Below are positions 1 to 64,000 of a DNA stretch of 64,000 nt, piece after piece. Positions within the stretch are counted from its first letter, which is position 1; each line of letters starts with the position of its first letter. The notes beneath the pieces were generated by a model that ran no database searches, had not been told where the DNA came from, and was given only the letters and a program-made list of their open reading frames with translations. Both the position numbers and the translations under genes were made by a program. Source of the DNA: Hyphomicrobiales bacterium (lineage in GTDB: Bacteria; Pseudomonadota; Alphaproteobacteria; Rhizobiales; Beijerinckiaceae); the NCBI GenBank assembly GCA_947447895.1, contig CANFLM010000004.1:1-64000 (forward strand), written 5' to 3'.

Positions 1-94
1 CGTGCTTGCGGCAGACATCGGCTGTCTTCGAACCAGCCTCCTGCTCCTTCAAAATCCCGATAATCTGCTCTTCCGTAAACCGTGAACGCTTCAT
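1..94 (-). CDS. IS3-family transposase OrfA, N-terminal fragment (runs off the left edge)
   Basis: Reading the minus strand from the ATG at 94, the first residues are MKRSRFTEEQIIGILKEQ, followed by EAG-SKTADVCRKH. This is the characteristic N-terminus of OrfA of IS3-family elements, the helix-turn-helix subunit that binds the terminal repeats. Only about 31 codons are in the window, so OrfB and the far end of the element cannot be assessed. An AAGGAG-like ribosome binding site (CAAGGAGACGGATGAC in transcript sense) precedes the start. The frame is too short to stand out as a long ORF, and the call rests on the motif. Confidence 0.85.
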   Translation of the reverse strand, partial: MKRSRFTEEQIIGILKEQEAGSKTADVCRKH

Positions 95-160
95 GTCATC
101 CGTCTCCTTGTTTGCGACGGACTCTACCAAAAATTGGAGGGAGTTTAGGGGCTCAGGTCA
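1..160 (-). mobile_element. IS3-family insertion sequence, one end
   Basis: The orfA start is followed outward by a short leader ending in a terminus that reads TGACCTGAGCCCCTAAACTC on the minus strand (151-160 is the outermost part). Such TGA-type ends about 60-70 bp before orfA are typical of IS3-family elements. The boundary at 160 is inferred from that end. The matching end and the target duplication lie outside the window. The element sits about 40 bp beyond the stop codon of the methyltransferase gene. Confidence 0.7.
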
Positions 161-199
161 CCAAGCATGGCCATGCGCAAGCAAAAACCCGCGCTCATG

Positions 200-1243
200 T
201 CAGTTGGACCAGATATCGGCGATCCCGTTGGAGATCGGCAATGATGTTTCGAGTGTTCTCCGACGGGAGAAAAATTGTCCCATGTGGTCTTTGGAATAAC
301 ACAGGCCCATCTGTCGGTTGTCCTGATTTTGTTCGAAAAACAGTCCGTTCCGGTCGCGCAGCAAACGCGCGAGACCTGCCCCGTAGATACCGACCTGATG
401 TACGGACATTTCGGACATCGACAGCGTATTGATAGCAAGATCGAATGGCTGGCCAAGAAACGGGAAATAATAGTTTGGAAGCAGATTGATGCCTCGCTTG
501 GCCTCGCATCCGGCTTGCGTGACCCGTACCGGCCAATCCTGCACCATCGACAGGTACAATCCTGAAAACATCAATGATTCAGGCAAGTCGCAGATCCAGT
601 ATTCCGCATTCGGATAGGCCGACATGATGGCATAGGCCAGAGCACCGTATCCGCCGCCTATTTCAATGATCCTGGGGGTTTCCACCCGGTCGAGATGTTC
701 GAATACACCGCCGGTAGCCATCAAGGCCATGCGTTCCTGATAGGTGACAATATCGTTGTTCACGAAATCGCCGTCAACGAGCCAGCCCCTTTCGCCCAGC
801 ATCAGGGGAGCACGGTAAATCAAGCGTTCAGGCATCGTGGCCGTAAAAGCCTTCCACCGGACGATAACCTCGTTCTCCGGTTGATCGGGCTGGAAGTTGT
901 CAATATTCGGCGGTATCGGGTCGGTACAACTGAACCCAGCCCCATTGCGCAGATACAGCATATTGTAGCCTGTAAAGGGCTGGGCTCTCAGACGCAGAAA
1001 CCGCAGAGTGGGCCAATCAAGCCTGCTGAGCATGTGATAGGCGTTGATGTAGTCATTCGGGGCTGTCTCATGCCAATTGGCATCGGGAAGACTGAACAGA
1101 GGATCCAGGCCATATTGCCGGATCCGTTGTTGTCTCTGATCGACAGCCTGCGACACTTCGCGGCCGACATCATAAGCCGAAGCCAGCCGCCCGGTCGGCG
1201 GTTCGGTATTGTAGGCAAGGGGCACACGCTGAATTTTAACCAC
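200..1243 (-). CDS. Putative sugar O-methyltransferase
   Basis: This 347-residue protein has a Rossmann-type SAM-binding motif, IIEIGGGYGALA, at about residues 192-203. It is followed by an acidic strand end (WICDLPES), as in class I methyltransferases. The long N-terminal region before the motif and the C-terminal sequence resemble the putative sugar O-methyltransferase family found in surface-polysaccharide loci. The C-terminus ...IADIWSN looks natural, so the neighbouring IS element probably did not cut the gene. The formyltransferase gene on the same strand upstream suggests a shared role in decorating a surface sugar. The acceptor cannot be read from the sequence. Confidence 0.7.
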   Translation of the reverse strand: MVKIQRVPLAYNTEPPTGRLASAYDVGREVSQAVDQRQQRIRQYGLDPLFSLPDANWHETAPNDYINAYHMLSRLDWPTLRFLRLRAQPFTGYNMLYLRNGAGFSCTDPIPPNIDNFQPDQPENEVIVRWKAFTATMPERLIYRAPLMLGERGWLVDGDFVNNDIVTYQERMALMATGGVFEHLDRVETPRIIEIGGGYGALAYAIMSAYPNAEYWICDLPESLMFSGLYLSMVQDWPVRVTQAGCEAKRGINLLPNYYFPFLGQPFDLAINTLSMSEMSVHQVGIYGAGLARLLRDRNGLFFEQNQDNRQMGLCYSKDHMGQFFSRRRTLETSLPISNGIADIWSN

Positions 1244-1470
1244 AGTGACTCACGAACCACACCATCAACCCGTGCACCCCAGAAACGATGCACAAAACCA
1301 TACAATCAGGGGATCAGATATTCAATGCCACCCGGATTTCCCTATCAAACGCATTGGGGGCTGCAAGGTGCCGATCATGCAATGTCATCCCCTCTGGCAA
1401 AAGGCGTGACATTTGAACGTCCTGATCAGCCTGGCCACAAGTCTCCAGTGGCTGGCGGAAAAAATGATGT

Positions 1471-2220
1471 CTATTCAAGAACAAATCGGATGCCGTGCAA
1501 CCAATGGCTGTAGCGGTCCGGATGATCGCTATCAAAGCCAAGCCGGTATTTTTTGTCGTTAACGACCAGATAGGGGAAGACCTCGCCATCACTGTCGCCA
1601 AAGGCGGCAATCCTGCGTTTCAACTCGTGTTCGTCAACATCCAAGGGAATGTTGCAAATGGCCGCAAAATCCTTCTTTCGCGTCGGCGCCTTCTGCCACT
1701 CGACGTCAATGGTATCAAGATAGTCTGTCTTATTGACGAACATGGGACTTAATTGAACAAACATGTCCAGCATATGTGCCGTCGTCAGGTCGACCAATTC
1801 TTGCGGGCTTGTGTGGGGCGGGATTTCGAAATCGACCACCGACACAATTTTCCCGGCATCGATTTTGGGTGACATTTCATGAACGGTCACACCATATCGT
1901 TTTGCACCGTCATAGATGGCATATAAAAAAGGAGCCCACCCCGGATAGCTTGTCGAACCGGGATGGAAATTGTAGGAGCCGTATCCAATACGGCTCAGAA
2001 TTTTTTCCGGTATGTAATAGCGAGTTCCAAAAGAAATAAATCGTGATGACAACAGATAATCATCCGGCAAATCATATATTTGATTGGGATGCACAAGTTG
2101 CAGGACATTCATTGACGGATTATGGTTTAAAAGAATTGGTATCAAATAATTCGCATACGACCGCCCTGTCATCAAAATGATGTTGGAAAGCGCGAATTCA
2201 TTGTCCAAAAAACGCTTCAT
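1471..2220 (-). CDS. Formyltransferase-domain protein (methionyl-tRNA formyltransferase-like fold)
   Basis: About 249 residues from the ATG at 2220; a TTG at 2232 would add four residues and has no better ribosome binding site. The protein keeps the formyltransferase catalytic set: the N-x-H of YNFHPG (about N84, H86), a second His in VTVHEM (about H114) and the Asp of IDAG (about D121). Known relatives transfer a formyl group from N10-formyltetrahydrofolate to amino groups of sugars, glycinamide ribotide or Met-tRNA. Its length and its methyltransferase neighbour favour a sugar N-formyltransferase-like role over the housekeeping Fmt. A divergent paralogue lies at 60969-61724. The 5' flank is AT-rich. 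Confidence 0.7.
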   Translation of the reverse strand: MKRFLDNEFALSNIILMTGRSYANYLIPILLNHNPSMNVLQLVHPNQIYDLPDDYLLSSRFISFGTRYYIPEKILSRIGYGSYNFHPGSTSYPGWAPFLYAIYDGAKRYGVTVHEMSPKIDAGKIVSVVDFEIPPHTSPQELVDLTTAHMLDMFVQLSPMFVNKTDYLDTIDVEWQKAPTRKKDFAAICNIPLDVDEHELKRRIAAFGDSDGEVFPYLVVNDKKYRLGFDSDHPDRYSHWLHGIRFVLE

Positions 2221-2632
2221 TTGCGACCGCAACTCAGAAGTATCATTATTTTGACTCGGAATCCGTTAATAGCACCAAATGAACAGATTGTTTTCTGAAT
2301 GTGGCATGATGGTTAATCCGCTTCCCGACAGCGCCCTGATTGATTTGCACAAAAGAGCGCTTAAAAATCCTGCATCATCGGCAATTTTACAAATAATCGG
2401 AATATTTCACCCATTGAGTAGGATTATTTGATCACACAAAACAATGTGATTGCGCACAAGACACATGCATTAAATACACCCATAGGTAGAAAATATAAAA
2501 TTATTCAACCAGTATTTCTTGTAAAAAAATAAATTATCATTTGTAAAATTTAATTAAATTGATAAATAGAATGAAATTTACTGCTGATTCAAATCATTTA
2601 ATAATTGTCAATTTCTAAAGGGAATCTGAGAT
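2221..2632. other. AT-rich intergenic gap
   Basis: This stretch of roughly 400 bases lies between two divergently oriented genes and has no credible reading frame. It is visibly AT-rich, especially 2460-2620, with runs such as TAAAATTATTC and AATAAATTATC, in contrast to the GC-rich bulk of the window. It must hold the promoters of both flanking genes. I could not single out a convincing -35/-10 pair among the many AT-rich hexamers. Confidence 0.6.
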
Positions 2633-3349
2633 ATGAATTCAATATTTTTAATTGCTGTTGCAACAATCGGTTGTGCTTCTGTCTCGTTTGCCACAGATCA
2701 TCCATCACCCAAGACAGCCACCTTGCCACCGCCGCCGCCTGCCGTGAAGTGGGAAGGATTTTATGTCGGCGCACAAGGTGGGTGGCAGGATTTTCGCAAC
2801 TCTTTCTCCGATATTGGAATTGGTGCGTCCATCGGTGACGATACTTTTGCAACAAGGAGACGCAACTCCTTCATTGGTGGCGCCAAGGCAGGCTATGATA
2901 TGTCATTTCATAATGTTGTTTATGGCATTGTGGCGGATGTTGATGCTGGACATTCAGGAAATAGATATTGGAATCCGAATGGCTGGGGATTCAGTCAGAA
3001 ATTGCGTGTTCAAGGCTCTCTGAGGGCTCGCGCTGGCATCTCTTTCGGCGATGCACTTTTTTATGCTACGGCAGGCATAACCGGAGCAAAATTTTCTACC
3101 GCCTATTACGAAGGTACAGACCCAAACCCCTTATTCAATTTTCCCGACAATAAAGTAGGATGGACTGTGGGCGCAGGGTTCGAATACATGATGGATAACA
3201 ATTGGTCAGCGCTTCTTGAATATCGTTATTCAGATTACGGCCGTATTGTAAATCAAGCTCCAAATCCCTGGACGAATTATACAGATACACATCGTATGAC
3301 GACAAACACTGTTCGGGTGGGTATCAACTATCGTTTTGGCCAACAATAA
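2633..3349 (+). CDS. Outer-membrane beta-barrel protein, Omp25/31-like
   Basis: This 238-residue protein begins with a Sec signal peptide ending near SVSFA (about residue 20). A short proline-rich linker (PPPPPAVKWEGFYVGAQGG) is followed by alternating aromatic/glycine strands and a C-terminus of TVRVGINYRFGQQ. The WEGFYVGAQGG start of the barrel and the aromatic last strand are hallmarks of the alphaproteobacterial Omp25/Omp31/RopB porin-like family (OmpA-type eight-stranded barrel). Likely place: outer membrane. GGAATCTGAGAT lies just upstream of the ATG as a weak ribosome binding site. Base composition is lower in GC than most genes of the window, in keeping with the flanking gap. Confidence 0.82.
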   Translation: MNSIFLIAVATIGCASVSFATDHPSPKTATLPPPPPAVKWEGFYVGAQGGWQDFRNSFSDIGIGASIGDDTFATRRRNSFIGGAKAGYDMSFHNVVYGIVADVDAGHSGNRYWNPNGWGFSQKLRVQGSLRARAGISFGDALFYATAGITGAKFSTAYYEGTDPNPLFNFPDNKVGWTVGAGFEYMMDNNWSALLEYRYSDYGRIVNQAPNPWTNYTDTHRMTTNTVRVGINYRFGQQ

Positions 3350-3506
3350 TCCGGTGGGCTTTGATGGTCTTGGCATAAGCAATTCACTCTGCTTTGATAA
3401 GGTCCGGCTTGATCCTGTGCTCATCCGTTTTATGCTATCGGAATGAGGAATAAATGTTCCCGATCGGGGATATGATGTTCTGCTCCACTCCGATAAAGTG
3501 TCCAAT

Positions 3507-4151
3507 ATGGTCGAACCATCCCAATTTGTTCTCTATGTGGCCGCAGCCTTGGTGCTGGCCATCGCACCGGGACCGGGTCTTTTTTACGTCGCCGCACGAA
3601 CATTGTCCGGTGGACGCAAAGACGGCATCGCCTCCAGCCTTGGGACTGCTTGTGGCGGCATGGTACATGTGGTTGCCGGCAGTCTGGGTCTCTCCGCCCT
3701 CATTCTGGCGAATGCCCAACTGTTTTCGACCTTGAAATTGATGGGTGCAGTCTATCTGGTCTGGCTCGGCTTTCGCACCATTCAAACCGTCTCGCACAAG
3801 CCCAATGTCGTGTTTCCAGAAATCGAAACCGCGACATCCCTCCTGAAAGCCTTTCGTGAAGGTACCATTGTTGAGGCGCTCAACCCGAAAACGGCGGCAT
3901 TTTTCCTGGCCTTTGTTCCGCAATTCATCGAACCGGCCCACGGATCTATCGCATTGCAGTTTGTGTTTCTGGGCTTTATCTCGGTGGCGCTGAATACAGG
4001 TGCCGATATAGCCATTGTCTTTATAGCCCACCGGATCAAAACCATTGCCGCTTCCTGCCCCCGCTTGATGCGTAATCTCCAGATAGGATCGGGGGGAGTG
4101 ATGGTCGCGCTGGGGGTTGGTCTGGCGCTGGGCGGTCACAACGACCGATAA
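3507..4151 (+). CDS. LysE/RhtB-family amino-acid exporter
   Basis: About 214 residues from the ATG at 3507; a GTG at 3498 would add three. The N-terminal helix ends in the family motif APGPGLFYVAARTLSGG (about residues 18-34), as in LysE/RhtB exporters, which read xxPGPn. Five or six hydrophobic segments follow, including GGMVHVVAGSLGLSALIL, a central VEALNPKTAAFFLAFVPQF segment and a C-terminal glycine-rich helix. The protein should export amino acids or derivatives across the inner membrane. It stands alone, with no adjacent LysG-type regulator, so the substrate is unknown. Confidence 0.88.
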   Translation: MVEPSQFVLYVAAALVLAIAPGPGLFYVAARTLSGGRKDGIASSLGTACGGMVHVVAGSLGLSALILANAQLFSTLKLMGAVYLVWLGFRTIQTVSHKPNVVFPEIETATSLLKAFREGTIVEALNPKTAAFFLAFVPQFIEPAHGSIALQFVFLGFISVALNTGADIAIVFIAHRIKTIAASCPRLMRNLQIGSGGVMVALGVGLALGGHNDR

Positions 4152-4289
4152 GGGCTTATGCCATTGTCGAAACCACCGCTATTTCGATCATCAATTAAAA
4201 CTTGCAAATTGTTTTGAAGACTATTTAGATTAAACTGTCGTTGTAAGATTATCTATCCCTTTTCTTAAGCAAATCCTAGAGGTATCGTT

Positions 4290-4562
4290 GTGCGTCAATC
4301 CAAAACAATTCTTTGCATGGCTCTGCTGATTGGCTCCATGCAACCCGTTTTTGCTGGTGTGAATACTGGCAATATGACATCAGCCCGTTTCATCACGGCC
4401 CCATCGGACATCCAGTCCGTCGCTGTGCGTTGCGGTCCCGGCACGTTTGAAAACCACCGCGGCGTCTGCCGTCCAGCCAGCGAAAGGCGTTCCTATTCGA
4501 ACAGCGCCTGCCCTCCAGGCTATCATCTTGGTCCCCACCGGAAGTGGTGCTGGCCGAACTGA
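4290..4562 (+). CDS. Small secreted cysteine-containing protein
   Basis: This 90-residue protein starts at a GTG (4290) behind an AGAGG ribosome binding site at 4278-4282. A signal peptide ends near PVFAG (about residue 23). The mature part carries four cysteines in two similar blocks, RCGPGTFENHRGVCRP and ACPPGYHLGPHRKWCWPN. Each has the pattern C-x-PG-(x)n-C and could form one disulfide. The blocks resemble the small exported GCG/CRPN-type proteins of alphaproteobacteria. The function is unknown. It is probably monocistronic, with a convergent enolase-family gene downstream. Confidence 0.75.
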   Translation: MRQSKTILCMALLIGSMQPVFAGVNTGNMTSARFITAPSDIQSVAVRCGPGTFENHRGVCRPASERRSYSNSACPPGYHLGPHRKWCWPN

Positions 4563-4570
4563 TCACTTAC

Positions 4571-4615
4571 GGGGCTAGGATTGAGAGCCTGAATAGGGCC
4601 ATTGAATTTAGCCCC
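4571..4615. terminator. Possible hairpin between convergent genes
   Basis: GGGGCTA at 4571-4577 is the exact inverse of TAGCCCC at 4609-4615. The arms sit between the stop codons of the convergent genes ending at 4562 and 4621. The 31-base loop is long and there is no T-run, so termination is only a suggestion. Confidence 0.3.
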
Positions 4616-4620
4616 GCCCA

Positions 4621-5757
4621 CTATTTGCTGCCGCCGCTGAAGTGCGTGCGCACCTTTTCAGATGTCAGCGCGTGGCGGGCAATGGCAGACCAGTCGAAGA
4701 CCATGCCGTGACCCGGTTTTTGAGAGGCTTGGCCCAAACCATCCCTAACCACGATCGGCTCGGCCAGCAGGCCCAGTTCGGTCAGGCTGCCGCCCACCAC
4801 ATTTTCCAGCATGAAACTGTTTTGGACGCCGCACAGCAGATGCAGCGACAATTCCATCATGAAATGCGGGGCCACCTGGCGTCCGAAAGCCTGCGACAGA
4901 TGGGCGATCTTGTGCCATTCGGTGATGCCGCCGACAAAGGCCACATCGGCCTGCACGAAATCCACCGCTTCGGCCTGCAGATAGGCCAGAACCTGTTCGC
5001 GGCTATAAAGACTCTCGCCCAAGGCGATCGGCGTGGTGATGGCGCGCTTGAGGGCGGCATGGCCGTTGATGTCCTGATAGAGCATCGGCTCCTCGATCCA
5101 GCCCAGATGCAGCGCATCCAGCCGCGTCCCCTTCTGGATGGCCTCAGAAGCCGTCCACTTCTGGTTGAGATCGACCAGCACCCGCCTGTCGCGGCCAATC
5201 ACCTCCTGCACTCTGGTGATCCGCTCGATATCCTCCTCGAAATCCTCCTTGCCGATCTTGATCTTCACGGCCCGATAGCCTTGGGCCTTGTAATCGGCCG
5301 CGCGGCGGACCAGATCGGCAGTCGTATCGGTTGCGCTGAGATTGATCTCGCTGATATAGGCCGGAATGGTTTCACGCGCCCCGCCCAGTAATTGGTAGAG
5401 CGGCTGGCCGGAATGCTGGCCGATCAGATCCCACACCGCGATGTCAATGGCGGCCATCGCCATCGCATTGACGCCCAGCCCCAAGCGGCGCGATTGCCGG
5501 CTCATTTTCGACCAGATCCGCTCGTAATCCAGCGGGTTCATCCCGATCACCAGTGCCGCCAGATAGTCCTCGATCAGAGCCTTGATGACTGTTCCGCCAA
5601 TATCGACCGTATAGGTCAGGCCCGTGCCTGTCAGGCCGGTATCGGTTTTCAATTCAACGAAAACCAGTTCCAGGCCGTCGACCTTATTGGTGGCATCTTC
5701 CCATGGCGAGGCCGGAGGCAAACGGCAGGCATGAGCGGTGACGCTTTCGATTTTCAT
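4621..5757 (-). CDS. Mandelate racemase / muconate lactonizing enzyme-family protein (enolase superfamily), copy 1
   Basis: I start the protein at MKIES (5757), giving 378 residues; the frame extends upstream but without family-like sequence. The barrel residues are in place: K-x-K in VKIKIG (about K165, K167), metal ligands in LVDLNQ (D196), WIEEPM (E222) and ALGES (E248), and a His in VAPHFM (H298). This layout fits acid-sugar dehydratases or racemases of the MR group. It is transcribed away from a TRAP transporter that is followed by a second family member. The pair probably acts on an aldonate, aldarate or uronate brought in by that transporter. The exact substrate cannot be assigned. Confidence 0.85.
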   Translation of the reverse strand: MKIESVTAHACRLPPASPWEDATNKVDGLELVFVELKTDTGLTGTGLTYTVDIGGTVIKALIEDYLAALVIGMNPLDYERIWSKMSRQSRRLGLGVNAMAMAAIDIAVWDLIGQHSGQPLYQLLGGARETIPAYISEINLSATDTTADLVRRAADYKAQGYRAVKIKIGKEDFEEDIERITRVQEVIGRDRRVLVDLNQKWTASEAIQKGTRLDALHLGWIEEPMLYQDINGHAALKRAITTPIALGESLYSREQVLAYLQAEAVDFVQADVAFVGGITEWHKIAHLSQAFGRQVAPHFMMELSLHLLCGVQNSFMLENVVGGSLTELGLLAEPIVVRDGLGQASQKPGHGMVFDWSAIARHALTSEKVRTHFSGGSK

Positions 5758-6004
5758 GGGGAGGTTGCCCTGACTGGCTTGGCTGCACAAACAGCTTTTA
5801 AAGGATAATTCTAGCGGTCGGGGGGTGATTTTGTCAAAATAGCCTGATTTGAGGCCAAATGGAGGCCTCACACCTTGTCAGACAAAACAGGAAGATGGTA
5901 ATGACATGTCAGTGAGAGCGCACTCAAAAACGCTCCGGTCGAATTTGTCGCGTAACCTGATCCGATAAAGCTGATCCGAGAACATTCAAGCGAGGGGAAA
6001 CATC
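5758..6004. promoter_or_regulatory. Divergent control region with three palindromes
   Basis: The gap separates the divergent enolase gene and TRAP operon. It holds GAGGCC (5851-5856) facing GGCCTC (5864-5869), the inverted repeat TTGTC-A-GACAA (5875-5885), and the perfect decamer TGACATGTCA (5902-5911). A direct repeat of CTGATCCGA occurs at 5957-5965 and 5971-5979. The dctP ribosome binding site GAGGGGAAA is at 5992-6000. The palindromes are good operator candidates for a regulator encoded elsewhere, since no regulator gene adjoins this locus. Confidence 0.5.
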
Positions 6005-6997
6005 ATGTTAAAACGTCACTTATTGCAAATGGCATTCGCCGCAGCCGTATCTGTGGCCGTTATTCCGGCTTCGGTCGCACCTGCTGCCGCGCAGACCAAG
6101 CTGAAATGGGCGCATGTCTATGAAGTGTCCGAGCCATTCCACAAATGGTCTGTCTGGGCTGCCGAAGAAATCGGCAAGCGCACTGCCGGCCGCTATGCCA
6201 TCGACGTGTTTCCGGCCTCGCAGCTGGGCAAGGAAGCCGACATCAACCAGGGCCTCAAACTGGGCACTGTCGATATCATCATCTCAGGTTCGAGCTTTGC
6301 CGCCCGCGATTTCGCGCCGATCGGCGTGGGCTATTATCCCTTCACCTTCCGCGATGCCGATCACCTGCTGAAATATGCCAAGAGCGACATTTTCATCGAA
6401 TTGGCCAAAGGCTATGAGGACAAAAGCGGCGGCAACCATATTACCGCCCTGAACTATTACGGCACACGCCACACCAGCTCCAACCGCCCCATTGCTAAAT
6501 GCGCGGATATGAAGGGCCTGAAAATGCGCGTGCCGGATGTGCCGGCCTATCTGGCCATGCCGAAGGCGTGCGGCGCCAACACCACCCCGATCGCTTTTGC
6601 CGAAGTCTATCTGGCTTTGCAGAACGGCACTGTGGAAGCCCAGGAAAATCCTCTGACCACCATCGAAGCCAAGAAGTTCTATGAAGTGCAAAAGCACATC
6701 GTGCTGACCGGCCACATTGTCGACCATCTCAACACCGTGGTGTCCGGTAAGGTCTGGAAGTCTCTGTCGGATGCCGACAAGAAAATCTTCACCGATGTCA
6801 CTCAGGAAGCGGCTGCCAAAACCACCGTCGACATCATCAAGCGTGAAGGCGAACTGGTCGACGAGTTCAAGAAAATGGGCGTGACTGTGACCCAGATCGA
6901 CCGCGCCGAATTCCTCGATGCCGTCAACAAGAGCACCACTTTCGAACAGTTCGGCTATCGCAAGGCCGATTGGGACAAGATCCAGGCCATCAAATAA
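6005..6997 (+). CDS. dctP: TRAP transporter substrate-binding protein, DctP family
   Basis: This 330-residue protein has a Sec signal peptide (cleavage near PAAAQ, about residue 29). It is followed by the periplasmic two-lobed DctP/SiaP fold: LKWAHVYEVSEPFHKW, the FPASQLGKE strand, the conserved GLKMRVPDVPAY region that supplies the carboxylate-binding Arg (about R176), and ALQNGTVEAQENP. DctP proteins bind organic or sugar acids and hand them to the DctQM membrane complex. It is the first gene of dctPQM plus an enolase-family enzyme. A strong hairpin follows the stop codon and probably gives this gene more transcript than the membrane genes. Confidence 0.92.
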   Translation: MLKRHLLQMAFAAAVSVAVIPASVAPAAAQTKLKWAHVYEVSEPFHKWSVWAAEEIGKRTAGRYAIDVFPASQLGKEADINQGLKLGTVDIIISGSSFAARDFAPIGVGYYPFTFRDADHLLKYAKSDIFIELAKGYEDKSGGNHITALNYYGTRHTSSNRPIAKCADMKGLKMRVPDVPAYLAMPKACGANTTPIAFAEVYLALQNGTVEAQENPLTTIEAKKFYEVQKHIVLTGHIVDHLNTVVSGKVWKSLSDADKKIFTDVTQEAAAKTTVDIIKREGELVDEFKKMGVTVTQIDRAEFLDAVNKSTTFEQFGYRKADWDKIQAIK

Positions 6998-7022
6998 GTT
7001 CTGGACCAACCCGTTCCTATTT

Positions 7023-7047
7023 TGGCGGGGCTGTTCGGGCCCCGCCA
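7023..7047 (+). terminator. Hairpin between dctP and dctQ
   Basis: The nine-base arms TGGCGGGGC (7023-7031) and GCCCCGCCA (7039-7047) are exact inverses with a seven-base loop, followed by CTTTTCG. The very stable stem with a short T-tract just after the binding-protein gene suggests partial termination or 3'-end protection of a dctP transcript. Similar elements follow both livK genes in this window. Confidence 0.6.
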
Positions 7048-7089
7048 CTTTTCGTTTCCATTATCGATTGATCGAATAAAGGCTAGCAG

Positions 7090-7668
7090 ATGACAAGCGA
7101 TCCCCATCCGGCACCGGATGCCCATATGCCGCTGATCAGCATTGATGATCACGCGCCGGTCGATCTGTCCGGTCACAACGCACCGGAAGACTGGCTGGCG
7201 CTCGGCCTGTTCTGGTTGATGTGCACGGTGGTGTTCCTGCAGTTTTTTACACGCTATGTGCTCAATGATTCCTTCGCCTGGACCGAGGAAATTGCCCGCT
7301 ATGTGCTGATTGCGGTGATCTATGTCGGCACCGCCATGTGCGTGCGCCGCAACCGCCATATCCATGTCGATTTCATCTACCGGCTGCTGCCGGCCTCTGC
7401 CGGCCGTATTCTGTCCACCTTTGTGGACGTGTTGCGCATCGTGTTTTTTGCCTATGCGACATGGATCATGTGGAAGCTGATGGCCATTATCGGATCGGAT
7501 GAAATGACCATGATCAAACTGCCGATGAATGTGATCTATTATTTTGTGGTCGGCGGTCTGGCTGTATCGGCGCTCCGTTCCGTGCAGGTGGCAATCGAGA
7601 ACTGGCGTCAGGGCTATTCCATTCTGGAAAACCCGGAAGCCTATATGGATGAAGGGAATACGATCTGA
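7090..7668 (+). CDS. dctQ: TRAP transporter small permease, DctQ family
   Basis: This 192-residue inner-membrane protein has four hydrophobic segments and the DctQ signature around FAWTEEIARYVLIAVIYVG (about residues 60-78), followed by RRNRHIHVDFIY. DctQ forms the stator-like partner of the DctM transport subunit. The roughly 35-residue hydrophilic N-terminus before the first helix is somewhat long. The stop codon overlaps the dctM start by one base (TGATG at 7666-7670), so the two are translationally coupled. Confidence 0.92.
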   Translation: MTSDPHPAPDAHMPLISIDDHAPVDLSGHNAPEDWLALGLFWLMCTVVFLQFFTRYVLNDSFAWTEEIARYVLIAVIYVGTAMCVRRNRHIHVDFIYRLLPASAGRILSTFVDVLRIVFFAYATWIMWKLMAIIGSDEMTMIKLPMNVIYYFVVGGLAVSALRSVQVAIENWRQGYSILENPEAYMDEGNTI

Positions 7669-9071
7669 TGTTGCTCCTGATTGGTTCTTTCCTTCTCCTC
7701 CTCATCATCGGCGTGCCTGTGGCCCTGTCGATGGCCGTCTCCTCGCTGCTCTATGTGCTGGTCGATGGCACCATGCCCGATATTGCGGTCCTGCACCGGA
7801 TGATCGGCGGCGTGGATTCCTTCCCGTTGCTGGCGGTGCCCTTCTTCATTCTGGCCGGCAATCTCATGAATATTGCCGGCGTTACCAACCGCATCTACCA
7901 GTTCGCCGTGCATGCGGTGGGCTGGATGCGCGGTGGACTCGGCCAGGTCAACATCATCGGCTCGGTGATTTTCTCCGGCATGTCCGGCACAGCCATTGCC
8001 GATGCGGCAGGGCTTGGCACCATCGAAATCAAGGCCATGAAAGATCATGGCTATCCGCTGGATTTCTCGGTCGGCGTGACAGCTGCCTCGGCAACCCTCG
8101 GTCCGATCATCCCGCCCTCGTTGCCTTTCGTGATCTATGGCATGATGGCCAATGTCTCGATCGGTTCGCTGTTCATCGGCGGTATCGTGCCAGGTCTGGT
8201 CATGACCGTGATGATGATGCTGACGGTCGCCTATTTTGCCCGCCGCAACAATTGGGGCTCCGATGCGCCCTTCTCCTGGCCGCAGCTGATCAAATCGGCC
8301 ATTGAAGTGGCCGTGGTGCTGGCAACCGGCGGAGCGATCTGGGGCATTTTTGTCGTGACAGAATGGCCTTTGCTGGTCGGGGCTTTCCTGGTGATTGCCG
8401 TGCTGACCTGGGCCGACTGGTACTTCAAATTCTCGGCTGTGATGGCGCTGATGACCCCGATGCTGCTGATTGGCGGCATGACGGCGGGGCTGTTTACACC
8501 AACCGAAGCCGCCGTGGCCGCGTGCGCCTGGGCGCTCTATCTCGGCCTGGTCCGCTACCGCACCATGACCTTCAAATCGGTTGCCAAGGCGACATTCGAA
8601 ACGGTTGAAACCACCGCCTCGGTTCTGTTTATCGTCTCCTCGGCAGCCATTTTCGGCTGGCTGTTGACCGCGACCAAAGTGGCCGATGTGTTGAGCAATG
8701 CCTTTCTGGCCGTGACCGACCAACGCTGGGTCTTCCTGATCCTCGTCAATATCCTGATCCTGATTGTCGGCTCGTTCATCGACACGCTGGCGGCCATCAC
8801 CATTCTGGTGCCGATCCTGATGCCTTTGCTGCTCAAATTCGGCGTGGACCCGATCCATTTCGGTGTAGTGATTACGCTGAACCTGATGATCGGCCTGCTG
8901 CATCCGCCGCTCGGCATGGTGCTCTATGTGCTGGCGCGTGTGGCCCGCATGTCGGTGGAAGCCACCACCATGGCCATTCTGCCCTGGCTGGTGCCGCTGA
9001 TGCTGGCCTTGGGACTGATCACCTTCATTCCGGAAATCACGCTGTGGCTTCCGAAAATGCTGATGAAGTAA
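7668..9071 (+). CDS. dctM: TRAP transporter large permease, DctM family
   Basis: This 467-residue protein has about 12 hydrophobic segments and family landmarks including ALSMAVSSLLYVL, AVPFFILAGNLMN (about residues 57-69), FSGMSGTAIADAAGLG, TLGPIIPPSLPFVIYG, GLFTPTEAAVAA and LLHPPLGMVLYV. DctM carries out sodium-coupled uptake with DctQ and the DctP receptor. It is slightly longer than the common 425-430 residues because of an insertion in the middle (TEWPLLVGAFLVIAVLTW), as seen in some subfamilies. The downstream enolase-family gene begins 25 bases after its stop. Confidence 0.93.
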   Translation: MLLLIGSFLLLLIIGVPVALSMAVSSLLYVLVDGTMPDIAVLHRMIGGVDSFPLLAVPFFILAGNLMNIAGVTNRIYQFAVHAVGWMRGGLGQVNIIGSVIFSGMSGTAIADAAGLGTIEIKAMKDHGYPLDFSVGVTAASATLGPIIPPSLPFVIYGMMANVSIGSLFIGGIVPGLVMTVMMMLTVAYFARRNNWGSDAPFSWPQLIKSAIEVAVVLATGGAIWGIFVVTEWPLLVGAFLVIAVLTWADWYFKFSAVMALMTPMLLIGGMTAGLFTPTEAAVAACAWALYLGLVRYRTMTFKSVAKATFETVETTASVLFIVSSAAIFGWLLTATKVADVLSNAFLAVTDQRWVFLILVNILILIVGSFIDTLAAITILVPILMPLLLKFGVDPIHFGVVITLNLMIGLLHPPLGMVLYVLARVARMSVEATTMAILPWLVPLMLALGLITFIPEITLWLPKMLMK

Positions 9072-9096
9072 CCCATACCAACTGCGGGAGAGACCG

Positions 9097-10203
9097 ATGG
9101 CCAGGATCACACATGTCGAAGTGCTGCTTGTGGATCTTGTGCCCAAGGTCAAACGCACCGATGCGATCCAGAGTTTTGTCTCGCAGGAAACCCCGATGGT
9201 GCGGATTACCGATGCCGATGGCATGGTGGGGATCGGCTATTCCTACACCATCGGCACCGGCGGCTCCTCGGTGCTCGCCCTGTTGAACGACCATCTCGCT
9301 CCCCGCCTGATCGGCTGCGAGGCCGACGAGATCGAGGGGATCTGGCGCAGTCTGTTCTTCCATACCCATGCCACCACTGTCGGTGCCCTGACCTCGATTG
9401 CGCTGGCGGCGATCGACACCGCCCTGTGGGATTTGCGCTGCAAGCGGGCCAAGCTGCCTTTGTGGCGGATGGCAGGAGGCGCGCAACGCTCGGTGCCGCT
9501 CTATTCGACCGAGGGCGGCTGGCTGCATATCGAAACCGCCGCACTGGTCGATGATGCGCTGGCGGTCAAAGCCAAGGGCTTTTCCGGTACCAAGATCAAA
9601 ATCGGCCGTCCGCATGTGGCCGAAGACGTGGCCCGCTTGTCGGCGGTGCGCGATGCCGTGGGTCCGGCCTTTGAAATCATGACCGATGCCAATCAGGGCT
9701 TCAACCTGTCCGAGGCGATCCGGCGGGCGCGCCATTATCAGGAACTCGATATCGCCTGGTTCGAGGAACCGATGCATGCCGATGATGTCGAGGCCCATGC
9801 CCAGTTGACCCGTTCGACCTCGGTGCCGATTGCGGTCGGGGAATCGATGTATTCGATCAGCCAGTTCAAGGACTATCTGGTGCGCAAGGCCTGCACCATT
9901 GTGCAGGTGGATGTGGGGCGGATTGGCGGCATCACGCCATGGCTCAAGGTCGCTCATATGGCAGAGGCGCATAATGTCGCGGTTTGCCCGCATTTCCTGA
10001 TGGAACTGCACGTCTCGCTTTCAGCTGCCGTGCCCAATGGCCGCTATGTCGAATATATCCCGCAACTTGACGAGATCACCCATTCACGCATGAGCATCAA
10101 GGACGGTCGCGCTGTGCCGTCCGACGAGCCAGGTCTGGGAATCGAATGGGATCATGCTGCGATCGAGGCGATGGCCATCGGCAGACAGATCCACCAGGCC
10201 TGA
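9097..10203 (+). CDS. Mandelate racemase / muconate lactonizing enzyme-family protein, copy 2
   Basis: This 368-residue enolase-superfamily enzyme follows dctM behind a GGGAGAGACC ribosome binding site. Catalytic and metal residues are visible: K-x-K in TKIKIG (about K166, K168), TDANQ (D197), WFEEPM (E223), AVGES (E249) and CPHF (H299). It is clearly homologous to the product of 4621-5757 but differs in the capping domain (residues 15-60), which sets substrate choice. The two enzymes may act on different epimers or on successive steps. It is the last gene of the TRAP operon; the next gene is convergent. Confidence 0.88.
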   Translation: MARITHVEVLLVDLVPKVKRTDAIQSFVSQETPMVRITDADGMVGIGYSYTIGTGGSSVLALLNDHLAPRLIGCEADEIEGIWRSLFFHTHATTVGALTSIALAAIDTALWDLRCKRAKLPLWRMAGGAQRSVPLYSTEGGWLHIETAALVDDALAVKAKGFSGTKIKIGRPHVAEDVARLSAVRDAVGPAFEIMTDANQGFNLSEAIRRARHYQELDIAWFEEPMHADDVEAHAQLTRSTSVPIAVGESMYSISQFKDYLVRKACTIVQVDVGRIGGITPWLKVAHMAEAHNVAVCPHFLMELHVSLSAAVPNGRYVEYIPQLDEITHSRMSIKDGRAVPSDEPGLGIEWDHAAIEAMAIGRQIHQA

Positions 10204-10239
10204 CGCGTCCAAGCGCGGGACCCGGTCACGCTCTGTTGA

Positions 10240-10845
10240 TCAGGCCCTGACGATGACCTTTGTTCCGGTTTGCACACGGTTATAGAGATCGATCACATCG
10301 ATATTCCGCATCCGGATGCAGCCAGAAGACACATTGCGTCCGATCATTTCTGGCTCATTGGTGCCATGGATACGGTACAGCGTGTCGCCGTTTTTGGTGT
10401 AGAGATAGAGTGCTCGCGCCCCCAGCGGATTGTCGGGACCACCGGGCAACCCTCCGGCCGCTGCCGTCGGCTTCAAATGCGGCCAGCGCTCGAGCATGTC
10501 GGCGGGCGGGGTCCAATGCGGCCATTCCTGTTTCTGGCCCACGGTGGTCACACCGGTCCAGCCGGCCGCTTCCGATCCCGTCGAGACACCGTAGCGGATC
10601 GCCTTGCGATCCTGCATCACGAGGTAGAGGAAATTCTGGGTGCTATCGACGACAATCGTGCCGGGGGCTTCGCCGGTCGGATCGTCGATCATATAGCGAA
10701 GATAGTTCGGCTCGACCTCGACCTTCGGCACCATCGCCAGAAACTTGGTGTCGCGGGACGTCACGGCAGGATCGGGAAATGTTGCAAAATTGCAGCCCCC
10801 CAGACCGAGCGAGGACAATGCAATCAGGAAATGCCGTCTAATCAT
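10240..10845 (-). CDS. L,D-transpeptidase (YkuD/ErfK family), probable lipoprotein
   Basis: The start MIRRH at 10845 gives 201 residues and a lipoprotein signal with lipobox LGGC (Cys near residue 18). The YkuD catalytic motif is intact: HGTNEPEMIG (His about 160) and VSSGCIRM with the nucleophilic Cys at about 176. These enzymes form 3-3 cross-links in peptidoglycan or attach lipoproteins to it. The region ahead of the motif (GSEAAGWTGVTTVGQKQEWPHWTPP) matches the alphaproteobacterial members. It is convergent with the TRAP operon and stands upstream of no obvious partner. Confidence 0.92.
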   Translation of the reverse strand: MIRRHFLIALSSLGLGGCNFATFPDPAVTSRDTKFLAMVPKVEVEPNYLRYMIDDPTGEAPGTIVVDSTQNFLYLVMQDRKAIRYGVSTGSEAAGWTGVTTVGQKQEWPHWTPPADMLERWPHLKPTAAAGGLPGGPDNPLGARALYLYTKNGDTLYRIHGTNEPEMIGRNVSSGCIRMRNIDVIDLYNRVQTGTKVIVRA

Positions 10846-10992
10846 GGGAAACGAGCCTGTCGAACCGAGCGAATCACTTGCATCAAGTCTTGGCTTGGAA
10901 CCCTTAAAAAATCCAGAAATTTGAGGCAGAAAGCCATTCATTTCCGCATGGCAGCGATGACGCTAGCCGTGACAAGCATGGCTGTCATCCGC

Positions 10993-11631
10993 TCAAGGGA
11001 CCCGTTTGAATGTACCGCTGATCCCGTTGCGAGGGCTGCAGGAGTAGAATTCGGCCTCGATCTGCTCCTTGGTGATTTTGATATCCCAATCCCCGTCCTT
11101 CAGCCGCAACCCGCCATCCGACTGGACCAGGGCAAACTCCTCGTTGCAGACAAAGCCGTCTGGGAACGGTTTGGGCCGATAGGCATCGGGCATCCATGAT
11201 CCGAATATCTTCAGATAGGCCTGGCCATTGCGCTCGCCGACCAGCAGCAAAGCATCCTCGGGCGTGTAGCTGGTGATCGCGTCGGCATAAATGGTGTCGC
11301 TCAGCAGTTCCTGCAATTCCTGAGTGCGACGCAGGGCCAGAGCGGTGCAGGCTGCGGCGCCTTTGTCTTTGGCCTTGTCACTGGCGCACGCGCGATATTC
11401 ACCGAGAAAGACGGCCTGTGACGCCCGCACAAAACCCTTGATCGGGAAGCCGGCATTGGCGGCCTGATAGGCCTGCCCCATCGCCTCGTCGGCTGCGTTG
11501 AGTGCGGGGGTCGAGCAGACCAGCACTTCCAGCTTGCTCTTGGCCTTGGCACAATCAAAGCTGGCCGCCGAGGCCGAACCTGCCGCCAAAACACCCATGA
11601 CAAAACCGGCCAGCCATATACAGTGACGCAT
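10993..11631 (-). CDS. Secreted LprI-like (DUF1311-type) protein
   Basis: About 212 residues from the ATG at 11631, which has a GGGAG ribosome binding site nine bases upstream; a GTG at 11640 is less likely. A signal peptide ends near GSASA. The mature N-terminus, SFDCAKAKSKLEVLVCSTP (cysteines about 26 and 38) with NAADEAMGQAYQAA, matches the lysozyme-inhibitor-LprI-like domain. The C-terminal 90 residues contain DALLLVGERNGQAYLKIFG and are not recognised. The domain is common in envelope proteins. An inhibitor role here is only by analogy. Confidence 0.75.
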   Translation of the reverse strand: MRHCIWLAGFVMGVLAAGSASAASFDCAKAKSKLEVLVCSTPALNAADEAMGQAYQAANAGFPIKGFVRASQAVFLGEYRACASDKAKDKGAAACTALALRRTQELQELLSDTIYADAITSYTPEDALLLVGERNGQAYLKIFGSWMPDAYRPKPFPDGFVCNEEFALVQSDGGLRLKDGDWDIKITKEQIEAEFYSCSPRNGISGTFKRVP

Positions 11632-11740
11632 CTTCAGCACTCCCGCAATTCCGTGACGGTTTCGCGCATCGCCCCGTGGCCTGTCAATATGGCTGCCGCA
11701 TGGATTGGTTCCTTACAGCATCGGGACGACCGGGGTTCCC

Positions 11741-12463
11741 CTATCCGAAATCGTGCAACGCCTGCTGGTAATCCTCATGGGTGTCCATCTCGACCCATTT
11801 GAGGCCGGTAATATCCAGCGGAACGAACCGCAAACCTGTCTGGATAATCTCGTCATAGGCGACTTCGTAATAGTCTTTCCAGCGCGCTTGCGACTGCATC
11901 ATCGCCTCAAGCCGGTCGAACAGCATGGGGGCGGCTTCTGCAGCGATCTTTTCGATCCCGATGGACTCCCCGATGGCCTGATCAACCGCGATGCGGTTGC
12001 CGATACGGGCAATGCTGCCATCGGCATGGCAGATCACCTTGATCACCTCTTCATTGACCATGGAATGGTCGACACAGACCACACTGGCAGCGGGTGGCGT
12101 GGCCATCAGGCGTTGCAGAATGGCTTCGTCGAACATCACATCGCCATCCAGTTTGACGAAGCCTTCGCCATTCAGGGCCGCGCGGGCCCGCAGAAGCGAG
12201 TAGCCGGTATTGGTCTCCAGATAATGCTCGTTGCGCACGAAGCTGACATCAAGAGCGGGAAAGGCCTGGCCGATATAGGCCTCGATCATCTCCTGCATAT
12301 GTCCGCAGATCACGATGAAAGACGTGATGCCGTTGCGCTGCAGCTTGCTGATCATATGGTGCAAGGTGGTTGAACCGGCCATCGGCAACAGTGATTTGGG
12401 GCGATCCAGTGTGAGGGGATGCAAGCGGCTTCCGATGCCCGCCAGAAGGATGACAGCTTTCAT
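11741..12463 (-). CDS. Nucleotidyltransferase of the LicC/PntC type (head-group cytidylyltransferase candidate)
   Basis: This 240-residue protein opens with the sugar-nucleotidyltransferase signature LLAGIGSRLHPLTLDRPKSL (residues 6-25). It also has a metal-binding LDGDVMF strand and a C-terminal KWVEMDTHEDY motif. The short length and these motifs resemble choline-phosphate or 2-aminoethylphosphonate cytidylyltransferases more than hexose-1-phosphate enzymes. The next two upstream genes encode a CDP-alcohol phosphotransferase and a PhnW-like aminotransferase, so a CDP-activated amino-alcohol or aminophosphonate head group is the likely product. The nucleotide preference is inferred from context only. 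Confidence 0.72.
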   Translation of the reverse strand: MKAVILLAGIGSRLHPLTLDRPKSLLPMAGSTTLHHMISKLQRNGITSFIVICGHMQEMIEAYIGQAFPALDVSFVRNEHYLETNTGYSLLRARAALNGEGFVKLDGDVMFDEAILQRLMATPPAASVVCVDHSMVNEEVIKVICHADGSIARIGNRIAVDQAIGESIGIEKIAAEAAPMLFDRLEAMMQSQARWKDYYEVAYDEIIQTGLRFVPLDITGLKWVEMDTHEDYQQALHDFG

Positions 12464-12485
12464 GAGGATAATCCTTCAGATCCGG

Positions 12486-13295
12486 TTATTTGCGTAACGG
12501 GTAGGTCAGAGATCCGTCTTGCGCGACGATCTGCCGCCCGCGTTGCACGAGCCGCACCAGTGCGATCAGCATCTGCCCGATGCCGAACAGCCACAGCCAC
12601 AGATCGGGCCGCTGGACCGCGATGGCCAAGGCCCCGAAGGTCACATGTTCGGCCTCGTCCAGCGCCAGCAGGCTGTGATGGCGCAACCAGAGCCATTGAA
12701 GATGCCCGGTAAAGGATTTATCCGCGCGGCTTTGAGCGTCCAGTGTGGCATAAAGCTGCTGCCTGCGCAGGCGGGACCGGTCCAGATAGGCGGGATCGTG
12801 ATTGATCGCGCTGAACATGGTTTCCAGCTTGATATAATAGCGGAATAAAAAGCCGAAGCAGGAGAGGAAACCGAGAAATACGTAAACGACCTCGCCGGTC
12901 ATCCGATAGGCCGCCAGTGCAAAAGCCGCATTGATGAGACCGATTTTCAGCACATCCAGCGTCTTGTCGAGATAGTCGCCGACGACCGAGGTCTGGCCTG
13001 TAAACCGGGCCAGCTGGCCGTCCAGACAATCGAGCACATAGGAGAGAGGCAACAGCACACCGGCCAGCATGGCGCCCTCCCCGCCGCGCCCGATCAGGCA
13101 TGCCGCCGCCGCATACAGCACGAAAGAGGTGATGGTCACTCCGTTCGGGCTCACCCATGCCTGCCGGCTGGCAAGCCCCAACAACCTGTTGGCCCAGAGC
13201 GGATACCAGAGATCCCCCCAATTGCTGAAAAAATTGGGCTCGACCACCGAAGCGGGATCTTTTCCGGACGTGTTCAAACGGTCAGGCTGCATCAT
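12486..13295 (-). CDS. CDP-alcohol phosphatidyltransferase-family membrane enzyme
   Basis: This 269-residue membrane protein carries the full CDP-OH-P motif, D-x2-DG-x2-AR-x8-G-x3-D-x3-D, at DCLDGQLARF...GDYLDKTLD (about residues 88-116). Hydrophobic segments surround it. The enzyme moves a phospho-alcohol from a CDP donor to a lipid or polyol acceptor. The start overlaps the stop of the aminotransferase gene by 14 bases, and the nucleotidyltransferase follows 22 bases later. The three genes therefore look like one operon making a modified phospholipid or phosphonolipid head group. Confidence 0.85.
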   Translation of the reverse strand: MMQPDRLNTSGKDPASVVEPNFFSNWGDLWYPLWANRLLGLASRQAWVSPNGVTITSFVLYAAAACLIGRGGEGAMLAGVLLPLSYVLDCLDGQLARFTGQTSVVGDYLDKTLDVLKIGLINAAFALAAYRMTGEVVYVFLGFLSCFGFLFRYYIKLETMFSAINHDPAYLDRSRLRRQQLYATLDAQSRADKSFTGHLQWLWLRHHSLLALDEAEHVTFGALAIAVQRPDLWLWLFGIGQMLIALVRLVQRGRQIVAQDGSLTYPLRK

Positions 13296-14427
13296 GCACC
13301 TCGCCCATCAAAGGCTCCATGCCAAGCGGCAGGTGCTGTTCGATCCCCTGGCTGTCCGTGATGATCCGCTGGAGTTGTTCCAGCGCAAACAGCGTATCCT
13401 CATGCCGCAACGCGCCGATATGGCCAAGCTGGAACAGCTTGTCCTTGAGGGGGCCTTTGCCGTTATAGATCACAATGCCCTGTTCCTTGAGCCGCATGGC
13501 CAAGCGCGCCACACTCATCATCGGCGGCAGATACACACATGTGATCACTTGCGACGTGTGGCCCGCATAACGGGCATGATCAAGATTGAGGCGGCGCAAC
13601 ACCCGCCGAGTCAAACGGGCCCGCGCTCCGATATCGCGACGGAAGGCTTTCAAACCCTGATGGGTGATTTCCAGCAAGGAGGCATGCAAAGCCACAAAAG
13701 CATGGATCGCCGGCGTGTTCGGCGTCTGGGCGAATTCGCGCATGAAGCGGAAATGCTTTTCGAGATCGAGATAGTGGCTGGCCTTGTCCCCGCTCTCCAA
13801 TGTCGCCAGAACGACACTGCGCACCACCAGAATACCGACGCCCGGCATCGCCGACAGGGCCTTGCCGGACGCCCCGACCAGAATATCGATGCCCCAGTCG
13901 CGCATCTCGATCTGTTCGCCACCGATGCTGCTGACCGCATCGACCGAGATCAAAGCGCCATGGGCACGGGCCAGTGCCGCCACTTTCGCGACCGGATTGA
14001 GCATGCCCGTGCTGGTTTCATGATGGACCATCAACACAAGTCGATAGGCTTTGGCCTGCAATGAGACCTCAAGGCGGGCCAGATTGATCTCGGCCTGCCA
14101 TTCAAACCGCAAATGATCGACATCCGCGCTGTGGGTGCGGGCGACTTCGGCAAGGCGTTCGCCGAACTCGCCATTGCTGATGACCAGAATGGCTCCCTGG
14201 CTGGCCAGGCCCGCAATGATACATTCATTGGCCGCCGTGCCCGAACCGGTGACAAAGGCGATTTCATAACTGTCATCCGCCCCGACTACCGGGCGCAACA
14301 GCTGGGCCGATTGGCGCAAGATATCGGAAAATTCCACCTCCCGATGGCCGATATTGGTGGTCATCACCGCGCGTTGCACGGCATCCGACAACATCACCGG
14401 GCCGGGGCACAAAAGAATTTTCCGCAT
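13282..14427 (-). CDS. Class V aminotransferase, PhnW-like (2-aminoethylphosphonate:pyruvate type)
   Basis: With the start MRKILLCPGP at 14427 the protein has 381 residues, typical for PhnW and serine-glyoxylate enzymes. Visible features are LCPGPVMLSDAVQ at the N-terminus, VTGSGTAANE (cofactor phosphate loop, about 59-68), HHETSTGMLNP, SVDAVSSIGG (Asp about 163) and the Schiff-base Lys in GASGKALS (about K189). PhnW interconverts phosphonoacetaldehyde and 2-aminoethylphosphonate. No phosphonatase follows it; instead it is coupled to CDP-alcohol chemistry. A biosynthetic role is therefore more likely than catabolism. Confidence 0.8.
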   Translation of the reverse strand: MRKILLCPGPVMLSDAVQRAVMTTNIGHREVEFSDILRQSAQLLRPVVGADDSYEIAFVTGSGTAANECIIAGLASQGAILVISNGEFGERLAEVARTHSADVDHLRFEWQAEINLARLEVSLQAKAYRLVLMVHHETSTGMLNPVAKVAALARAHGALISVDAVSSIGGEQIEMRDWGIDILVGASGKALSAMPGVGILVVRSVVLATLESGDKASHYLDLEKHFRFMREFAQTPNTPAIHAFVALHASLLEITHQGLKAFRRDIGARARLTRRVLRRLNLDHARYAGHTSQVITCVYLPPMMSVARLAMRLKEQGIVIYNGKGPLKDKLFQLGHIGALRHEDTLFALEQLQRIITDSQGIEQHLPLGMEPLMGEVHDAA

Positions 14428-14770
14428 GTCCCGATGCCCTGCGCCAACCGCGCAAGCTGAGTGAATTCTGAGAAGATTTGTTTTCAATAACAAGACCTAA
14501 CGTGAATGAGGGAGGAATGGGAGACGGGCGTCGCGCTGGCGGGACGGAGCTAAAAACGGCACGGCAAAGCAACCGTGGCAGAATGCCGCGTTGGCTCGTC
14601 CTTGAATGGCCGTACAGCCACAAAAATCGGAATGGATATGAATAGAAATGGGAGCGCGAAACTATTGCGCACAGCATGGATGATGAGGCTAACCTTTATG
14701 TTAGAATAGCTCTAACAGTTGTCCTCGCAATATACAATCTAACACTCGAATCATCCGATCGGACTTCGGC
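14428..14770. other. Intergenic gap with small palindromes
   Basis: No credible gene is seen here. The segment holds a GTTAGA (14700-14705) / TCTAAC (14711-14716) hairpin and the perfect palindrome TCCGATCGGA at 14754-14763, just past the stop codon of the minus-strand hydrolase. The region nearest 14427 must contain the promoter of the head-group operon. Nothing else stands out. Confidence 0.4.
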
Positions 14771-15574
14771 TCAAAGACTTTTCAGCCAGGAGATCACCTC
14801 GTATTTTGACGCGGATGGGGTATCGATATGCCCCGCATTGACCACTCTATATTGGCTCTTTGGATGCTTGGCCGCCGCATCGAAGGCGTAGGACGGGCCC
14901 AATTCCGAAAGCCTGTCGGCATTGCCGATCACCCATAAAAACGGGACCCTGGGCATGGCGGCCGCATTGTGGGGGATCACGGCTGGTCCGGTCGGATCAA
15001 AAAAACTCAGATAGGCTTTTGGCGTGGCATTGACCTGAAACGACTTGCCCTGGTTGCTATCGGCAAAATCGGTGGCCTCCTGTCCGCGTCCGGCCTTGAT
15101 CATCTGACGGGCCTTTTCGACCGAAGCGACGATATCGGGGCGGCCGAACCGCTCGGGCGTGTGCCCTGCGGCCAGCGACATCACCCCTGCCAGCCCTGCA
15201 GGGTGGCGGGCGGCATAGCCGATCACCGCATTCGCACCCAGACTTTGCCCGGCGATCACAATTTTGCGCGCCCCCTGCGCCCGCAGCAAGGCAATGGCCT
15301 GGCCGATCTCGCCAAGGGCCTGATCATAGGGGATGTCATAGCTGTCGGGCTGTCCGGCCGTGCCAGCCCAAGCCATGCGGGGCGACACCACCCGCGCACC
15401 TTCAGCTTCAAGTGCATCTGCCAGCGGCTTGGTCGGCCCCAGTGGCCTGCCGCCTTTGCCATGCACCATGACAATGCCGAAGCCCGCCAGACTGCCGGAT
15501 TGGGCAAAGGCCGCCGCCGGAAGCAGCAACAGGCCCAGCACGACTATTCCAACCCATCGACCGATCCGTGCCAT
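14771..15574 (-). CDS. Secreted alpha/beta hydrolase
   Basis: This 267-residue protein has a signal peptide (cleavage near AAAFAQ, about residue 25) and an alpha/beta-hydrolase fold. It shows VMVHGKGG (oxyanion strand), the nucleophile elbow GQSLGAN (Ser about 111), an acid in IGNADRLSE (Asp about 220) and a His in NAGHIDTP (about 249). The order S-D-H is canonical. Its likely place is the periplasm. The substrate is unknown; relatives are annotated only as hydrolases. It is apparently monocistronic. Confidence 0.85.
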   Translation of the reverse strand: MARIGRWVGIVVLGLLLLPAAAFAQSGSLAGFGIVMVHGKGGRPLGPTKPLADALEAEGARVVSPRMAWAGTAGQPDSYDIPYDQALGEIGQAIALLRAQGARKIVIAGQSLGANAVIGYAARHPAGLAGVMSLAAGHTPERFGRPDIVASVEKARQMIKAGRGQEATDFADSNQGKSFQVNATPKAYLSFFDPTGPAVIPHNAAAMPRVPFLWVIGNADRLSELGPSYAFDAAAKHPKSQYRVVNAGHIDTPSASKYEVISWLKSL

Positions 15575-15700
15575 GTTGTGCCCCGCAAAGTCGCCCCGCC
15601 TCAGTCAATCCAGTCTGGGGCAATCCATCATAAGGACAGCAGACCATTTAAGGAAATGCCGATCAAGCCGTCTTCATTCCCATAGGTCGAGGGTGAAGCC

Positions 15701-15937
15701 ATGCGGATTTCGTTTAATCCCAGTGTCATGAACATGAAGCCGGTGCAGCCGATCCAGCGGGTTGTGCGGCAGAACCGGTCGCTGTTGGCGGATCCTGTCG
15801 AAGGCGAGACGGTGCCGAACGGGCCTGTCACCACCTCGCTGTCGCCCCTGGCCGTGCAAAAATCCAAAGAAGAAGTGACCAATGAGGGGCAATACAAGAA
15901 AAACCCCTTGTGGAATGCGATGTTGAACCTACCCTGA
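15701..15937 (+). CDS. Small hypothetical protein
   Basis: This 78-residue hydrophilic protein is preceded by GAGGGTGAAGCC, an acceptable ribosome binding site. I do not recognise a family. It is rich in Pro, Val and polar residues, has no signal peptide or membrane segment, and ends in KKNPLWNAMLNLP. The C-terminal pattern (a hydrophilic stretch, then an amphipathic tail) is loosely like that of the small protein at 27241-27519. The secreted coiled-coil gene starts 45 bases downstream and may be co-transcribed. Confidence 0.5.
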   Translation: MRISFNPSVMNMKPVQPIQRVVRQNRSLLADPVEGETVPNGPVTTSLSPLAVQKSKEEVTNEGQYKKNPLWNAMLNLP

Positions 15938-15982
15938 CAGTCAGGATCACCGGGCCCCACGGGCTGGACCAGTGGAGACATC

Positions 15983-16729
15983 ATGTTCACATCACGGCTG
16001 AAACCCCTCTCCGCCACCGCCCTTGTGGCCCTCTTGCTGCTCGGCATGGCCCCTGACACGGCCCGCAGTGCGACCGCGGACGAGATCAAGAAACAGCAGG
16101 ACCAGATCCGCGAACGCTCGAAAGACACCGAGGACAAGGCGCAGGCCGAAAAACAGGCCCGCGAGCGGGAAGACGCCCGCAAAGCGCAGGAATTGCGCGA
16201 CAAGCAGTGGAAAGACGAAAATCCCAACAGCCCGTTTCCGCGTGGCGGCAATCCCGATCCCGCCCATCAGGCCCTGCGCCCGCCTGTTGCGCCCGGCGGC
16301 ATGGTCGTCCCTCCCCCGAGCGGCAATCCCGACCCACGCTTTGTGCAGGCGGCACTGGCCCAGATCGACAGCGAGCTGAGATTGATCAACCAACGCTTGC
16401 AGCGGCTCGAACAGATGCTGAACGCCCAGGGACATTCAGGCGGCTCCCCAGGCGGCCCTGCCAATGGCGGCAGCGGTTCACCCACCAACAATGCCCCTTC
16501 ACGGTCCGGCTCCCAGACCGATTCGATTGCCGACCAGCAAGCCCAGATCCGTGAACGCAGCCGCGCCATCGAAAACCGCGCCCAAGCCGAAGCGAATGAA
16601 AAGGAATGGGCCGATATCCGCAAGGCGCAGGAACAGCGCAACCGGGCAGACAATAGCGACAGTTTCATTACGCCGTCGGTGGTGGCCGATTACTATCTCG
16701 GACCGAAAGAGCCGCGTTTGCGGCGTTAA
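15983..16729 (+). CDS. Secreted coiled-coil protein with internal duplication
   Basis: This 248-residue protein has a signal peptide ending near TARSA (about residue 30). A highly charged helical segment (33-75, QQDQIRERSKDTEDKAQAE) is followed by a Pro/Gly-rich linker, a short coiled coil (LRLINQRLQRLEQML, about 130-146), a Gly/Ser-rich linker, and a second copy of the first segment (180-223, QQAQIRERSRAIENRAQAE). The two copies share IRERS, QAE and RKAQE in register. No enzyme motif is present. Function unknown; a periplasmic scaffold or spacer is one possibility. Confidence 0.7.
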   Translation: MFTSRLKPLSATALVALLLLGMAPDTARSATADEIKKQQDQIRERSKDTEDKAQAEKQAREREDARKAQELRDKQWKDENPNSPFPRGGNPDPAHQALRPPVAPGGMVVPPPSGNPDPRFVQAALAQIDSELRLINQRLQRLEQMLNAQGHSGGSPGGPANGGSGSPTNNAPSRSGSQTDSIADQQAQIRERSRAIENRAQAEANEKEWADIRKAQEQRNRADNSDSFITPSVVADYYLGPKEPRLRR

Positions 16730-16745
16730 GTCTGGCCTCGAGATG

Positions 16746-16782
16746 GCTGCCAGCGGTGATAGAACCGCTATGATGCGGCAGC
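16746..16782. other. Nested inverted repeat between the coiled-coil gene and rpmJ
   Basis: The outer arms GCTGCC (16746-16751) and GGCAGC (16777-16782) enclose inner arms AGCGGT (16752-16757) and ACCGCT (16764-16769). The structure begins 17 bases after the upstream stop codon. It has no T-run, so it may be a weak terminator or mRNA 3'-end structure rather than an rpmJ leader. Confidence 0.4.
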
Positions 16783-16941
16783 AACAGGGGAAAAACACCA
16801 TTTGATGGCAGATTCAGCAAAAATTCACGATCAAGGACTTGCTGAACTGCCCTCCGGTCGTGTATGGGTCCACCTGAATTGTTTTGACGACTTGGAAGTG
16901 CGGGCTCCGGCCGGCCTCCATGACAGAGAAAGAGACTGACG

Positions 16942-17067
16942 ATGAAAATCCGCAATAGCCTGAAGTCGCTGCGCAACCGTCACCGCGACAACCAGCTGGT
17001 CCGTCGCAAGGGCCGCGTTTACATCATCAACAAGACCCAGCCTCGCTACAAGGCACGTCAGGGCTAA
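16942..17067 (+). CDS. rpmJ: 50S ribosomal protein L36
   Basis: The 41-residue product begins [18 protein letters not shown], continues [22 protein letters not shown] and stops at TAA (17065-17067). This is the proteobacterial L36 variant without the zinc-binding cysteines (usual start [13 protein letters not shown]), a component of the large ribosomal subunit. The frame is below 60 codons and is easily missed. It is monocistronic, with AAAGAGACTGACG upstream. A hairpin-plus-T element about 80 bases downstream may be its terminator. Confidence 0.95.
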
Positions 17068-17376
17068 AGCCTGACGTTGTCCCTCACGGGATGAGGGGAT
17101 CAGAGGTGCCAAACTCCTGATCCGGCCGTTGAGTTGAGAATATGCGAAGCCTCGCTTGTGCGGGGATTTTTGCATGTGCCATCCCCCAATTGAGGATAGA
17201 CTTCCCAAAGCCTTGTAGGAGCGATCGTGCCTCTGAGGCCAGCGTCGGGACAGTTTATACAGTGTTTTCTGGTCTGCGGATTAACCAGCCTTGCCAAAGG
17301 CCCTGTTGTTTTGGGAAAATTCCGTCTATAGCTATTGTCCCGGTGGTTGAAGCAGCATTGAGATGACACCACCGGA
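17068..17376. other. Gap downstream of rpmJ with hairpins
   Basis: This stretch of about 300 bases has no convincing gene. It contains a perfect six-base stem, CCCTCA (17081-17086) / TGAGGG (17092-17097), and a better terminator candidate at 17150-17171. A minus-strand frame of 90 codons crosses it, but shows no start signal or family resemblance. Confidence 0.4.
17150..17171 (+). terminator. Probable intrinsic terminator of rpmJ
   Basis: CCTCGC (17150-17155), a TTGT loop and GCGGGG (17160-17165) form a six-pair stem including one G-U pair, followed by ATTTTT. It lies about 80 bases after the rpmJ stop codon in the correct orientation. Confidence 0.5.
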
Positions 17377-17547
17377 ATGGATCAGGGCGTCACGATGTTT
17401 TCTGCTATTCCGAAATTTCTATTCCAGCGCGATCTGGAGCTGTCCATCGAAGGCTCTTGGCCTTTTTGGTGCCTGCTGATCGTTGTGCTGTCGTTTGACC
17501 TGTCTTTGCTGATCTCACTGGTCGCCCTGATCGCCAAAGCGCGTTAA
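17377..17547 (+). CDS. Possible 56-residue single-span membrane protein
   Basis: An ATG at 17377 opens a 56-residue frame ending in TAA at 17545-17547. The C-terminal half is a continuous hydrophobic segment (WPFWCLLIVVLSFDLSLL and following, about residues 28-53) closed by AKAR, as in small inner-membrane proteins. A second ATG at 17395 would give 50 residues. The upstream GGAATGGATC context gives only a weak ribosome binding site. No family is recognised. The hydrophobic run is long enough to be more than chance, but the gene is unproven. Confidence 0.4.
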   Translation: MDQGVTMFSAIPKFLFQRDLELSIEGSWPFWCLLIVVLSFDLSLLISLVALIAKAR

Positions 17548-17641
17548 GCGACTTCGTCCGGCTTCCGTTTCCCGGCAACCCACTCCATCTTTCCCTGCCC
17601 GTCCCTGCGGGCAAAGGCCTTCAAATGAGCCTGGCGGGTCG

Positions 17642-18091
17642 TCAGTCCACCTGACCCTGTTTGCCCTTGATCGAGTTCATATTGTACTGGATATGGGTGC
17701 ACCCGCTGGTAGCAAAGCGCTTTTTGGCGCAGACTTTCACAGAGAAATGATCCATCCCCAGATAGCCTGAATTTTTGGTATACTGGAAGATATTGCGGTC
17801 GATCTGTTTGACAACTCCCCAGACCGGCTGGCCGGCGATCTGGGTTTCGATCATCTCGTATCCGTCGGGGATAGGCACCCGGATCATGCAGACCGACACG
17901 CCTTCCAGCCAATAGAGCAGGGTCACACTGTCATTGGTTTCAGGATGCAGCTCGGCCTCTTTCAAGGCTCCCTTGTCGCCGCCCTTTCGCAGGCAGGACG
18001 CATCCGCCTCGCCCGACAGACCAAGAGCAAAGACCAACCCCAGACCGAGCAGCCCGAACGAACGCACAAAACCACGACCTGAACACATCAT
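17642..18091 (-). CDS. Secreted Ig/cadherin-like-fold hypothetical protein
   Basis: From the MM start at 18091 the protein has about 149 residues, with a signal peptide ending near GEADA and GGAG placed about 11 bases upstream. The mature part has the pattern IAGQPVWGVVKQIDRNIFQY followed by TKNSGYLGMDHFSVKVC. This resembles the Gly-Tyr-x-Gly-x-Asp-x-Phe segment of bacterial Ig-like (cadherin-type) domains, common in exported alphaproteobacterial proteins. Four cysteines could form disulfides. Function unknown. Confidence 0.6.
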   Translation of the reverse strand: MMCSGRGFVRSFGLLGLGLVFALGLSGEADASCLRKGGDKGALKEAELHPETNDSVTLLYWLEGVSVCMIRVPIPDGYEMIETQIAGQPVWGVVKQIDRNIFQYTKNSGYLGMDHFSVKVCAKKRFATSGCTHIQYNMNSIKGKQGQVD

Positions 18092-18242
18092 CACGCAACC
18101 AACTCCACCCCGACGCCGATCCCACGACCGGAGACCAGCCACAATATATCCAAGGATCATAGCATTGAACAGGACGCTTTGATGCAAATCAATGTCGGAG
18201 CCCGTCATTGATCTATTCTTCAACGCAGCACAGGAGGCGATC

Positions 18243-18536
18243 ATGCACAATACCATAGCGGATCATCTGCAAAAGTCTGCCGGCCAGATCAGCGCCCAAA
18301 TCAATGCCCTGCACGATATCACCCTGCAGATCGGCGCCTTCCACGTGGCCCGCGCCGAAATTTACCAGAACGCTTGCGAGAAAATGGCAGGGGCCACTGA
18401 TGTCCAGACCCTTTTGGCGTTGCAGCAGGATTTCATCCAGTCCTCGCTGGACAATCTGATGGACCATTCCAGAGCCATGGCCGGACTGTTGACCCAAACC
18501 GCATCCCTTGAGCGTGCGGACGAGAGTGAAAATTGA
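18243..18536 (+). CDS. Small phasin-like helical protein
   Basis: I place the start at the ATG at 18243 because a perfect AGGAGG (18232-18237) lies five bases upstream; the frame runs further back to 18192 without a signal. The 97-residue product is helical and amphipathic (KSAGQISAQINALHDITLQ, then a region ending DFIQSSLDNLMDHSRAMAGLL). This resembles the phasin fold of granule-associated proteins. No polyhydroxyalkanoate gene is nearby, so the phasin assignment rests on overall character. Confidence 0.55.
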   Translation: MHNTIADHLQKSAGQISAQINALHDITLQIGAFHVARAEIYQNACEKMAGATDVQTLLALQQDFIQSSLDNLMDHSRAMAGLLTQTASLERADESEN

Positions 18537-18539
18537 TCT

Positions 18540-19010
18540 TTACTCGGTAATCACACCGTATTTGATCAGATCCTTGATCAGTTTGCGCAAAGCCACCCAT
18601 TGCGCCTCGACAAGTGTTTCGACATCGGTGTTATTGGAGGCAAAACCGGGCTTGATGATAAAGGTGCCATCGTCCTTGCGCATCAGGAAGCCAAGCCCTT
18701 CCAGTTTTTTAAGCTTGCGCCGAGCTGTCGCGCGATCAATTCCTGTTGTATTGGAAACTGTTGAAATATTGACTCCGCGGGCTGAAAGAAGTCCCATTAA
18801 TTCGGAATCACTCATTTCCTTCGTGTGCATTCCCGACTCTACGACATCCTGCATGGCTGCATTGGCCACGACATAGATAATGAGAGCATTATCTATGTCA
18901 TTATCCGCAAATTTTTTCAGGACACGGCAGATTTCGATGAAAAAATCACCGAACTTGAACCCGAATATCCTGTTTTTCACAGGCGAGGGAACGCTATTAA
19001 AATTGATCAT
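18540..19010 (-). CDS. Winged-helix (MarR-like) transcription regulator
   Basis: This 156-residue protein has a helical N-terminus and a winged helix-turn-helix at about residues 80-115 (VSNTTGIDRATARRKLKKLE, then GFLMRKDDGTFII as the wing). A Ser/Thr-rich turn precedes the recognition helix. No ligand-binding domain is added. The stop is four bases from the convergent phasin-like gene. A perfect palindrome, ATGTTCAA-T-TTGAACAT, lies 65 bases upstream of the start and is a plausible autoregulatory operator. The same core recurs upstream of the regulator at 28094-28447. Confidence 0.72.
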   Translation of the reverse strand: MINFNSVPSPVKNRIFGFKFGDFFIEICRVLKKFADNDIDNALIIYVVANAAMQDVVESGMHTKEMSDSELMGLLSARGVNISTVSNTTGIDRATARRKLKKLEGLGFLMRKDDGTFIIKPGFASNNTDVETLVEAQWVALRKLIKDLIKYGVITE

Positions 19011-19361
19011 GCTATCCCGACTTTATAAACACTAATCTATCTATGTGCTTAAAGAATATTTATAATCCCCCTTCATGTTCAATTTGAACATAAATTGGTG
19101 TTTTTTATTCGTAAATATAGCGTTTTTAACCAGCGGTATGACACGCCCGAAGCGCGACGAAGAGCAACCCGGATACAGCCTAGCACGCTCTCCACCGGCC
19201 CATGCTTCAACTTAAAAGTGTCAAACTTAAGGTCATGCAACCAATGCTAGGGCGTTTTGGCCGGTATCCGGTTTCAATTTGAGAAGAGGCACGCAATTGC
19301 TATGCTGGCCCGACAACCCGATTTCAACCCGAGCCCTTCATTTTCCCGCAGGATTAGCCGC
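19011..19361. other. AT-rich intergenic region upstream of the regulator
   Basis: No gene is seen. The left half is AT-rich and holds a 17-base palindrome (19075-19091). The right half is GC-richer and contains two related ACTTAA words (about 19210 and 19226). The region separates divergent promoters for the winged-helix regulator and the GNAT gene. Confidence 0.5.
19075..19091. promoter_or_regulatory. Palindromic operator candidate ATGTTCAA-T-TTGAACAT
   Basis: Eight-base arms around a single T are exact inverses. The site is 65 bases upstream of the start of the winged-helix gene ending at 19010. Its core GTTCAA-N-TTGAAC is repeated at 28891-28903, upstream of the other small winged-helix gene. 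The spacing and symmetry fit a dimeric MarR-like regulator. Confidence 0.55.
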
Positions 19362-19817
19362 ATGAGCACAGTCGTTCGCATCCGTCCCGTCATGATCGAA
19401 GATCTCCCCGCCTGGGAGGTGCTTTATGCCGGCTATGCTGCCTTCTACAAAGTGGCCCAGACACAGGCGATGCGTGACACCGTCTGGTCGTGGCTGATGG
19501 ACCCGCAGCATGAAACCAAGGCGCTGGTGGCGGTTGATGCCAACGGACAATTAATCGGCCTGGCCCATTACCGCCCGTTTGCCCGGCCGCTGTCGGCGAC
19601 AACCGGTGGCTTTCTCGATGACCTGTTTGTCGATCCCGAGGCCCGAGGCAGCGGCGCGGCGGATGCCCTGCTGGAAGCACTCGCGCAAGTGGGCCGCGAG
19701 CGTGGCTGGTCGGTCATCCGCTGGATCACCGCCGAGGACAATTATCGGGCGCGGGCTGTCTATGACCGCAAGGCCGAGCGCACCAAATGGCTGACCTATG
19801 AAATCAAACTAGCATAG
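19362..19817 (+). CDS. GNAT-family N-acetyltransferase
   Basis: From the MSTVVRIRP start at 19362 the protein has 151 residues. Acetyl-CoA binding is shown by LDDLFVDPEARGSGAADALL (the V-x-P-x-x-R-G-x-G motif A, about residues 86-105), followed by RWITAEDNYRARAVYDR (motif B). The protein is probably a free-standing acetyltransferase of a small amine or amino acid; the acceptor is unknown. The frame extends 35 codons upstream without family likeness. It lies ahead of ilvD in the same direction, 85 bases away. Confidence 0.87.
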   Translation: MSTVVRIRPVMIEDLPAWEVLYAGYAAFYKVAQTQAMRDTVWSWLMDPQHETKALVAVDANGQLIGLAHYRPFARPLSATTGGFLDDLFVDPEARGSGAADALLEALAQVGRERGWSVIRWITAEDNYRARAVYDRKAERTKWLTYEIKLA

Positions 19818-19902
19818 CACGCTTGTCAGTTCGCACTTCTAAAACATGCTTTTGCGCCTTATAAAGGGCCGACACATCGCATCATCATAAGGATAGAACA
19901 CG

Positions 19903-21738
19903 ATGCCTGCCTATCGCTCCCGCACTTCTACCCATGGCCGCAACATGGCTGGTGCCCGCGGCCTCTGGCGCGCCACCGGCATGAAAGACGAGGATTTCGG
20001 CAAGCCGATTATTGCTGTCGTCAATTCCTTCACACAATTTGTGCCGGGCCATGTGCATTTGCAGGATCTCGGCCAACTGGTCGCGCGCGAAATCGAACGC
20101 GCCGGCGGCGTCGCCAAAGAATTCAACACCATCGCCGTCGATGACGGCATCGCGATGGGCCATGACGGCATGCTCTATTCGCTGCCCTCGCGCGAGCTGA
20201 TTGCCGACAGCGTCGAATATATGGTCAACGCCCATTGCGCCGATGCGATGGTGTGCATTTCCAACTGCGACAAGATCACGCCCGGCATGTTGATGGCTGC
20301 TTTGCGCCTCAATATTCCGGTGGTGTTTGTGTCGGGCGGCCCGATGGAAGCGGGCAAGGTCACCATTGACGATGTCGAACATGCCGTCGATCTGATCGAT
20401 GCGATGATCGCAGCCGCCAATGACAAGATTTCGGACGAGGATGTCGCCCGTTACGAGCGTTCCGCCTGCCCGACCTGCGGGTCGTGCTCGGGCATGTTCA
20501 CCGCCAATTCGATGAACTGCCTGACCGAAGCGCTGGGTCTGGCCCTGCCGGGCAACGGTTCGGTTCTCGCCACCCATAAGGACCGTGAAAAGCTGTTCCT
20601 GCAGGCCGGACGTGTGGTGGTCGATCTGTGCCGCCGCTATTACGAACAGGATGACGAGACGGTCCTGCCGCGCAACATCGCCAATTTCGCCGCGTTTGAA
20701 AATGCGATGACGCTGGATATTTCGATGGGCGGATCCACCAATACCGTGCTGCATCTGCTGGCGGCCGCCCATGAGGGCGAAGTCGATTTCACCATGAAAG
20801 ACATCGACCGGCTGTCGCGCCGCGTGCCGGTGCTGTGCAAGGTCGCCCCTTCGGTAGCCAATGTGCATATGGAAGACGTGCATCGGGCCGGCGGGATCAT
20901 GTCGATCCTCGGCGAGCTGGATCGCGGCGGTTTGATCAACCGCGATTGCTACACCGTCCACGCCCCCACCATCGCTGCCGCTCTGGATCTGTGGGATATC
21001 GGCCGCACCAAGGATGAAGATGTCAGATCCTTCTTCCGCGCGGCTCCCGGTGGCGTGCCCACGCAGGTCGCCTTCTCGCAGGAGGCCCGCTACAAGGCCC
21101 TTGATGACAACCGCGAAACCGGCTGCATCCGCAATATCGAGCATGCCTATTCCAAGGATGGCGGCCTGGCCGTGCTGTTCGGCAATGTCGCCGCCGATGG
21201 CTGCATCGTCAAAACAGCCGGTGTGGATGCCAGCATCCTGACCTTCCATGGCAAGGCGCGGGTGTTCGAAAGCCAGGACGAGAGCGTGCAGGCGATCCTG
21301 CTTGGCAAGGTCATTGCAGGTGAAGTCGTGGTGATCCGTTATGAAGGACCGCGCGGTGGCCCCGGCATGCAGGAAATGCTCTATCCGACCAGCTATCTGA
21401 AATCCAAGGGACTGGGCAAAGCCTGCGCCCTGATCACCGACGGCCGTTTTTCGGGTGGCAGTTCGGGACTGTCGATCGGCCATATCTCCCCCGAAGCGGC
21501 CGAAGGCGGCCTGATCGGTCTGGTGGAAACCGGCGACGAGATCGAAATCGATATTCCCAACCGCAGTATCCACCTCAAGGTCGATGATGCCGTGCTGGAG
21601 CAACGGCGCAAGGCACAGGATGCCAAGGGCTGGAAGCCAGCCAAACTGCGTCCGCGCAAAGTGACCACGGCGCTCAAGGCCTATGCAGCCCTGACCACCA
21701 GTGCCTCCAAGGGCGCGGTGCGGGTCGTGCACGATTAA
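19903..21738 (+). CDS. ilvD: Dihydroxy-acid dehydratase
   Basis: This 611-residue protein matches IlvD over its whole length. It converts 2,3-dihydroxyisovalerate and 2,3-dihydroxymethylvalerate to the 2-keto acids of valine and isoleucine synthesis. The iron-sulfur cysteines are in [10 protein letters not shown] (about residue 122) and [10 protein letters not shown] (about 189-198). The conserved C-terminal [21 protein letters not shown] is present. The start [19 protein letters not shown] is typical. A strong terminator follows, so the gene is probably a single transcription unit. Confidence 0.97.
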
Positions 21739-21765
21739 GAGTGTCCAAAACCACGGCCACAGATC

Positions 21766-21790
21766 AGCCCCGTTTCGACGGGGCTTTTTT
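21766..21790 (+). terminator. Intrinsic terminator after ilvD
   Basis: AGCCCCG (21766-21772) and CGGGGCT (21779-21785) form a perfect seven-base stem with a six-base loop, followed by a run of T ending at 21790. It lies 28 bases after the ilvD stop codon. Confidence 0.9.
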
Positions 21791-21888
21791 GTATGCGGCG
21801 GGCATCACGGCATTATGCCTCTGGCCATTGCAAACGATCCGCCCTAGCTTGTGGATAGGCCGCTGGCAGGCAGGAGACACAAGCAAGC

Positions 21889-23349
21889 ATGACGCCTTTG
21901 TCACCCCCCGAACGAGCCAAAAACCGGCATCTGTTGCGCGTGGCCATGCCAGGCCTTGCGGGATTGATGGCCAGTCTGACGGCCAGTCTGCCGGCTCATG
22001 CCGCCGATAGCGTGCCGCATCAGCTGGGTGGACAAACCGGTCTGGTCTGGACCCTGCCCTTTGCCGGACTGCTGCTGTCGATTGCCCTGCTCCCGCTGAT
22101 CGCACCGAAAATCTGGCACCATCATCACGGCAAGGTTGCCTTGTTCTGGGGTCTGGCATGGGCAGGACCGGCGGCTGTCACCTTTGGTGGAGCGGCCATT
22201 GCCTACGAAATCCTGCACACGGCCTTGCTGGAATATCTGCCGTTTATCATCCTGATCGGCTCGCTCTATTGTGTCACCGGACATATCCACATCCGCGGCA
22301 ATTTGCACGGTTCGCCCGGCCTCAACACCGGCTTTCTGGCGGCGGGCACCGTGCTGGCCAGTGTGATCGGCACGACGGGTGCAGCCATGTTGCTGGTGCG
22401 CCCGCTGATCCGCGCCAATGATGACCGCGCCCATAATGCGCATGTCATGGTTTTTTTCATCTTTCTGGTGGCCAATATCGGCGGCGCCCTGACACCGGTG
22501 GGGGACCCGCCGCTGTTTCTCGGTTTTCTCGAGGGGATCGATTTTTTCTGGACCACCAAAGCCCTGCTGAAGCCGACACTGGTGCTGGCAGGCTCGCTGC
22601 TGGTGATCTTCTTCTGTCTTGATCTCTATCTCTACCGCCACGAAGGCCGCAGCAAGCGGGACCCGACACCCGACAGCCGCTTGACCATCGAGGGCGGCCA
22701 TCAGGCTCTGCTGATCCTGATCATTCTGGCCGCGGTGATTGCCAGCGGTTCGGTGCAACTCGATAGCGTCGATCTCCTCGGCGTGACGCTGGAGTGGCAC
22801 AACATTCTGCGTGATCTGGTGCTGGTGCTGACGGGCGGTCTGTCCTTCCTTCTCTCCAATAACCGGATCAGGCAGGCCAACCAGTTCGATCTCGAGCCGA
22901 TCCGCGAGGTTGCCAAACTGTTCGGCGGCATTTTCGTGACCATCATTCCGGTGCTGGCCATTCTGAAAGCCGGACAGGACGGTGCGCTCGGCGCGGTCAT
23001 CAGACTGGTGACCACCCCGTCAGGCCAGCCGGATCCCGCAATGGTGTTCTGGGTCACCGGCCTGCTCTCGAGCTTCCTCGACAATGCGCCGACCTATCTG
23101 GTGTTTTTCAATGCGGTCGGTGGCGATCCGCTCGCCCTGATGGGACCGCTGGCCCCCACTCTGATGGCGATTTCGATGGGTGCCGTGTTTATGGGAGCCA
23201 ACAGCTATATCGGCAATGCGCCCAATTTCATGGTCAAATCTATGGCAGAAAGCCGTGGTGTGAGAATGCCGGGCTTTTTCGGTTATCTGGTCTGGTCATT
23301 CGGATTGTTGATGCCGCTGTTTGCCATCCAGACCTGGTTGTTTTTCTAG
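21889..23349 (+). CDS. Sodium:proton antiporter / citrate-transporter-like membrane protein
   Basis: This 486-residue protein has about 12 hydrophobic segments. Conserved-looking segments include LPFIILIGSLYCVTGHIHIRG, NIGGALTPVGDPPLFLGFL (about residues 199-217), SSFLDNAPTYLVFFN (about 396-410) and GANSYIGNAPNFMVKS. These paired GDPPL and DNAPTY/GNAPN motifs are typical of the UIT6-type Na+/H+ antiporter group in the ion-transporter superfamily. The N-terminal 40 residues may be a signal-like leader (LPAHAADS). It most likely exchanges Na+ for H+ at the inner membrane. It stands between ilvD and convergent panB. Confidence 0.82.
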   Translation: MTPLSPPERAKNRHLLRVAMPGLAGLMASLTASLPAHAADSVPHQLGGQTGLVWTLPFAGLLLSIALLPLIAPKIWHHHHGKVALFWGLAWAGPAAVTFGGAAIAYEILHTALLEYLPFIILIGSLYCVTGHIHIRGNLHGSPGLNTGFLAAGTVLASVIGTTGAAMLLVRPLIRANDDRAHNAHVMVFFIFLVANIGGALTPVGDPPLFLGFLEGIDFFWTTKALLKPTLVLAGSLLVIFFCLDLYLYRHEGRSKRDPTPDSRLTIEGGHQALLILIILAAVIASGSVQLDSVDLLGVTLEWHNILRDLVLVLTGGLSFLLSNNRIRQANQFDLEPIREVAKLFGGIFVTIIPVLAILKAGQDGALGAVIRLVTTPSGQPDPAMVFWVTGLLSSFLDNAPTYLVFFNAVGGDPLALMGPLAPTLMAISMGAVFMGANSYIGNAPNFMVKSMAESRGVRMPGFFGYLVWSFGLLMPLFAIQTWLFF

Positions 23350-23371
23350 GTCAGGCCATCCCGGCATCAGA

Positions 23372-24187
23372 TCAATAACTATGCTCGGAAGCCGGAAAGC
23401 TCTTGTCTTTGACAGCCTTTACATAATGGCTGATCGCCTGTTCGATGCTGTCGGCCCCTTCCATGAAATTGCGGACGAAACGGGCCGTCTTGCCCGGATA
23501 GATCCCGATCATGTCATGCAGCACCAGAATTTGTCCGGCGCAGTCGACACCGGCCCCGATCCCGATGGTCGGCATGGCGGGACAGGCCCGCGTGACCTCG
23601 GCAGCCAGGGCCGCAGGCACCATTTCCAGCACCAGCATCGCCGCTCCCGCGTCTTGCAAGGCCAAGGCGTCGGCCTTCAGTCGGTCGGCCTCAGCCTCGC
23701 TCTTGCCCTGCACCTTATAGCCACCCAGTTGATGCACCGATTGCGGGGTCAGGCCCAGATGCGCGCAAACCGGCACGCCGCGCTCGACCAGAAAGCGGAT
23801 GGTCTCGGCCATCACCAGACCGCCTTCAAGCTTCACACAATGGGCTCCGGCCGCCATCAGACGGGTAGCACTGTGCATGGCCTGTTCGCGGCTGGCCTGA
23901 TAGGAGCCGAACGGCAGGTCGGACATGACAAAGGCCCGCTTTGTGCCCCGTGCCACGCATTGGGTGTGGTATTCCATCTGTTCCAAGGTGACAGGCAGGG
24001 TCGAGGCATGGCCCTGCAACACATTGCCCATGGAATCGCCCACCAGCAGAACCTCGACCCCGCAACGCTCGAGCAAGGCAGCAAAGCTGGAGTCATAGGC
24101 TGTCAGCGCGGTGATTTTGTCACCCTGCGCGGCCATGCGCGAGAAATCACCCAGTTTCAGCGGGCGCTGGTCTGACAGATAGGCCAT
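23372..24187 (-). CDS. panB: 3-methyl-2-oxobutanoate hydroxymethyltransferase
   Basis: This 271-residue protein is a full-length PanB, which makes ketopantoate from 2-oxoisovalerate and methylene-tetrahydrofolate. Landmarks are [16 protein letters not shown] (residues 28-43), [20 protein letters not shown] with the metal-binding Asp, [31 protein letters not shown] and [14 protein letters not shown]. It is the second gene of a panC-panB unit; panC ends two bases before the panB start codon. IlvD, nearby, supplies the 2-oxoisovalerate. Confidence 0.96.
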
Positions 24188-24189
24188 GG

Positions 24190-25083
24190 TTATTCCTTGA
24201 TTTGTCCGTCGGGGTCGACAGGAGCGATCGCAATATTGTCAATCAAACGGGTTTTTCCCAACCATGCCGCCACCAGCAAGCGGCCCTCCGAATGGCCGTG
24301 CCATTCGCCCAATGTCGTGGCATCGCGCAGCACCAGATAATCGATCCGGAAGCCGGCCTGTTCCAGTTCGGTTTCCGCCGTCCTGATCAGCGCTTGTGCC
24401 GTCCCTCCGGCTGCCAGACCCGTTTTGACGGCCTGCATGGCCCGGGAGAGTCCCGGGGCCAGAGCCCGCTCGGCGGCCGACAGATAGACATTGCGCGAGG
24501 ACATGGCCAGACCATCGGCTTCACGCATCGTCGGTCCGCTCTGCACCATCACCGGCAGATCGAGATCGAGCACCAGTTGCTTGAGCACGGCCAGTTGCTG
24601 GAAATCCTTCTCGCCAAAAATGGCGAGATCGGGCGCGACCTGGATCAGCAATTTGGCGACCACCGTGGCCACCCCGTTGAAAAAGACAGGGCGCGAGGCG
24701 TCTTCCAGTCCTGCGGCGGCAGGACCGGCCATGCTGATGGAGGTGGCAAAACCGGCCGGATACATGACGCCCGCATCGGGGGTAAACACCGCATCGATAC
24801 CGAAGGTGGCCAGCAGATCGAGATCACTCTGCAACTGGCGCGGATAGCTGGAAAAGTCCTCGTTGGGCGCAAATTGGATTGGATTGACGAAAATCGACAC
24901 CACCACACGTTCGGCCTGCCGCCGCGCCTGCCGGACCAGCGACAGGTGCCCCTCGTGCAGCGCCCCCATGGTCGGCACCAGCGCAATGCGCTCTCCCGCC
25001 TGACGCCATGGCGCGACACAAGCGCGGATCGCCTCCACGGTCGGACAGCACAGGACGGGATGGTGCAAAGCGGGATCAGACAC
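24190..25083 (-). CDS. panC: Pantothenate synthetase
   Basis: This 297-residue protein joins pantoate and beta-alanine with ATP. The nucleotidyltransferase motifs are clear: [14 protein letters not shown] (HxGH type, about residues 38-51), [26 protein letters not shown] (about 150) and MSSRNVYLS (KMSKS-like position, about 189-197). The C-terminus includes [13 protein letters not shown]. The length is usual for the family. It is first in the panC-panB operon. Confidence 0.96.
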
Positions 25084-25246
25084 GTTCGGCCCTCGAAGTC
25101 TGTCGGGGCAGCAATCTGCCTCAAAATTTGGCAGACGTTATCCCCATGCCCCGCCCGCAACAACCCCGACAAAATGCAAAGCAGGTGTGCCGGATCGACT
25201 TTCCTGACGCTTCTGACCAGTCCCCGCCTTTATTGGGCAGCCGACC

Positions 25247-25657
25247 TTACACCACCCGTTCGCCGTCTTCCTTGCTGAACGGTGCCTGTTGGGGCGCGGG
25301 CAAAATCTCCAGCACTTTTTCGGACGGACGGCACAGCATCACCCCTTTCGAGGTGACGACAATCGGCCGGTTGATCAGGATCGGATGCGCCATCATCATA
25401 TCGAGGAGATGCTCATCATCCAGTTCGGGGCGGTCCAGCTGCAGTTCGGCATAGGGTGTGCCCTTTTCGCGCAGGACAGCGCGGACATTGCCGCCCATCT
25501 GCGCAATCAACTGCTGCAACAGGGCACGGCTGGGAGGGGTTTTGAGATATTCGACCACCTCCGGTTCGATCCCGGCATTGCGGATCAGCCCCAGCACATT
25601 GCGAGAGGTGCCGCATTGCGGGTTGTGATAGATGGTCACGTCTTGCTGGTCAGACAT
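25247..25657 (-). CDS. arsC: Arsenate reductase (glutaredoxin-dependent, ArsC)
   Basis: This 136-residue thioredoxin-fold protein has the ArsC active site HNPQCGTSRN (Cys about 15). A typical EYLKTPPSR, the IAQMGGNVRAVLREKGTPYAEL region and HPILINRPIVVTSKG (Arg about 97) follow. It reduces arsenate to arsenite using glutathione and glutaredoxin. No ars regulator or pump is adjacent, so it may instead be one of the widely distributed ArsC/Spx-like housekeeping reductases. It is separated from panC by about 160 bases. Confidence 0.92.
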   Translation of the reverse strand: MSDQQDVTIYHNPQCGTSRNVLGLIRNAGIEPEVVEYLKTPPSRALLQQLIAQMGGNVRAVLREKGTPYAELQLDRPELDDEHLLDMMMAHPILINRPIVVTSKGVMLCRPSEKVLEILPAPQQAPFSKEDGERVV

Positions 25658-25793
25658 TGTTGATGTCTCCGGTTGATTGATCAGGCCATGTCACAAAAAT
25701 ACACCCAAAGGTTGCAGTGCGCACCGCCGATCCGCTACGATAAGCCCGTTTGAGAGCATCCAATCTATGCTCATGATGATCGAGAAGGTGCCC

Positions 25794-26231
25794 ATGCGTG
25801 ATCTGCTGCGTGATTTGTTCCCCCTGAACCGTCTGTGGCTGCTTGTCTCTCTCACCCTGATGCTGGTGACAGGTGTTTCGAGCCTGATATCCTCTGCCTT
25901 TGCCGAACCGGCCTCACCGCTCGAATGCGGCTTGAAACAGTTCGGGCTGAAAACCCATATCGAATGTCAGGTCACCCGCGACAGCGTCACCATCATCAGC
26001 GTCACCGCCAATGAAGGCGCGTGCCTGACCCTGCAGGATTATTATGACAAACATCCGACAGAATTGAACAAACTGGTCAAATCCAGCGGCTTGTCGGCCC
26101 GGAGTTTCGAGTATCGCAAAACCTACCGGTCCGGAAAAGAATTTCTGGTCTATATGATGCCGTGCAACCTCGGCACCTATACGATCGAGACCAATCTGGG
26201 CAGCTGGACCTGGCTTGCGCAGCGGATGTAA
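25794..26231 (+). CDS. Small secreted hypothetical protein, N-x-G-x-C type (copy 1)
   Basis: I choose the ATG at 25794 (145 residues) because GAGAAGG lies at the right distance and a signal peptide ending near SSAFA follows. The mature chain contains ECGLKQ, EC, ANEGACLTLQDYY and MMPCNLGTYTIETNLGSW. The four cysteines probably pair. The order of a strand, N-x-G-x-C, a helix, a strand with a Cys, then a T-rich hairpin is shared with the product of 32554-32910. Unknown function; likely periplasmic or secreted. Confidence 0.6.
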   Translation: MRDLLRDLFPLNRLWLLVSLTLMLVTGVSSLISSAFAEPASPLECGLKQFGLKTHIECQVTRDSVTIISVTANEGACLTLQDYYDKHPTELNKLVKSSGLSARSFEYRKTYRSGKEFLVYMMPCNLGTYTIETNLGSWTWLAQRM

Positions 26232-26367
26232 TGCAACTTTTGGTGGATAAGTCACATTATTTTCGTTTTCGATGCTGTCTTTTTTTCCGGTGACCGTCTT
26301 TATGGGAACATGGAAAATTATGGTTAACGTCGAGTAAACGTCCAGCCTTGTTTTCCATGCCTTGTTT

Positions 26368-27066
26368 ATGAGCGTTGTGGAAACCGAGATGGCCCTTGCC
26401 CGCCCTGCCACCCTTGCACAGTCCGTGAATCCAACCACGGTCCAGATGGGCCTTGATCTGTCTCGCCATTTTGCCGCAAAATGGTCCTATCAGGACATGC
26501 GCTTGCCGGACCGGGCCCAGGATAGCCTGACCGATGACATGGCCGAGACACCGGTTGTGATGGCCGATATCCAGCGCGCCATCGACAAGCGCCGCGTCGA
26601 CAACATCAAACTGTCGCTGGCCTATGCCGATTTTGCCTTTTCGTTCAAACACACGATCCGCCCCCTTCGTCTGCCCGGCGAATTGCAGTTGCCTTTGCAG
26701 AACTTCTACAAAGTGCTCGAGGATGTGTTTTTCACCATCCACAGTTCGAGCGAATTGACGCGTGTCATGCGTAATTTCCATGAAATCGTCACCTATTTGC
26801 CGAAATTGACGCCGAATGAAATCACCCGCGTCAAATTGCTGGCCGAGCAGATCATCATGATCGTCATCGGCTATATCGACCGCGAGGATTTGCTCACCGA
26901 TCTCGATTGGGAGCAAAGCAAGCTCAAGCACAATCCGGCGGGCAACCACCCTGCCATCCTGAAGCAGATCGACCGCATCAAATACCAGCTCGTCTCGGTC
27001 GACCGCCGTCTGTCACATCTGCACAAGGAAGCCCTGTTGATTTCGGGCGCAATCAGGCTCCACTGA
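26368..27066 (+). CDS. Helical cytosolic protein of unknown function
   Basis: About 232 residues from the ATG at 26368; a TTG two codons earlier is less likely. The sequence is rich in helices with no signal peptide. A central segment, ELQLPLQNFYKVLEDVFFTI then RVMRNFHEIVTYLPKL, and a C-terminal DRIKYQLVSVDRRLSHLHKEAL are notable. No motif is recognised. Codon use looks native. It is probably a lineage-restricted gene; the next gene starts about 175 bases downstream. Confidence 0.6.
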   Translation: MSVVETEMALARPATLAQSVNPTTVQMGLDLSRHFAAKWSYQDMRLPDRAQDSLTDDMAETPVVMADIQRAIDKRRVDNIKLSLAYADFAFSFKHTIRPLRLPGELQLPLQNFYKVLEDVFFTIHSSSELTRVMRNFHEIVTYLPKLTPNEITRVKLLAEQIIMIVIGYIDREDLLTDLDWEQSKLKHNPAGNHPAILKQIDRIKYQLVSVDRRLSHLHKEALLISGAIRLH

Positions 27067-27240
27067 GCCCAGGCTGTCGCGAACCTGCCCTTTCCGCAAA
27101 AAAATTACTGACTCAAGTGTCTGCAATGACTCACGATTTGGTATCCGCACAGGATATCAAATGGTTTTCCACAGGCTTATCCACAGGGTTGGCACAAGAT
27201 ATGCTCTGAATCTCTTGTCGAACAACAAGAGGTAGATGTC

Positions 27241-27519
27241 ATGCAGATCGGTGCATCGGGCTTGCCCATGCTGAAACAGCAGCCGGATAACCGGCAGTCG
27301 TTTCAGAATGCGGTGATGCGGTCGGTATCCTCGGAGCAATCCGCCGGGGTCGTGGTGGCGATCAGCAATCGCAACACAGCCGTGTCGGCCTCCGCCACCC
27401 TGACGAAACGGCGGGACGCCAACCAGAACGATACGCCGGACATACCGCATCCCAAGAGCAAGGGATTGGCGGCCTATGAAGCCATGGAAAACGGAACCTT
27501 TATGGCGCAATATGGCTAA
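27241..27519 (+). CDS. Small hypothetical protein
   Basis: This 92-residue hydrophilic protein starts at an ATG preceded by AAGAGGTAG. A polar middle rich in Ser, Asn and Lys (TLTKRRDANQNDTPDIPHP) is followed by a short amphipathic C-terminus, KGLAAYEAMENGTFMAQYG. No signal peptide, membrane segment or known motif is seen. It resembles the small protein at 15701-15937 in size and general build, but I cannot align them convincingly. It is convergent with the membrane-protein gene ending at 27523. Confidence 0.5.
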   Translation: MQIGASGLPMLKQQPDNRQSFQNAVMRSVSSEQSAGVVVAISNRNTAVSASATLTKRRDANQNDTPDIPHPKSKGLAAYEAMENGTFMAQYG

Positions 27520-27522
27520 CGA

Positions 27523-28110
27523 TCAGCCACGGCGTGCCCTGACGCGCAACCAGAGCGAGTAGGCAAGATTGCCGGCAATAAAGACCAGAAAAGCTCCCGA
27601 GAGATCCCCGACGAACATCACCGAAAATAGATAGGCGCTGACCTCGAGTTGATAGTCGGGAACCATAAAAAACAGCAAATGGTTCAATGTCGAGTTCAGG
27701 ACTGCCTGAAGGACCGAGAAGCCGAGAATATCAGCCCAGGTAATACTGAAGAAATCGATCTCGGGTGCCAGCACCCCACTGACCCGCCTCGATACCAATG
27801 CCCAGAGCAGCAAAGACAGACTGCACGCAAGCCCAGCGCTGAAGGCCAGCAGCCAGATATAATGAGGCTGGTCGTCCAGATCGGCGAGCATGATCGAATT
27901 GGCGATCGTGCCCAAGACAATGCCCGCGCCGGCCCAATAGCCAAAAATCAGAGTGCAAAACACACGGGCGGCAGCTGGAATGAAAAATACAGCTGTCCTT
28001 GAAGTGACATCGAAAACGTTGAATATTGCGTGATGAAATCCAAAAAGTGCAACATAAGCGACAGCAGAAATGGCTATCGCATTCGCAATTTCTTTAACCT
28101 TTGATCCCAT
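27523..28110 (-). CDS. Six-span inner-membrane protein, MASE1-like
   Basis: This 195-residue protein has about six hydrophobic segments: IAISAVAYVALFGFHHAIF, FFIPAAARVFCTLIFGYWAGAGIVLG (about residues 42-67), YIWLLAFSAGLACSLSLLLW, ILGFSVLQAVLNS, YLFSVMFVGDLSG and FLVFIAGNLAY. The segment order and the IPAAARVF...YWAGAGIVLG stretch recall the MASE1 sensory membrane domain, but no output domain is attached. The gene overlaps the upstream winged-helix gene by 17 bases, which suggests a membrane-sensor and regulator pair. Confidence 0.6.
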   Translation of the reverse strand: MGSKVKEIANAIAISAVAYVALFGFHHAIFNVFDVTSRTAVFFIPAAARVFCTLIFGYWAGAGIVLGTIANSIMLADLDDQPHYIWLLAFSAGLACSLSLLLWALVSRRVSGVLAPEIDFFSITWADILGFSVLQAVLNSTLNHLLFFMVPDYQLEVSAYLFSVMFVGDLSGAFLVFIAGNLAYSLWLRVRARRG

Positions 28111-28447
28111 TTGAGTTCAACCAATTCTCTATGTCTGAGAGAATATGGTCTATTTTTTTTGTTGGAACAAGATGACAAATATAGCCATCCCACTTCTCAG
28201 TGATGAATTCATATTTTTTCAAATCCGATATTTTTCTATAAACGGAGCTTCTGCTTGAAAGTTTTTTATCCAGGATTTGATTGATGGTAATATTATTTCC
28301 AGAAAAACAGGTGTCGAGAATTTGAAACAATATCATGCGATGCAATCCATCCAGTTCGGTAAATTGATGCTTAGTCTCGATTTTCCCGAGCAACATCAAA
28401 AATTTCTGTGAATGGGTCAAAGCAACGTCATTATATGGTTTTTTCAT
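28094..28447 (-). CDS. Small winged-helix regulator
   Basis: From the ATG at 28447 (AGGGA upstream) the protein has 117 residues. A helix-turn-helix is visible at about 50-85 (ITINQILDKKLSSRSSVYRK then ISDLKKYEFITEK). The Ser-rich turn, RSSVYRKISDLKK helix and short wing recall the regulator at 18540-19010. The stop codon lies inside the start of the membrane-protein gene, so the two are co-translated. A TGTATACA palindrome lies about 110 bases upstream, and GTTCAA-N-TTGAAC about 440 bases upstream. Lower GC than its neighbours. Confidence 0.65.
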   Translation of the reverse strand: MKKPYNDVALTHSQKFLMLLGKIETKHQFTELDGLHRMILFQILDTCFSGNNITINQILDKKLSSRSSVYRKISDLKKYEFITEKWDGYICHLVPTKKIDHILSDIENWLNSNGIKG

Positions 28448-28558
28448 CAAATTTCCCTTTTTTATCCTGCGAACCAGGGCCTTTCCCGCAAACGATGGAG
28501 ACCGACTGCCATCAGGACAAACCAACCACACGCAAACCAAGCGTCTGACGATGTCAAC

Positions 28559-28566
28559 TGTATACA
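28559..28566. promoter_or_regulatory. TGTATACA palindrome upstream of the winged-helix gene
   Basis: On the minus strand the site reads TTGTATACAGTTGACA. It shares the 12 bases TTGTATACAGTT with the site at the start of the GntR gene near 48.5 kb. It lies about 110 bases before the start at 28447. It may be an operator of one of the FCD regulators, or chance. Confidence 0.4.
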
Positions 28567-28890
28567 ATTTGCAATGTCTTGCAACAGGCCCGTTTTCAAA
28601 TATTGCTAGACCATGCATCAATATTAATGCGCGATTTTGACGATTGATCTGATCAATATACGAATAATTATTATTTTTAATAAAATTACTTATTATTATT
28701 TCCATCTTTATAACAATCTTAAAATACTCCATTTTAAATTTCTGATTTACAAAAATAAATAATTTTAATTTATAATAATTTTTTAATTATGATAATTGAT
28801 ATCAATATTATATTTGAAACAATACATGTGATAAAAAATTATAAAATCAAAATAATCAGAAAATTTACTTCATTTTTGTGACAGCTAGAT

Positions 28891-28903
28891 GTTCAAATTG
28901 AAC
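28891..28903. promoter_or_regulatory. Palindromic operator candidate GTTCAA-A-TTGAAC
   Basis: Six-base arms around one base are exact inverses and match the core of the palindrome at 19075-19091. It sits about 440 bases before the winged-helix start at 28447 and about 255 bases before the plus-strand gene at 29159, so either could be controlled. Confidence 0.5.
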
Positions 28904-29024
28904 CCTTTAACCCATCATTTTTTAATCCTAGGGTCTTCCGGTGTTCCAAAGAGGATAAGTCTCCAAGGATCGAAGCGGCGATCTACCAAGCCGGTATGAT
29001 CTGCCCGATAGGGTTGGTTACCAA

Positions 29025-29109
29025 GACACAGGGCTCAAGACACAGGGCTCAAGACACAGGGCTCAAAACACAGGCGCTCAAAACACAGGCCTCAAAGCAC
29101 GGGGGCTAA
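29025..29109. repeat. Tandem 14-base repeat, about six units
   Basis: Three perfect copies of GACACAGGGCTCAA (29025-29038, 29039-29052, 29053-29066) are followed by three degenerate copies (29067-29081, 29082-29095, 29096-29109) with the same ACAGG...CTCAA core. The units are directly adjacent, without spacers. The array ends 49 bases before the start codon of the next gene and lies in its probable leader. Confidence 0.9.
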
Positions 29110-29158
29110 AGATATAGCCGCCACAACCGTTTTAAACAGATCAACAGGAGATGGCGAA

Positions 29159-29479
29159 ATGCGGAACCAACAAGTCGATCTGGTCGATGGCCTGCGCGGT
29201 ATTGCTGCCCATGTTGAATCGTTGCAAAACCAGCTTGAAGACCTCGCTCAGGAAACCCTGCGTCTGCGCCAGCGGACCATGAGTACGCAAATGTTCGGGC
29301 TTGACGATCAGAATGCCAACGACGCCTCACTGGTGATGATCCAAAGCCGCATCAAGAGCCTGACCGGTGAATATGCAGTTGCGATGCAGTCGCTGCGCAA
29401 TGCGGTTGCGGGCAACGAGAACCATTTGACCCATATGGCGCACGCCCCCGAACTGGTGACGATGACACGGGTGATGTAA
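29159..29479 (+). CDS. Small coiled-coil hypothetical protein
   Basis: The 106-residue protein starts at an ATG preceded by CAGGAGATGGCGAA, a good ribosome binding site. A heptad-like helix, VESLQNQLEDLAQETLRLRQ (about residues 19-38), is followed by a second amphipathic helix, IQSRIKSLTGEYAVAMQSL (about 61-79). No signal peptide is seen. Unknown function. A tandem repeat array lies in its 5' leader and kup starts 35 bases downstream, so the two may share a transcript. Confidence 0.6.
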   Translation: MRNQQVDLVDGLRGIAAHVESLQNQLEDLAQETLRLRQRTMSTQMFGLDDQNANDASLVMIQSRIKSLTGEYAVAMQSLRNAVAGNENHLTHMAHAPELVTMTRVM

Positions 29480-29514
29480 CTGCGACTTCGGGACGGAAGG
29501 CGTTTATAGCGGGA

Positions 29515-31422
29515 ATGAACACACAAGCGCACCAACCGCTGCAGAATACCCATGAGACTTGTAAAAGGACCCCGCAGTCGACGCTGATGATCGGCACCCT
29601 CGGGGTGGTGTTCGGTGATATCGGCACCTCGCCGCTCTATGCCTTCAAGCAATCGATCGAAGCCGCCGGCGGAATCAGCACAGAAACAGTGCTGGCTATT
29701 CTGTCGCTGATGATCTGGTCCTTGCTGGTCGTCATCACGATCAAATATGTTCTGGTCATCATGAGGGCCAACAACAAGGGGGAAGGCGGCACGCTGGCCC
29801 TGACCGCCCTGGCGGTGAATTGCGTCGAGAGCAATAGCGCACGCTGGCTGGTGCTATCGGTCGGTCTGATCGGAGCCTCGCTGTTTTACGGCGATTGCGT
29901 GATTACCCCCGCGATATCGGTGTTGAGCGCGATCGAAGGCATCGAAATCGCCACACCTCTGCTCGCACCCTATGTTGTGCCGATCACGGTGGTGCTGATT
30001 GCCGCGCTGTTTGCCATCGAACGGCACGGCACGGCCACCATCGGCCTGTTGTTCGGTCCTGTGATGCTGGTCTGGTTTGTGGTGATGGCAGCGCTGGGTC
30101 TGATGGCCCTGCTCGGCAACCTCTCGATTCTTGCCGCCTTTGATCCGCGCTACGGGATCCGGTTTCTGTTCGACCATTCCGGTTTGAGCATGGCGATCCT
30201 CGGCGCCGTGGTGTTGACGGTCACCGGCGGCGAAGCGCTTTATGCCGATATGGGCCATTTCGGCGCCACCCCGATCAGCCGCACATGGCTGCTGATTGTC
30301 TTGCCGTCCTTGCTGCTGAACTATCTCGGCCAGGGGGCGTTGCTGCTCAACGATCCCTCCGCCATCAGCCATCCCTTCTACCGGCTGGCGCCAGACTGGG
30401 CCCTGTTTCCGATGGTGGGTCTGGCAGCACTGGCCACCATCATTGCCTCGCAGGCCGTGATTTCAGGGGCGTTTTCACTTGCCAATCAGGCGGTGCAGCT
30501 CGGCTATATTCCGCGCATCCGCGTCCGCCATACCTCTTCCGACGAGATCGGGCAGATCTATGTCTCCCAGGTCAACCTGTTGCTGTTTCTGGCGGTGGTG
30601 GCCCTCGTCGTGTCGTTCGGAACCTCCGACAGTCTGGCCTCGGCCTATGGCATCGCTGTCACCGGCACGATGGGGACGGTCACGGTGCTGGCCTGTCTGG
30701 TGATGGTCCGCCGCCTGCACTGGAAACCCTTGCTGGCCTTGCCGCTGTTCGGCCTGTTCCTGGCCATCGACCTGTTGTTTTTCGGCAGCAATCTGCTCAA
30801 ATTCGCCCATGGCGGCTGGTTTCCTCTCACCGTGGCAGCTCTGATCTTTTTTGTGATGACAGCCTGGGTGCACGGGCGCGAAAGGCTGCTGAAGGCGCGC
30901 TGGCACGATGCCACACCACTGGAAGATTTCATCAACCAGCTCAAGGCCCATGCCCTGCCGCGTGTCCCGGGCACCGCGATATTCATGGTGCCCAACACCA
31001 AGGTGGTGCCACTGTCGCTGCTGCACAGCATCAACCACTACCATGTCATGCATGAGCGGGTGATCCTGATGGTGGTTGAAACCACGACCACACCCTACAT
31101 CCAGGACCAGCACCGGATGCAGGTCATCTCACTGGAAAATGACATCCACATTGTCCGGTTGCATTACGGCTTTTTCGAAGAGCCGCGCATCCTGCGGGTG
31201 CTGGCGCAACTGCGCATCAAGGAGTTCCATTTCAAATTGAAAGACGTGTCGTTTTTCATTGGCCGCGAACGCATCACCTCGCGCGCCACCGGCCTGTGGC
31301 GGAGCATATCCGATGCGATTTTCATCGCACTCCACCGCAACATGCTGAGTGCGACGGACTATTATGCCATCCCGCCTGCCCATGTTGTCGAACTGGGCGG
31401 ACATATCGAATTGCCGGCCTGA
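29515..31422 (+). CDS. kup: Low-affinity potassium uptake protein
   Basis: This 635-residue protein has about 12 membrane segments and a 150-residue cytoplasmic tail. The KUP signature is clear: TLGVVFGDIGTSPLYAFKQS (about residues 24-43), NNKGEGGTLAL (about 85), FYGDCVITPAISVLSAIEG (about 123-141) and TGGEALYADMGHFG (about 237-250). Kup takes up K+ with H+. The tail contains FVPNTKVVP-like FMVPNTKVVP and EEPRI segments, as usual. The glycosyltransferase gene starts three bases after its stop. Confidence 0.96.
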   Translation: MNTQAHQPLQNTHETCKRTPQSTLMIGTLGVVFGDIGTSPLYAFKQSIEAAGGISTETVLAILSLMIWSLLVVITIKYVLVIMRANNKGEGGTLALTALAVNCVESNSARWLVLSVGLIGASLFYGDCVITPAISVLSAIEGIEIATPLLAPYVVPITVVLIAALFAIERHGTATIGLLFGPVMLVWFVVMAALGLMALLGNLSILAAFDPRYGIRFLFDHSGLSMAILGAVVLTVTGGEALYADMGHFGATPISRTWLLIVLPSLLLNYLGQGALLLNDPSAISHPFYRLAPDWALFPMVGLAALATIIASQAVISGAFSLANQAVQLGYIPRIRVRHTSSDEIGQIYVSQVNLLLFLAVVALVVSFGTSDSLASAYGIAVTGTMGTVTVLACLVMVRRLHWKPLLALPLFGLFLAIDLLFFGSNLLKFAHGGWFPLTVAALIFFVMTAWVHGRERLLKARWHDATPLEDFINQLKAHALPRVPGTAIFMVPNTKVVPLSLLHSINHYHVMHERVILMVVETTTTPYIQDQHRMQVISLENDIHIVRLHYGFFEEPRILRVLAQLRIKEFHFKLKDVSFFIGRERITSRATGLWRSISDAIFIALHRNMLSATDYYAIPPAHVVELGGHIELPA

Positions 31423-31425
31423 GCC

Positions 31426-32505
31426 ATGCCCTATCCCGAGCTCGGATTGACCGAAACCACCGACAAGACCGTCGCACTGGTGATGATCGCGCGCAACGAG
31501 GCGCGTTGCATCGGCCGCTGCCTGAAAAGCGTGGCGCCGTGGGTGGACCATATGATCGTGCTGGATACGGGCTCGAGCGACCAGACCATTGCCATTGCGC
31601 GCTCGTTCGGGGCCGAGGTCTATCATTTCAGCTGGTGCGACGATTTTTCTGCCGCCCGCAATGCCGCGCTCGACCATTCCCATGCCGACTGGAATCTGGT
31701 GCTGGATGCCGATGAGTGGCTGATCTCGGGCGGGCCGCTTCTGCGCAGCATCTGCCGGCAGAAGGATGTCTTTGCCGACCAGCATTTCGTCGGTGCCGTA
31801 CTGGTTGAAAGCAGTTTCGACAACACGTCACGCATGGATGAAGCCGCCAGCTGGCTGACCCGCCTGCTGCCGCGCGAGGTCCGGTTCAGCGGCGCGATCC
31901 ACGAACAGCCCATCCACACGCATCCGCGCCGCCAGCTCGAAATACGCGTCGGCCATGACGGCTACGAGAACGAGCAACTCAAACGCAAGCAGGGCCGCAA
32001 CCAGGCCCTGCTGCAACAGGCGCTGATCACCCATCCCGATGATCCCTATCTGCATTACCAGTTCGGCAAGGAGCTGGAAGTCGGACACCGCTTTTCCCAA
32101 GCCTGCGGCTATTACCGAACCGTCCTGTCGCGCTCAAGCCCAAACGAGTCGTGGCATCATGATCTGGTGGTGCGGATGCTGTATTGCCTGAAAATGACCG
32201 GACAATTCGAGGAAGGCCTGATCCTCGCCCAGCAGATGCAGGACCATTATGCCACCTCGCCCGATTACTATTTCGTGCTGGGCGATCTGCTGCTCGATAT
32301 GGCCCTGAGCCAGCCCGATCAAGCCGCCCATAGCCTCGGCATGATCGAGGAATGCTGGCTGACCTGCCTGCAGCTGGGCGAGCGGCCCGAATGGGAAGGC
32401 GCGGTCAAAGGGCGCGGCAGTTTTCTGGCCCGCCATAATCTGCATGTGTTCTACACCAGCATCGGCGCAACCGACAAAGCCCGCCTCTATACCCCGCTCG
32501 ATTGA
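31426..32505 (+). CDS. Family 2 glycosyltransferase with TPR-like C-terminus
   Basis: This 359-residue protein has an N-terminal GT-A domain: LVMIARNEARCIGRCLKSV (about residues 15-33), VLDTGSSDQT, CDDFSAARNAAL (about 68-79) and the metal-binding NLVLDADEWL (about 89-98, DxD type). The second half is helical (DPYLHYQFGKELEVG, FEEGLILAQQMQ) like tetratricopeptide repeats. Such proteins transfer sugars to surface polysaccharides or peptides. There is no membrane anchor. It follows kup closely, without an obvious functional link. Confidence 0.87.
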   Translation: MPYPELGLTETTDKTVALVMIARNEARCIGRCLKSVAPWVDHMIVLDTGSSDQTIAIARSFGAEVYHFSWCDDFSAARNAALDHSHADWNLVLDADEWLISGGPLLRSICRQKDVFADQHFVGAVLVESSFDNTSRMDEAASWLTRLLPREVRFSGAIHEQPIHTHPRRQLEIRVGHDGYENEQLKRKQGRNQALLQQALITHPDDPYLHYQFGKELEVGHRFSQACGYYRTVLSRSSPNESWHHDLVVRMLYCLKMTGQFEEGLILAQQMQDHYATSPDYYFVLGDLLLDMALSQPDQAAHSLGMIEECWLTCLQLGERPEWEGAVKGRGSFLARHNLHVFYTSIGATDKARLYTPLD

Positions 32506-32553
32506 CCCGCAGCCCGCTTTGCGGCCATGATGGCCATCAAAGTGGGGGTGCGT

Positions 32554-32910
32554 ATGCGTAAACTGTCGGGGACCGGCCTATTGGCTATTGGTATCATGAC
32601 CCTGGGAATCATAGTCGCGCCAGCGATGGCGCAAGAGGAAATGGCCAAGGAAATCGTGGCCACTGAATTCAGCGTGAGCAAATCACGTTCGACCAATGGC
32701 ATGTTCGTGCTGCGCTACAAGTCGAAAACCGACAATCTGGTGATCAGCGATATCATCATCAACAAAGGCCGCTGCCACACCGTCTTTGCCAAATATCCGC
32801 TGCAGGCCGCCATCAACACCTCGATCGAGGTCTATGTCGATTGCGAGCCGTTCAGCGTCAAGACCACCACGGTCAACAAGGACTATCTGAAGATTTTCAA
32901 CAATTACTGA
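32554..32910 (+). CDS. Small secreted hypothetical protein, N-x-G-x-C type (copy 2)
   Basis: From the MRKLSG start at 32554 the protein has 118 residues and a signal peptide ending near APAMA. The mature part carries IIINKGRCHTVFAKYP and VYVDCEPFSVKTTTVNK. The pattern of N-x-G-x-C, then a second Cys about 30 residues on, then a Thr-rich strand, matches the protein of 25794-26231. That suggests a small alphaproteobacterial family of exported proteins with one disulfide. Unknown function. A frame extension to 32527 lacks a good ribosome binding site. Confidence 0.6.
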   Translation: MRKLSGTGLLAIGIMTLGIIVAPAMAQEEMAKEIVATEFSVSKSRSTNGMFVLRYKSKTDNLVISDIIINKGRCHTVFAKYPLQAAINTSIEVYVDCEPFSVKTTTVNKDYLKIFNNY

Positions 32911-32913
32911 GCG

Positions 32914-33687
32914 TCAGATCATCTTCTCGTAAAAGCGGTTCCAGGTCGGGCTGATGACCACCTCGTTGATGCAGACATGCGGCGGCTGGCTGGCGATATA
33001 GACGATCAGATTGCCCATATCCTCCATCTGCAACATGCGGGCCCTTTCCTCGTCGGTGACTTTGACGGGCCGCTTGTCGAGCATCGGCGTGGCGATTTCA
33101 TTGGGGCACAACACCGATGAACGGATGCCGTTGCGGAATTCCTCGACATTGATGGTCTCGCTCATGGCGATCACCGCCGCCTTGGCCGTGCTGTAGGTGC
33201 TGCCGGAAATCTGCGAGATATATTTGCCGGCCCATGAGGCGGTGTGGATCAGCACGCCATCTTTCTGCTGCCGCATCACATTGAGGGCGGCCAGCACGTT
33301 GTAATAGGCGCCCGTGAGATTGCCCGCCACCATCTCGTTGACCGTATCGGGGGTCAATTCGGCGAGCTTGCGGTTCTTGATATTCATGCCGGCATTGTTG
33401 ACCAGAATATCCAGACGCCCAAAGCGCGCGACGATCTGCGCGACCACGGTTGAGGCCGTTGTCTTGTCGGTCACATCGCCTGCGGCGACCATCGCCGTCC
33501 CACCCTCGGAGGTGATGCGCGCGGCAACCGATTCAAGCGGCTCGATACGGCGGCCTGTCAGCACCACGCTGGCGCCTGCACGCGCCATCAGTAATGCTGC
33601 AGCCTCGCCGACGCCAGATCCCGCACCGGTCACCCATACGATTTTGGCCGAGAGTGCCGTGCCGCCCGAATGATGCTGTGCGCTCAT
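32914..33687 (-). CDS. Short-chain dehydrogenase/reductase
   Basis: This 257-residue protein has the classical SDR layout: VTGAGSGVGEAAALL (G-x3-G-x-G, about residues 19-33), an NNAGMNIKN strand (about 99), a catalytic Ser in the TASWAGKYI region and Y-x3-K in STYSTAKAA (about 168-176). TGRR after the second strand favours NADP. The substrate is unknown. The loop with CPNEIATPMLDKRPV is common in SDRs acting on small alcohols. It diverges from the carboxypeptidase gene. Confidence 0.92.
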   Translation of the reverse strand: MSAQHHSGGTALSAKIVWVTGAGSGVGEAAALLMARAGASVVLTGRRIEPLESVAARITSEGGTAMVAAGDVTDKTTASTVVAQIVARFGRLDILVNNAGMNIKNRKLAELTPDTVNEMVAGNLTGAYYNVLAALNVMRQQKDGVLIHTASWAGKYISQISGSTYSTAKAAVIAMSETINVEEFRNGIRSSVLCPNEIATPMLDKRPVKVTDEERARMLQMEDMGNLIVYIASQPPHVCINEVVISPTWNRFYEKMI

Positions 33688-33875
33688 AATGCTATCCTGC
33701 CCTGATATGATCTTTGTTCTGTTGTGGATCTGATTTTACAAGCTGCGCGGCAACTGTCACGGCATTTCGCGGGCATAGCTGGGTTGCAAGTCCTGTGCGC
33801 GATGGCGCACCCGCCCGGCATACGCTAATGTCAGGCTGCTTTTGATATATGCCCCCTTTGCCGAGCGAGCCGTTG

Positions 33876-35381
33876 ATGACAAACCTGTCTGCCTATGACC
33901 GCCTGCGCCAGCGTTTCGAGCGTATGGCCACCATCCATGAAGCCTCTGCCATGCTCGGTTGGGATGCCTCCGCCATGATGCCCGCAGGCGGCGGCCAGGC
34001 ACGCGGCGACCAGCTGGCGGTTCTGGCCAGCCTCGCGCATGGATTGCTGATAGAGCCCGCTGTCGCGGATGATCTCGAGGAGGCCGAACACCACAGGCCC
34101 CAGCTCGATCACTGGCAGGGCACCAATCTGAAACTGATGCGGCAGGCGCATATCCGCGCCGTCGCCCTGCCGCCCGATCTGGTGGAAGCGCAGGCGCGTG
34201 CCAATTCCGCATGCGAGAAAATCTGGCGGCAGGCCCGCCAGACCAGTGATTTCGCGCTGGTGCGTCCTGCCTTGCAAGAGGTCGTCAAGCTGGTGCGCGA
34301 GCAGGCGCAAGCGCTCGGCGAGGCCCTGTCGCTCAAACCCCATGACGCATTGATGGACGGCTTCCAGCCCGGCATCTATGCCGCCGATGTCGCTCCGGTC
34401 TTTGCTGCCTATAAAGTCTATCTCAAGGACGCCCTCCCGCGCGCCGAAGCCTTGCAGGCGCAACGTCCGGCACCGGTCATGCCGGAGGGTCCGTTTCCCA
34501 CCGCCTTGCAGGAAACGCTCTGCCGCAGCCTGTCGCAGCGCGCCGGCCTCGAGGCCGATCATTCGCGGCTTGACCGCTCGACCCATCCGTTTTGTGGCGG
34601 CATCCCCACCGATGTCCGCATCACCACCCGTTATGACGAGAGCAATTTCGCCAAAAGCCTGCTGGGTGTGATGCACGAAACCGGGCACGCTTTGTATGAA
34701 CGCGGTCTGCCGACCGCCTATGCCCGTCAGCCTGTCGGCTATGCCGCAGGCATGGCCGCGCATGAAAGCCAATCGCTGATCGTCGAAATGCAGGCCTGCC
34801 GCTCCGATGCCTATCTCGGCTGGCTGGGGCAGGAATTGCACGCCACCTTCAAAGGCGATGCGGCCCCCTACGAGGCTGCCAATCTGGGCCGGCTGTGGCG
34901 CAGGATCGAACGCGGCTTCATCCGCGTCGATGCGGATGAAATGACCTATCCCGCCCATATCATCATGCGGTTCGAGCTGGAACAGGCTTTGATCGGCGGC
35001 GATCTGCAAGTGGCCGACCTGCCTGCGGCCTGGAATGACGCCTTGCACGGTCTGCTCGGCATCACTCCGCCGGACGATGCCCATGGCGTGTTGCAGGACA
35101 TCCACTGGTATGACGGGCTGTTCGGCTATTTCCCGAGCTACACGCTCGGCGCGATGGCCGCCGCCCAGTTGATGAGCGCCGCCCGCCTACAGGTGGCAGG
35201 TCTGGATGCCGCGCTTGGCCAAGGCGATTTCGGCCCGCTGCTGGGCTGGCTACGCCGGAATGTCCACAGCCAGGGCAGCCTGATGGGCTTCAACGACCTG
35301 ATGAGGCAGGCCACAGGCAAGCCGCTCGATCCCGCCGATTTCGAAACCCATCTGAACGCCCGCTATCTGGCCGATGCCTAA
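33876..35381 (+). CDS. Metallocarboxypeptidase, peptidase family M32
   Basis: About 501 residues from MTNLSAYDRL at 33876; the frame also has an ATG at 33849, but MPPLPSEPL does not look conserved. The zinc site is LLGVMHETGHALYERG (HExxH-type HETGH, about residue 267) with the third ligand in AAHESQSLIVE (about 297). The N-terminal ASAMLGWDASAMMP and C-terminal FFPSY-like YFPSYTLGAMAAAQL are family landmarks. M32 enzymes remove C-terminal residues from peptides in the cytosol. Monocistronic. Confidence 0.94.
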   Translation: MTNLSAYDRLRQRFERMATIHEASAMLGWDASAMMPAGGGQARGDQLAVLASLAHGLLIEPAVADDLEEAEHHRPQLDHWQGTNLKLMRQAHIRAVALPPDLVEAQARANSACEKIWRQARQTSDFALVRPALQEVVKLVREQAQALGEALSLKPHDALMDGFQPGIYAADVAPVFAAYKVYLKDALPRAEALQAQRPAPVMPEGPFPTALQETLCRSLSQRAGLEADHSRLDRSTHPFCGGIPTDVRITTRYDESNFAKSLLGVMHETGHALYERGLPTAYARQPVGYAAGMAAHESQSLIVEMQACRSDAYLGWLGQELHATFKGDAAPYEAANLGRLWRRIERGFIRVDADEMTYPAHIIMRFELEQALIGGDLQVADLPAAWNDALHGLLGITPPDDAHGVLQDIHWYDGLFGYFPSYTLGAMAAAQLMSAARLQVAGLDAALGQGDFGPLLGWLRRNVHSQGSLMGFNDLMRQATGKPLDPADFETHLNARYLADA

Positions 35382-35701
35382 GCGGGCGGCTCGTTGATTT
35401 TGTCGGGCCGCATGATCTCGATCTCGATAAAGGCAATCGGGTGGTCCGAGCCGTTTTTGACATCGTGCTGGACATTGGCGAGACGGCGGTAGGATTGGCC
35501 CGCTTTGAGGGGCACATCGGTCACCGTCTTGCCGTCATGGATCGACAGGATGCCGTCCACCAGCATGACCACCACATAGGGCCAGGCATGGGTGTGCCAG
35601 CCCGTCACGGCACCCGGCTCGAAATCCCAGCGGGTGATGCGCATGCAGCCATCATCCAGCTGCTCGGTCGGCTTTGCCGGAATATCACAAACAAAAGCCA
35701 T
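35378..35701 (-). CDS. Small cupin-domain protein
   Basis: From MAFVCDIP at 35701 the protein has 107 residues with one cupin barrel. WDFEPGAVTGWHTHAWPYVVV (about 25-45) carries the two His of motif 1, and QSYRRLANVQHDVKNGSD (about 69-86) carries the motif 2 His. It is the last gene of the long minus-strand catabolic regulon, following a NIPSNAP protein by 11 bases. Such small cupins act as isomerases or dioxygenase-like enzymes, or bind pathway metabolites. Confidence 0.82.
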   Translation of the reverse strand: MAFVCDIPAKPTEQLDDGCMRITRWDFEPGAVTGWHTHAWPYVVVMLVDGILSIHDGKTVTDVPLKAGQSYRRLANVQHDVKNGSDHPIAFIEIEIMRPDKINEPPA

Positions 35702-35712
35702 GGCTTGTCTCC

Positions 35713-36030
35713 TTATTGCAGGGGCGAGAAGAAAGCGGGTTTCAGGATCTTGTTGTCCATCTTTTCGATATAGTCGCGCGTTTTGGGGATGAACGCCAGC
35801 CATTCGGGATCGGCATAAAGCGCGGTGCGCCGCGCCTCGCGGTCGGCATAATCCTCGTAGCGCCACATCATCACGATCTCGTTCAAGCCGCCGATATCGG
35901 TATAGAACCAGCCGATCGAGGGGCCGAGATAGCGGCAATGGATCTCGAACGCCTCGGTGTGGTAGAAGCGCAGATAATCCTGCACCATGCCGACTTTGAT
36001 CCGGTAGGTGCGCTGTTCGATGATGGCCAT
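35713..36030 (-). CDS. NIPSNAP-family protein
   Basis: The 105-residue product starts at MAIIEQRTYRIKVG (36030). The ferredoxin-like pattern IEQRTYRIKVGMVQDYLRFY then GWFYTDIGGLNEIVMMWRYED is typical of NIPSNAP domain proteins, which form dimeric alpha-beta barrels. Bacterial members often sit in catabolic operons of unknown detail. It lies between the hydantoinase-like gene (19 bases upstream) and the cupin gene, all co-directional. Confidence 0.85.
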   Translation of the reverse strand: MAIIEQRTYRIKVGMVQDYLRFYHTEAFEIHCRYLGPSIGWFYTDIGGLNEIVMMWRYEDYADREARRTALYADPEWLAFIPKTRDYIEKMDNKILKPAFFSPLQ

Positions 36031-36049
36031 CACGGCCTCCTTTTGCAGG

Positions 36050-37462
36050 TTAGACGGGCAAGCGGTGCAGATAGCGGCCGCCGCCGATGGCATGGTCATC
36101 AAGCTGCAAATCCCGCATGATCATGCGACCGCGCAGCACGGTATGAATGACCCGACCTGTGAGTGTCTGACCCTCATAGATCGAATAGCCGGCAGAGCTT
36201 TTGAGATGCGACCGCTCAAGAACCCACCTGGCCTTGGGATCGATGATGGCGAAGTCGGCATCCATACCCACGGCAATCCGGCCCTTGCGGTCCGACAGGC
36301 CGAAGGCTTTTGCCACATTGGTTGAGGTCAGTTGCGCGATGCGCTCGAGCGGCAGGCCGCGCTTGGCATGCCCCTCGCTCAACATCACCGGCAACAGGGT
36401 CTCAAGCCCCGGACAGCCCGGCGAGGCATCCCAGACCGAAGCCGATTTGGAAGCAATGTCGCGATGGACATGGTCGGTGCCGATGGTATCGACATGGCCA
36501 TCGGCAATCGCCTGCCACAGGGCTTCGCGGTCCTTGGCCGTGCGCAGGGGCGGGTTGATCTTGCCCACCACGCCACCCGACCATGTCTCGTCATGGGTCA
36601 GATAATGCGGGCAGGTCTCAATCGTCACGCGACTGCCTGCCCGGCGATGCATCAATGCAGCCTCGAGTGCGGCTTGGGACGAGGTATGGACGATATAGAC
36701 GGGCGCGCCCGTGACCTTGCCGAGATAGGCGGCGCGCTGCACCGCATCCGCTTCGACGAAATCGGGCCGCGAGGCATTCCACGTCGCAAGTCCGCCTGTG
36801 CCCTCGGGATCGCTCTGCTTCAACCGCTCGCGCAACACCCAGGCGATTTCGATGGTTTCGGGATGGGGACACACCACACCGCCATGGGCGGCGGCCGCCT
36901 CGCAGAGCCGGAACAGATAGCCGTCATCAATATCGGGCAGGCCCAGACGCGACCCTTCGCCGCCACGGTTGTTCATGAAAATCTTGAACGAGGTCACGCC
37001 ATGGTCGCGGGCATAGAGCGGCACACCGGCCAGTTGCGCCTCGGTCGAGATGATGAAGTGATAGCCGAAATCGATCCGGCTTCCGGCCTGCGTGACCGCA
37101 CAAACCTCGTCGAACTGCGTCTCGAACGGTTCGGTGCTCATCAGATAGGGGATGAAAGTTGTGATCCCGCCCACTGCGGCGGCCGCGGATTCGGTGGCCG
37201 CATCTGCGGGCACGCGCGGGCGGGCGATGTCCTTGCCATGGCCGAGATGCAGGTGTGGATCGATCACGCCCGGCATGATGACCAGACCCGACAGGTCGAT
37301 CTCCTCGACGCGCGCGCCTGCCGGATTGTGCCGTGGGGCGTCATAGCGGCCCAGGCCGATAATCTTGCCTCCATGCACGATCACATCACAGGACACCAAA
37401 CCCTGTTCGGCAGTGACCACCTGCGCGTTGCTGTAACGTTGGACTGTTGGCTGGTCGGACAT
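36050..37462 (-). CDS. Hydantoinase/dihydropyrimidinase-like cyclic amidohydrolase
   Basis: This 470-residue protein shows all the metal ligands of the dihydroorotase/hydantoinase group: H-x-H in DPHLHLGH (about H70, H72), the Lys expected to be carbamylated in TSFKIFMNN (about K160), His in VVCPHPE (about H200) and IVHTSS (about H259), and Asp in IGTDHVHRD (about D330). These enzymes open cyclic amides, imides or ureides. Together with an isochorismatase-fold amidase in the same regulon this points to an N-containing ring substrate. Exact specificity (hydantoin, allantoin, dihydropyrimidine or other) is not readable. Confidence 0.88.
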   Translation of the reverse strand: MSDQPTVQRYSNAQVVTAEQGLVSCDVIVHGGKIIGLGRYDAPRHNPAGARVEEIDLSGLVIMPGVIDPHLHLGHGKDIARPRVPADAATESAAAAVGGITTFIPYLMSTEPFETQFDEVCAVTQAGSRIDFGYHFIISTEAQLAGVPLYARDHGVTSFKIFMNNRGGEGSRLGLPDIDDGYLFRLCEAAAAHGGVVCPHPETIEIAWVLRERLKQSDPEGTGGLATWNASRPDFVEADAVQRAAYLGKVTGAPVYIVHTSSQAALEAALMHRRAGSRVTIETCPHYLTHDETWSGGVVGKINPPLRTAKDREALWQAIADGHVDTIGTDHVHRDIASKSASVWDASPGCPGLETLLPVMLSEGHAKRGLPLERIAQLTSTNVAKAFGLSDRKGRIAVGMDADFAIIDPKARWVLERSHLKSSAGYSIYEGQTLTGRVIHTVLRGRMIMRDLQLDDHAIGGGRYLHRLPV

Positions 37463-37481
37463 GGCACACCGTATTTGGAGG

Positions 37482-38876
37482 TCAGGGGGTCAGGCGGGGG
37501 GACATCAGGCTATTGGCCAACAGGTCAAAATCGGCATGATCTTCGATATGCAGCCAAAAGCCGACGATCTGGTCGATCATGGCAGGCGACAGGCTGCGGG
37601 CGGCATTGGCCTCGAATTTCTCGAGCACCTTTTGCGCAGTGACCGGACGGCTGGCATTCCCAAGCACATCGTCCTTGCTGATACCGAGCACGCGGCCATC
37701 CCTGAGCACGCATTGCACATCCGCCTCGAAGTGGCGCGGAAAGCGGTTGGGCCGCAGCGGCTCCCACGTGGTGCGGGCCGCCAGATCCAGCACCGGCTGG
37801 CTCGGGCTATGGGTAAAAGTATCGAGATCGACCTTGCCCTCGACAAAGCGGGCCGCCGTGATCACCGGCAGGCTCCAGCGGATCGCATGGCCGGTGGCGG
37901 GCCGCTGTTTGCTGTCCCATGGCTCGCAGACAATGGGAGCTGCCCCTTCGGCGATTTTGACATGGATCCGTTCGATCTGGGCGGCATCGCCGATCTGTTC
38001 GGCCAGCTCTCCGGCCGCCTCGACGAAAGAATGCAGATAATGGCAACTTGGCACCAGTTTGAAGGCAACATCGCGCAGATGCCATGTCGTGCCGAAATCT
38101 GCCAGATGCCCCTGCAACCGTGCCGCGGCATCCGGATCACGCGCAAAGGCCATGAACAGGCCGCGCTGGCCTTCCAGACTGGTCTGCGGACCCTGCAAAC
38201 CGGCCATGGCCAGACGGGCAGCGACCACGCCCGCATGGGCCGACCAGCCCGGATGCATGGATTTGACCGAGGAGCCATTGCTGAGAAATTCGAACACGCC
38301 GGATGACTGGCTGAGCGCAATGCCCATCGCATCGACGCACTGGTCCTCGTCCGCCCCCATCAGATCACAGGCCATCAAGGCGGTGACCAGCGTGCCTGCC
38401 ACCGAAGTGATCTGGAAGCCGTGGCGCTGGAACCCGCCTTGTGCGGCCAGACCGATCCGGATCAGACATTCATAACCCTTGATATAGGTCTCCAGCATCG
38501 CGGCGGGCGAAGCCCCGACCGCTTGCGCCACAGCCATCGCGGCAGGCAGCAAGACCGCACTGCCATGCACAATGGATTCGGTATGGGTGTCGTCATATTC
38601 CAGAGAATGGATCAGCCCGCCATTGACCAGCGCGGCATCCGACGCATCCAGTCCTTTGATCCCGTTGAGGGTCGAGACCGGACCTGGGGCAGCCTGCCGC
38701 GTGTATCGGGCATAGGGCTGGCCCTGTCCCAGCGAGGCTGCGGCAATGCCCACACCCATCGCATCCAGACAATGCAAGGCCGCAAACTGCCTGACATCGT
38801 CGGGAACAAGCGCCCCATCAAGCGCCATCCAGCGGCTGACAAGCTGGCGGGCCAGATGGTGCATGTCCTTGCTCAT
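37482..38876 (-). CDS. MmgE/PrpD-family protein, copy 1
   Basis: This 464-residue member of the 2-methylcitrate dehydratase (PrpD) / itaconate decarboxylase / immune-responsive-gene-1 family has the usual ALHCLDAMGVGIAAASLGQ start and a conserved middle, SLEYDDTHTESIVHGSAVLLPAAMAVAQ (positions about 90-117), where Asp and His line the active site. The SVKSMHPGWSAHAGVVAARLA segment is typical. Family members dehydrate or decarboxylate small tricarboxylic-like acids or epimerise them. Its start overlaps the flavoprotein stop by four bases. Confidence 0.85.
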   Translation of the reverse strand: MSKDMHHLARQLVSRWMALDGALVPDDVRQFAALHCLDAMGVGIAAASLGQGQPYARYTRQAAPGPVSTLNGIKGLDASDAALVNGGLIHSLEYDDTHTESIVHGSAVLLPAAMAVAQAVGASPAAMLETYIKGYECLIRIGLAAQGGFQRHGFQITSVAGTLVTALMACDLMGADEDQCVDAMGIALSQSSGVFEFLSNGSSVKSMHPGWSAHAGVVAARLAMAGLQGPQTSLEGQRGLFMAFARDPDAAARLQGHLADFGTTWHLRDVAFKLVPSCHYLHSFVEAAGELAEQIGDAAQIERIHVKIAEGAAPIVCEPWDSKQRPATGHAIRWSLPVITAARFVEGKVDLDTFTHSPSQPVLDLAARTTWEPLRPNRFPRHFEADVQCVLRDGRVLGISKDDVLGNASRPVTAQKVLEKFEANAARSLSPAMIDQIVGFWLHIEDHADFDLLANSLMSPRLTP

Positions 38877-40243
38877 GCTTTGGCCTGTGCAATCTCGTGG
38901 GCCGCCGCCCGCCCTGCCAGCCGGCCCAGCGCAATCGCCGTCAACAGGCCGTTGCCGGACGCATAGCCCAAGGCTCCCGCCTTGCCGGAAATGCCTGCGG
39001 CGGCACCACCGCCGGCAAACAGATTCGGAATGGCATGGCCCTGCTGATCGAGCACCCGCGCATCGCCATCCACTTTGAGACCGCCCTGGGTATGGAACAG
39101 TCCGGGCACGACACGGCAGATGTAATAGGGCGCCTTGAGCGCAGCCAGACCGAAATTGGTGCGGCCGAATCGGTCGGCATGTTTGCCTTCGGCGGCCTCG
39201 TTATAGGCGGCAATCTCGGCAGTCACAGCCTGCGGATCGAGATCGAAAAAGCCGGCGAGGGTCTGCAGATCGTCAGCCTTTTTCACGCCGCCATAATTGA
39301 CCAGTTCCATGAACTCTTCTTCGAGAGCGGCCACATCGAAAATCGTCTGGTCGAAAATGGCATAGGCAAATTCGCCCTGTTCAAGCACCACACGCGCATA
39401 GCCGGAATAGCCCAGACTTTCGTCCCCGAACCGCTTGCCGTTCTGGCCCACGAGCACGCCACCTTTTTCGATGGTCGTCCACGACAACAGACTGCCATGC
39501 GGATAGGCGACAGCGGCATAGCCCTGATAGGCGCCCATATTGGCCAGAGCAGCCCCGACCTTGCGCCCCCATTTGACCGCATCGCCGTGCGAGCCGCGCG
39601 CGCCGAAATACTGCGCACCGGCAATTTCGGGACAATGCTGTTTGACCAGATCGGGATCGGCGGCAAAACCGTTGACGGCCAGAATGGTCTTTCTGGCCCG
39701 CACATCGGATGTCCCCTCGGTCGATTGGATGCGCGCACCGACAACACCACCGTCTTCGACCAGCAGATCATCCACCCCGTTGCCGACCGCCAGCGGAATA
39801 TCGCGCTTCTCGATGGCTTTGAGGAAATCGTCGACCAGATCCAGTCCGCGCCGCGACACCGGCGCATGCAGACGCTGGATCGAATGGCCGATATGTTTGT
39901 AGGCGGTGATCAGCACCATGCGGGCTTCCACCGTATCGATCAGCCATTCCACCGTTTCGGCCGACACCTCTGCCATGCGTTTGACCAAAGCCAGATCGTC
40001 GGTTTCCTTGGCGATCCCCATCAGGTCACGCACCATGGTGGCGGGATCATCGACAATGCCGGCCTCGCGCTGGAACCGCGAATTGGCAGCCGGCACCGAT
40101 CCGGTCGACAGCGACGAATTGCCACCCGGACGGTCGAGCTTTTCCACGATGGCGACAGAGGCCCCCTCGTCATGCGCCGCAATGGCGGCTGCCAAGCCAC
40201 AGGCTCCCGCTCCGATCACCAGCACATCGACATCAAAAGCCAT
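38873..40243 (-). CDS. FAD-dependent oxidoreductase, fumarate reductase/KstD-like
   Basis: This 456-residue flavoprotein starts with VLVIGAGACGLAAAIAAHDE (G-x-G-x2-G, about residues 6-25) and ends with a FAD-binding NLFAGGGAAAGISG and GYASGNGLLTAIALG. The central SRRGLDLVDDFLKAI and HTQGGLKVDG (about 382-391) match the FAD_binding_2 family, whose members reduce or form C=C bonds next to carboxyl or keto groups. It lies between two MmgE/PrpD genes in one operon, so dehydration and redox of an unsaturated acid are probably linked. Confidence 0.87.
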   Translation of the reverse strand: MAFDVDVLVIGAGACGLAAAIAAHDEGASVAIVEKLDRPGGNSSLSTGSVPAANSRFQREAGIVDDPATMVRDLMGIAKETDDLALVKRMAEVSAETVEWLIDTVEARMVLITAYKHIGHSIQRLHAPVSRRGLDLVDDFLKAIEKRDIPLAVGNGVDDLLVEDGGVVGARIQSTEGTSDVRARKTILAVNGFAADPDLVKQHCPEIAGAQYFGARGSHGDAVKWGRKVGAALANMGAYQGYAAVAYPHGSLLSWTTIEKGGVLVGQNGKRFGDESLGYSGYARVVLEQGEFAYAIFDQTIFDVAALEEEFMELVNYGGVKKADDLQTLAGFFDLDPQAVTAEIAAYNEAAEGKHADRFGRTNFGLAALKAPYYICRVVPGLFHTQGGLKVDGDARVLDQQGHAIPNLFAGGGAAAGISGKAGALGYASGNGLLTAIALGRLAGRAAAHEIAQAKA

Positions 40244-40244
40244 A

Positions 40245-41672
40245 TCACACCTTTACCGATACAGAGGAAGCAGTCATCCGCCCGACACAGTCGCGCAATG
40301 ACAGCAGGTCGACACCCTGCTGGCGATGCAGCAAAGCCGTCAGCACAGGCGCCATCGCGGGGAACAGGCTTGCGGTATTGTCGCCGAGCTTGCCAAGCAA
40401 TGTTGCCTCGTCGAACGGCTGGTCAGCCCCGCCGCGCGCATTGATTTTTTCCGCTGTATGGCGAGAGCCATCCGCCATGACCCATGTCACTCGGCTGGGC
40501 CGGTCATTGGGCCACGGAGCCAGCGGCTGGTAGGGCTTCAAGGTCACCTTGTCGCGCAAGGCGGCAATGTCGTCACGCGCCAGTGATGCGGCGGAAAAGG
40601 CTGCCTGCCCGCCGGTCGCCAGCACCGCAACCGCTGCGGCGGCATGCGGCATCGAGAATTGCGCGGACAGCACATTGTCGGGCTTGGTGCCGGTCAAGGT
40701 CAGGCCGCGCGGATGGGTTTCGATCTCGATCGAAGCGATATTGGTGCGTGCCGACGCACCCAGCTGCTCGTGCAGCGACAATGAGGCTTCCAGCATCGCA
40801 TGGGCATATTGGCAGCAGGCAAACACCTTGTGATAGCCGTCATTGATCGCCCAGACCTCACCGAGGCCCGCGCTCAACTGGTCGGGATCGCACGCGGTGT
40901 GGAAACAGGTGCTGAACACATCATAAGGCGTCTCGGCGATGCCGCCGATGCCGTCCTGCGCCCATTCAACCGACAAAGCGGCAATCGACGGGCTGGCAGC
41001 CGTCCACGCATTGCGCACCAGCGCCCCGTCAACCGCATGGCGATAGGGTCCGGCAAAGCTCATGCTGCATGCGCCCGTCAGCGCGCGAAGGAAGGTCGGG
41101 GCATCAAGCCCCTGCACCAATGCACTGGCGACCGTCGCGCCCACCGTGGCAAAAGCCGCATGCGGATGAACTGTCATGGCAGGAAACGGAAAGGCACGGG
41201 CAAAGCGGGCCGTCACCTCGTAGCCCACCGCCAGACAATGCAGCACCTGTTCGCAGGTCAGATCATGCGCTTCGGCCTCGGCCAACAGGGTCGGCAACAC
41301 ATAGGCTCCTGCATGGCAGGGCGCGAGGCGGTAGCCTTCGTCCAATTCGCACCAGGCGGCCGCCATGCCATTGGCAGTGGCCGCCTGCAAACGGTCGATC
41401 TTCAGGGCTTGCGGACCGAAGACGGTGGCCTCGTGGGCGTGTGATTTGGCGTTTGCACGCTGGCGGGTAGCTGTGACTTCCGGCTCTTGCGAGGCGGCCA
41501 CCATCGCACCAAGATCATCGAGCAGGACCAGCGCAGCACGGGCGCGGATGGGATCGGGCAGCGGCGTGGCCGAGGCCGACACGGCCCAATCGCACAAGGC
41601 TTCGAGGGCGAGCGCGGAACGGGCGCGCAGATCGCCGCTGTCGCGGGCCGAAGCGTTTAAAACCATTCCCAC
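40245..41672 (-). CDS. MmgE/PrpD-family protein, copy 2
   Basis: This 475-residue protein belongs to the same family as the product of 37482-38876 but is clearly divergent. RAALVLLDDLGAMVAASQEP (about 44-63), ATANGMAAAWCELDEGYRLAPCHAGAYVLPTLLAEAEA (about 97-134) and CQYAHAMLEASLSL are the landmarks. In place of the HTES-type active-site segment it reads CELDEGYRLAPCHAG, so the two copies probably catalyse different steps or different stereoisomers. The start overlaps livF by 16 bases; the flavoprotein gene starts one base after its stop. Confidence 0.83.
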   Translation of the reverse strand: MGMVLNASARDSGDLRARSALALEALCDWAVSASATPLPDPIRARAALVLLDDLGAMVAASQEPEVTATRQRANAKSHAHEATVFGPQALKIDRLQAATANGMAAAWCELDEGYRLAPCHAGAYVLPTLLAEAEAHDLTCEQVLHCLAVGYEVTARFARAFPFPAMTVHPHAAFATVGATVASALVQGLDAPTFLRALTGACSMSFAGPYRHAVDGALVRNAWTAASPSIAALSVEWAQDGIGGIAETPYDVFSTCFHTACDPDQLSAGLGEVWAINDGYHKVFACCQYAHAMLEASLSLHEQLGASARTNIASIEIETHPRGLTLTGTKPDNVLSAQFSMPHAAAAVAVLATGGQAAFSAASLARDDIAALRDKVTLKPYQPLAPWPNDRPSRVTWVMADGSRHTAEKINARGGADQPFDEATLLGKLGDNTASLFPAMAPVLTALLHRQQGVDLLSLRDCVGRMTASSVSVKV

Positions 41673-42340
41673 AAATCCTTCTTGTCATTGAGTTCGGCGG
41701 TGGTGCCGTTGAACACGATCTGACCGGATTTGATGATGATGGCATGATCGACCAGCTTGAGCGTGGCCGGCACGTTCTGCTCGACCACGATGATGCCGGT
41801 TCCGAAGCGCTTGTTCACATCGCGCAAGCCATCCATGACATTGCGCACGATCACCGGCGCCAGACCCGTGGACGGCTCGTCGAGCAACAGCCATTTGGGA
41901 TGCGTCATCAGGGCCATGCCCAGTGCCAGCATCTGCTGTTCACCGCCCGACATCGACCCTGCCCGCTGGCTGCGCCGCTCGAACAGCACCGGAAACAGCT
42001 TGTAGACCTCCTCCAGAAATTCTTCGCCGAACAGCGATCCGGCAATGCGCAGGTTCTTCTCGACACTCAGGGTCGGAAAGACATTGTGGCCCTGCGGCAC
42101 ATAGGCAATGCCCTTTTTGACGGTGGCGGGCACATCGCCTTTGGGCAAAGCTTCACCATGCCAGCGCACCTCGCCCTGCGAGGGCACATGCGCCCCGATG
42201 ATGCAGCGCATCAAGGTGGTTTTGCCCGCGCCGTTATGGCCGAACACACCGAGTTTGGCCCCATCGGGAATCGACAGGCTAATATTCTGAATGGCGTTCA
42301 GAGACCCGTAACCGGCACTGATGTTGACAAGTTCCAGCAT
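41657..42340 (-). CDS. livF: Branched-chain-type ABC transporter ATP-binding protein, LivF type (set A)
   Basis: This 227-residue ABC ATPase has Walker A GHNGAGKTTLMR (about residues 33-44), signature MSGGEQQML (about 127-135) and Walker B LLLDEPSTGLAP (about 150-161). The C-terminal NGTTAEL-type tail is typical of LivF. Such systems import branched-chain amino acids or, as often in catabolic islands, amides, ureas and aromatic acids. It is the last transporter gene of set A and overlaps the second MmgE/PrpD start. Confidence 0.92.
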   Translation of the reverse strand: MLELVNISAGYGSLNAIQNISLSIPDGAKLGVFGHNGAGKTTLMRCIIGAHVPSQGEVRWHGEALPKGDVPATVKKGIAYVPQGHNVFPTLSVEKNLRIAGSLFGEEFLEEVYKLFPVLFERRSQRAGSMSGGEQQMLALGMALMTHPKWLLLDEPSTGLAPVIVRNVMDGLRDVNKRFGTGIIVVEQNVPATLKLVDHAIIIKSGQIVFNGTTAELNDKKDLWEWF

Positions 42341-42343
42341 GGT

Positions 42344-43102
42344 TCAAGTCCCAAAATAGAGTTCGGTCAGGTGCGGATCGTTGATCAGCTGCTCGACACT
42401 GCCGCGCGCCAGCACCTTGCCCGCAAACATGAACACGCCCTCGTCACAGAGATCGCGGATGAAGGCGACATTATGTTCGACCACACAAATCGCCACACCG
42501 CTGGCGGCAATATCGCGCACCGCTTTCTGGATCAGCGCATAGGTCTGGCCCTCAACCCCGGCCATCGGCTCGTCAAGCATCAGGCAGCGCGCGTCATTCA
42601 TCAAGGCGCGGGCCACACCCACCAGCTTCTGCTGGCCGAAGGAAATATCCTGTACCCGCGATTGGGCAATCGGCGACAGACCGGTGCGTTCCAGAATGTC
42701 GAGCGCACGATCACGCGCTTCGGCCTCGTGGGCGCGGATCTGGGAGGGGCGGAAGAACACATCCATCAGGCTGTCGGCACTATAGGAGCGCGGGCCAAGC
42801 ATCAGATTGTCCATCACCGAGAGCGAGGGAAACAGCCGCAAATTCTGCCATGTGCGGGCCAGTCCCATGCGCGCGCGCTCGTAAGTCGGCAGCGCTTCGA
42901 GCGACTGGCCATCCAGCACGATCGAACCGGCATCGGGCTTGACCACGCCGCAGACCAGATTGAACAGCGAGGTCTTGCCCGCCCCGTTGGGGCCGATCAG
43001 GCCGAGCACGCGGCCGGCCGTCAGATCGAGATCGATGGAATCGGCGACAACAATGCCGCCGAAGCTTTTGCACAAGCCGCGGATTTCGAGAGTGGCACTC
43101 AT
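42344..43102 (-). CDS. livG: Branched-chain-type ABC transporter ATP-binding protein, LivG type (set A)
   Basis: From MSATLEIRGL at 43102 the protein has 252 residues. Walker A is GPNGAGKTSLFN (about 36-47), the signature is the LivG-type ISFGQQKLV (about 142-150) and Walker B is CLMLDEPMAGV. The extended RTWQNLRLFPSLSVMDNLMLG region after Walker A is typical of LivG. It overlaps the livM stop by four bases and is followed by livF three bases later. It should form a heterodimeric ATPase with LivF. Confidence 0.92.
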   Translation of the reverse strand: MSATLEIRGLCKSFGGIVVADSIDLDLTAGRVLGLIGPNGAGKTSLFNLVCGVVKPDAGSIVLDGQSLEALPTYERARMGLARTWQNLRLFPSLSVMDNLMLGPRSYSADSLMDVFFRPSQIRAHEAEARDRALDILERTGLSPIAQSRVQDISFGQQKLVGVARALMNDARCLMLDEPMAGVEGQTYALIQKAVRDIAASGVAICVVEHNVAFIRDLCDEGVFMFAGKVLARGSVEQLINDPHLTELYFGT

Positions 43103-44010
43103 GAGCGGGCCTCCTTGCGGGAATGGCCGGCATCGCCGTCCCGGTTGCGGCCTACCCATAGATCGGCGGCCGGCAGCAAGCCCTGCGGGCGCACAAACAT
43201 GAAAAAAAGCACCAGTCCGGTAAACAGCAGTCCCTGCAAGGGTCCCAGAATACTCGGCGGCAGGTTGAAGAAGGTGATGATCTGCGGCATCAGCTGCAAC
43301 ACGATCGCGCCGATCACCGGCCCCATGGTCGTGCGCATGCCGCCCACCACCACCATGGTCAACACCGCCGAGGACTGCAACAGGCCGAACTGGTCCGGCT
43401 CGAGAAAGCGGAAATAATGCGCGTAGAGGCCACCGGCGATGCCGGCAATGCCGGACCCGATTGCGAACACCGCAACCTTGACCCAGATGGCATTGCGGCC
43501 CAGCATCGAAAAGGCAAGCTCGTCATCGCGCATCGCGGTCATCATGCGGCCATAGGGCCCTTGCGTCAGCCAGCGGATAAACAGCACTGTCGCCACCGCC
43601 AGCACCAGCACCAGCACCACATAGCTCTCGCGGCCGAAATCCTTGATCAGGAAGGAAGGGATATTGGTCAGACCGCCCGCCCCGCCGATCTCATGGAAAT
43701 GCTTGGCCAGCTCGATCAGACCGAGCTGGAAGCCGATGCTGGCGATCAGCAGATAGTCGCCCGAGACCCTGAGCGCCGGCACGGCCACCAGAGCCGAGGC
43801 AAGCAGGGCCCCGACACCGCCGCACAGGATCGACAGCGGGATCGGCATCCCCGATTGCTTGGACAGCATCGCCGAAATATAGGCCCCGATGGCATAGAAA
43901 ATCGGATGGGCAATCGAAATCAGCCCGCAATGGCCGATCACCAGATCGAAGCTTGAGGCCAGTATCACAAACAGGCCGATCAGGATCAGGATCGTGAACA
44001 CATAATCCAT
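43099..44010 (-). CDS. livM: Branched-chain-type ABC permease, LivM type (set A)
   Basis: This 303-residue inner-membrane protein has about nine hydrophobic segments. The LivM landmarks are DLVIGHCGLISIAHPIFYAIGAY (about 24-46), a loop GPYGRMMTAMRDDELAFSMLG (about 172-192; the EAA-like coupling loop, with the usual R-D-E) and GIAGGLYAHY. The end is LFFMFVRPQGLL. It pairs with LivH to form the membrane channel. Three bases separate it from livH. Confidence 0.92.
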   Translation of the reverse strand: MDYVFTILILIGLFVILASSFDLVIGHCGLISIAHPIFYAIGAYISAMLSKQSGMPIPLSILCGGVGALLASALVAVPALRVSGDYLLIASIGFQLGLIELAKHFHEIGGAGGLTNIPSFLIKDFGRESYVVLVLVLAVATVLFIRWLTQGPYGRMMTAMRDDELAFSMLGRNAIWVKVAVFAIGSGIAGIAGGLYAHYFRFLEPDQFGLLQSSAVLTMVVVGGMRTTMGPVIGAIVLQLMPQIITFFNLPPSILGPLQGLLFTGLVLFFMFVRPQGLLPAADLWVGRNRDGDAGHSRKEARS

Positions 44011-44013
44011 GGC

Positions 44014-44952
44014 TCAGTGTCCCTTTCCGTCGGTCAGTGCTTGCGGGGCAACCACCGTGCGTTTGAGTGTATTGCGCCGTTCGGGCAGACGGAACCCGCT
44101 TGGGAACAACACGATGGCGAAGAACAGGAAGGCAAACAGCAAAAAGCCCTGCCATGCCGAGGGGATGAACAGGATCGAGCTGTTTTGCACCACGCCCAGC
44201 ACCACGGCGGCAATCGCCGCCCCCCAAATATTGCCGATGCCGCCCAGAATGGTCGCGGCCACCGCAAACAGCATCAATTCGGTCGCCGCCGAGGCCTGCA
44301 CCTGCGCGCGGGTTCCATAGAGGAACATGCCGATCGAGACGATCACACCGGCCAGAAGCATCGACAGCATCAGGATACGGTCTTTCTGGATGCCGTAAAG
44401 CTCGGCGAGATCGGCATTGTCGGCCACAGCCAGCATGAACTGGCCGTTGCGGGAATATTTCAGGAAGGCCCAAAGTCCGACGAGCACCGTCACAGTGGCG
44501 GCAATGGCCGGCACATCCCAGGCACTGACGGCGATCCCGCCCACCAGCGTGACAGGCCAGAACATCGAGGCAAAAATCGTGGTCGGCCAGGTACCGAAAA
44601 TCATCATCACCGCATAGGCAATGAACTGCGAGGCGATCAGCGTGAAAATGAACACGAACATCGCCGAAGCCTTGCGCTGGCGCAGCACGGCAAAGCCGAA
44701 ATATTCGAGCACGAACGACATCGCGACACCGCCCGCAATGCCCAGCATAAAGCCCGCATAGCCCGGCAGGTTCAACATCCGCACACCGACATAGGCGGCA
44801 TAGAAGCCGCAGGTCATCACGCCGGCCTGGGCAAAATTGAACACTTTATTGACCTTCAGCACCAAAGCGAAAGCCACAGCGAACAACACAAAATAGCTGG
44901 ATGTGGCGAAGGACGTCCACAAAATCTGGCTGACCACCGCTAAATCGAACAT
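44014..44952 (-). CDS. livH: Branched-chain-type ABC permease, LivH type (set A)
   Basis: This 312-residue permease contains KVNKVFNFAQAGVMTCGFYAAY (about 34-55) and ILGGIGNIWGAAIAAVVLGV (about 235-254), typical of LivH. The AVADNADLAELYGIQKDRI coupling loop (about 173-191) varies from the common AxxxNxxxAxLxGI only slightly. It lies downstream of a strong hairpin terminator that separates it from livK, which should lower its expression relative to the binding protein. Confidence 0.92.
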   Translation of the reverse strand: MFDLAVVSQILWTSFATSSYFVLFAVAFALVLKVNKVFNFAQAGVMTCGFYAAYVGVRMLNLPGYAGFMLGIAGGVAMSFVLEYFGFAVLRQRKASAMFVFIFTLIASQFIAYAVMMIFGTWPTTIFASMFWPVTLVGGIAVSAWDVPAIAATVTVLVGLWAFLKYSRNGQFMLAVADNADLAELYGIQKDRILMLSMLLAGVIVSIGMFLYGTRAQVQASAATELMLFAVAATILGGIGNIWGAAIAAVVLGVVQNSSILFIPSAWQGFLLFAFLFFAIVLFPSGFRLPERRNTLKRTVVAPQALTDGKGH

Positions 44953-44969
44953 GATGTCCGCTCTCCTTC

Positions 44970-45002
44970 AAAAAAACGGGAGGGGGAACATTCCCCCTCC
45001 CG
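44970..45002 (-). terminator. Strong hairpin with T-tract between livK and livH (set A)
   Basis: Arms of 12 bases (44977-44988 and 44991-45002) are exact inverses with a two-base CA loop. In the direction of transcription (minus) the stem is followed by seven T (complement of the A run at 44970-44976). This is a textbook intrinsic terminator, 12 bases after the livK stop. Since livHMGF lack another visible promoter, it probably works as a partial terminator that enriches livK transcript. Confidence 0.85.
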
Positions 45003-45014
45003 TCCGTTCAGATG

Positions 45015-46166
45015 TTACTGGCCGACGACAGCCTTTTTGGTCCATTTGCCGTTTTTGACTTCGACAAGATAGACAGGCTTGTTGACGGTGTGGTCTTCGG
45101 AGAAGGTGATCTTGCCGGTCAGAGGCAGATCGAAGCTCTTGATCGCCAGCATTTCCTTGCGGAAGTTTTCACCGGTCGGGGTAATGCCCTTCTTGTCGAG
45201 CGAGGTGAACACGGCGGCAATCAGCGCAGGCGCATCATAGAGGTACTGGGTATAAGGCAGGCCGTTCGGTGCGCGGCCGACATCCTTCACCCAACGATCC
45301 ACATAGTCCTTCACCAGCGGGGAATCTTCGACGCCGGGTGCCAGCGAGGTGGCAATGACGTTTTCAGCTGCTGCACCCAACTGTTCGATCAGCTTCTGGT
45401 TATAGATGCCGGAATAAGAGGTGATCGGCACGGTAATGCCGAGCTGGCGCGCCTGGGCAATCACCTGGGGTGATTCAGCAACCAGACCCTGCAAATGGAT
45501 GATTTCGGGGTTGGCCGCGCGGATTTTCAGCAAAGGACCGGTAAAGTCGGTGGCCTTCTGGTCATAGGCCTCATAGGCCACAACCTGGCCGCCGGCCTTG
45601 GTGAAGGTATCACGATAGACAGTGGCCGAACCGATGCCGGTCTCGTTGTTGATGAACAACACGGCGGCTTTCTTCTTGCCCATATCCTTGGCCGAATAAT
45701 TGGCCACAGCACGGATATCCACATCGGCGAGCGGGAATGTCGTGTAGACATAATCGCCGAGCTGGCTGATATCGGGCGAATTCGCGCCGACCGAGAGCTC
45801 AACCACCTTGTTGTCATTGGCAATCGGCGCCACGGCCTTCACCACACCCGACCAGGCGGTCACGAACACGGCGACCTTGTCGACACTGATCATGCGGTTG
45901 ACCGACTGGATGCCGACCTGCGGATCAGCTTGCGTGTCCAGCACGATCATCTCGAGCTTCTTGCCGTTGATGCCGCCCTTTTTGTTGATCTCGTCGACAG
46001 CCCATTCGGCTGCTTTGACCTGGTCATTGCCATAGGTCGCCTGACCACCGGTCAGCGGCATTGCGAGACCGAATTTATAGCTGGTCTGCTGCGCCATTGC
46101 GCCCGTCGACAGAGCCAGCGCAAGCGCCAGCCCGACGGTCGATTTCAAACCCCATTGCTTAGTCAT
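45015..46166 (-). CDS. livK: Branched-chain-type ABC substrate-binding protein (set A)
   Basis: This 383-residue periplasmic protein has a Sec signal peptide ending near TGAMAQ (about residue 25) and the LivK-type type I fold: LAMPLTGGQATYGNDQVKAAEW (about 33-54), VDEINKKGGINGKKLEMIV, SVDKVAVFVTAWSG and YDAPALIAAVF. The ligand pocket differs from the leucine-binding type (no YASG-like loop is evident at SVGANSPD). That fits a non-amino-acid ligand. It follows the isochorismatase-fold gene and precedes the terminator hairpin. Confidence 0.88.
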   Translation of the reverse strand: MTKQWGLKSTVGLALALALSTGAMAQQTSYKFGLAMPLTGGQATYGNDQVKAAEWAVDEINKKGGINGKKLEMIVLDTQADPQVGIQSVNRMISVDKVAVFVTAWSGVVKAVAPIANDNKVVELSVGANSPDISQLGDYVYTTFPLADVDIRAVANYSAKDMGKKKAAVLFINNETGIGSATVYRDTFTKAGGQVVAYEAYDQKATDFTGPLLKIRAANPEIIHLQGLVAESPQVIAQARQLGITVPITSYSGIYNQKLIEQLGAAAENVIATSLAPGVEDSPLVKDYVDRWVKDVGRAPNGLPYTQYLYDAPALIAAVFTSLDKKGITPTGENFRKEMLAIKSFDLPLTGKITFSEDHTVNKPVYLVEVKNGKWTKKAVVGQ

Positions 46167-46225
46167 GTTTGGTTCCCTTCCAGAAGTTACGTTTCGTCGA
46201 AACAGGTTGTTGTCATTAACGGTTA

Positions 46226-46918
46226 TTATGGTGCAGACGCCAGAGCTTTCAACTGCGCAATGACATCATCGGTCGGCATCACATCGGCATATTTCTCGGC
46301 CATGTCGAACAGGTTGACCGCATGCGACACTTGCGAACGGTCGAACACCGCATCCTGCGGCACAATCGTGCGGAAGTTATAGGCAAACCCGTCGACAACC
46401 GTTCCGCGCACACAACCGCTGGTGCTGCATCCGGTGACGACCAGCGTATCGGCCTGCGTGTTGATCAGATAGCTGGCCAGAGGCGTGCCGAAAAACGCAC
46501 TCGGATGTTTTTTTGGAAGCAGAATATCCTCTTCATGCGGAGCGATCTCGGCCACGAATTCATAGCCCTTGCTGGCCACGCCCATGATGCTCGGCACCTT
46601 GTCGGACAGGCGGCCCGCGTCAAAACCCTGTTTGGGTGACACATAGGGATAAAGCACCGGCCAGTGATTGGCGCGGAACACCTCCAGCAATTTGGCGATA
46701 TTGCCGACCGCATCCCATGCGACCTCCCCGCAGGAGGTCGGAAATTCCTTGATCGCCTCCCAGAACGGCACGCGTTGGGTGCCGACGGTGCGGTATTGCA
46801 CATCGATGATCAGCAAAGCGGGACGCTTGCCGAAGCCACTGGACCGGCCGAAGCCGACGGCCCGATAGGCTCTTTGCTCTTCTTCCGGAATGTACCGGTC
46901 CCAAGGTCTCGCGGTCAT
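46226..46918 (-). CDS. Isochorismatase-fold amidohydrolase (N-carbamoylsarcosine amidase-like), copy 1
   Basis: This 230-residue protein has the cysteine-hydrolase triad: Asp in LLIIDVQY (about D39), Lys in LPKKHPSAFFGT (about K136) and Cys in TGCSTSGCVRGTVVDG (about C169). The cis-peptide region precedes the Cys. The C-S-x-S-G-C-V-R pattern is close to N-carbamoylsarcosine amidase and maleamate amidase types, which release ammonia from carbamoyl or amide groups. It belongs to regulon A between the lyase and livK, so ammonia release is likely an early step. Confidence 0.87.
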   Translation of the reverse strand: MTARPWDRYIPEEEQRAYRAVGFGRSSGFGKRPALLIIDVQYRTVGTQRVPFWEAIKEFPTSCGEVAWDAVGNIAKLLEVFRANHWPVLYPYVSPKQGFDAGRLSDKVPSIMGVASKGYEFVAEIAPHEEDILLPKKHPSAFFGTPLASYLINTQADTLVVTGCSTSGCVRGTVVDGFAYNFRTIVPQDAVFDRSQVSHAVNLFDMAEKYADVMPTDDVIAQLKALASAP

Positions 46919-46945
46919 ATCCTGATCCTTACACGCACCATTGCC

Positions 46946-47809
46946 TCACACTTTGTAGCGGGCTTCCATCGCATCCCATTGCGGCTTGTCGACAACGCGC
47001 TGGCGTTCCTCGAACGAGGCGAGCTGGTCGGCCACCAGATCCAGCGACCCGTGCTCTTTCAGCGAGCCGAGCACCTGATAGGCGGCGCGCAAGGCGGCTT
47101 GCAGCGAGGCATTGGCATAGAGCACGCCGCCGAAGCCCATCTCCGCCAGACGCGTCCGGCCCGGATCGGGGGTTCTGCCGCCGAACACGATATTGGCGAT
47201 CTGCGGTACCGGCAATTCCCGCGCAATGCGGGCCATCTCGTCGAAATCCAGCGGCGCCTCGACAAAGGTCGCGTCGGCCCCGGCCTCGATAAAGGCATGG
47301 GCGCGCTCGATGGCCTTGTCGATCCCCTCGATGGCACGGGCATCGGTGCGGGCGATAATCTGGAAATCGGCATCGGTGCGGGCATCAACCGCCGCCTTGA
47401 TCTTGGCCACCATCTCGGCACAGGGGATCACCTCCTTGCCGTTGAAATGGCCGCATTTTTTCGGGAACACCTGGTCCTCGATCTGGATAGCGGCGGCGCC
47501 GGCACGTTCCAGCACCTTGATGGTGCGGTGCATGTTGACGGCATTGCCGAAGCCGGTGTCGCCGTCGACCATCAAAGGCAGCCTGATCGCATCGGAGATG
47601 GCCGACACCGCATTGGCAATTTCGGTCAGGGTCGTCAGCCCGATATCGGGCGCACCCAGATGCATATTGGCAATGCCCGCGCCCGACACATAACAGGCCT
47701 CGAACCCCAGATCCTCGACCACCCGTGCAAACATGGCATTGGCAGCCCCGGGCAAGGTCAAAGCGCGCTTTTGCGCGAGGAGATGTTTAAACCGTGTGGT
47801 TGAACGCAT
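46946..47809 (-). CDS. Isocitrate lyase/PEP mutase-superfamily lyase (methylisocitrate or dimethylmalate lyase-like)
   Basis: This 287-residue protein shows VDGDTGFGNAVN (about 81-92, Mg-binding Asp), IQIEDQVFPKKCGHFNG (about 109-124) and RTDARAIEG. The KKCGH motif holds the catalytic Cys of true C-C lyases. PEP mutase has a different loop (EDKxFPKxNS), so this is not the source of a phosphonate. Relatives cleave 2-methylisocitrate, 2,3-dimethylmalate or oxaloacetate. Together with the MmgE/PrpD proteins it suggests the carbon skeleton leaves as small keto acids. It begins two bases from the GntR stop. Confidence 0.88.
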   Translation of the reverse strand: MRSTTRFKHLLAQKRALTLPGAANAMFARVVEDLGFEACYVSGAGIANMHLGAPDIGLTTLTEIANAVSAISDAIRLPLMVDGDTGFGNAVNMHRTIKVLERAGAAAIQIEDQVFPKKCGHFNGKEVIPCAEMVAKIKAAVDARTDADFQIIARTDARAIEGIDKAIERAHAFIEAGADATFVEAPLDFDEMARIARELPVPQIANIVFGGRTPDPGRTRLAEMGFGGVLYANASLQAALRAAYQVLGSLKEHGSLDLVADQLASFEERQRVVDKPQWDAMEARYKV

Positions 47810-47811
47810 GA

Positions 47812-48486
47812 TTACTGTCCCGAAATTTCAAAGGCTCTGGCATTGTTGCACCAGGATGTATGGATATGGTGGCGCATGGCCTGTTCGGCGGCATCGGGAT
47901 CGCGGGCCCGCAATGCTTTCAATATCGCCTGATGCTCATCCCAGGCCACCGAGGCCCGCCCCTGCGCCATGCTCGAGCGGAAGCGATAGAGCCTGAGCAC
48001 ATCATAGAGTTCTTCGAACAAGGCCCGTTCGATCCGTACATTGCCGCTGGCCCGGATGATCATGACATGGAAATCGTCATCTGTGCCCAACTGGTAATAG
48101 GCCTTGCCCGAAGCCATTTCGGCGTTTTGGGCGTCACGCTCAAGGATAAAAGCCATATGCGACAGGGTTTCATCCGAAATGCGGCTTGCTGCCAAATAGG
48201 TTGCCTTGCACTCCAAGGCCTCGCGCATTTCGTAGAGGGAGCGCAAATCCTCCAGGGTCAAGGCGACAACACGCGCCCCCAGATGAGCGGTTCGCGTGAC
48301 AAGGCCCTTAGATTCAAGCCGGAAAATGGCTTCGCGCGCCGGTCCGCGACTGACCCCGAACCGGTCGGCGATTTCGATTTCACTGATCGGGGCACCCGCT
48401 TCAATCTCGCCGGACACAATCGCCTCAACAGCGCGGTCGAACACCTGATCAGCCAATGTCTGTCTTCGGATCGAAGCTAACGTCAT
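47812..48486 (-). CDS. GntR-family regulator with FCD domain (regulon A)
   Basis: From MTLASIRRQT at 48486 the protein has 224 residues. The winged helix is EIEIADRFGVSRGPAREAIF with RLESKGLV (about 41-68). The helical FCD effector domain has conserved YEMREALECKATYLA and a metal-binding-like DDDFHVMIIRASGN (about 138-151). FCD regulators sense small carboxylates, often the pathway substrate. It is the first gene of regulon A, and TGTATACA lies ten bases before its start, so autoregulation is likely. A TTG at 48504 lies inside that operator and is rejected as start. Confidence 0.9.
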   Translation of the reverse strand: MTLASIRRQTLADQVFDRAVEAIVSGEIEAGAPISEIEIADRFGVSRGPAREAIFRLESKGLVTRTAHLGARVVALTLEDLRSLYEMREALECKATYLAASRISDETLSHMAFILERDAQNAEMASGKAYYQLGTDDDFHVMIIRASGNVRIERALFEELYDVLRLYRFRSSMAQGRASVAWDEHQAILKALRARDPDAAEQAMRHHIHTSWCNNARAFEISGQ

Positions 48487-48495
48487 GGTGTTAAC

Positions 48496-48503
48496 TGTAT
48501 ACA
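48496..48503. promoter_or_regulatory. GntR/FCD operator candidate TGTATACA (regulon A)
   Basis: The perfect palindrome lies ten bases upstream of the GntR ATG. On the minus strand it reads TTGTATACAGTTAACA. Half-sites of this TTGTATACAA-like form are common for FCD-type GntR regulators. The same eight bases lie before the second GntR gene (60133-60140). Confidence 0.65.
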
Positions 48504-48587
48504 AGAGATCGGGTATTTCAAGGTCATCAAGTGCACCCTCGACAGCACGCTACGCCACATGGCCAAGTACCATTTTGTAGAACTATC

Positions 48588-49964
48588 TTAGAGCGGCTTT
48601 TTCAGATGCCAAGCCGTTGCTTGGCTATACATGGCAGACATTCGCAAAATAAGCCCCTCGCTATGGGGCCGCCCGACCAGTTGGAAGGCAATCGGCAGGC
48701 CGGAAGGGTCGAAACCGCACAAAATTGAGGCAGACGGCAACCCCAGATAATTGATGGCCCGTGTCGACAGTGTGCAACGGGCAATCGCGGCCGCGACCGC
48801 CGCGGGATCGCCCTCGGTGGTTTCGGCAATGGTCGGCACACCCTGCTGGAGCGCCGGAATCAGGGCGAAATCGGCGTCACCCATCGCTTGATCAAGCCAG
48901 GCGCGGGTCACGTCGGCACGCATGGCCAGCGCTTCGACATAGCGGGTGGCGGGATAGGCAAGGCCCGGTTCGATCCGTCCGCGCACCTGCGGTGCGTAAT
49001 CCTCGGGGCGGGTTTCCAGCCAATGGCGGTGCAGGGTCGCGGCTTCGACCGTCATCAGCACATGCGCGCCGGCATGGGCAAGCGCAAGATCGGGGCCGAT
49101 GGTATGACGGAGTGTGACACCCAATCCGGCGATCACCGTGGCGGCGTCTGCCAGAGCGGCCTCGACATCGGGACGGGTCTGGGTCCGGTAATGTCCGCCG
49201 ACAACCGCCAGTGTCATGCCCTTGACGGATCCCTTGCAGGCCTCGCGATAGGCCGTGCCGCGCGCCGTCAGCACATCCATCAGCAAGGCGGCATCTTCGG
49301 GACTGCGGGTCATCGGTCCGACCACGTCGAGGCTGTGCGACAGCGGCATCACACCCGTGGTGGGCACCAATCCCCATGTCGGTTTCAGACCGAAAATCCC
49401 GCACATCGCCGCCGGATGGCGGATCGAACCACCGGTATCGGTCCCCAATGCGGCAGGGATCAGACGAGCCGCCACCGCAATACCGGACCCGCTGGACGAG
49501 CCGCCCGGGCAGTGGTCGGCCGACCACGGATTGAGGCCATGGCCATGATGGATATTGTAGCCGGTCGGCGACATGGCAAATTCAGCCATATGCAACCGGC
49601 CCAGATCGATGGCACCGGCCTGATCCAGACGCTCGATCACCGTTGCCGTGACGGGTGCGACAAAATCCTTGCGGATCAGCGTGCCGCCGGTCGAGACCTC
49701 GCCTTTGCGGTAGAACAGATCCTTGTGCGCCATCGGCACACCGTGCAGCGGACCAAGCACGCGGCCTTGGGCCCGGGCCTGATCGGCTTGATGGGCCGCC
49801 TCGAGAGCCTCATCACGGCGCAGGGAGACCACCGCATTGAAACGGCGGCCCGTGGTATCGAGCGCATCCAGACAGGCTTGGGTTGCCGCCACACTGCTGA
49901 TCGAGCCATCGGCGATGGCCGTGGCCATCTCTGTGAGGCCGAGTTCGTAAAGGCGCTCAACCAT
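48588..49964 (-). CDS. Amidase-signature family enzyme
   Basis: This 458-residue protein has the Ser-cisSer-Lys triad: Lys in PMAHKDLF (about K81), GGSSSGSG (cis-Ser about S156) and the nucleophile in LGTDTGGSIRHPAA (about S180), 24 residues on as usual. It hydrolyses an amide or carbamoyl bond in the cytosol. A 68-residue gene precedes it with a one-base TGATG overlap. That recalls amidases such as GatA or AtzE that need a small partner, though I do not recognise the partner family. Last gene of regulon B. Confidence 0.9.
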   Translation of the reverse strand: MVERLYELGLTEMATAIADGSISSVAATQACLDALDTTGRRFNAVVSLRRDEALEAAHQADQARAQGRVLGPLHGVPMAHKDLFYRKGEVSTGGTLIRKDFVAPVTATVIERLDQAGAIDLGRLHMAEFAMSPTGYNIHHGHGLNPWSADHCPGGSSSGSGIAVAARLIPAALGTDTGGSIRHPAAMCGIFGLKPTWGLVPTTGVMPLSHSLDVVGPMTRSPEDAALLMDVLTARGTAYREACKGSVKGMTLAVVGGHYRTQTRPDVEAALADAATVIAGLGVTLRHTIGPDLALAHAGAHVLMTVEAATLHRHWLETRPEDYAPQVRGRIEPGLAYPATRYVEALAMRADVTRAWLDQAMGDADFALIPALQQGVPTIAETTEGDPAAVAAAIARCTLSTRAINYLGLPSASILCGFDPSGLPIAFQLVGRPHSEGLILRMSAMYSQATAWHLKKPL

Positions 49965-50170
49965 CAGCGTGACCTTTCCCGAGAGACGGCCTCGTCATGG
50001 AACCAGTGGTCGAGCGCCCGCGGATCGGAATCGAGCGTGAGCAGCCTGTCCGCCGCCTGTGCCAGAATGTCGCTGTTGGTTTCAACCAGAGTCTGGTGGC
50101 TTTGGGCGCGCCGCAATGCGGCATCCCGCAAGGCACGGGCGTCAGGCTGATTGGCCTGCCCGCCCATCAA
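49964..50170 (-). CDS. 68-residue hypothetical protein between livF and the amidase
   Basis: A short, charged, helical protein (DARALRDAALRRAQSHQTLV, then DILAQAADRLLTLDSDPRALDHW). The start overlaps the livF stop by four bases and its stop overlaps the amidase start by one base, so it is tightly coupled to both. No family is recognised. Position and size make it a candidate accessory subunit for the amidase, in the way GatC or AtzG serve their amidases, but sequence does not prove this. Confidence 0.6.
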   Translation of the reverse strand: MMGGQANQPDARALRDAALRRAQSHQTLVETNSDILAQAADRLLTLDSDPRALDHWFHDEAVSRERSR

Positions 50171-50874
50171 CCGTGCACCCCGAGCCAGCGTTGCACCGCG
50201 CCTTCATCCTTGGCGAGCTCCTCGCTGGTAGCGGAATGGACCACCTTGCCGGTCTCCATGATATAGACGCGCGAGGCGACAGCCAGCGCGCTGTAGAGAT
50301 TCTGCTCGACCAGCAAAATGCCCAGCCCCGTGCGGCCCAGCTCGGCGATCACGCCTTCGAGATGCTGCACCATCACCGGGGCCAGCCCTTCGGAGGGCTC
50401 GTCCATCAGGATCAGCTCGGGATCCTGCATCAGGGCGCGGGCCACAGCCAGCATGCCGCGTTCACCGCCCGACAGCTGGTTGCCGCGATGGTGGCGGCGT
50501 TCGCCCAGACGGGTGAAGGTCGAGAAGATGCGGTCGATGGTCCAGCCTTCGGTGGCGCGCGCGCTCTTGAACATGGTCAGATGCTCGGTCACCGTCAGGG
50601 ACGAGAACAGTCGCCGGCCCTGCGGCACGATGGCAATCTTTTTATTGGCGATGTCATGCGGCTTCATCCGCGTGATCGCCTCGCCCTTCCACACCACCTC
50701 GCCCTGTTTCACGGTTGGTGGGGTCAGACCCATGATCGAGCGGATCAGCGTGGTCTTGCCCATGCCGTTGCGGCCCAACAGAGCGACAACCTCACCAGGC
50801 GCAACCTGCAAGGATGCTCCGTGCAGAACATGCGCCGCACCATAGAAACTGTGCAGATCCTTGACCTCAAGCAT
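50167..50874 (-). CDS. livF: Branched-chain-type ABC transporter ATP-binding protein, LivF type (set B)
   Basis: From MLEVKDLHSF at 50874 the protein has 235 residues. Walker A is GRNGMGKTTLIR (about 35-46), the signature LSGGERGMLAVARAL (about 131-145), Walker B LILMDEPSEGLAP. The NG-M-GKTT variant of Walker A is common in LivF of urea/amide-type importers. Its start overlaps the livG stop region by eight bases. It pairs with the LivG of set B and is not collinear with the set A order (K-H-M-G-F there; H-M-K-G-F here). Confidence 0.92.
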   Translation of the reverse strand: MLEVKDLHSFYGAAHVLHGASLQVAPGEVVALLGRNGMGKTTLIRSIMGLTPPTVKQGEVVWKGEAITRMKPHDIANKKIAIVPQGRRLFSSLTVTEHLTMFKSARATEGWTIDRIFSTFTRLGERRHHRGNQLSGGERGMLAVARALMQDPELILMDEPSEGLAPVMVQHLEGVIAELGRTGLGILLVEQNLYSALAVASRVYIMETGKVVHSATSEELAKDEGAVQRWLGVHG

Positions 50875-51622
50875 GGTGTGGTTTTCCCAAATAGACTTCC
50901 TGGACACGCGGATCGGTGCGGATGTCGGCAGGCAAGGCCTCGACCAGCAAACGGCCCTCATGCAGACAGGTGACGTAATCGACAAGGCCCAGAGCCAGAT
51001 CCATATCGTGTTCGATCAGGATCACGGTCAGCTCCTTGGGCAGACCGCGGATCACGTCGGCGACGATCGACCGCTCGGTGGGTGACAGGCCTGCAGCCGG
51101 TTCATCCAACAACAGCATGCGCGGTGTGGCGACCAGAGCCAAAGCGATTTCCAGCTGGCGCTGGTCGCCATAGGCCATCTCGGTCACAACCGTAGCGGAA
51201 CGGTCGGCCAGACCAGCGAGCCGCAAGGCGCGTGAAATCCTGTCCTGGTCCGCAGTGCTCAAGTCAGGCGAACCGAACAGCGAGAATTTTTGCGGGCTCA
51301 AGCCGCGCAATGCCAGCACCATGTTTTCCTCGACACTCAGGCTCGGAAACAGATTGGTGATCTGGAACGTCCGGGCGATCCCCAGAGCCGCCCGCTTGTG
51401 CGGCGGCAGATGGGTGATGTCATGGCCCTCGAACACCACACGTCCCTCGGTCGGCGGCACGACGCCGGTGATGGCGTTGAACAACGTGGTTTTGCCGGCA
51501 CCATTGGGACCGATGATCGCACGGCGCTGGCCCGTCGGGATGGACAGGTCCACGCCATCCACAGCCCGCAACGCCCCGAAGGCGACGGCCACGCCGGACA
51601 AAGTGAGTGCAACTTCGGCCAT
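50867..51622 (-). CDS. livG: Branched-chain-type ABC transporter ATP-binding protein, LivG type (set B)
   Basis: From MAEVALTLSG at 51622 the protein has 251 residues; the frame opens earlier, inside a hairpin, which is an unlikely start. Walker A is GPNGAGKTTLFN (about 35-46), the signature is the LivG-type MAYGDQRQLEIAL (about 138-150) and Walker B is MLLLDEPAAGLSP. The ARTFQITNLFPSLSVEENM stretch is typical. Separated from livK by a 27-base hairpin element. Confidence 0.92.
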   Translation of the reverse strand: MAEVALTLSGVAVAFGALRAVDGVDLSIPTGQRRAIIGPNGAGKTTLFNAITGVVPPTEGRVVFEGHDITHLPPHKRAALGIARTFQITNLFPSLSVEENMVLALRGLSPQKFSLFGSPDLSTADQDRISRALRLAGLADRSATVVTEMAYGDQRQLEIALALVATPRMLLLDEPAAGLSPTERSIVADVIRGLPKELTVILIEHDMDLALGLVDYVTCLHEGRLLVEALPADIRTDPRVQEVYLGKPHHA

Positions 51623-51646
51623 GACTACTCCATAATCCTTTAGGGA

Positions 51647-51673
51647 GGCGGGTGCATGATCCATGCACCCGCC
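51647..51673 (-). other. Perfect hairpin between livK and livG (set B)
   Basis: Arms of 12 bases (51647-51658 and 51662-51673) are exact inverses around a three-base loop, starting nine bases after the livK stop. No T-run follows in the minus direction, so this is more likely an mRNA-stabilising or processing hairpin that protects the upstream livK transcript than a terminator. Confidence 0.7.
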
Positions 51674-51681
51674 AAACGGGC

Positions 51682-52938
51682 TCAGGACTTCTTCGCGCCC
51701 TGATAGGTGCGCGAGAAAGCCGGTTCCTTCATGAAGGCTTCCGGATCATATTTCCAGAATTGCGACACGGCCGGATAGGTCTCGACCGGCACGTTCCAGA
51801 ACTTGCCGTCGGCCCGCTTGGTGACCTTGCGGATATAGACATCATAGATCGGGTTGCCATAGGCATCGAGCTTGACCGGCTTGCCGAGCGGGGAATCCGT
51901 CAATTCGGTTTTCAGGACGGCATCGAGCAGAGCCGCCTTGTCCTCGACCTTGCCGCCGAGCTTCTCAATGGCGCGCGACACCCACATCATGCCCGAATAC
52001 ATCGAGAACCCGTAGAGCGAAGGGATCTTTTCGTATTTCTTGGTATAGGCTTCAACGAATTCCTTGGTGGCGGCAATATCCGCTCCTTCGGCGAAATGGG
52101 CGGCAGAGATAATGCCTTCCACTTCCGCACCCATGGTGCGGATCACCGACTGGTCGGTCATGTTCATCGCGCCAAGCAGAGGGATCTTGCCCTTCAGACC
52201 AAAGCTGTTGAACTGCTGGGTGAAGCGGGTCGCATCGGCACCGGTTTCCATCACGAAAATCGCATCGATCTTGAGGTCGGCGATCTGCCCGAGATAGGGG
52301 CTGAAATCGGCCGTGTTCAGCGGATGCCAGAACTGCTGCACGATCGTGCCGCCGCCTTCGGTGAACACCTGCGAGAAACCGCCGCACTGCTCGTGGCCGA
52401 ATGTGTAATCCTGCGAGATGGTGGCAATGCGCTTGTAGCCCTGCTTGAGCGCCCAATCCGCCAGCGGACGCGGGAAGGCCGACCCCGAATAGCCCGCCGT
52501 GCGGATCACGTTGGGAATACGGCCGCGCTGGGTCAATTCGTCAGCGGCAATGATCGGAATGAAATAGGGTGTGCCCGTGCCTTTGACATAATTGGCGACA
52601 GCAAGGCCGGTATTGGCCAGCAGATTGCCGGTCAGGAAATGCACGTTGTTCTGTTCGACCAGACGGCGGGCTTTCTGCAAAGCCGTATCGGGGTTGGATG
52701 CATCGTCTTCGATGATCAGTTCCACCTTGCGGCCGGCGATCTGGTAATTGATTTTCTCGAACCAGAACTGTGTGCCTTCGACCATTTCCTTGCCGCCCGA
52801 TGCAATCACACCGGTCAGCGGAGCCATCAAACCGACACGGATCGGCTCGCCCTGGGCCAAGGCCCGCAGGGGTTGCAATCCGGTGCCGGCAGCAGCCAGA
52901 CCGGCTGCGGTTGTCTGGAGGAATTGTCTGCGATCCAT
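51682..52938 (-). CDS. livK: ABC transporter substrate-binding protein, LivK-like (set B)
   Basis: From MDRRQFLQTTAAGLAAAG at 52938 the protein has 418 residues. The leader has a twin-arginine look (RRQFLQ) ending near RALAQG, so export may be by Tat. The type I fold follows: VGLMAPLTGVIASGGKEMVEG (about 34-54), DDASNPDTALQKARRLVEQNNV, ISQDYTFGHEQ and LYGFSMYSGMMW. It lacks the leucine-binding YASG loop. The set B importer gene order is unusual, with the receptor placed third. Confidence 0.88.
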   Translation of the reverse strand: MDRRQFLQTTAAGLAAAGTGLQPLRALAQGEPIRVGLMAPLTGVIASGGKEMVEGTQFWFEKINYQIAGRKVELIIEDDASNPDTALQKARRLVEQNNVHFLTGNLLANTGLAVANYVKGTGTPYFIPIIAADELTQRGRIPNVIRTAGYSGSAFPRPLADWALKQGYKRIATISQDYTFGHEQCGGFSQVFTEGGGTIVQQFWHPLNTADFSPYLGQIADLKIDAIFVMETGADATRFTQQFNSFGLKGKIPLLGAMNMTDQSVIRTMGAEVEGIISAAHFAEGADIAATKEFVEAYTKKYEKIPSLYGFSMYSGMMWVSRAIEKLGGKVEDKAALLDAVLKTELTDSPLGKPVKLDAYGNPIYDVYIRKVTKRADGKFWNVPVETYPAVSQFWKYDPEAFMKEPAFSRTYQGAKKS

Positions 52939-52972
52939 CGTCACTACTCCTGTTGTGGTTTTAGGTGTCGTT

Positions 52973-53923
52973 TCAGTGTTTGCTGGCATATTTGGCCCGC
53001 AAGGCGCGGAATTTTCCGACAATCCCCTCGGGTGCAAAAATCATGATGAGGGTAAAGGTAATCCCGAGCACCGACTGCCAACGCTCGGTATGGCTCGAGA
53101 CAAGGTTCTGGAGCGCGATCAGGGCCGAGGCGCCGATAAACGATCCGTAGAGTGTGCCGACACCACCGATGATCGCCATTAGCAGCGATTCAACCGATTG
53201 GGTCAGGGCCACCGTCGAGGGGCTGACGAAATTGTTGAAGAAGGCATAGACTGCCCCGGCCACACCGGCAAAAAAGCCCGACATGGTAAAGCCGATAAAC
53301 AGATGCAGCGGCACGTTGTAGCCCAGCGAGCGCATCCGGCTGTCGCTGTCGCGGATCCCCCGCAGGGTCAGGCCGAAGGGGGACTGCACAAAGCGGCGGA
53401 TGCCGAAGGTCACCAGAGCCGCCAGAGCCAGAATGAACCAGTAGAAGTCCTTGTAATCGGCCAGTGCCTTGGGGCGGATATCGCCGCGCAAGCCATTCTC
53501 GCCGCCCGTGACCTGTGTCCAGCGCAAGCATATCCCCCAGACGATCATCCCCAGTGCCAGCGTCAGCAAAAGGAAATAGACGCCGTTGGTGCGGACCGCC
53601 AGCAATGCGAAAACCGCCGCAAGCACGGTGGCTGTCGCAATGCCCAAAACCACAGCGAGATAGGGCGACAATCCCGCCTGCGTGACGCAATACAATACCA
53701 CATAGGTCGAGGCGCCGAAGATCGCGCCATGACCCAGCGAGGTGCGTCCGGTAAAACCGACCAGAATATCGATCGACATGGCCAGCATGCCGAAGATCAA
53801 AATCTGTGTGGCCAGTCCGATCTGGTAGCGCGAAAGAAAGAACGGCGCGATCACACCTACCGCCATAACGGCTACACCCACCAAGGCGCCCATCGGGCTT
53901 TTGCTGCGGCTCAACCCCGACAT
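52973..53923 (-). CDS. livM: Branched-chain-type ABC permease, LivM type (set B)
   Basis: About 316 residues from MSGLSRSKSP at 53923; an ATG at 53941 lies inside the livH coding end and is less likely. About nine hydrophobic segments, with DILVGFTGRTSLGHGAIFGASTYV (about 53-76), the coupling loop SPFGLTLRGIRDSDSRMRSLGYNV (about 183-206) and GVGTLYGSFIGASALIAL. It ends with LIMIFAPEGIVGKFRAL. Partner of LivH of set B. Confidence 0.92.
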   Translation of the reverse strand: MSGLSRSKSPMGALVGVAVMAVGVIAPFFLSRYQIGLATQILIFGMLAMSIDILVGFTGRTSLGHGAIFGASTYVVLYCVTQAGLSPYLAVVLGIATATVLAAVFALLAVRTNGVYFLLLTLALGMIVWGICLRWTQVTGGENGLRGDIRPKALADYKDFYWFILALAALVTFGIRRFVQSPFGLTLRGIRDSDSRMRSLGYNVPLHLFIGFTMSGFFAGVAGAVYAFFNNFVSPSTVALTQSVESLLMAIIGGVGTLYGSFIGASALIALQNLVSSHTERWQSVLGITFTLIMIFAPEGIVGKFRALRAKYASKH

Positions 53924-53924
53924 G

Positions 53925-54776
53925 TCAAACAGCCTTTCCAAACAGGCCCATGGGACGGAAAGCGAGGATCGCCGCCATCGGACCGAAAATCACAAAATAA
54001 GCCAATTCGGGGAACATCACCTGCCCCAGCGTATTGAGCAAGCCGACCATCAGCGAGCCGACACCGACGCCGATCAGGCTGCCACGCCCGCCGATAATGA
54101 CAATGGCCAGACTGAACACCAGAATTTCCGAATCGGCCGAAGGATAGAGCGACAGGAACGCCCCACCCATGACACCGCCCATGCCCGCCAGTGCCGAGCC
54201 GAGCAGGAAGGTCATCAGAAACACCCGCTGGATATTGATCCCTGCTGCCTCGACCATTTCGGCATCATCGACACCGGCGCGGATCAGGGCTCCCAGCCGT
54301 GTCTTGTTGATCAGCACCCACAGACCGATAAAAATCAGGATACCCATCAGCAACACGAACAGGCGGTATTTGGGATAGAACGTCCCGAACACGCGGAAGC
54401 CGCCCATCAGTTCCTCTGGGATCGGCACGGTAAAACTGTCACCGCCCCAGATCACCAGTGACATATCATTGAGCACAAAAGCCACGCCGAGGCTCAACAG
54501 CACCTGACGCAATTCGAAGCCGCGCACAAAGCGCAACAGGCCCTCGTTCAAGGCAAAGCCCATCACGGCCACTGCCGCCATGGCGCCCATAATCCCCAGC
54601 GTAAAGCTGCCGAGCTTGGTGGCAATGGTAAAGCCGACATAACCGCCGAACAGATACAGCGCGCCATGCGCCAGATTGACAATCCTGAGCAGCCCGAAGA
54701 TCAGTGTAAACCCACTGGCGACCACAAACAGCAGGGCCGCAAAGGTCAGGCCGTTGAGAAGTTGAAACAGGCTCAT
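53925..54776 (-). CDS. livH: Branched-chain-type ABC permease, LivH type (set B)
   Basis: This 283-residue permease opens LFQLLNGLTFAALLFVVASG and carries LLRIVNLAHGALYLFGGYVG (about 30-49), the INKTRLGALIRAGVDDAEMVEAAGINIQ coupling loop (positions about 163-190) and IIGGRGSLIGVGVGSLMVGLLN. It is the first transporter gene of regulon B, about 43 bases after the deacetylase-like gene's stop; the downstream livM starts one base past its stop. Confidence 0.92.
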   Translation of the reverse strand: MSLFQLLNGLTFAALLFVVASGFTLIFGLLRIVNLAHGALYLFGGYVGFTIATKLGSFTLGIMGAMAAVAVMGFALNEGLLRFVRGFELRQVLLSLGVAFVLNDMSLVIWGGDSFTVPIPEELMGGFRVFGTFYPKYRLFVLLMGILIFIGLWVLINKTRLGALIRAGVDDAEMVEAAGINIQRVFLMTFLLGSALAGMGGVMGGAFLSLYPSADSEILVFSLAIVIIGGRGSLIGVGVGSLMVGLLNTLGQVMFPELAYFVIFGPMAAILAFRPMGLFGKAV

Positions 54777-54819
54777 CGCGTCTTAAGTCCTTCGCTCTTG
54801 TACCAGTCCGTAATATTGA

Positions 54820-55707
54820 TCAGGCTGTCGCTTCAGGTCCTACGTCCCGATACCAATCATAGATCTGTTCACCCGTACAGAGCTTGACATCCTTGCGGGC
54901 CGAGATCGTCTCGAAAATCTTGCGGAAATATTTCAACCGATGCGGCGCGCCCATAATATAGGGGTGCACGACAAGGGCCATGACACGCGCCGAGTCCTCG
55001 GAATCCTGATAGATCTGCTCGAACTGGTCCATGGCCCGCTCGTAATATTCCGACGCCTTGTGATGCTGGATCAGCATCATCGCCACATCGTTACATTCCT
55101 GCGTGTAGGGAATGTTGACGATCGGCTTGGTCCGGGTTTTGAGCCAGACCGGCTGGTCATCGAGCACCCAGTCGCAGACATAATCATAGCCTTCCTCGAC
55201 CAGCAGATCGGGAGTTTCCCATGTCTCGGTCAAGCCCGGTCCGAGCCAGCCGCGCGGCCGTTTGCCGGTGGCTTTTTCGATCACATCGGCGGTGCGGCGG
55301 ATGTCCTCGCGCTCGTTCTCGACCTTCTGCATGTTGCGCTGGGTAAAGCCGTGACCCATGAACTCCCATTTGCGCTCGAGAGCCGCCTCGACAATCGGCG
55401 GATAGGCCGCCAGCGCCGACCCGTTGATGGCCAGTACACCGGGAATATTGAAATCGTCGAACACTTTCAGCATCCGCCAGAAGCCGACGCGATTGCCGTA
55501 TTCGTGCCAGGCCCAGTTCGGAATATCGGGGCTGGGCGAGCCGCCCGCGGGCGGGGTCAGCACGGTGCGCGGCATCGGCTGGGTGGCATCCCATTCCTCG
55601 ACATTGACGATGACCCACACCGCCATGCGCGCGCCATTGGGCAGTTTCAGCGGCTTGCGGCTGTTGATGGGGGAATAGCTGATCCGTTCTGTCGGCAACA
55701 TGCTCAA
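54820..55707 (-). CDS. Polysaccharide-deacetylase-fold protein, PuuE-like (copy 1)
   Basis: This 295-residue NodB-fold protein has WVIVNVEEWDA where deacetylases have the TFDD metal motif, and FMGHGFTQRNMQ where they have H-x3-H. Later segments are RGWLGPGLTETWETPDLL and MALVVHPYIMGAPHRLKYF. The altered metal motifs and the tail resemble PuuE, the allantoinase recruited from this fold, rather than sugar deacetylases. A role in opening a ureide or cyclic amide is therefore likely. It overlaps the FAH-family gene by four bases. A second copy lies at 56455-57336. Confidence 0.82.
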   Translation of the reverse strand: MSMLPTERISYSPINSRKPLKLPNGARMAVWVIVNVEEWDATQPMPRTVLTPPAGGSPSPDIPNWAWHEYGNRVGFWRMLKVFDDFNIPGVLAINGSALAAYPPIVEAALERKWEFMGHGFTQRNMQKVENEREDIRRTADVIEKATGKRPRGWLGPGLTETWETPDLLVEEGYDYVCDWVLDDQPVWLKTRTKPIVNIPYTQECNDVAMMLIQHHKASEYYERAMDQFEQIYQDSEDSARVMALVVHPYIMGAPHRLKYFRKIFETISARKDVKLCTGEQIYDWYRDVGPEATA

Positions 55708-56426
55708 GCCTCCTGAACCAAATGGGACCCTTTCGGGCCGATATGGATGGTCAACGGCGCCAGTCCTTCGACCCGGGCCACAATCACATCACCCGTATGC
55801 ACGGCAGCGACGCCGGCCGGCGTCCCGGTCATGATCAGATCGCCGGGCATCAAAGTCACCTGCCGCGACAGCTGCACGAGAATTTCCGCACAGTTCCAGA
55901 TCATCTGCTCGAGATCGCCGCGCTGCTTTTCCGCCCCATTGACCTCCAGAGTAATCGCCCCTTTGGCCTGAGGGCCGCATTCTGAGGCCCGGTGCAGCGC
56001 ACCGCAGGGCGCGCAATGGTCAAAGGCCTTGCCGACTTCCCATGGCAGCATAGCGGCACGCGCATCGCGCTGGCGGTCGCGCCGCGTCATATCGAGCCCG
56101 ACCCCGTAACCCCAGACGTGATCGAGCGCCTCGCCCTCCGACAGATCGGCCCCCTGCTTGCCGACCGCAATCACCAGTTCGACCTCGTATTGATAGTCAT
56201 CGGTCATCGGCGGATAGGGGATGGTCGAGCCATCGGTGACAATGCTGTCGCGCGGTTTCTGGAAGAAGAAGGGCGGATCGCGCTCGTCGGCCTCTTTCAT
56301 CTCGCGGATATGCGAGATGTAGTTGCGGCCCACGCAATAGATCCGGCGGACAGGAAATGCCCCTCCACCGGCAACCGGCACGGTTGTCTCGCCCTGCGGC
56401 GGAAGCACCAGCGACGCATCACTCAT
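55704..56426 (-). CDS. Fumarylacetoacetate hydrolase-family protein
   Basis: From MSDASLVLPP at 56426 the protein has 240 residues. The FAH-fold signature is seen in IYCVGRNYISHIREM (about 33-47), FFFQKPRDSIVTDG (about 58-71), VELVIAVGK with a metal-binding Glu, and VWGYGVGLDMTRRDRQ (about 109-124, Asp ligand). The C-terminal LMPGDLIMTGTPAGVAAVH is typical. Family members hydrolyse C-C bonds of acylpyruvates or decarboxylate and hydrate 2-keto-diacids. It sits between the two PuuE-like genes. Confidence 0.9.
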   Translation of the reverse strand: MSDASLVLPPQGETTVPVAGGGAFPVRRIYCVGRNYISHIREMKEADERDPPFFFQKPRDSIVTDGSTIPYPPMTDDYQYEVELVIAVGKQGADLSEGEALDHVWGYGVGLDMTRRDRQRDARAAMLPWEVGKAFDHCAPCGALHRASECGPQAKGAITLEVNGAEKQRGDLEQMIWNCAEILVQLSRQVTLMPGDLIMTGTPAGVAAVHTGDVIVARVEGLAPLTIHIGPKGSHLVQEA

Positions 56427-56454
56427 TGCACAGATCCTGTCTTGACAGTCACAC

Positions 56455-57336
56455 TCATACGCCGGCCTGCCCGCTTGCATACCAGTCGTAAATTTCCTCG
56501 CCATTCATATGCACAACCCCCTCGAAGCGGTTGATATAGGCGTAGACATCCTCGAGATATTTGATGCGGTGCGGCTGGCCCGAAATATAGGGATGGATTG
56601 AAATCGCCATCACGCGGGGCCGTTCGGCTCCCTCGGCATAGAGCCGGTCGAAGGCATCGGTGCAGCGCTGCTGCCAATAGCCCGATTCATGGTGCTGGAC
56701 GATCATGGTCGGAATATCGTTGAGTTCCAGCGTATAGGGCAGCGCCACCAGCGGACCGTTGGTCGTGGTGATGGTGGAGGGGATTTCATCGAACACCCAA
56801 TCCCCGATATATTTCACACCGGCCTCGGTCAGGTAATCGGGGGTTTCGAGCGTCTGGGTCAGGCCCGGTCCGAGCCAGCCGACCGGCCGCTTGTGGGTAA
56901 AAGCCTCGATCACATCCATGGTCTTGTGGATCATCGCCGACTGGTCCTCGACCTTGTGGATCGGCCCCTGCTCATAGGCATGGGCCATGAATTCCCATCC
57001 CTGATCGAGTGCTTCCTGGGCCACCCGCGGATAGTCCTCGCAGACACGCGCATTGATCGACAAAGTCGGCTTGATCCCGAGCTTTTTGTAAAGATCGAAA
57101 AACCGCCAGACGCCGACGCGCATGCCGTATTCATGCCAGGACCAGTTCGCCACATCCGGCAGCAAGGCCTGGCCTGACGGCGCGGGCACCATCTGGCGGG
57201 CCATCGGACGGGCAATATCCCACACTTCCAGATTGACGATCGACCAGACAATGATGCGGCCGTTATTGGGCACCTTCATCGCCGGACGGTCGACGATCGG
57301 GGTAAAGGGGATCCGTTCGCGGGGGATCATGGTCAT
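56455..57336 (-). CDS. Polysaccharide-deacetylase-fold protein, PuuE-like (copy 2)
   Basis: From MTMIPRERIPFTPI at 57336 the protein has 293 residues, paralogous to the product of 54820-55707. It reads WSIVNLEVWDI and FMAHAYEQGPI at the two metal-motif positions, so it departs even further from the canonical D-D and H-x3-H. It shares VGWLGPGLTQTLETPDYL and MAISIHPYISGQPHRIKYL with copy 1. Two such enzymes in one operon may act on different rings or make a heteromer. Start overlaps the aldolase stop by four bases. Confidence 0.82.
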   Translation of the reverse strand: MTMIPRERIPFTPIVDRPAMKVPNNGRIIVWSIVNLEVWDIARPMARQMVPAPSGQALLPDVANWSWHEYGMRVGVWRFFDLYKKLGIKPTLSINARVCEDYPRVAQEALDQGWEFMAHAYEQGPIHKVEDQSAMIHKTMDVIEAFTHKRPVGWLGPGLTQTLETPDYLTEAGVKYIGDWVFDEIPSTITTTNGPLVALPYTLELNDIPTMIVQHHESGYWQQRCTDAFDRLYAEGAERPRVMAISIHPYISGQPHRIKYLEDVYAYINRFEGVVHMNGEEIYDWYASGQAGV

Positions 57337-58010
57337 GCGAGCACTCCTTGCAAAGCCTTGATGCCTACGCCCAAATGCTGGTCGAGCGTGGTGAAAAGAA
57401 ACTGTGCACCGCGCGACTGCCAATCGCGTGCATTCTGCACACCCACAGGCAATCCGTACGGAACCCCGAGACTGTGCAGCCTTTGCGTGACGCGTGCAAC
57501 TTCGGCCACCACACTGGGTTCTGTCGTGTCGCCCAGATGGCCCATCGAATGGGCGAGATCATTCGGGCCGACCAGAATCAGGTCGATGCCGGGCGATCCG
57601 GCAATGGCATCCAGCGCGGCCACACCGCCGACGCTTTCAATCTGGGCAATCAGCAGAAGATCGGCCTCGCGGCCCTTGGTGGCATAGCGGGCTGTCTCGA
57701 CGAGCCGAGCGCAATCGGCCGCCTGTTCGACCTGCGGCAAAACAAGACCGTTGATGCCGCAATCGAAATAGCGCACCCATTCGCTCGGCTCGCGCGACGG
57801 CGTGCGGACCACGGCCGCCAGACCATGCGCCTGTGCGGCGCGCGCCATGGCATGCACACTCTCGATCCCCATCACCGAGCGTTCGGCATCGATGAACACA
57901 ATATCCGCACCATAACGGGCGATCATATCGACCGCCGTCAGATTGGCTCCGCCCGGATTGACGGACAACAGCGCGCCTCCGGCGGCCAATTTGGCTTTGC
58001 AAGGGATCAT
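57333..58010 (-). CDS. HpcH/HpaI-family aldolase
   Basis: From MIPCKAKLAAGGALL at 58010 the protein has 225 residues. The class II aldolase features are FIDAERSVMGIESV (about 36-49), VRTPSREPSEWVRYFDCGINGLVLPQVE (positions about 70-97, catalytic Arg), a metal Glu in IAQIESVGG (about 128) and Asp in VGPNDLAHS (about 151). The length is slightly short for the family. These enzymes cleave 4-hydroxy-2-keto acids to pyruvate and an aldehyde. It overlaps the isochorismatase-fold gene by four bases. Confidence 0.88.
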   Translation of the reverse strand: MIPCKAKLAAGGALLSVNPGGANLTAVDMIARYGADIVFIDAERSVMGIESVHAMARAAQAHGLAAVVRTPSREPSEWVRYFDCGINGLVLPQVEQAADCARLVETARYATKGREADLLLIAQIESVGGVAALDAIAGSPGIDLILVGPNDLAHSMGHLGDTTEPSVVAEVARVTQRLHSLGVPYGLPVGVQNARDWQSRGAQFLFTTLDQHLGVGIKALQGVLA

Positions 58011-58672
58011 GCGGCATCCCCGTTCTGATAGCCGGCCTGCTGCCACTGCCGGGCCGCGCCAACCGCCTCTTTTGCGCTCATGGTGACCGCAAAAGCGGTG
58101 CGCAGGCACAGCAGGGCGGCGTCGTGATGGTCGTGGCTGTCCATCGTATCCACGCAATCCTCGATCACTACCACGCTGTAATCACGCACATTGGCAGCAA
58201 TCGCGGTGGCCAGCACGCAGGAATTGGTGTTGATGCCGGTCATGAAAATCGTGTTGATCCCGAGCGCTTTCAGCCGGAAATCCAGATCGGTGCCGACAAA
58301 GCAATCATAGCGTTTCTTGGTATCGACCACGCTATCGCCGACTTTCAGCAGGCCCGGCATGATGGTTGTGCCGGGCGATCCGTAGAGGTTGTGCCGCATC
58401 ACATTCTTGCGGGTTGCATTGGGATCGTCCGCGCGCATCCGCCAGAACGGGTTCATGCGGATTTCGGCTTCATCGCGATAGCGCGTCACCAGATGGATGA
58501 TCGGGATCGACAAAGCACGGCAGGACTCGAAAAACTGCCGGTTGGCTTCGGTCAGCCGCTCGGCCACCTCCGGCGAGGCCGGCATGGTGGCGACCAGCGG
58601 ATCGAGATGGCCGCGATGGCAATCGATGGCCACCACCGCCACTTTGGGATCATCAACTCCGAAAGCCTGCAT
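58007..58672 (-). CDS. Isochorismatase-fold amidohydrolase, copy 2
   Basis: I start at MQAFGVDD (58672; GAGGA eight bases upstream) giving 221 residues; an ATG ten codons earlier has no ribosome binding site. The triad is Asp in VVAIDCHRGHLD (about D17), Lys in VVDTKKRYDCFVGT (about K119) and Cys in GINTNSCVLATA (about C152). The C-V-L-A-T context differs from the C-V-R-G-T of copy 1 (46226-46918), so the two probably cleave different amides. It is the second gene of regulon B. Confidence 0.87.
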   Translation of the reverse strand: MQAFGVDDPKVAVVAIDCHRGHLDPLVATMPASPEVAERLTEANRQFFESCRALSIPIIHLVTRYRDEAEIRMNPFWRMRADDPNATRKNVMRHNLYGSPGTTIMPGLLKVGDSVVDTKKRYDCFVGTDLDFRLKALGINTIFMTGINTNSCVLATAIAANVRDYSVVVIEDCVDTMDSHDHHDAALLCLRTAFAVTMSAKEAVGAARQWQQAGYQNGDAA

Positions 58673-58706
58673 TATCGCGTCCTCGCATCCATCCGGTTTC
58701 AAGCTG

Positions 58707-59945
58707 TCAGAGAAGCGTATTCCAGCCGGTTTTCAGCAAGGCACGCTGGTCGATGCCGAAGCGGTCGGCCAGCCAGTCGGCCATCACTTCCTGCCCGATC
58801 GTCGGATTGTCGTGCTGGCAATGTTCGGCTCCCGTTTCCTCCGGCGTCAGGAACCGCAGCGTCACATCGACACCGTTTGCCTTGGCCGATTCATAGGCCT
58901 TGGTGGCCGCCGACATGGTCAGCACATCATAACCGCCATGTAGGATGAAATAGGGGCATTTCATATGCTGCAAATGGCCTTCCAGCGTGAAAGGTTTCAT
59001 CTTCTCGTGCGCTTCCGCCATGGTCTGGCAACCCAGCACGAATTTGATGTGCATCGCGAGACCGAATTCGTCGGATTTATCGCCCCACAATTCATGCACA
59101 TCCCAGATCGCGCCATGCGAGATCACCGCCGCCAGACGCGGCTCGTAGCATCCGGCGCGTGCGGCGTAATAGCCGCCGAAGCTCGATCCGCACAGTGCAA
59201 TGCGCGAGGCATCGACATCGGGACGTGTCTCCAGCCAGTCGATCACCTTGCCGATCGGCACCTCGGTGTCGTGACGGCTGTAGACCTTGTGGCGGCGCAG
59301 GGTGCCGCCCTGGCCGGGGCCGTCGATCATCAGCACCGAAATGCCGCGCTGCAGGGCGCCATGCGCCTGCATGAACCACATCTCGTCCTTGATCGAATCC
59401 AGACCGCCCATGCAGATCAGCACCGGCATCTTGTCCCCCGGATAGGGCGCACGCACGAAATAGCCGCAGATCGGCTTGCCATCCTCGTAGGGAATATCGA
59501 CGGCATAACCGGGCGGGTTCAGATGCGACAGGAAACCGAGCGAGCAGGATTCCATCAACTCGAATGTCGGCAGGCGGCGCGGATCATCGGGGAGCAGGAA
59601 AAACTCGGCCTGGCGGTAATAATCGGCCGCACGCAGATAGCAATTCATCGCGGTGCGGATATGACCCGACTTTTCGGCTTCAATGGCACGATGGCGGTTG
59701 GTGTCGCCGATCACTTTCCATTCCTTGTGCCAGCTCTCCTCGTCGCCTGCGATGATGCGCGAAGCCGCCAAGAACACTTCGGAGACCGAACCACCACCTT
59801 CCTGCGTTTCACCGAGACCCCGCCGGAACTGGTAGGCAAACCAAGGACTTTCCGGCCAATGATGCCAGCCATAAGGCTGGTAATGCGCATTCTTGTTGGC
59901 GGTGATCTGTTCGATCGCTGCATCGCCACTGGCTATATCGATCAT
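58707..59945 (-). CDS. Alpha/beta hydrolase with helical N-terminal domain (C-C hydrolase-like)
   Basis: From MIDIASGDAA at 59945 the protein has 412 residues. A helical first half, with HRAIEAEKSGHIRTAMNCYL (about 85-104), precedes the catalytic domain: nucleophile in CGSSFGGYYAARAG (about S255), acid in HGGYDVLT (about D340) and His in EHCQHDN (about 375-378). This build, a long helical lid before the triad, is like 2,6-dihydroxypseudooxynicotine hydrolase and related C-C or ester hydrolases. It is the first gene of regulon B, divergent from the GntR gene at 60283. Confidence 0.83.
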   Translation of the reverse strand: MIDIASGDAAIEQITANKNAHYQPYGWHHWPESPWFAYQFRRGLGETQEGGGSVSEVFLAASRIIAGDEESWHKEWKVIGDTNRHRAIEAEKSGHIRTAMNCYLRAADYYRQAEFFLLPDDPRRLPTFELMESCSLGFLSHLNPPGYAVDIPYEDGKPICGYFVRAPYPGDKMPVLICMGGLDSIKDEMWFMQAHGALQRGISVLMIDGPGQGGTLRRHKVYSRHDTEVPIGKVIDWLETRPDVDASRIALCGSSFGGYYAARAGCYEPRLAAVISHGAIWDVHELWGDKSDEFGLAMHIKFVLGCQTMAEAHEKMKPFTLEGHLQHMKCPYFILHGGYDVLTMSAATKAYESAKANGVDVTLRFLTPEETGAEHCQHDNPTIGQEVMADWLADRFGIDQRALLKTGWNTLL

Positions 59946-60282
59946 CCGGTATCTCCCCTGTCCCAATGTCTCGCACGCGGCCCTCGCGCGGCCTTGTCTT
60001 GTGACAAAGCGAGAGAGGCCTGGTGCCTGCGTTCAAGCCTGATGCGAACCCTTGTTCGGATCCTTGTTTTCAGGCGTGCTCGACTTTAGATGGGGAATGA
60101 TTGAATACATCAACAGATGTGTCAATTAATTTTGTATACATTTTCAAATTGTCCTGCGATATTTTCAATGAAATGTTGTTCATGTTGCATGGTCTGGGCA
60201 TATGCCGGTTAATAGGGCATAGGCTGCATCAGGATCAGGCTATATTGCGCACGAGGATCAATGGAATGAAGGTTGCCTTGTA
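59946..60282. promoter_or_regulatory. Divergent control region of regulon B
   Basis: The roughly 340-base gap between the hydrolase and the GntR gene has no reading frame of note and turns AT-rich around 60090-60190. It contains ACATC-AACA-GATGT (60107-60120) and TGTATACA (60133-60140). Promoters for both the minus-strand catabolic operon and the GntR gene should lie here. No ribosomal or tRNA-like structure is seen. Confidence 0.6.
60133..60140. promoter_or_regulatory. GntR/FCD operator candidate TGTATACA (regulon B)
   Basis: The context TTTTGTATACATTTT is a nearly symmetric palindrome about 143 bases before the GntR start and about 188 bases before the divergent hydrolase. The core is identical to the site near the first GntR gene (48496-48503). 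Confidence 0.6.
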
Positions 60283-60957
60283 ATGATCAGCAATGCCACG
60301 CGCTCATTATCTGTCACCGATCACCTGCGCGAAGCAATCCTGTCGGGCGGCCTGCCCGCCGGCACCAAGCTGCAAGAAGTGCGGTTGAGCGAGGAACTCG
60401 GTGTCTCGCGCACGCCCATCCGCGCCGCGCTGCAATCCCTCTCGGCCGCAGGCCTGCTCGATTACGCACCCAATCGCGGTTATGTTGTCCGCGAATTTCC
60501 CATTTCCGAACTGGTTGACGCCTATGAAATCCGTGGCGCGCTCGAGGGACTTGCTGCCCGCTTCACAGCCGAACGCGGATTGGTGGACAGCCAACGCCAG
60601 ACGATCGAACAGTCCCTTGCCAGGGGTGCCGACATTCTCACGAGTTCGTCGGTCATGAACGATCATGTTCTCGGGATCATCGGAGAAACCAATGCCGGCT
60701 TTCATGACACGATCATGGAGGCCTCGCTGAACCGGTTGTTGAGCCAGATGACACAAATGTCGTTCCAGATCCCGCGTGTGTCCAACCGCAACATCATCGC
60801 CTTCAGTCTCGATGAATTGCGCCAGCGCCACGATGAACACTATCTGATTTACGAGGCACTACTGGCACGCTCGGCAACCAAGGCCGATACGCTGATGCGC
60901 GACCATGTGGCGAGTGTCAAATTTGCTGCCGTCAGAGCCTTGCGCGAAACACGCTAA
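60283..60957 (+). CDS. GntR-family regulator with FCD domain (regulon B)
   Basis: This 224-residue protein has the winged helix VRLSEELGVSRTPIRAALQS with LSAAGLLDYA (about 36-65). An FCD-type helical domain follows, with YEIRGALEGLAARF (about 81-94) and a NAGFHDTIMEAS stretch (about 137-148) holding metal-ligand positions. It is divergent from regulon B and probably controls it. In the same class as the regulator at 47812-48486 but not closely similar in the effector domain, so the effectors may differ. Confidence 0.9.
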   Translation: MISNATRSLSVTDHLREAILSGGLPAGTKLQEVRLSEELGVSRTPIRAALQSLSAAGLLDYAPNRGYVVREFPISELVDAYEIRGALEGLAARFTAERGLVDSQRQTIEQSLARGADILTSSSVMNDHVLGIIGETNAGFHDTIMEASLNRLLSQMTQMSFQIPRVSNRNIIAFSLDELRQRHDEHYLIYEALLARSATKADTLMRDHVASVKFAAVRALRETR

Positions 60958-60968
60958 CGGCGACCGGC

Positions 60969-61724
60969 CTATTTGCGGGCTGCAAAAAGCAGTTCATGCA
61001 GCACTAGACCGTCCTGCTGTTCGGTCAAAAGTTTGGCCTGGTAGATAAAAACCCTGTTCTCCGCAATCACAAACGGGCGGGTGTGGCCGTCACCCTCGCC
61101 GAAGGCACGGATGCGACGGTGCAATTCATCGGCATCCACATCCATCGGGATCACGCAAAGCGAGGTGAATTGCCATCTTGTATAAAGATGGTGCCCCCAG
61201 CCTTGCGGCATCACGGCCAACGGTCCCCTACGGGTGGCGATCACCAGAGCGTGATCGGCAAACAGGGCTAAAGCCTCTGCCGCAGCCAGATCGGTCAGTT
61301 CGTTCAGGGTCTCGTGTCCGCTGCAGGCAAAATGGCGGGTGGCAATGATCGGACCGCTATCGATTTCCTTCAGCATTTCGTGAAACACAACACCGAATTG
61401 CCTGACTTGGTTGTAGACCGCAAAATTCAGCTGGGCCCAACCGCGATAGTCCACGGGGCCAAACCGCATCTCGTAGCACCCATGCCCGAACTGCTGCAAA
61501 ATGTCCTGCGGCACATAGTGTCGGCTGCCAAACGAGATCAAACGGCCTGCCGAAAGCAGATTTTCTGGAAAATCCAGCAATTCATTGGGATGGTTGATCT
61601 GGATGACAATGAGGTCATTCTTGCAGGCAAGCAGAAGCGGGATCAACTCCTCAGCATAACGCGGCTCGGTCAATAAGATGATGCTCGTTACCTGCTGGGC
61701 GACAGGAGACTGATTGCCCGCCAT
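60969..61724 (-). CDS. Formyltransferase-fold protein lacking the catalytic N-x-H
   Basis: This 251-residue protein aligns through its length with the formyltransferase at 1471-2220 (shared LISFGSRHYVPQDIL, GVVFHEM, IDSGPII and, near the C-terminus, VIPMDVDADELHRRIRAFGEGDG). The catalytic YNFHPG of that protein is replaced by YEMRFG (about residues 84-89), losing both the Asn and the His. The second His (about H115) and the Asp (about D122) remain. It is therefore probably catalytically altered or a non-enzymatic binding protein. Convergent with the GntR gene and unlinked to a formylation pathway here. Confidence 0.72.
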   Translation of the reverse strand: MAGNQSPVAQQVTSIILLTEPRYAEELIPLLLACKNDLIVIQINHPNELLDFPENLLSAGRLISFGSRHYVPQDILQQFGHGCYEMRFGPVDYRGWAQLNFAVYNQVRQFGVVFHEMLKEIDSGPIIATRHFACSGHETLNELTDLAAAEALALFADHALVIATRRGPLAVMPQGWGHHLYTRWQFTSLCVIPMDVDADELHRRIRAFGEGDGHTRPFVIAENRVFIYQAKLLTEQQDGLVLHELLFAARK

Positions 61725-61827
61725 GATGATGATATTCCGGACTGCACAATGTCAGTCATCTCTCATATAGGAAAGAGTAGGGCGGGAGAAGCAGTAAAAT
61801 TAAGCCATTGCCCTGCAACAGCTGCGG

Positions 61828-63033
61828 TTACAATTTGGGTGCACTGGTCGTCTCTCCATCGGGCAGATCAGGCTGGTCAACCTGGCGGGGCGGTGGCGGA
61901 CGATCCAGCATCCTCCACACCACAAAACCCGCCAATCCGGCATGCACCACCGCATTATGCACGAACAATGCGCGATCCCCGAGCCACTGCATCAAACCGG
62001 CAGCGATGACCGGACCGAGCACGGCACCGATGCAATAGGAAAACAGCAGGGTGCTCGAAACCACCACCGCCTCCTCGCCGCTGAAACGGTCCATCACATG
62101 TGCCACGGTCAGCGGATAGATCACCGGTATGACAATGCCGAGCAGGTAGCCGAGGATGTAAAGCAGTTCAACGCGCTTGGCCCCGATCCCCGCCAGCGCC
62201 AATTCGACCAGCACGGCCACAATCGACACCACGACAATCACCCCGCGCCGGTCGACCAGATCGGAAATCCGGCCGAGCGGATAGGGTCCTGTGGCGCAGC
62301 CCAATATCACCACGGTCATGAAGGTCGCCACCGTGCTGGCCCCCAGACCGAGATGCTCGATATAGGCCGGCGCCAGCGACCAGAAACTGCCATTGGCCAC
62401 CCCGACCAGAGCAATGGTCACCAGCCCGATCGGAGCCATTTGATGGATGCGGCGAAAAATCAGCCGCCCCTTCGGGGGCAAGGGCGGCGGTTCGACCTTG
62501 CTGACGGCCATCGGCAGCAAGGCTGCCATCAGAAAGCCTGCCGACACGCTGAACAACTGGAACTGGCGCGGATCGAAAATCCGCAGGAATTGCTGGCCCG
62601 AAGCCGAACCGGCAAAATGGATGATGTTGTAGAGGCCCAGCATCCGGCCGCGATAATTCTGTCCGGCCTTGTAGGTAATCCAGCTTTCGACAATGCCGTA
62701 AAGCCCGCCAAAGGCGAAGCCGCATAACCCGCGCAACGCCATCCACAACCAGACATTGTTGACCAGAGGAAAGCCGAGCGCGGCAATCGCCACCACCGAG
62801 GCATAGGCCGAAAACGCCCTGATATGGCCGATCCGGCGCACGATCACCGGTGTCATCCAGGTTCCGGCAATCATGCCGACAAAATAGGCCGAGCCGATCC
62901 AGCCGATGTCGCTATGGGAAAATCCCTCGACCGCCGCGCGCAACGGCACCAGCGTCGTCAGCAAGCCATTGCCGACGATCAGAAAGAAAATGGCCGCAAA
63001 AACCGGCACCAGAAGCAGGATCAGGGATAACAC
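61828..63033 (-). CDS. MFS transporter
   Basis: This 401-residue protein begins at a GTG (63033) and has about 12 hydrophobic segments. The segment IGSAYFVGMIAGTWMTPVIVRRIGHIRAF (between helices 2 and 3) carries the MFS loop with G-x3-D/R-R-x-G character. LRGLCGFAFGGLYGIVESWI and IHFAGSASGQQFLRI follow. The GIVESWI and MLGLYN pattern resembles the YcaD/sugar-phosphate-exporter-like MFS group found in proteobacteria. Substrate unknown. It stands downstream of the altered formyltransferase gene in the same direction order, about 100 bases apart. Confidence 0.88.
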   Translation of the reverse strand: MLSLILLLVPVFAAIFFLIVGNGLLTTLVPLRAAVEGFSHSDIGWIGSAYFVGMIAGTWMTPVIVRRIGHIRAFSAYASVVAIAALGFPLVNNVWLWMALRGLCGFAFGGLYGIVESWITYKAGQNYRGRMLGLYNIIHFAGSASGQQFLRIFDPRQFQLFSVSAGFLMAALLPMAVSKVEPPPLPPKGRLIFRRIHQMAPIGLVTIALVGVANGSFWSLAPAYIEHLGLGASTVATFMTVVILGCATGPYPLGRISDLVDRRGVIVVVSIVAVLVELALAGIGAKRVELLYILGYLLGIVIPVIYPLTVAHVMDRFSGEEAVVVSSTLLFSYCIGAVLGPVIAAGLMQWLGDRALFVHNAVVHAGLAGFVVWRMLDRPPPPRQVDQPDLPDGETTSAPKL

Positions 63034-63136
63034 AATTCAGATCTCGGGCTGCGCTGCCAGCAGTGTGGCACTGTTCGGCCCGATTGGCCACTGGCGCGGG
63101 ATGTTTTGCAAACCCACCCTGTCAGCCCGGCTCCGC

Positions 63137-64000
63137 TCAGTCGGATCCCTGCCCGTCCGGAGCATCGTCTTGACGGTGCACAGCATGGCGGGGACCCAGA
63201 TGGCTGGTGCCGCGCTGTTCGGCCAGCAGCATCTGCTTGTGCCGTTCACGCGCCGAGGCCTTTTGCTGCGGGGTCAGCACTGCCACGCAATAGGGGCAGC
63301 ACACGCCTTCTTCATAGGCATTCGATTGCCGTTCTTCGAGTGACAAGGGCGCACGGCAGCCCGCGCACAGATGCAGGTGGCTGGCGACTTTCAGTCCATG
63401 CCCAACAGCCACGCGGCGGTCGAACACGAAACAGTTGCCGTGCCATTTGCTTTGGTCCTCGGGGACCACCTCAAGATATTTCAGGATCCCGCCCTTGAGG
63501 TGATAGACCTCGGCAAACCCCTCCTGCAGCATATAGTTGGAGGCTTTCTCGCAGCGGATGCCCCCCGTGCAGAACATCGCGATTTTCTGGTGTTTTTGCG
63601 GATCGAGATGGGTTTTGACATAATCGGGAAATTGGCTGAACGATCTGGTTTGCGGGTCGATGGCTCCCTCGAACGTGCCGATCCTGACCTCATCGGCATT
63701 GCGGGTGTCGATCAGCACGATGTCGGGATCGGCAATCAGCGCGTTCCAGTCCTCGGGCTCGACATAGGTGCCGACCAGACGGGTCGGGTCGACCGTCGGC
63801 ACGCCCAATGTCACGATTTCCTTTTTCAAGCGGACTTTGAGCCGCAAAAACGGCATCGTATCGGCAAAGGACATTTTATGCTCGAGAGCGGCAAAGCCGG
63901 TCAGCCTGCGGATTTCAACAAGCACCGCCTGCATATCCCGGGGCAACCCGGCCAGCGTGCCGTTGATGCCCTCGGCTGCCAGAAGGCAAATCCCCATCAC
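63137..64000 (-). CDS. trhO: tRNA uridine(34) hydroxylase, rhodanese-domain (5' end outside the window)
   Basis: The visible 287 residues lack the first part of the protein, which continues beyond position 64000. An N-terminal acylphosphatase-like segment ([14 protein letters not shown]) is followed by the rhodanese domain with [17 protein letters not shown] and the active loop [13 protein letters not shown] (Cys about 144). A cysteine-rich tail, CAGCRAPLS then CCPYC, completes the TrhO/YceA layout. The enzyme makes 5-hydroxyuridine at the tRNA wobble position. It is a partial gene only because of the window edge. Confidence 0.93.

Follow-up and report, generated by a model that had tools for sequence, protein, structure and literature searches.

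Two separable catabolic gene modules side by side in a Hyphomicrobiales genome, one with a possible cyclic imide route and 2-methylcitrate-like back end

Microbial metabolism of cyclic imides proceeds by an imidase and a half-amidase and has been described as leading to succinate and into the TCA cycle. In the nicotinate catabolism of Aspergillus nidulans, the PuuE-fold cyclic imidase HxnM opens a cyclic imide and the amide hydrolase HxnN then releases the amide nitrogen to give a carboxylic acid; the product is alpha-hydroxyglutarate, and the accessible part of that paper, which also cites an imidase of P. putida YZ-26, describes no PrpD/PrpB-type end (PMC9304392). A dihydropyrimidinase is able to hydrolyse phthalimide (PMC4437985). 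In the 2-methylcitrate cycle, AcnD together with PrpF can replace PrpD (PMC5690661). Among the flavoprotein reductases the catalytic arginine is residue 401/402 in Fcc3 and 411 in UrdA, with Arg560 binding carboxylate (PMC7921117).

The locus described here lies in a window of 64,000 nucleotides from a Hyphomicrobiales bacterium of the family Beijerinckiaceae and consists of two modules, A and B. Module A would have the logic of imidase and half-amidase in common with cyclic imide metabolism, but a putative hydratase and lyase come after; with the 2-methylcitrate cycle it shares a putative hydratase/dehydratase and a PrpB-type lyase, but this back end is preceded by putative ring-opening and deamidating enzymes. 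The PuuE-like fold group, of which HxnM is a relative, is represented in module B and also adjoins 15 of the 35 named A loci.

Gene content and conservation of module A

The gene block at 35378-60957 comprises 26 genes (Table 1), of which all except the B gntR are on the minus strand. The original prediction had correctly described almost all genes as running on this strand with short gaps or overlaps; some of the apparent overlaps may be start-codon artefacts, because mechanically assigned ORF starts can be too early. The families it had listed are all present over Pfam cut-offs, namely, two FCD-GntR regulators, two complete LIV systems, two isochorismatases, two PuuE-like proteins of the polysaccharide-deacetylase fold, two MmgE/PrpD proteins, a dihydropyrimidinase/allantoinase-type amidohydrolase, an amidase, a FAH hydrolase, an HpcH aldolase, and a PrpB-like lyase. 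Its C-C hydrolase-like protein turns out to be a FrsA-like alpha/beta hydrolase related to 2,6-dihydroxypseudooxynicotine hydrolase, and the LIV gene orders differ as claimed (SBP-livH-livM-livG-livF in A; livH-livM-SBP-livG-livF in B). Two genes of the A operon had been missed, encoding a flavocytochrome-c/urocanate-reductase-like FAD protein and a cupin. The view of both halves as catabolic operons of amide- or ring-hydrolysing and keto-acid-forming families is supported, and each half has an importer and a GntR regulator to itself. Since no enzyme in A or B scores over the cut-off of any NCBIfam family among the matches listed, no reaction is fixed by homology.

Table 1. Genes and putative control sites of the two modules
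Feature	Position	Strand	Remarks
A cupin, last gene	35378..35938	-	Pfam Cupin_2; not widely conserved
A dihydropyrimidinase/allantoinase-type cyclic amidohydrolase	36050..37462	-	putative ring opening; under NCBIfam equivalog cut-offs listed
A MmgE/PrpD protein 2	37482..38876	-	putative hydratase; Pfam; relatives cis-aconitate decarboxylase/IDS-epimerase
A flavocytochrome-c-like FAD oxidoreductase	38873..40243	-	Pfam; under NCBIfam cut-offs listed; Tyr279 replaces catalytic Arg
A MmgE/PrpD protein 1	40245..41672	-	putative hydratase; Pfam
A LivF-type ATPase	41657..42340	-	Pfam, NCBIfam
A LivG-type ATPase	42344..43159	-	Pfam, NCBIfam
A LivM-type permease	43099..44010	-	Pfam, NCBIfam
A LivH-type permease	44014..44952	-	Pfam, NCBIfam
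A periplasmic binding protein (Peripla_BP_6)	45015..46166	-	Pfam, NCBIfam
A isochorismatase-fold amidohydrolase	46226..46918	-	Pfam; nearest solved relatives N-carbamoylsarcosine amidohydrolases
A PrpB/petal-death-protein-like C-C lyase	46946..47809	-	Pfam; under NCBIfam cut-off
A GntR/FCD regulator	47812..48486	-	Pfam; start probably ATG 48486
TGTATACA palindrome at A, putative operator	48496..48503		9 bp before probable gntR start
Amidase (AtzE-like), between B and A	48588..49964	-	Pfam; under NCBIfam cut-offs listed
B LivF-type ATPase	50167..50985	-	Pfam, NCBIfam
B LivG-type ATPase	50867..51664	-	Pfam, NCBIfam
B periplasmic binding protein, TAT-type signal	51682..53037	-	NCBIfam over, Pfam just under cut-off
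B LivM-type permease	52973..53941	-	Pfam, NCBIfam
B LivH-type permease	53925..54776	-	Pfam, NCBIfam
B PuuE-like protein 2	54820..55707	-	putative imide/amide ring opening; Pfam; under NCBIfam cut-offs listed
B FAH-family hydrolase	55704..56504	-	near a putative fumarylpyruvate hydrolase
B PuuE-like protein 1	56455..57423	-	Pfam; under NCBIfam cut-offs listed
B HpcH/HpaI aldolase	57333..58157	-	Pfam; under NCBIfam cut-offs listed; seen with B in this genus only
B isochorismatase-fold amidohydrolase	58007..58702	-	distant biuret-hydrolase relative, under cut-off
B FrsA-like alpha/beta hydrolase	58707..59966	-	solved relatives acylaminoacyl peptidase SMU_737, 2,6-dihydroxypseudooxynicotine hydrolase
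TGTATACA palindrome at B, putative operator	60133..60140		between divergent gntR and hydrolase
B GntR/FCD regulator	60283..60957	+	Pfam, NCBIfam

Module A is a widely conserved unit with 53 named carriers, culturable ones such as Aliihoeflea aestuarii (L055) and Thalassobaculum litoreum (L072) among them. Its orthologue clusters occur in Alpha- and Betaproteobacteria, in one MAG labelled Bacillota (L078), and at eight Actinomycete loci, where the core consists of gntR, PrpB-like lyase, hydantoinase, isochorismatase, and flavoprotein. The grouping of the genes exceeds chance: among the 35 named loci, which are those flanked on either side by 7 kb or more, the A-type isochorismatase gene (icm) is found at 32 and the hydantoinase gene (hyd) at 31 (identity thresholds of at least 55% for icm and at least 35% for hyd), followed by prpD1 (29), prpD2 (26), and prpB (24). 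Three loci (L061, L075, L080) are without A-type icm and hyd, and L093 is without hyd. Gene distances are correlated between A genes (r 0.69-0.96; 21 pairs, each with 0 of 999 permutations), with shared ancestry contributing to these values. LIV and TRAP systems are alternative importers beside one enzyme set; a LIV system is found at 15 of the named loci, a TRAP DctM-type gene at another 15, both at none, and neither at five, which are Actinomycetes, these counts being taken from gene clusters with the TRAP families confirmed for three representatives. The simple gene callers also called antisense frames; their output was used to spot genes that recur beside A, with scans of representatives only. 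Close matches to the cupin are confined to the genus, apart from a partial match in L047. Genes for asparaginase, HyuA/HyuB, and aconitase/LeuC-family proteins adjoin some A loci, and the cluster of L138 neighbours a FAD_binding_3 monooxygenase, a RidA protein, and an arylmalonate-decarboxylase-family gene.

A putative route for module A and its rivals

Cyclic amidohydrolases are recognized by a binuclear metal pattern of HxH, carboxylated Lys, His, His, and Asp. The A hydantoinase belongs to this superfamily, with H70, H72, K160, H200, H259, and D330 kept in 44/44 rows of at least 42% identity, a threshold below which 15 loci, mostly of Betaproteobacteria, were left out. It is nearest to allantoinases and hydantoinases; an assignment as equivalog was rejected, with 272.5 bits against the allantoinase cut-off of 357.85 and 262.5 bits against the D-hydantoinase cut-off of 393.25. 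In the PrpB-like lyase, Cys119-Gly-His and Arg154 are present in 35/35 rows, and residue 237, which we take to be Arg241 of E. coli PrpB, is Gln in 27 and Arg in eight, all Actinomycetes; as a clue to side-chain charge this split was too ambiguous and was dropped. Neither the lyase (296.3 bits; TIGR02317 cut-off, 354.4) nor the MmgE/PrpD pair (43.4 and 27.9 bits; NF042438 cut-off, 950) qualifies as the methylcitrate-cycle enzyme, and for PrpC there is no citrate-synthase family among the Pfam matches of both operons.

The flavoprotein belongs to the same FAD family as the fumarate and urocanate reductases and has kept the histidine of their HT.GGL motif (His384, presumably His520 of UrdA) in 62/62 rows (identity, 48% or more; coverage, 85% or more). 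UrdA Arg411, in contrast, is replaced by Tyr279 in all 62, and UrdA Arg560 by Ala424 (Ala 55, Gly 6, Pro 1, never Arg), on which grounds a function as fumarate or urocanate reductase was rejected. Tricarballylate dehydrogenase TcuA was likewise dismissed (169.2 bits; NF006130 cut-off, 369).

In three genomes (G460, G650, G468) there is no PrpD match within the 20 kb taken, and a second aconitase sits in the A cluster. This copy scores 1040-1101 bits to TIGR01341, the housekeeping copy elsewhere in these genomes 1351-1367 bits; G650 has one further aconitase, while five other genomes (G000, G001, G004, G014, G016) have one each over the cut-off. That clusters without the MmgE/PrpD pair carry an aconitase suggests that an unsaturated di- or tricarboxylate is hydrated ahead of the PrpB-type cleavage. 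A parallel swap of aconitase-type and PrpD-type enzymes between organisms is that of AcnD, with PrpF, for PrpD (PMC5690661). At the eight Actinomycete A loci no MmgE/PrpD protein was found at the thresholds used, so that hydration would there fall to a different enzyme or have no place in the pathway. The gene clusters, as distinct from the family scan, contain an aconitase-family call near A in one Actinomycete (L082), and no icm or hyd match was found beside the aconitase of L140.

From the gene set, the synteny, the conserved residues, and the aconitase where PrpD is missing, all of which are observed, we tentatively infer, at something close to an even chance, that module A degrades a small cyclic imide or comparable N-containing ring by a route with a 2-methylcitrate-like back end; each reaction, the order of the reactions, and the substrate are part of this inference. 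The substrate would be imported by the LIV system, or elsewhere by TRAP, and its ring would be opened by the hydantoinase-type enzyme. From the half-amide so formed, the isochorismatase-fold enzyme would release ammonia and leave a di- or tricarboxylate. Hydration of the C=C bond of this substituted maleate- or aconitate-type acid would be the task of the MmgE/PrpD pair or, in other genomes, of the cluster-borne aconitase, and the PrpB-like lyase would split the 2-hydroxy acid thus obtained to give a keto acid together with a smaller acid. The flavoprotein would make or remove the C=C bond, possibly on the still-closed ring, as it lacks the arginines that bind the carboxylate in fumarate and urocanate reductases. 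The HxnM/HxnN pair, the hydrolysis of phthalimide by a dihydropyrimidinase, and the asparaginase, HyuA/HyuB, and aconitase/LeuC-family genes beside some A loci are in line with this reading.

The kinship of the isochorismatase, nearest to N-carbamoylsarcosine amidohydrolases, argues against the imide, since it suits a ureide more than the half-amide of an imide. In a ureide route, the hydantoinase would open a 5-substituted hydantoin or a dihydropyrimidine to an N-carbamoyl acid, from which the isochorismatase would remove the carbamoyl group before flavoprotein, PrpD, and PrpB degrade the acid, and the kinship of the amidohydrolase with allantoinases and hydantoinases is consistent with this. 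We nevertheless consider it unlikely; if the product were an ordinary amino acid, a back end of PrpD or aconitase with PrpB would be superfluous, and the asparaginase and HyuA/HyuB genes beside some A loci also speak against it. The citrazinate pathway is a route to tricarballylate, aconitate, and isocitrate, and module A as such a glutarimide/tricarboxylate end of pyridine-carboxylate breakdown, leading from a citrazinate-like compound by these acids to glyoxylate and succinate, appears quite unlikely. The cluster-borne Aconitase-A paralogue of three genomes, the action of PDB relatives of the PrpD proteins on tricarboxylates, and the neighbours of the L138 cluster favour it; the distance of the flavoprotein from TcuA does not, nor does the finding that neither a molybdenum hydroxylase nor a ring reductase family is among the Pfam matches of both operons. 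That these matches include no oxygenase or molybdenum hydroxylase family also counts against the imide route. The open-access literature searched gave no title or abstract describing citrazinate or maleimide breakdown by such a cluster and, in agreement with the original prediction, no report of the gene set; the families are known and their combination is apparently undescribed.

Module B and its relation to module A

The probable substrate of module B (alpha/beta hydrolase, isochorismatase, FAH, PuuE, LIV) is another ring or diketone amide than that of A, and its chemistry is less certain than that of A. Its alpha/beta hydrolase is a distant relative of 2,6-dihydroxypseudooxynicotine hydrolase of nicotine catabolism (2jbw, 1.9e-24), but its top solved match is SMU_737, another member of the family, and other nicotine-pathway genes were not recognised in the two operons. 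The PuuE-like proteins were rejected as PuuE allantoinase (137.1 and 98.6 bits; TIGR03212 cut-off, 424.6), and the LIV systems as urea transporter Urt (10/10 proteins under the UrtA-E cut-offs). Three complete B clusters outside the genus (L128, L129, L131) are without amidase and HpcH.

Although they stand side by side, A and B are best read as separable catabolic modules of patchy distribution rather than one pathway. Among 298 genomes of the family, a few of the carriers being less than 90% complete, the A flavoprotein occurs in 17 and B PuuE2 in nine, leaving 14 with A alone, six with B alone, and three, all of one genus, with both; outside this genus the two never co-occur in the sample. 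The number of joint genomes expected by chance is about 0.5, and the three observed thus reflect one lineage. The original proposal of two linked routes for one compound is thereby weakened. It draws on the contiguity of A and B in G000 and G001, and in G003 up to the contig end, the B FAH gene lying 15 kb from the A flavoprotein in the window. A count of B genes near A at the named loci (0 of 35) was dropped as evidence, since flanks of 10 kb do not extend as far as B; L042, which belongs to G001 with its adjoining modules, is itself one of the 35.

Linkage could also be read from TGTATACA, a rare 8-bp palindrome that was first noticed in alignments of the control regions and counted afterwards. 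The 2.54 Mb genome has six such sites, two of them at the control regions of A and B, and the B site is identical in three aligned genomes of the genus. Related control is therefore possible, and A and B may be under related GntR/FCD regulators. Against linkage, motifs of this kind are usual for FCD-GntR proteins. The other four sites (one at 28559) lie in or by genes without evident link, inverted repeats with 10 bp arms were not found in the control regions, and of the 27 named loci at which an A gntR was recognised, just two have the palindrome at A, both from this genus and one of them without B. As the modules are separate in other genomes, a single linked pathway was set back as the leading reading and is judged very unlikely. 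Least probable of all is that module A serves tetrapyrrole-derived (heme, bilin, chlorophyll) substituted maleimides such as hematinic acid; ring opening and deamidation would then give a 2-methyl-cis-aconitate homologue, to be hydrated and cleaved in PrpB fashion to pyruvate and glutarate. This speculation is prompted by the fit of the homologue with the PrpD/AcnD and PrpB families and by the aquatic origin that many host names suggest.

Summarizing, module A is a conserved unit whose carriers range from uncultured Hyphomicrobiales to members of Streptomyces and Nocardia. The flavoprotein with Tyr in place of Arg forms a separate, testable branch of the fumarate-reductase family. The route would provide substrates for annotations that now read "hydantoinase", "isochorismatase", "MmgE/PrpD", or "flavocytochrome c", and a conserved module without a described pathway in the literature searched would mean that a widespread nitrogen compound is still without an assigned route of breakdown.

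Modules A and B and their co-occurrence

The window comes from an uncultured genus and from a genome of 2.54 Mb in 104 contigs. The close named relatives of its flavocytochrome-c-like flavoprotein (83-95% identity) are found in the Hyphomicrobiales/Rhizobiales MAGs ErkenSummer_bin-1383, Jr-7aug17-29, Jr-7aug17-229, and AM1_bin-0863, the names of which suggest lakes. The original prediction of a 25 kb catabolic island is sound; 26 genes are counted, 25 of them on the minus strand. Module A is composed, in order, of gntR, PrpB-like lyase, isochorismatase, periplasmic binding protein, livH, livM, livG, livF, MmgE/PrpD1, FAD protein (the flavoprotein), MmgE/PrpD2, hydantoinase, and cupin; module B, next to a divergent gntR, of alpha/beta hydrolase, isochorismatase, HpcH, PuuE1, FAH, PuuE2, livH, livM, binding protein, livG, and livF. 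An amidase gene lies between B and A.

Features and sites by coordinate (window positions unless a locus, L, or a contig, C, of the window's genome, G000, is named)
Location	Feature	Remark
35378-60957	Modules A and B
48486	Inferred ATG of A gntR
1-4000	4 kb block	GC 0.49
28001-32000	4 kb block	GC 0.53; other blocks 0.55-0.62
~28.4-28.7 kb	AT-rich stretch	Two ORFs scanned, neither with Pfam match
60969-61724	Protein weakly similar to ArnA-type formyltransferases	No Pfam match; match beside B in G003 (79%), none in G001 stretch
28559; G000:C30:14199; G000:C1:38132; G000:C1:89879	Other four TGTATACA sites	Inside or beside genes without evident catabolic role
L067:15865-17238	Nitroreductase-methyltransferase fusion protein	Pfam on this protein
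L046:14729-18531; L048:12605-17018	HyuA/HyuB genes adjoining A, with second PrpB-like gene and isochorismatase	HyuA/HyuB caprolactamase-like, under cut-off
L138:510-2869; L138:5104-7854	Flanks of A variant in G460	FAD_binding_3 monooxygenase, arylmalonate-decarboxylase-family protein, RidA protein

The further claim that A and B are linked routes of a joint pathway is weakened, because a family-wide search separates them. Among 298 family genomes (A flavoprotein at E <= 1e-120, B PuuE2 at E <= 1e-110), the flavoprotein was found in 17 and PuuE2 in nine, while both occurred together in three genomes of a single genus (G000, G001, G003), about 0.5 being expected by chance. A stands without B in 14 genomes, three of which carry flavoprotein variants of 50-52% identity and three of which (G002, G492, G532) are 79-85% complete; B stands without A in six (G577 being 77% complete). 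In a class sample of 385 genomes, the flavoprotein was found in two, window included, and PuuE2, at a laxer E <= 1e-95, in eight, all except the window at 48-54% identity. The B cluster is present in the B-only genomes G480, G509, and G702, and a contig fragment of it in G577; HpcH and amidase were not found in the B clusters of B-only genomes. G011 and G456 contain PuuE2, the other B genes being without match on the stretch compared. Two loci (L128, L129) each have a gene for aldehyde dehydrogenase and one for an Amidohydro_2 protein at the end of the B cluster. Named A loci were examined with 10 kb flanks, which is less than the 15 kb separating B FAH from the A flavoprotein in the window; the count of B beside A in these loci (0/35) is given no weight on that account.

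The rare palindrome TGTATACA is present in three copies in the window (0.12 expected) and in six in the whole genome (reversed-letter control, two). One copy is located 9 bp before the inferred start codon of A gntR and another in the interval separating B gntR from the B hydrolase. Ten copies were found in 1.68 Mb of compared loci (L041-L143), namely, four at A gntR (three from the window's genus, one in L078), two at B gntR/hydrolase of that genus, two before the B hydrolase and one before B FAH in other genera, and one without mapped gene. Among the named loci, A gntR was recognised in 27, and just two of these (L042 and L044, from the window's genus) carry an exact copy, which counts against a general role of the motif at A. 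Because the motif is of a kind presumably usual for FCD-GntR proteins, its presence at A and B may reflect control that is alike and not control in common.

Conservation of module A

A flavoprotein scan of named genomes yielded 56 loci, of which L094-L096 (32-35% identity) were dropped; 35 of the remaining 53, with at least 7 kb on each side, constitute the counting set. The A-type isochorismatase (at least 55% identity) is found in 32/35, the hydantoinase (at least 35%) in 31, and both together in 31; L061, L075, and L080 are without either and L093 is without hydantoinase. Counts for prpD1, prpD2, prpB (at least 50%), and gntR are 29, 26, 24, and 22, respectively. The LIV importer of A is present in 15 loci and a DctM-type TRAP gene in another 15 (12 when counted by binding-protein or small-subunit clusters), none having both; these TRAP calls are from gene clusters, with DctM, DctQ, and DctP each confirmed on one representative. 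The five loci with neither are all from Actinomycetes. All eight actinomycete loci (L077, L079, L082, L085-L087, L089, L091) contain gntR, prpB, hydantoinase, isochorismatase, and flavoprotein. Pairwise distances of seven A genes correlate with r of 0.69 to 0.96, a value reached in 0/999 permutations for all 21 pairs; vertical descent contributes to this correlation. By cluster membership, relatives of the L067 fusion protein are called beside 14 of the 35 loci, mostly with a TRAP transporter.

Predicted chemistry of module A

The best clue to the chemistry of module A is an apparent hydratase exchange. In G460, G650, and G468 (loci L138-L140), the flavoprotein is 50-52% identical to that of the window, and no PrpD match was found in the 20 kb examined around each A variant. 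Instead, an aconitase-A protein adjoins prpB, with a length of 916 aa in L138 and 930 aa in L140; that of L139 was recognised by its position in the aconitase profile search. In L138 and L139, the aconitase is also beside hydantoinase and isochorismatase genes (about 40% identity). The usual aconitase is encoded elsewhere in these genomes, scoring 1351-1367 bits versus 1040-1101 for the cluster copy; an additional aconitase scores 958 bits in G650. Each of the five genomes with a PrpD pair that were searched (G000, G001, G004, G014, G016) has a single aconitase over the cut-off. Since the aconitase is found where PrpD is missing, the two may do the same job. This would resemble the methylcitrate cycle, where PrpD and AcnD (with PrpF) are described as doing the same job (PMC5690661). 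LeuC and LeuD genes flank A in L062, as do aconitase-family genes in L048 and L061.

The flavoprotein, nearest to urocanate and fumarate reductases, is on sequence grounds a separate branch. The proposed proton-donating arginine is residue 411 in UrdA and 401/402 in Fcc3, and Arg411 and Arg560 of UrdA both contact the substrate carboxylate (PMC7921117). The alignment, from which rows with stops had been dropped, comprises 62 rows representing 60 different sequences, each with 48% or more identity to that of the window. Tyr279 occupies the Arg411 position throughout, and Ala424 aligns to Arg560 (A 55, G 6, P 1); the His of the HT.GGL motif is kept in all 62. Because both carboxylate-contacting arginines are missing, we infer that the substrate would carry no free carboxylate in that position, as would be the case for a closed imide ring. 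Tyr is likewise present at the Tyr279 position in 1jrz, which is the best match among fumarate reductases and which we take to be the R402Y mutant.

A rival explanation is a ureide route of hydantoin/N-carbamoyl chemistry, its main point being that N-carbamoylsarcosine amidohydrolase stands closest to the A isochorismatase. All six binuclear-metal residues of the hydantoinase are present in 44/44 rows (42 different sequences with 42% identity or more, less similar proteins of 15 further, mostly betaproteobacterial loci being left out), and the scores of this enzyme are under the equivalog cut-offs compared. As to imide ring opening, phthalimide is reported to be hydrolysed by a dihydropyrimidinase of P. 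aeruginosa (PMC4437985), and the cyclic imidases HxnM and P. putida imidase are placed in a fold group common to PuuE-like proteins (PMC9304392). Two of the latter are found in B, PuuE2 also matching 3qbu, and they occur near A in 15/35 loci (at least 25% identity). The neighbours of the A variant in L138 hint at an oxidative entry step.

By title or abstract, the open-access literature searched, including that on imidases and alkylmalate lyases, yielded no paper describing the A/B gene set and none on citrazinate or tetrapyrrole-maleimide breakdown by such a cluster. Module A would represent an uncharacterised, putative ring/amide pathway with a methylcitrate-like end, which deserves a name of its own.
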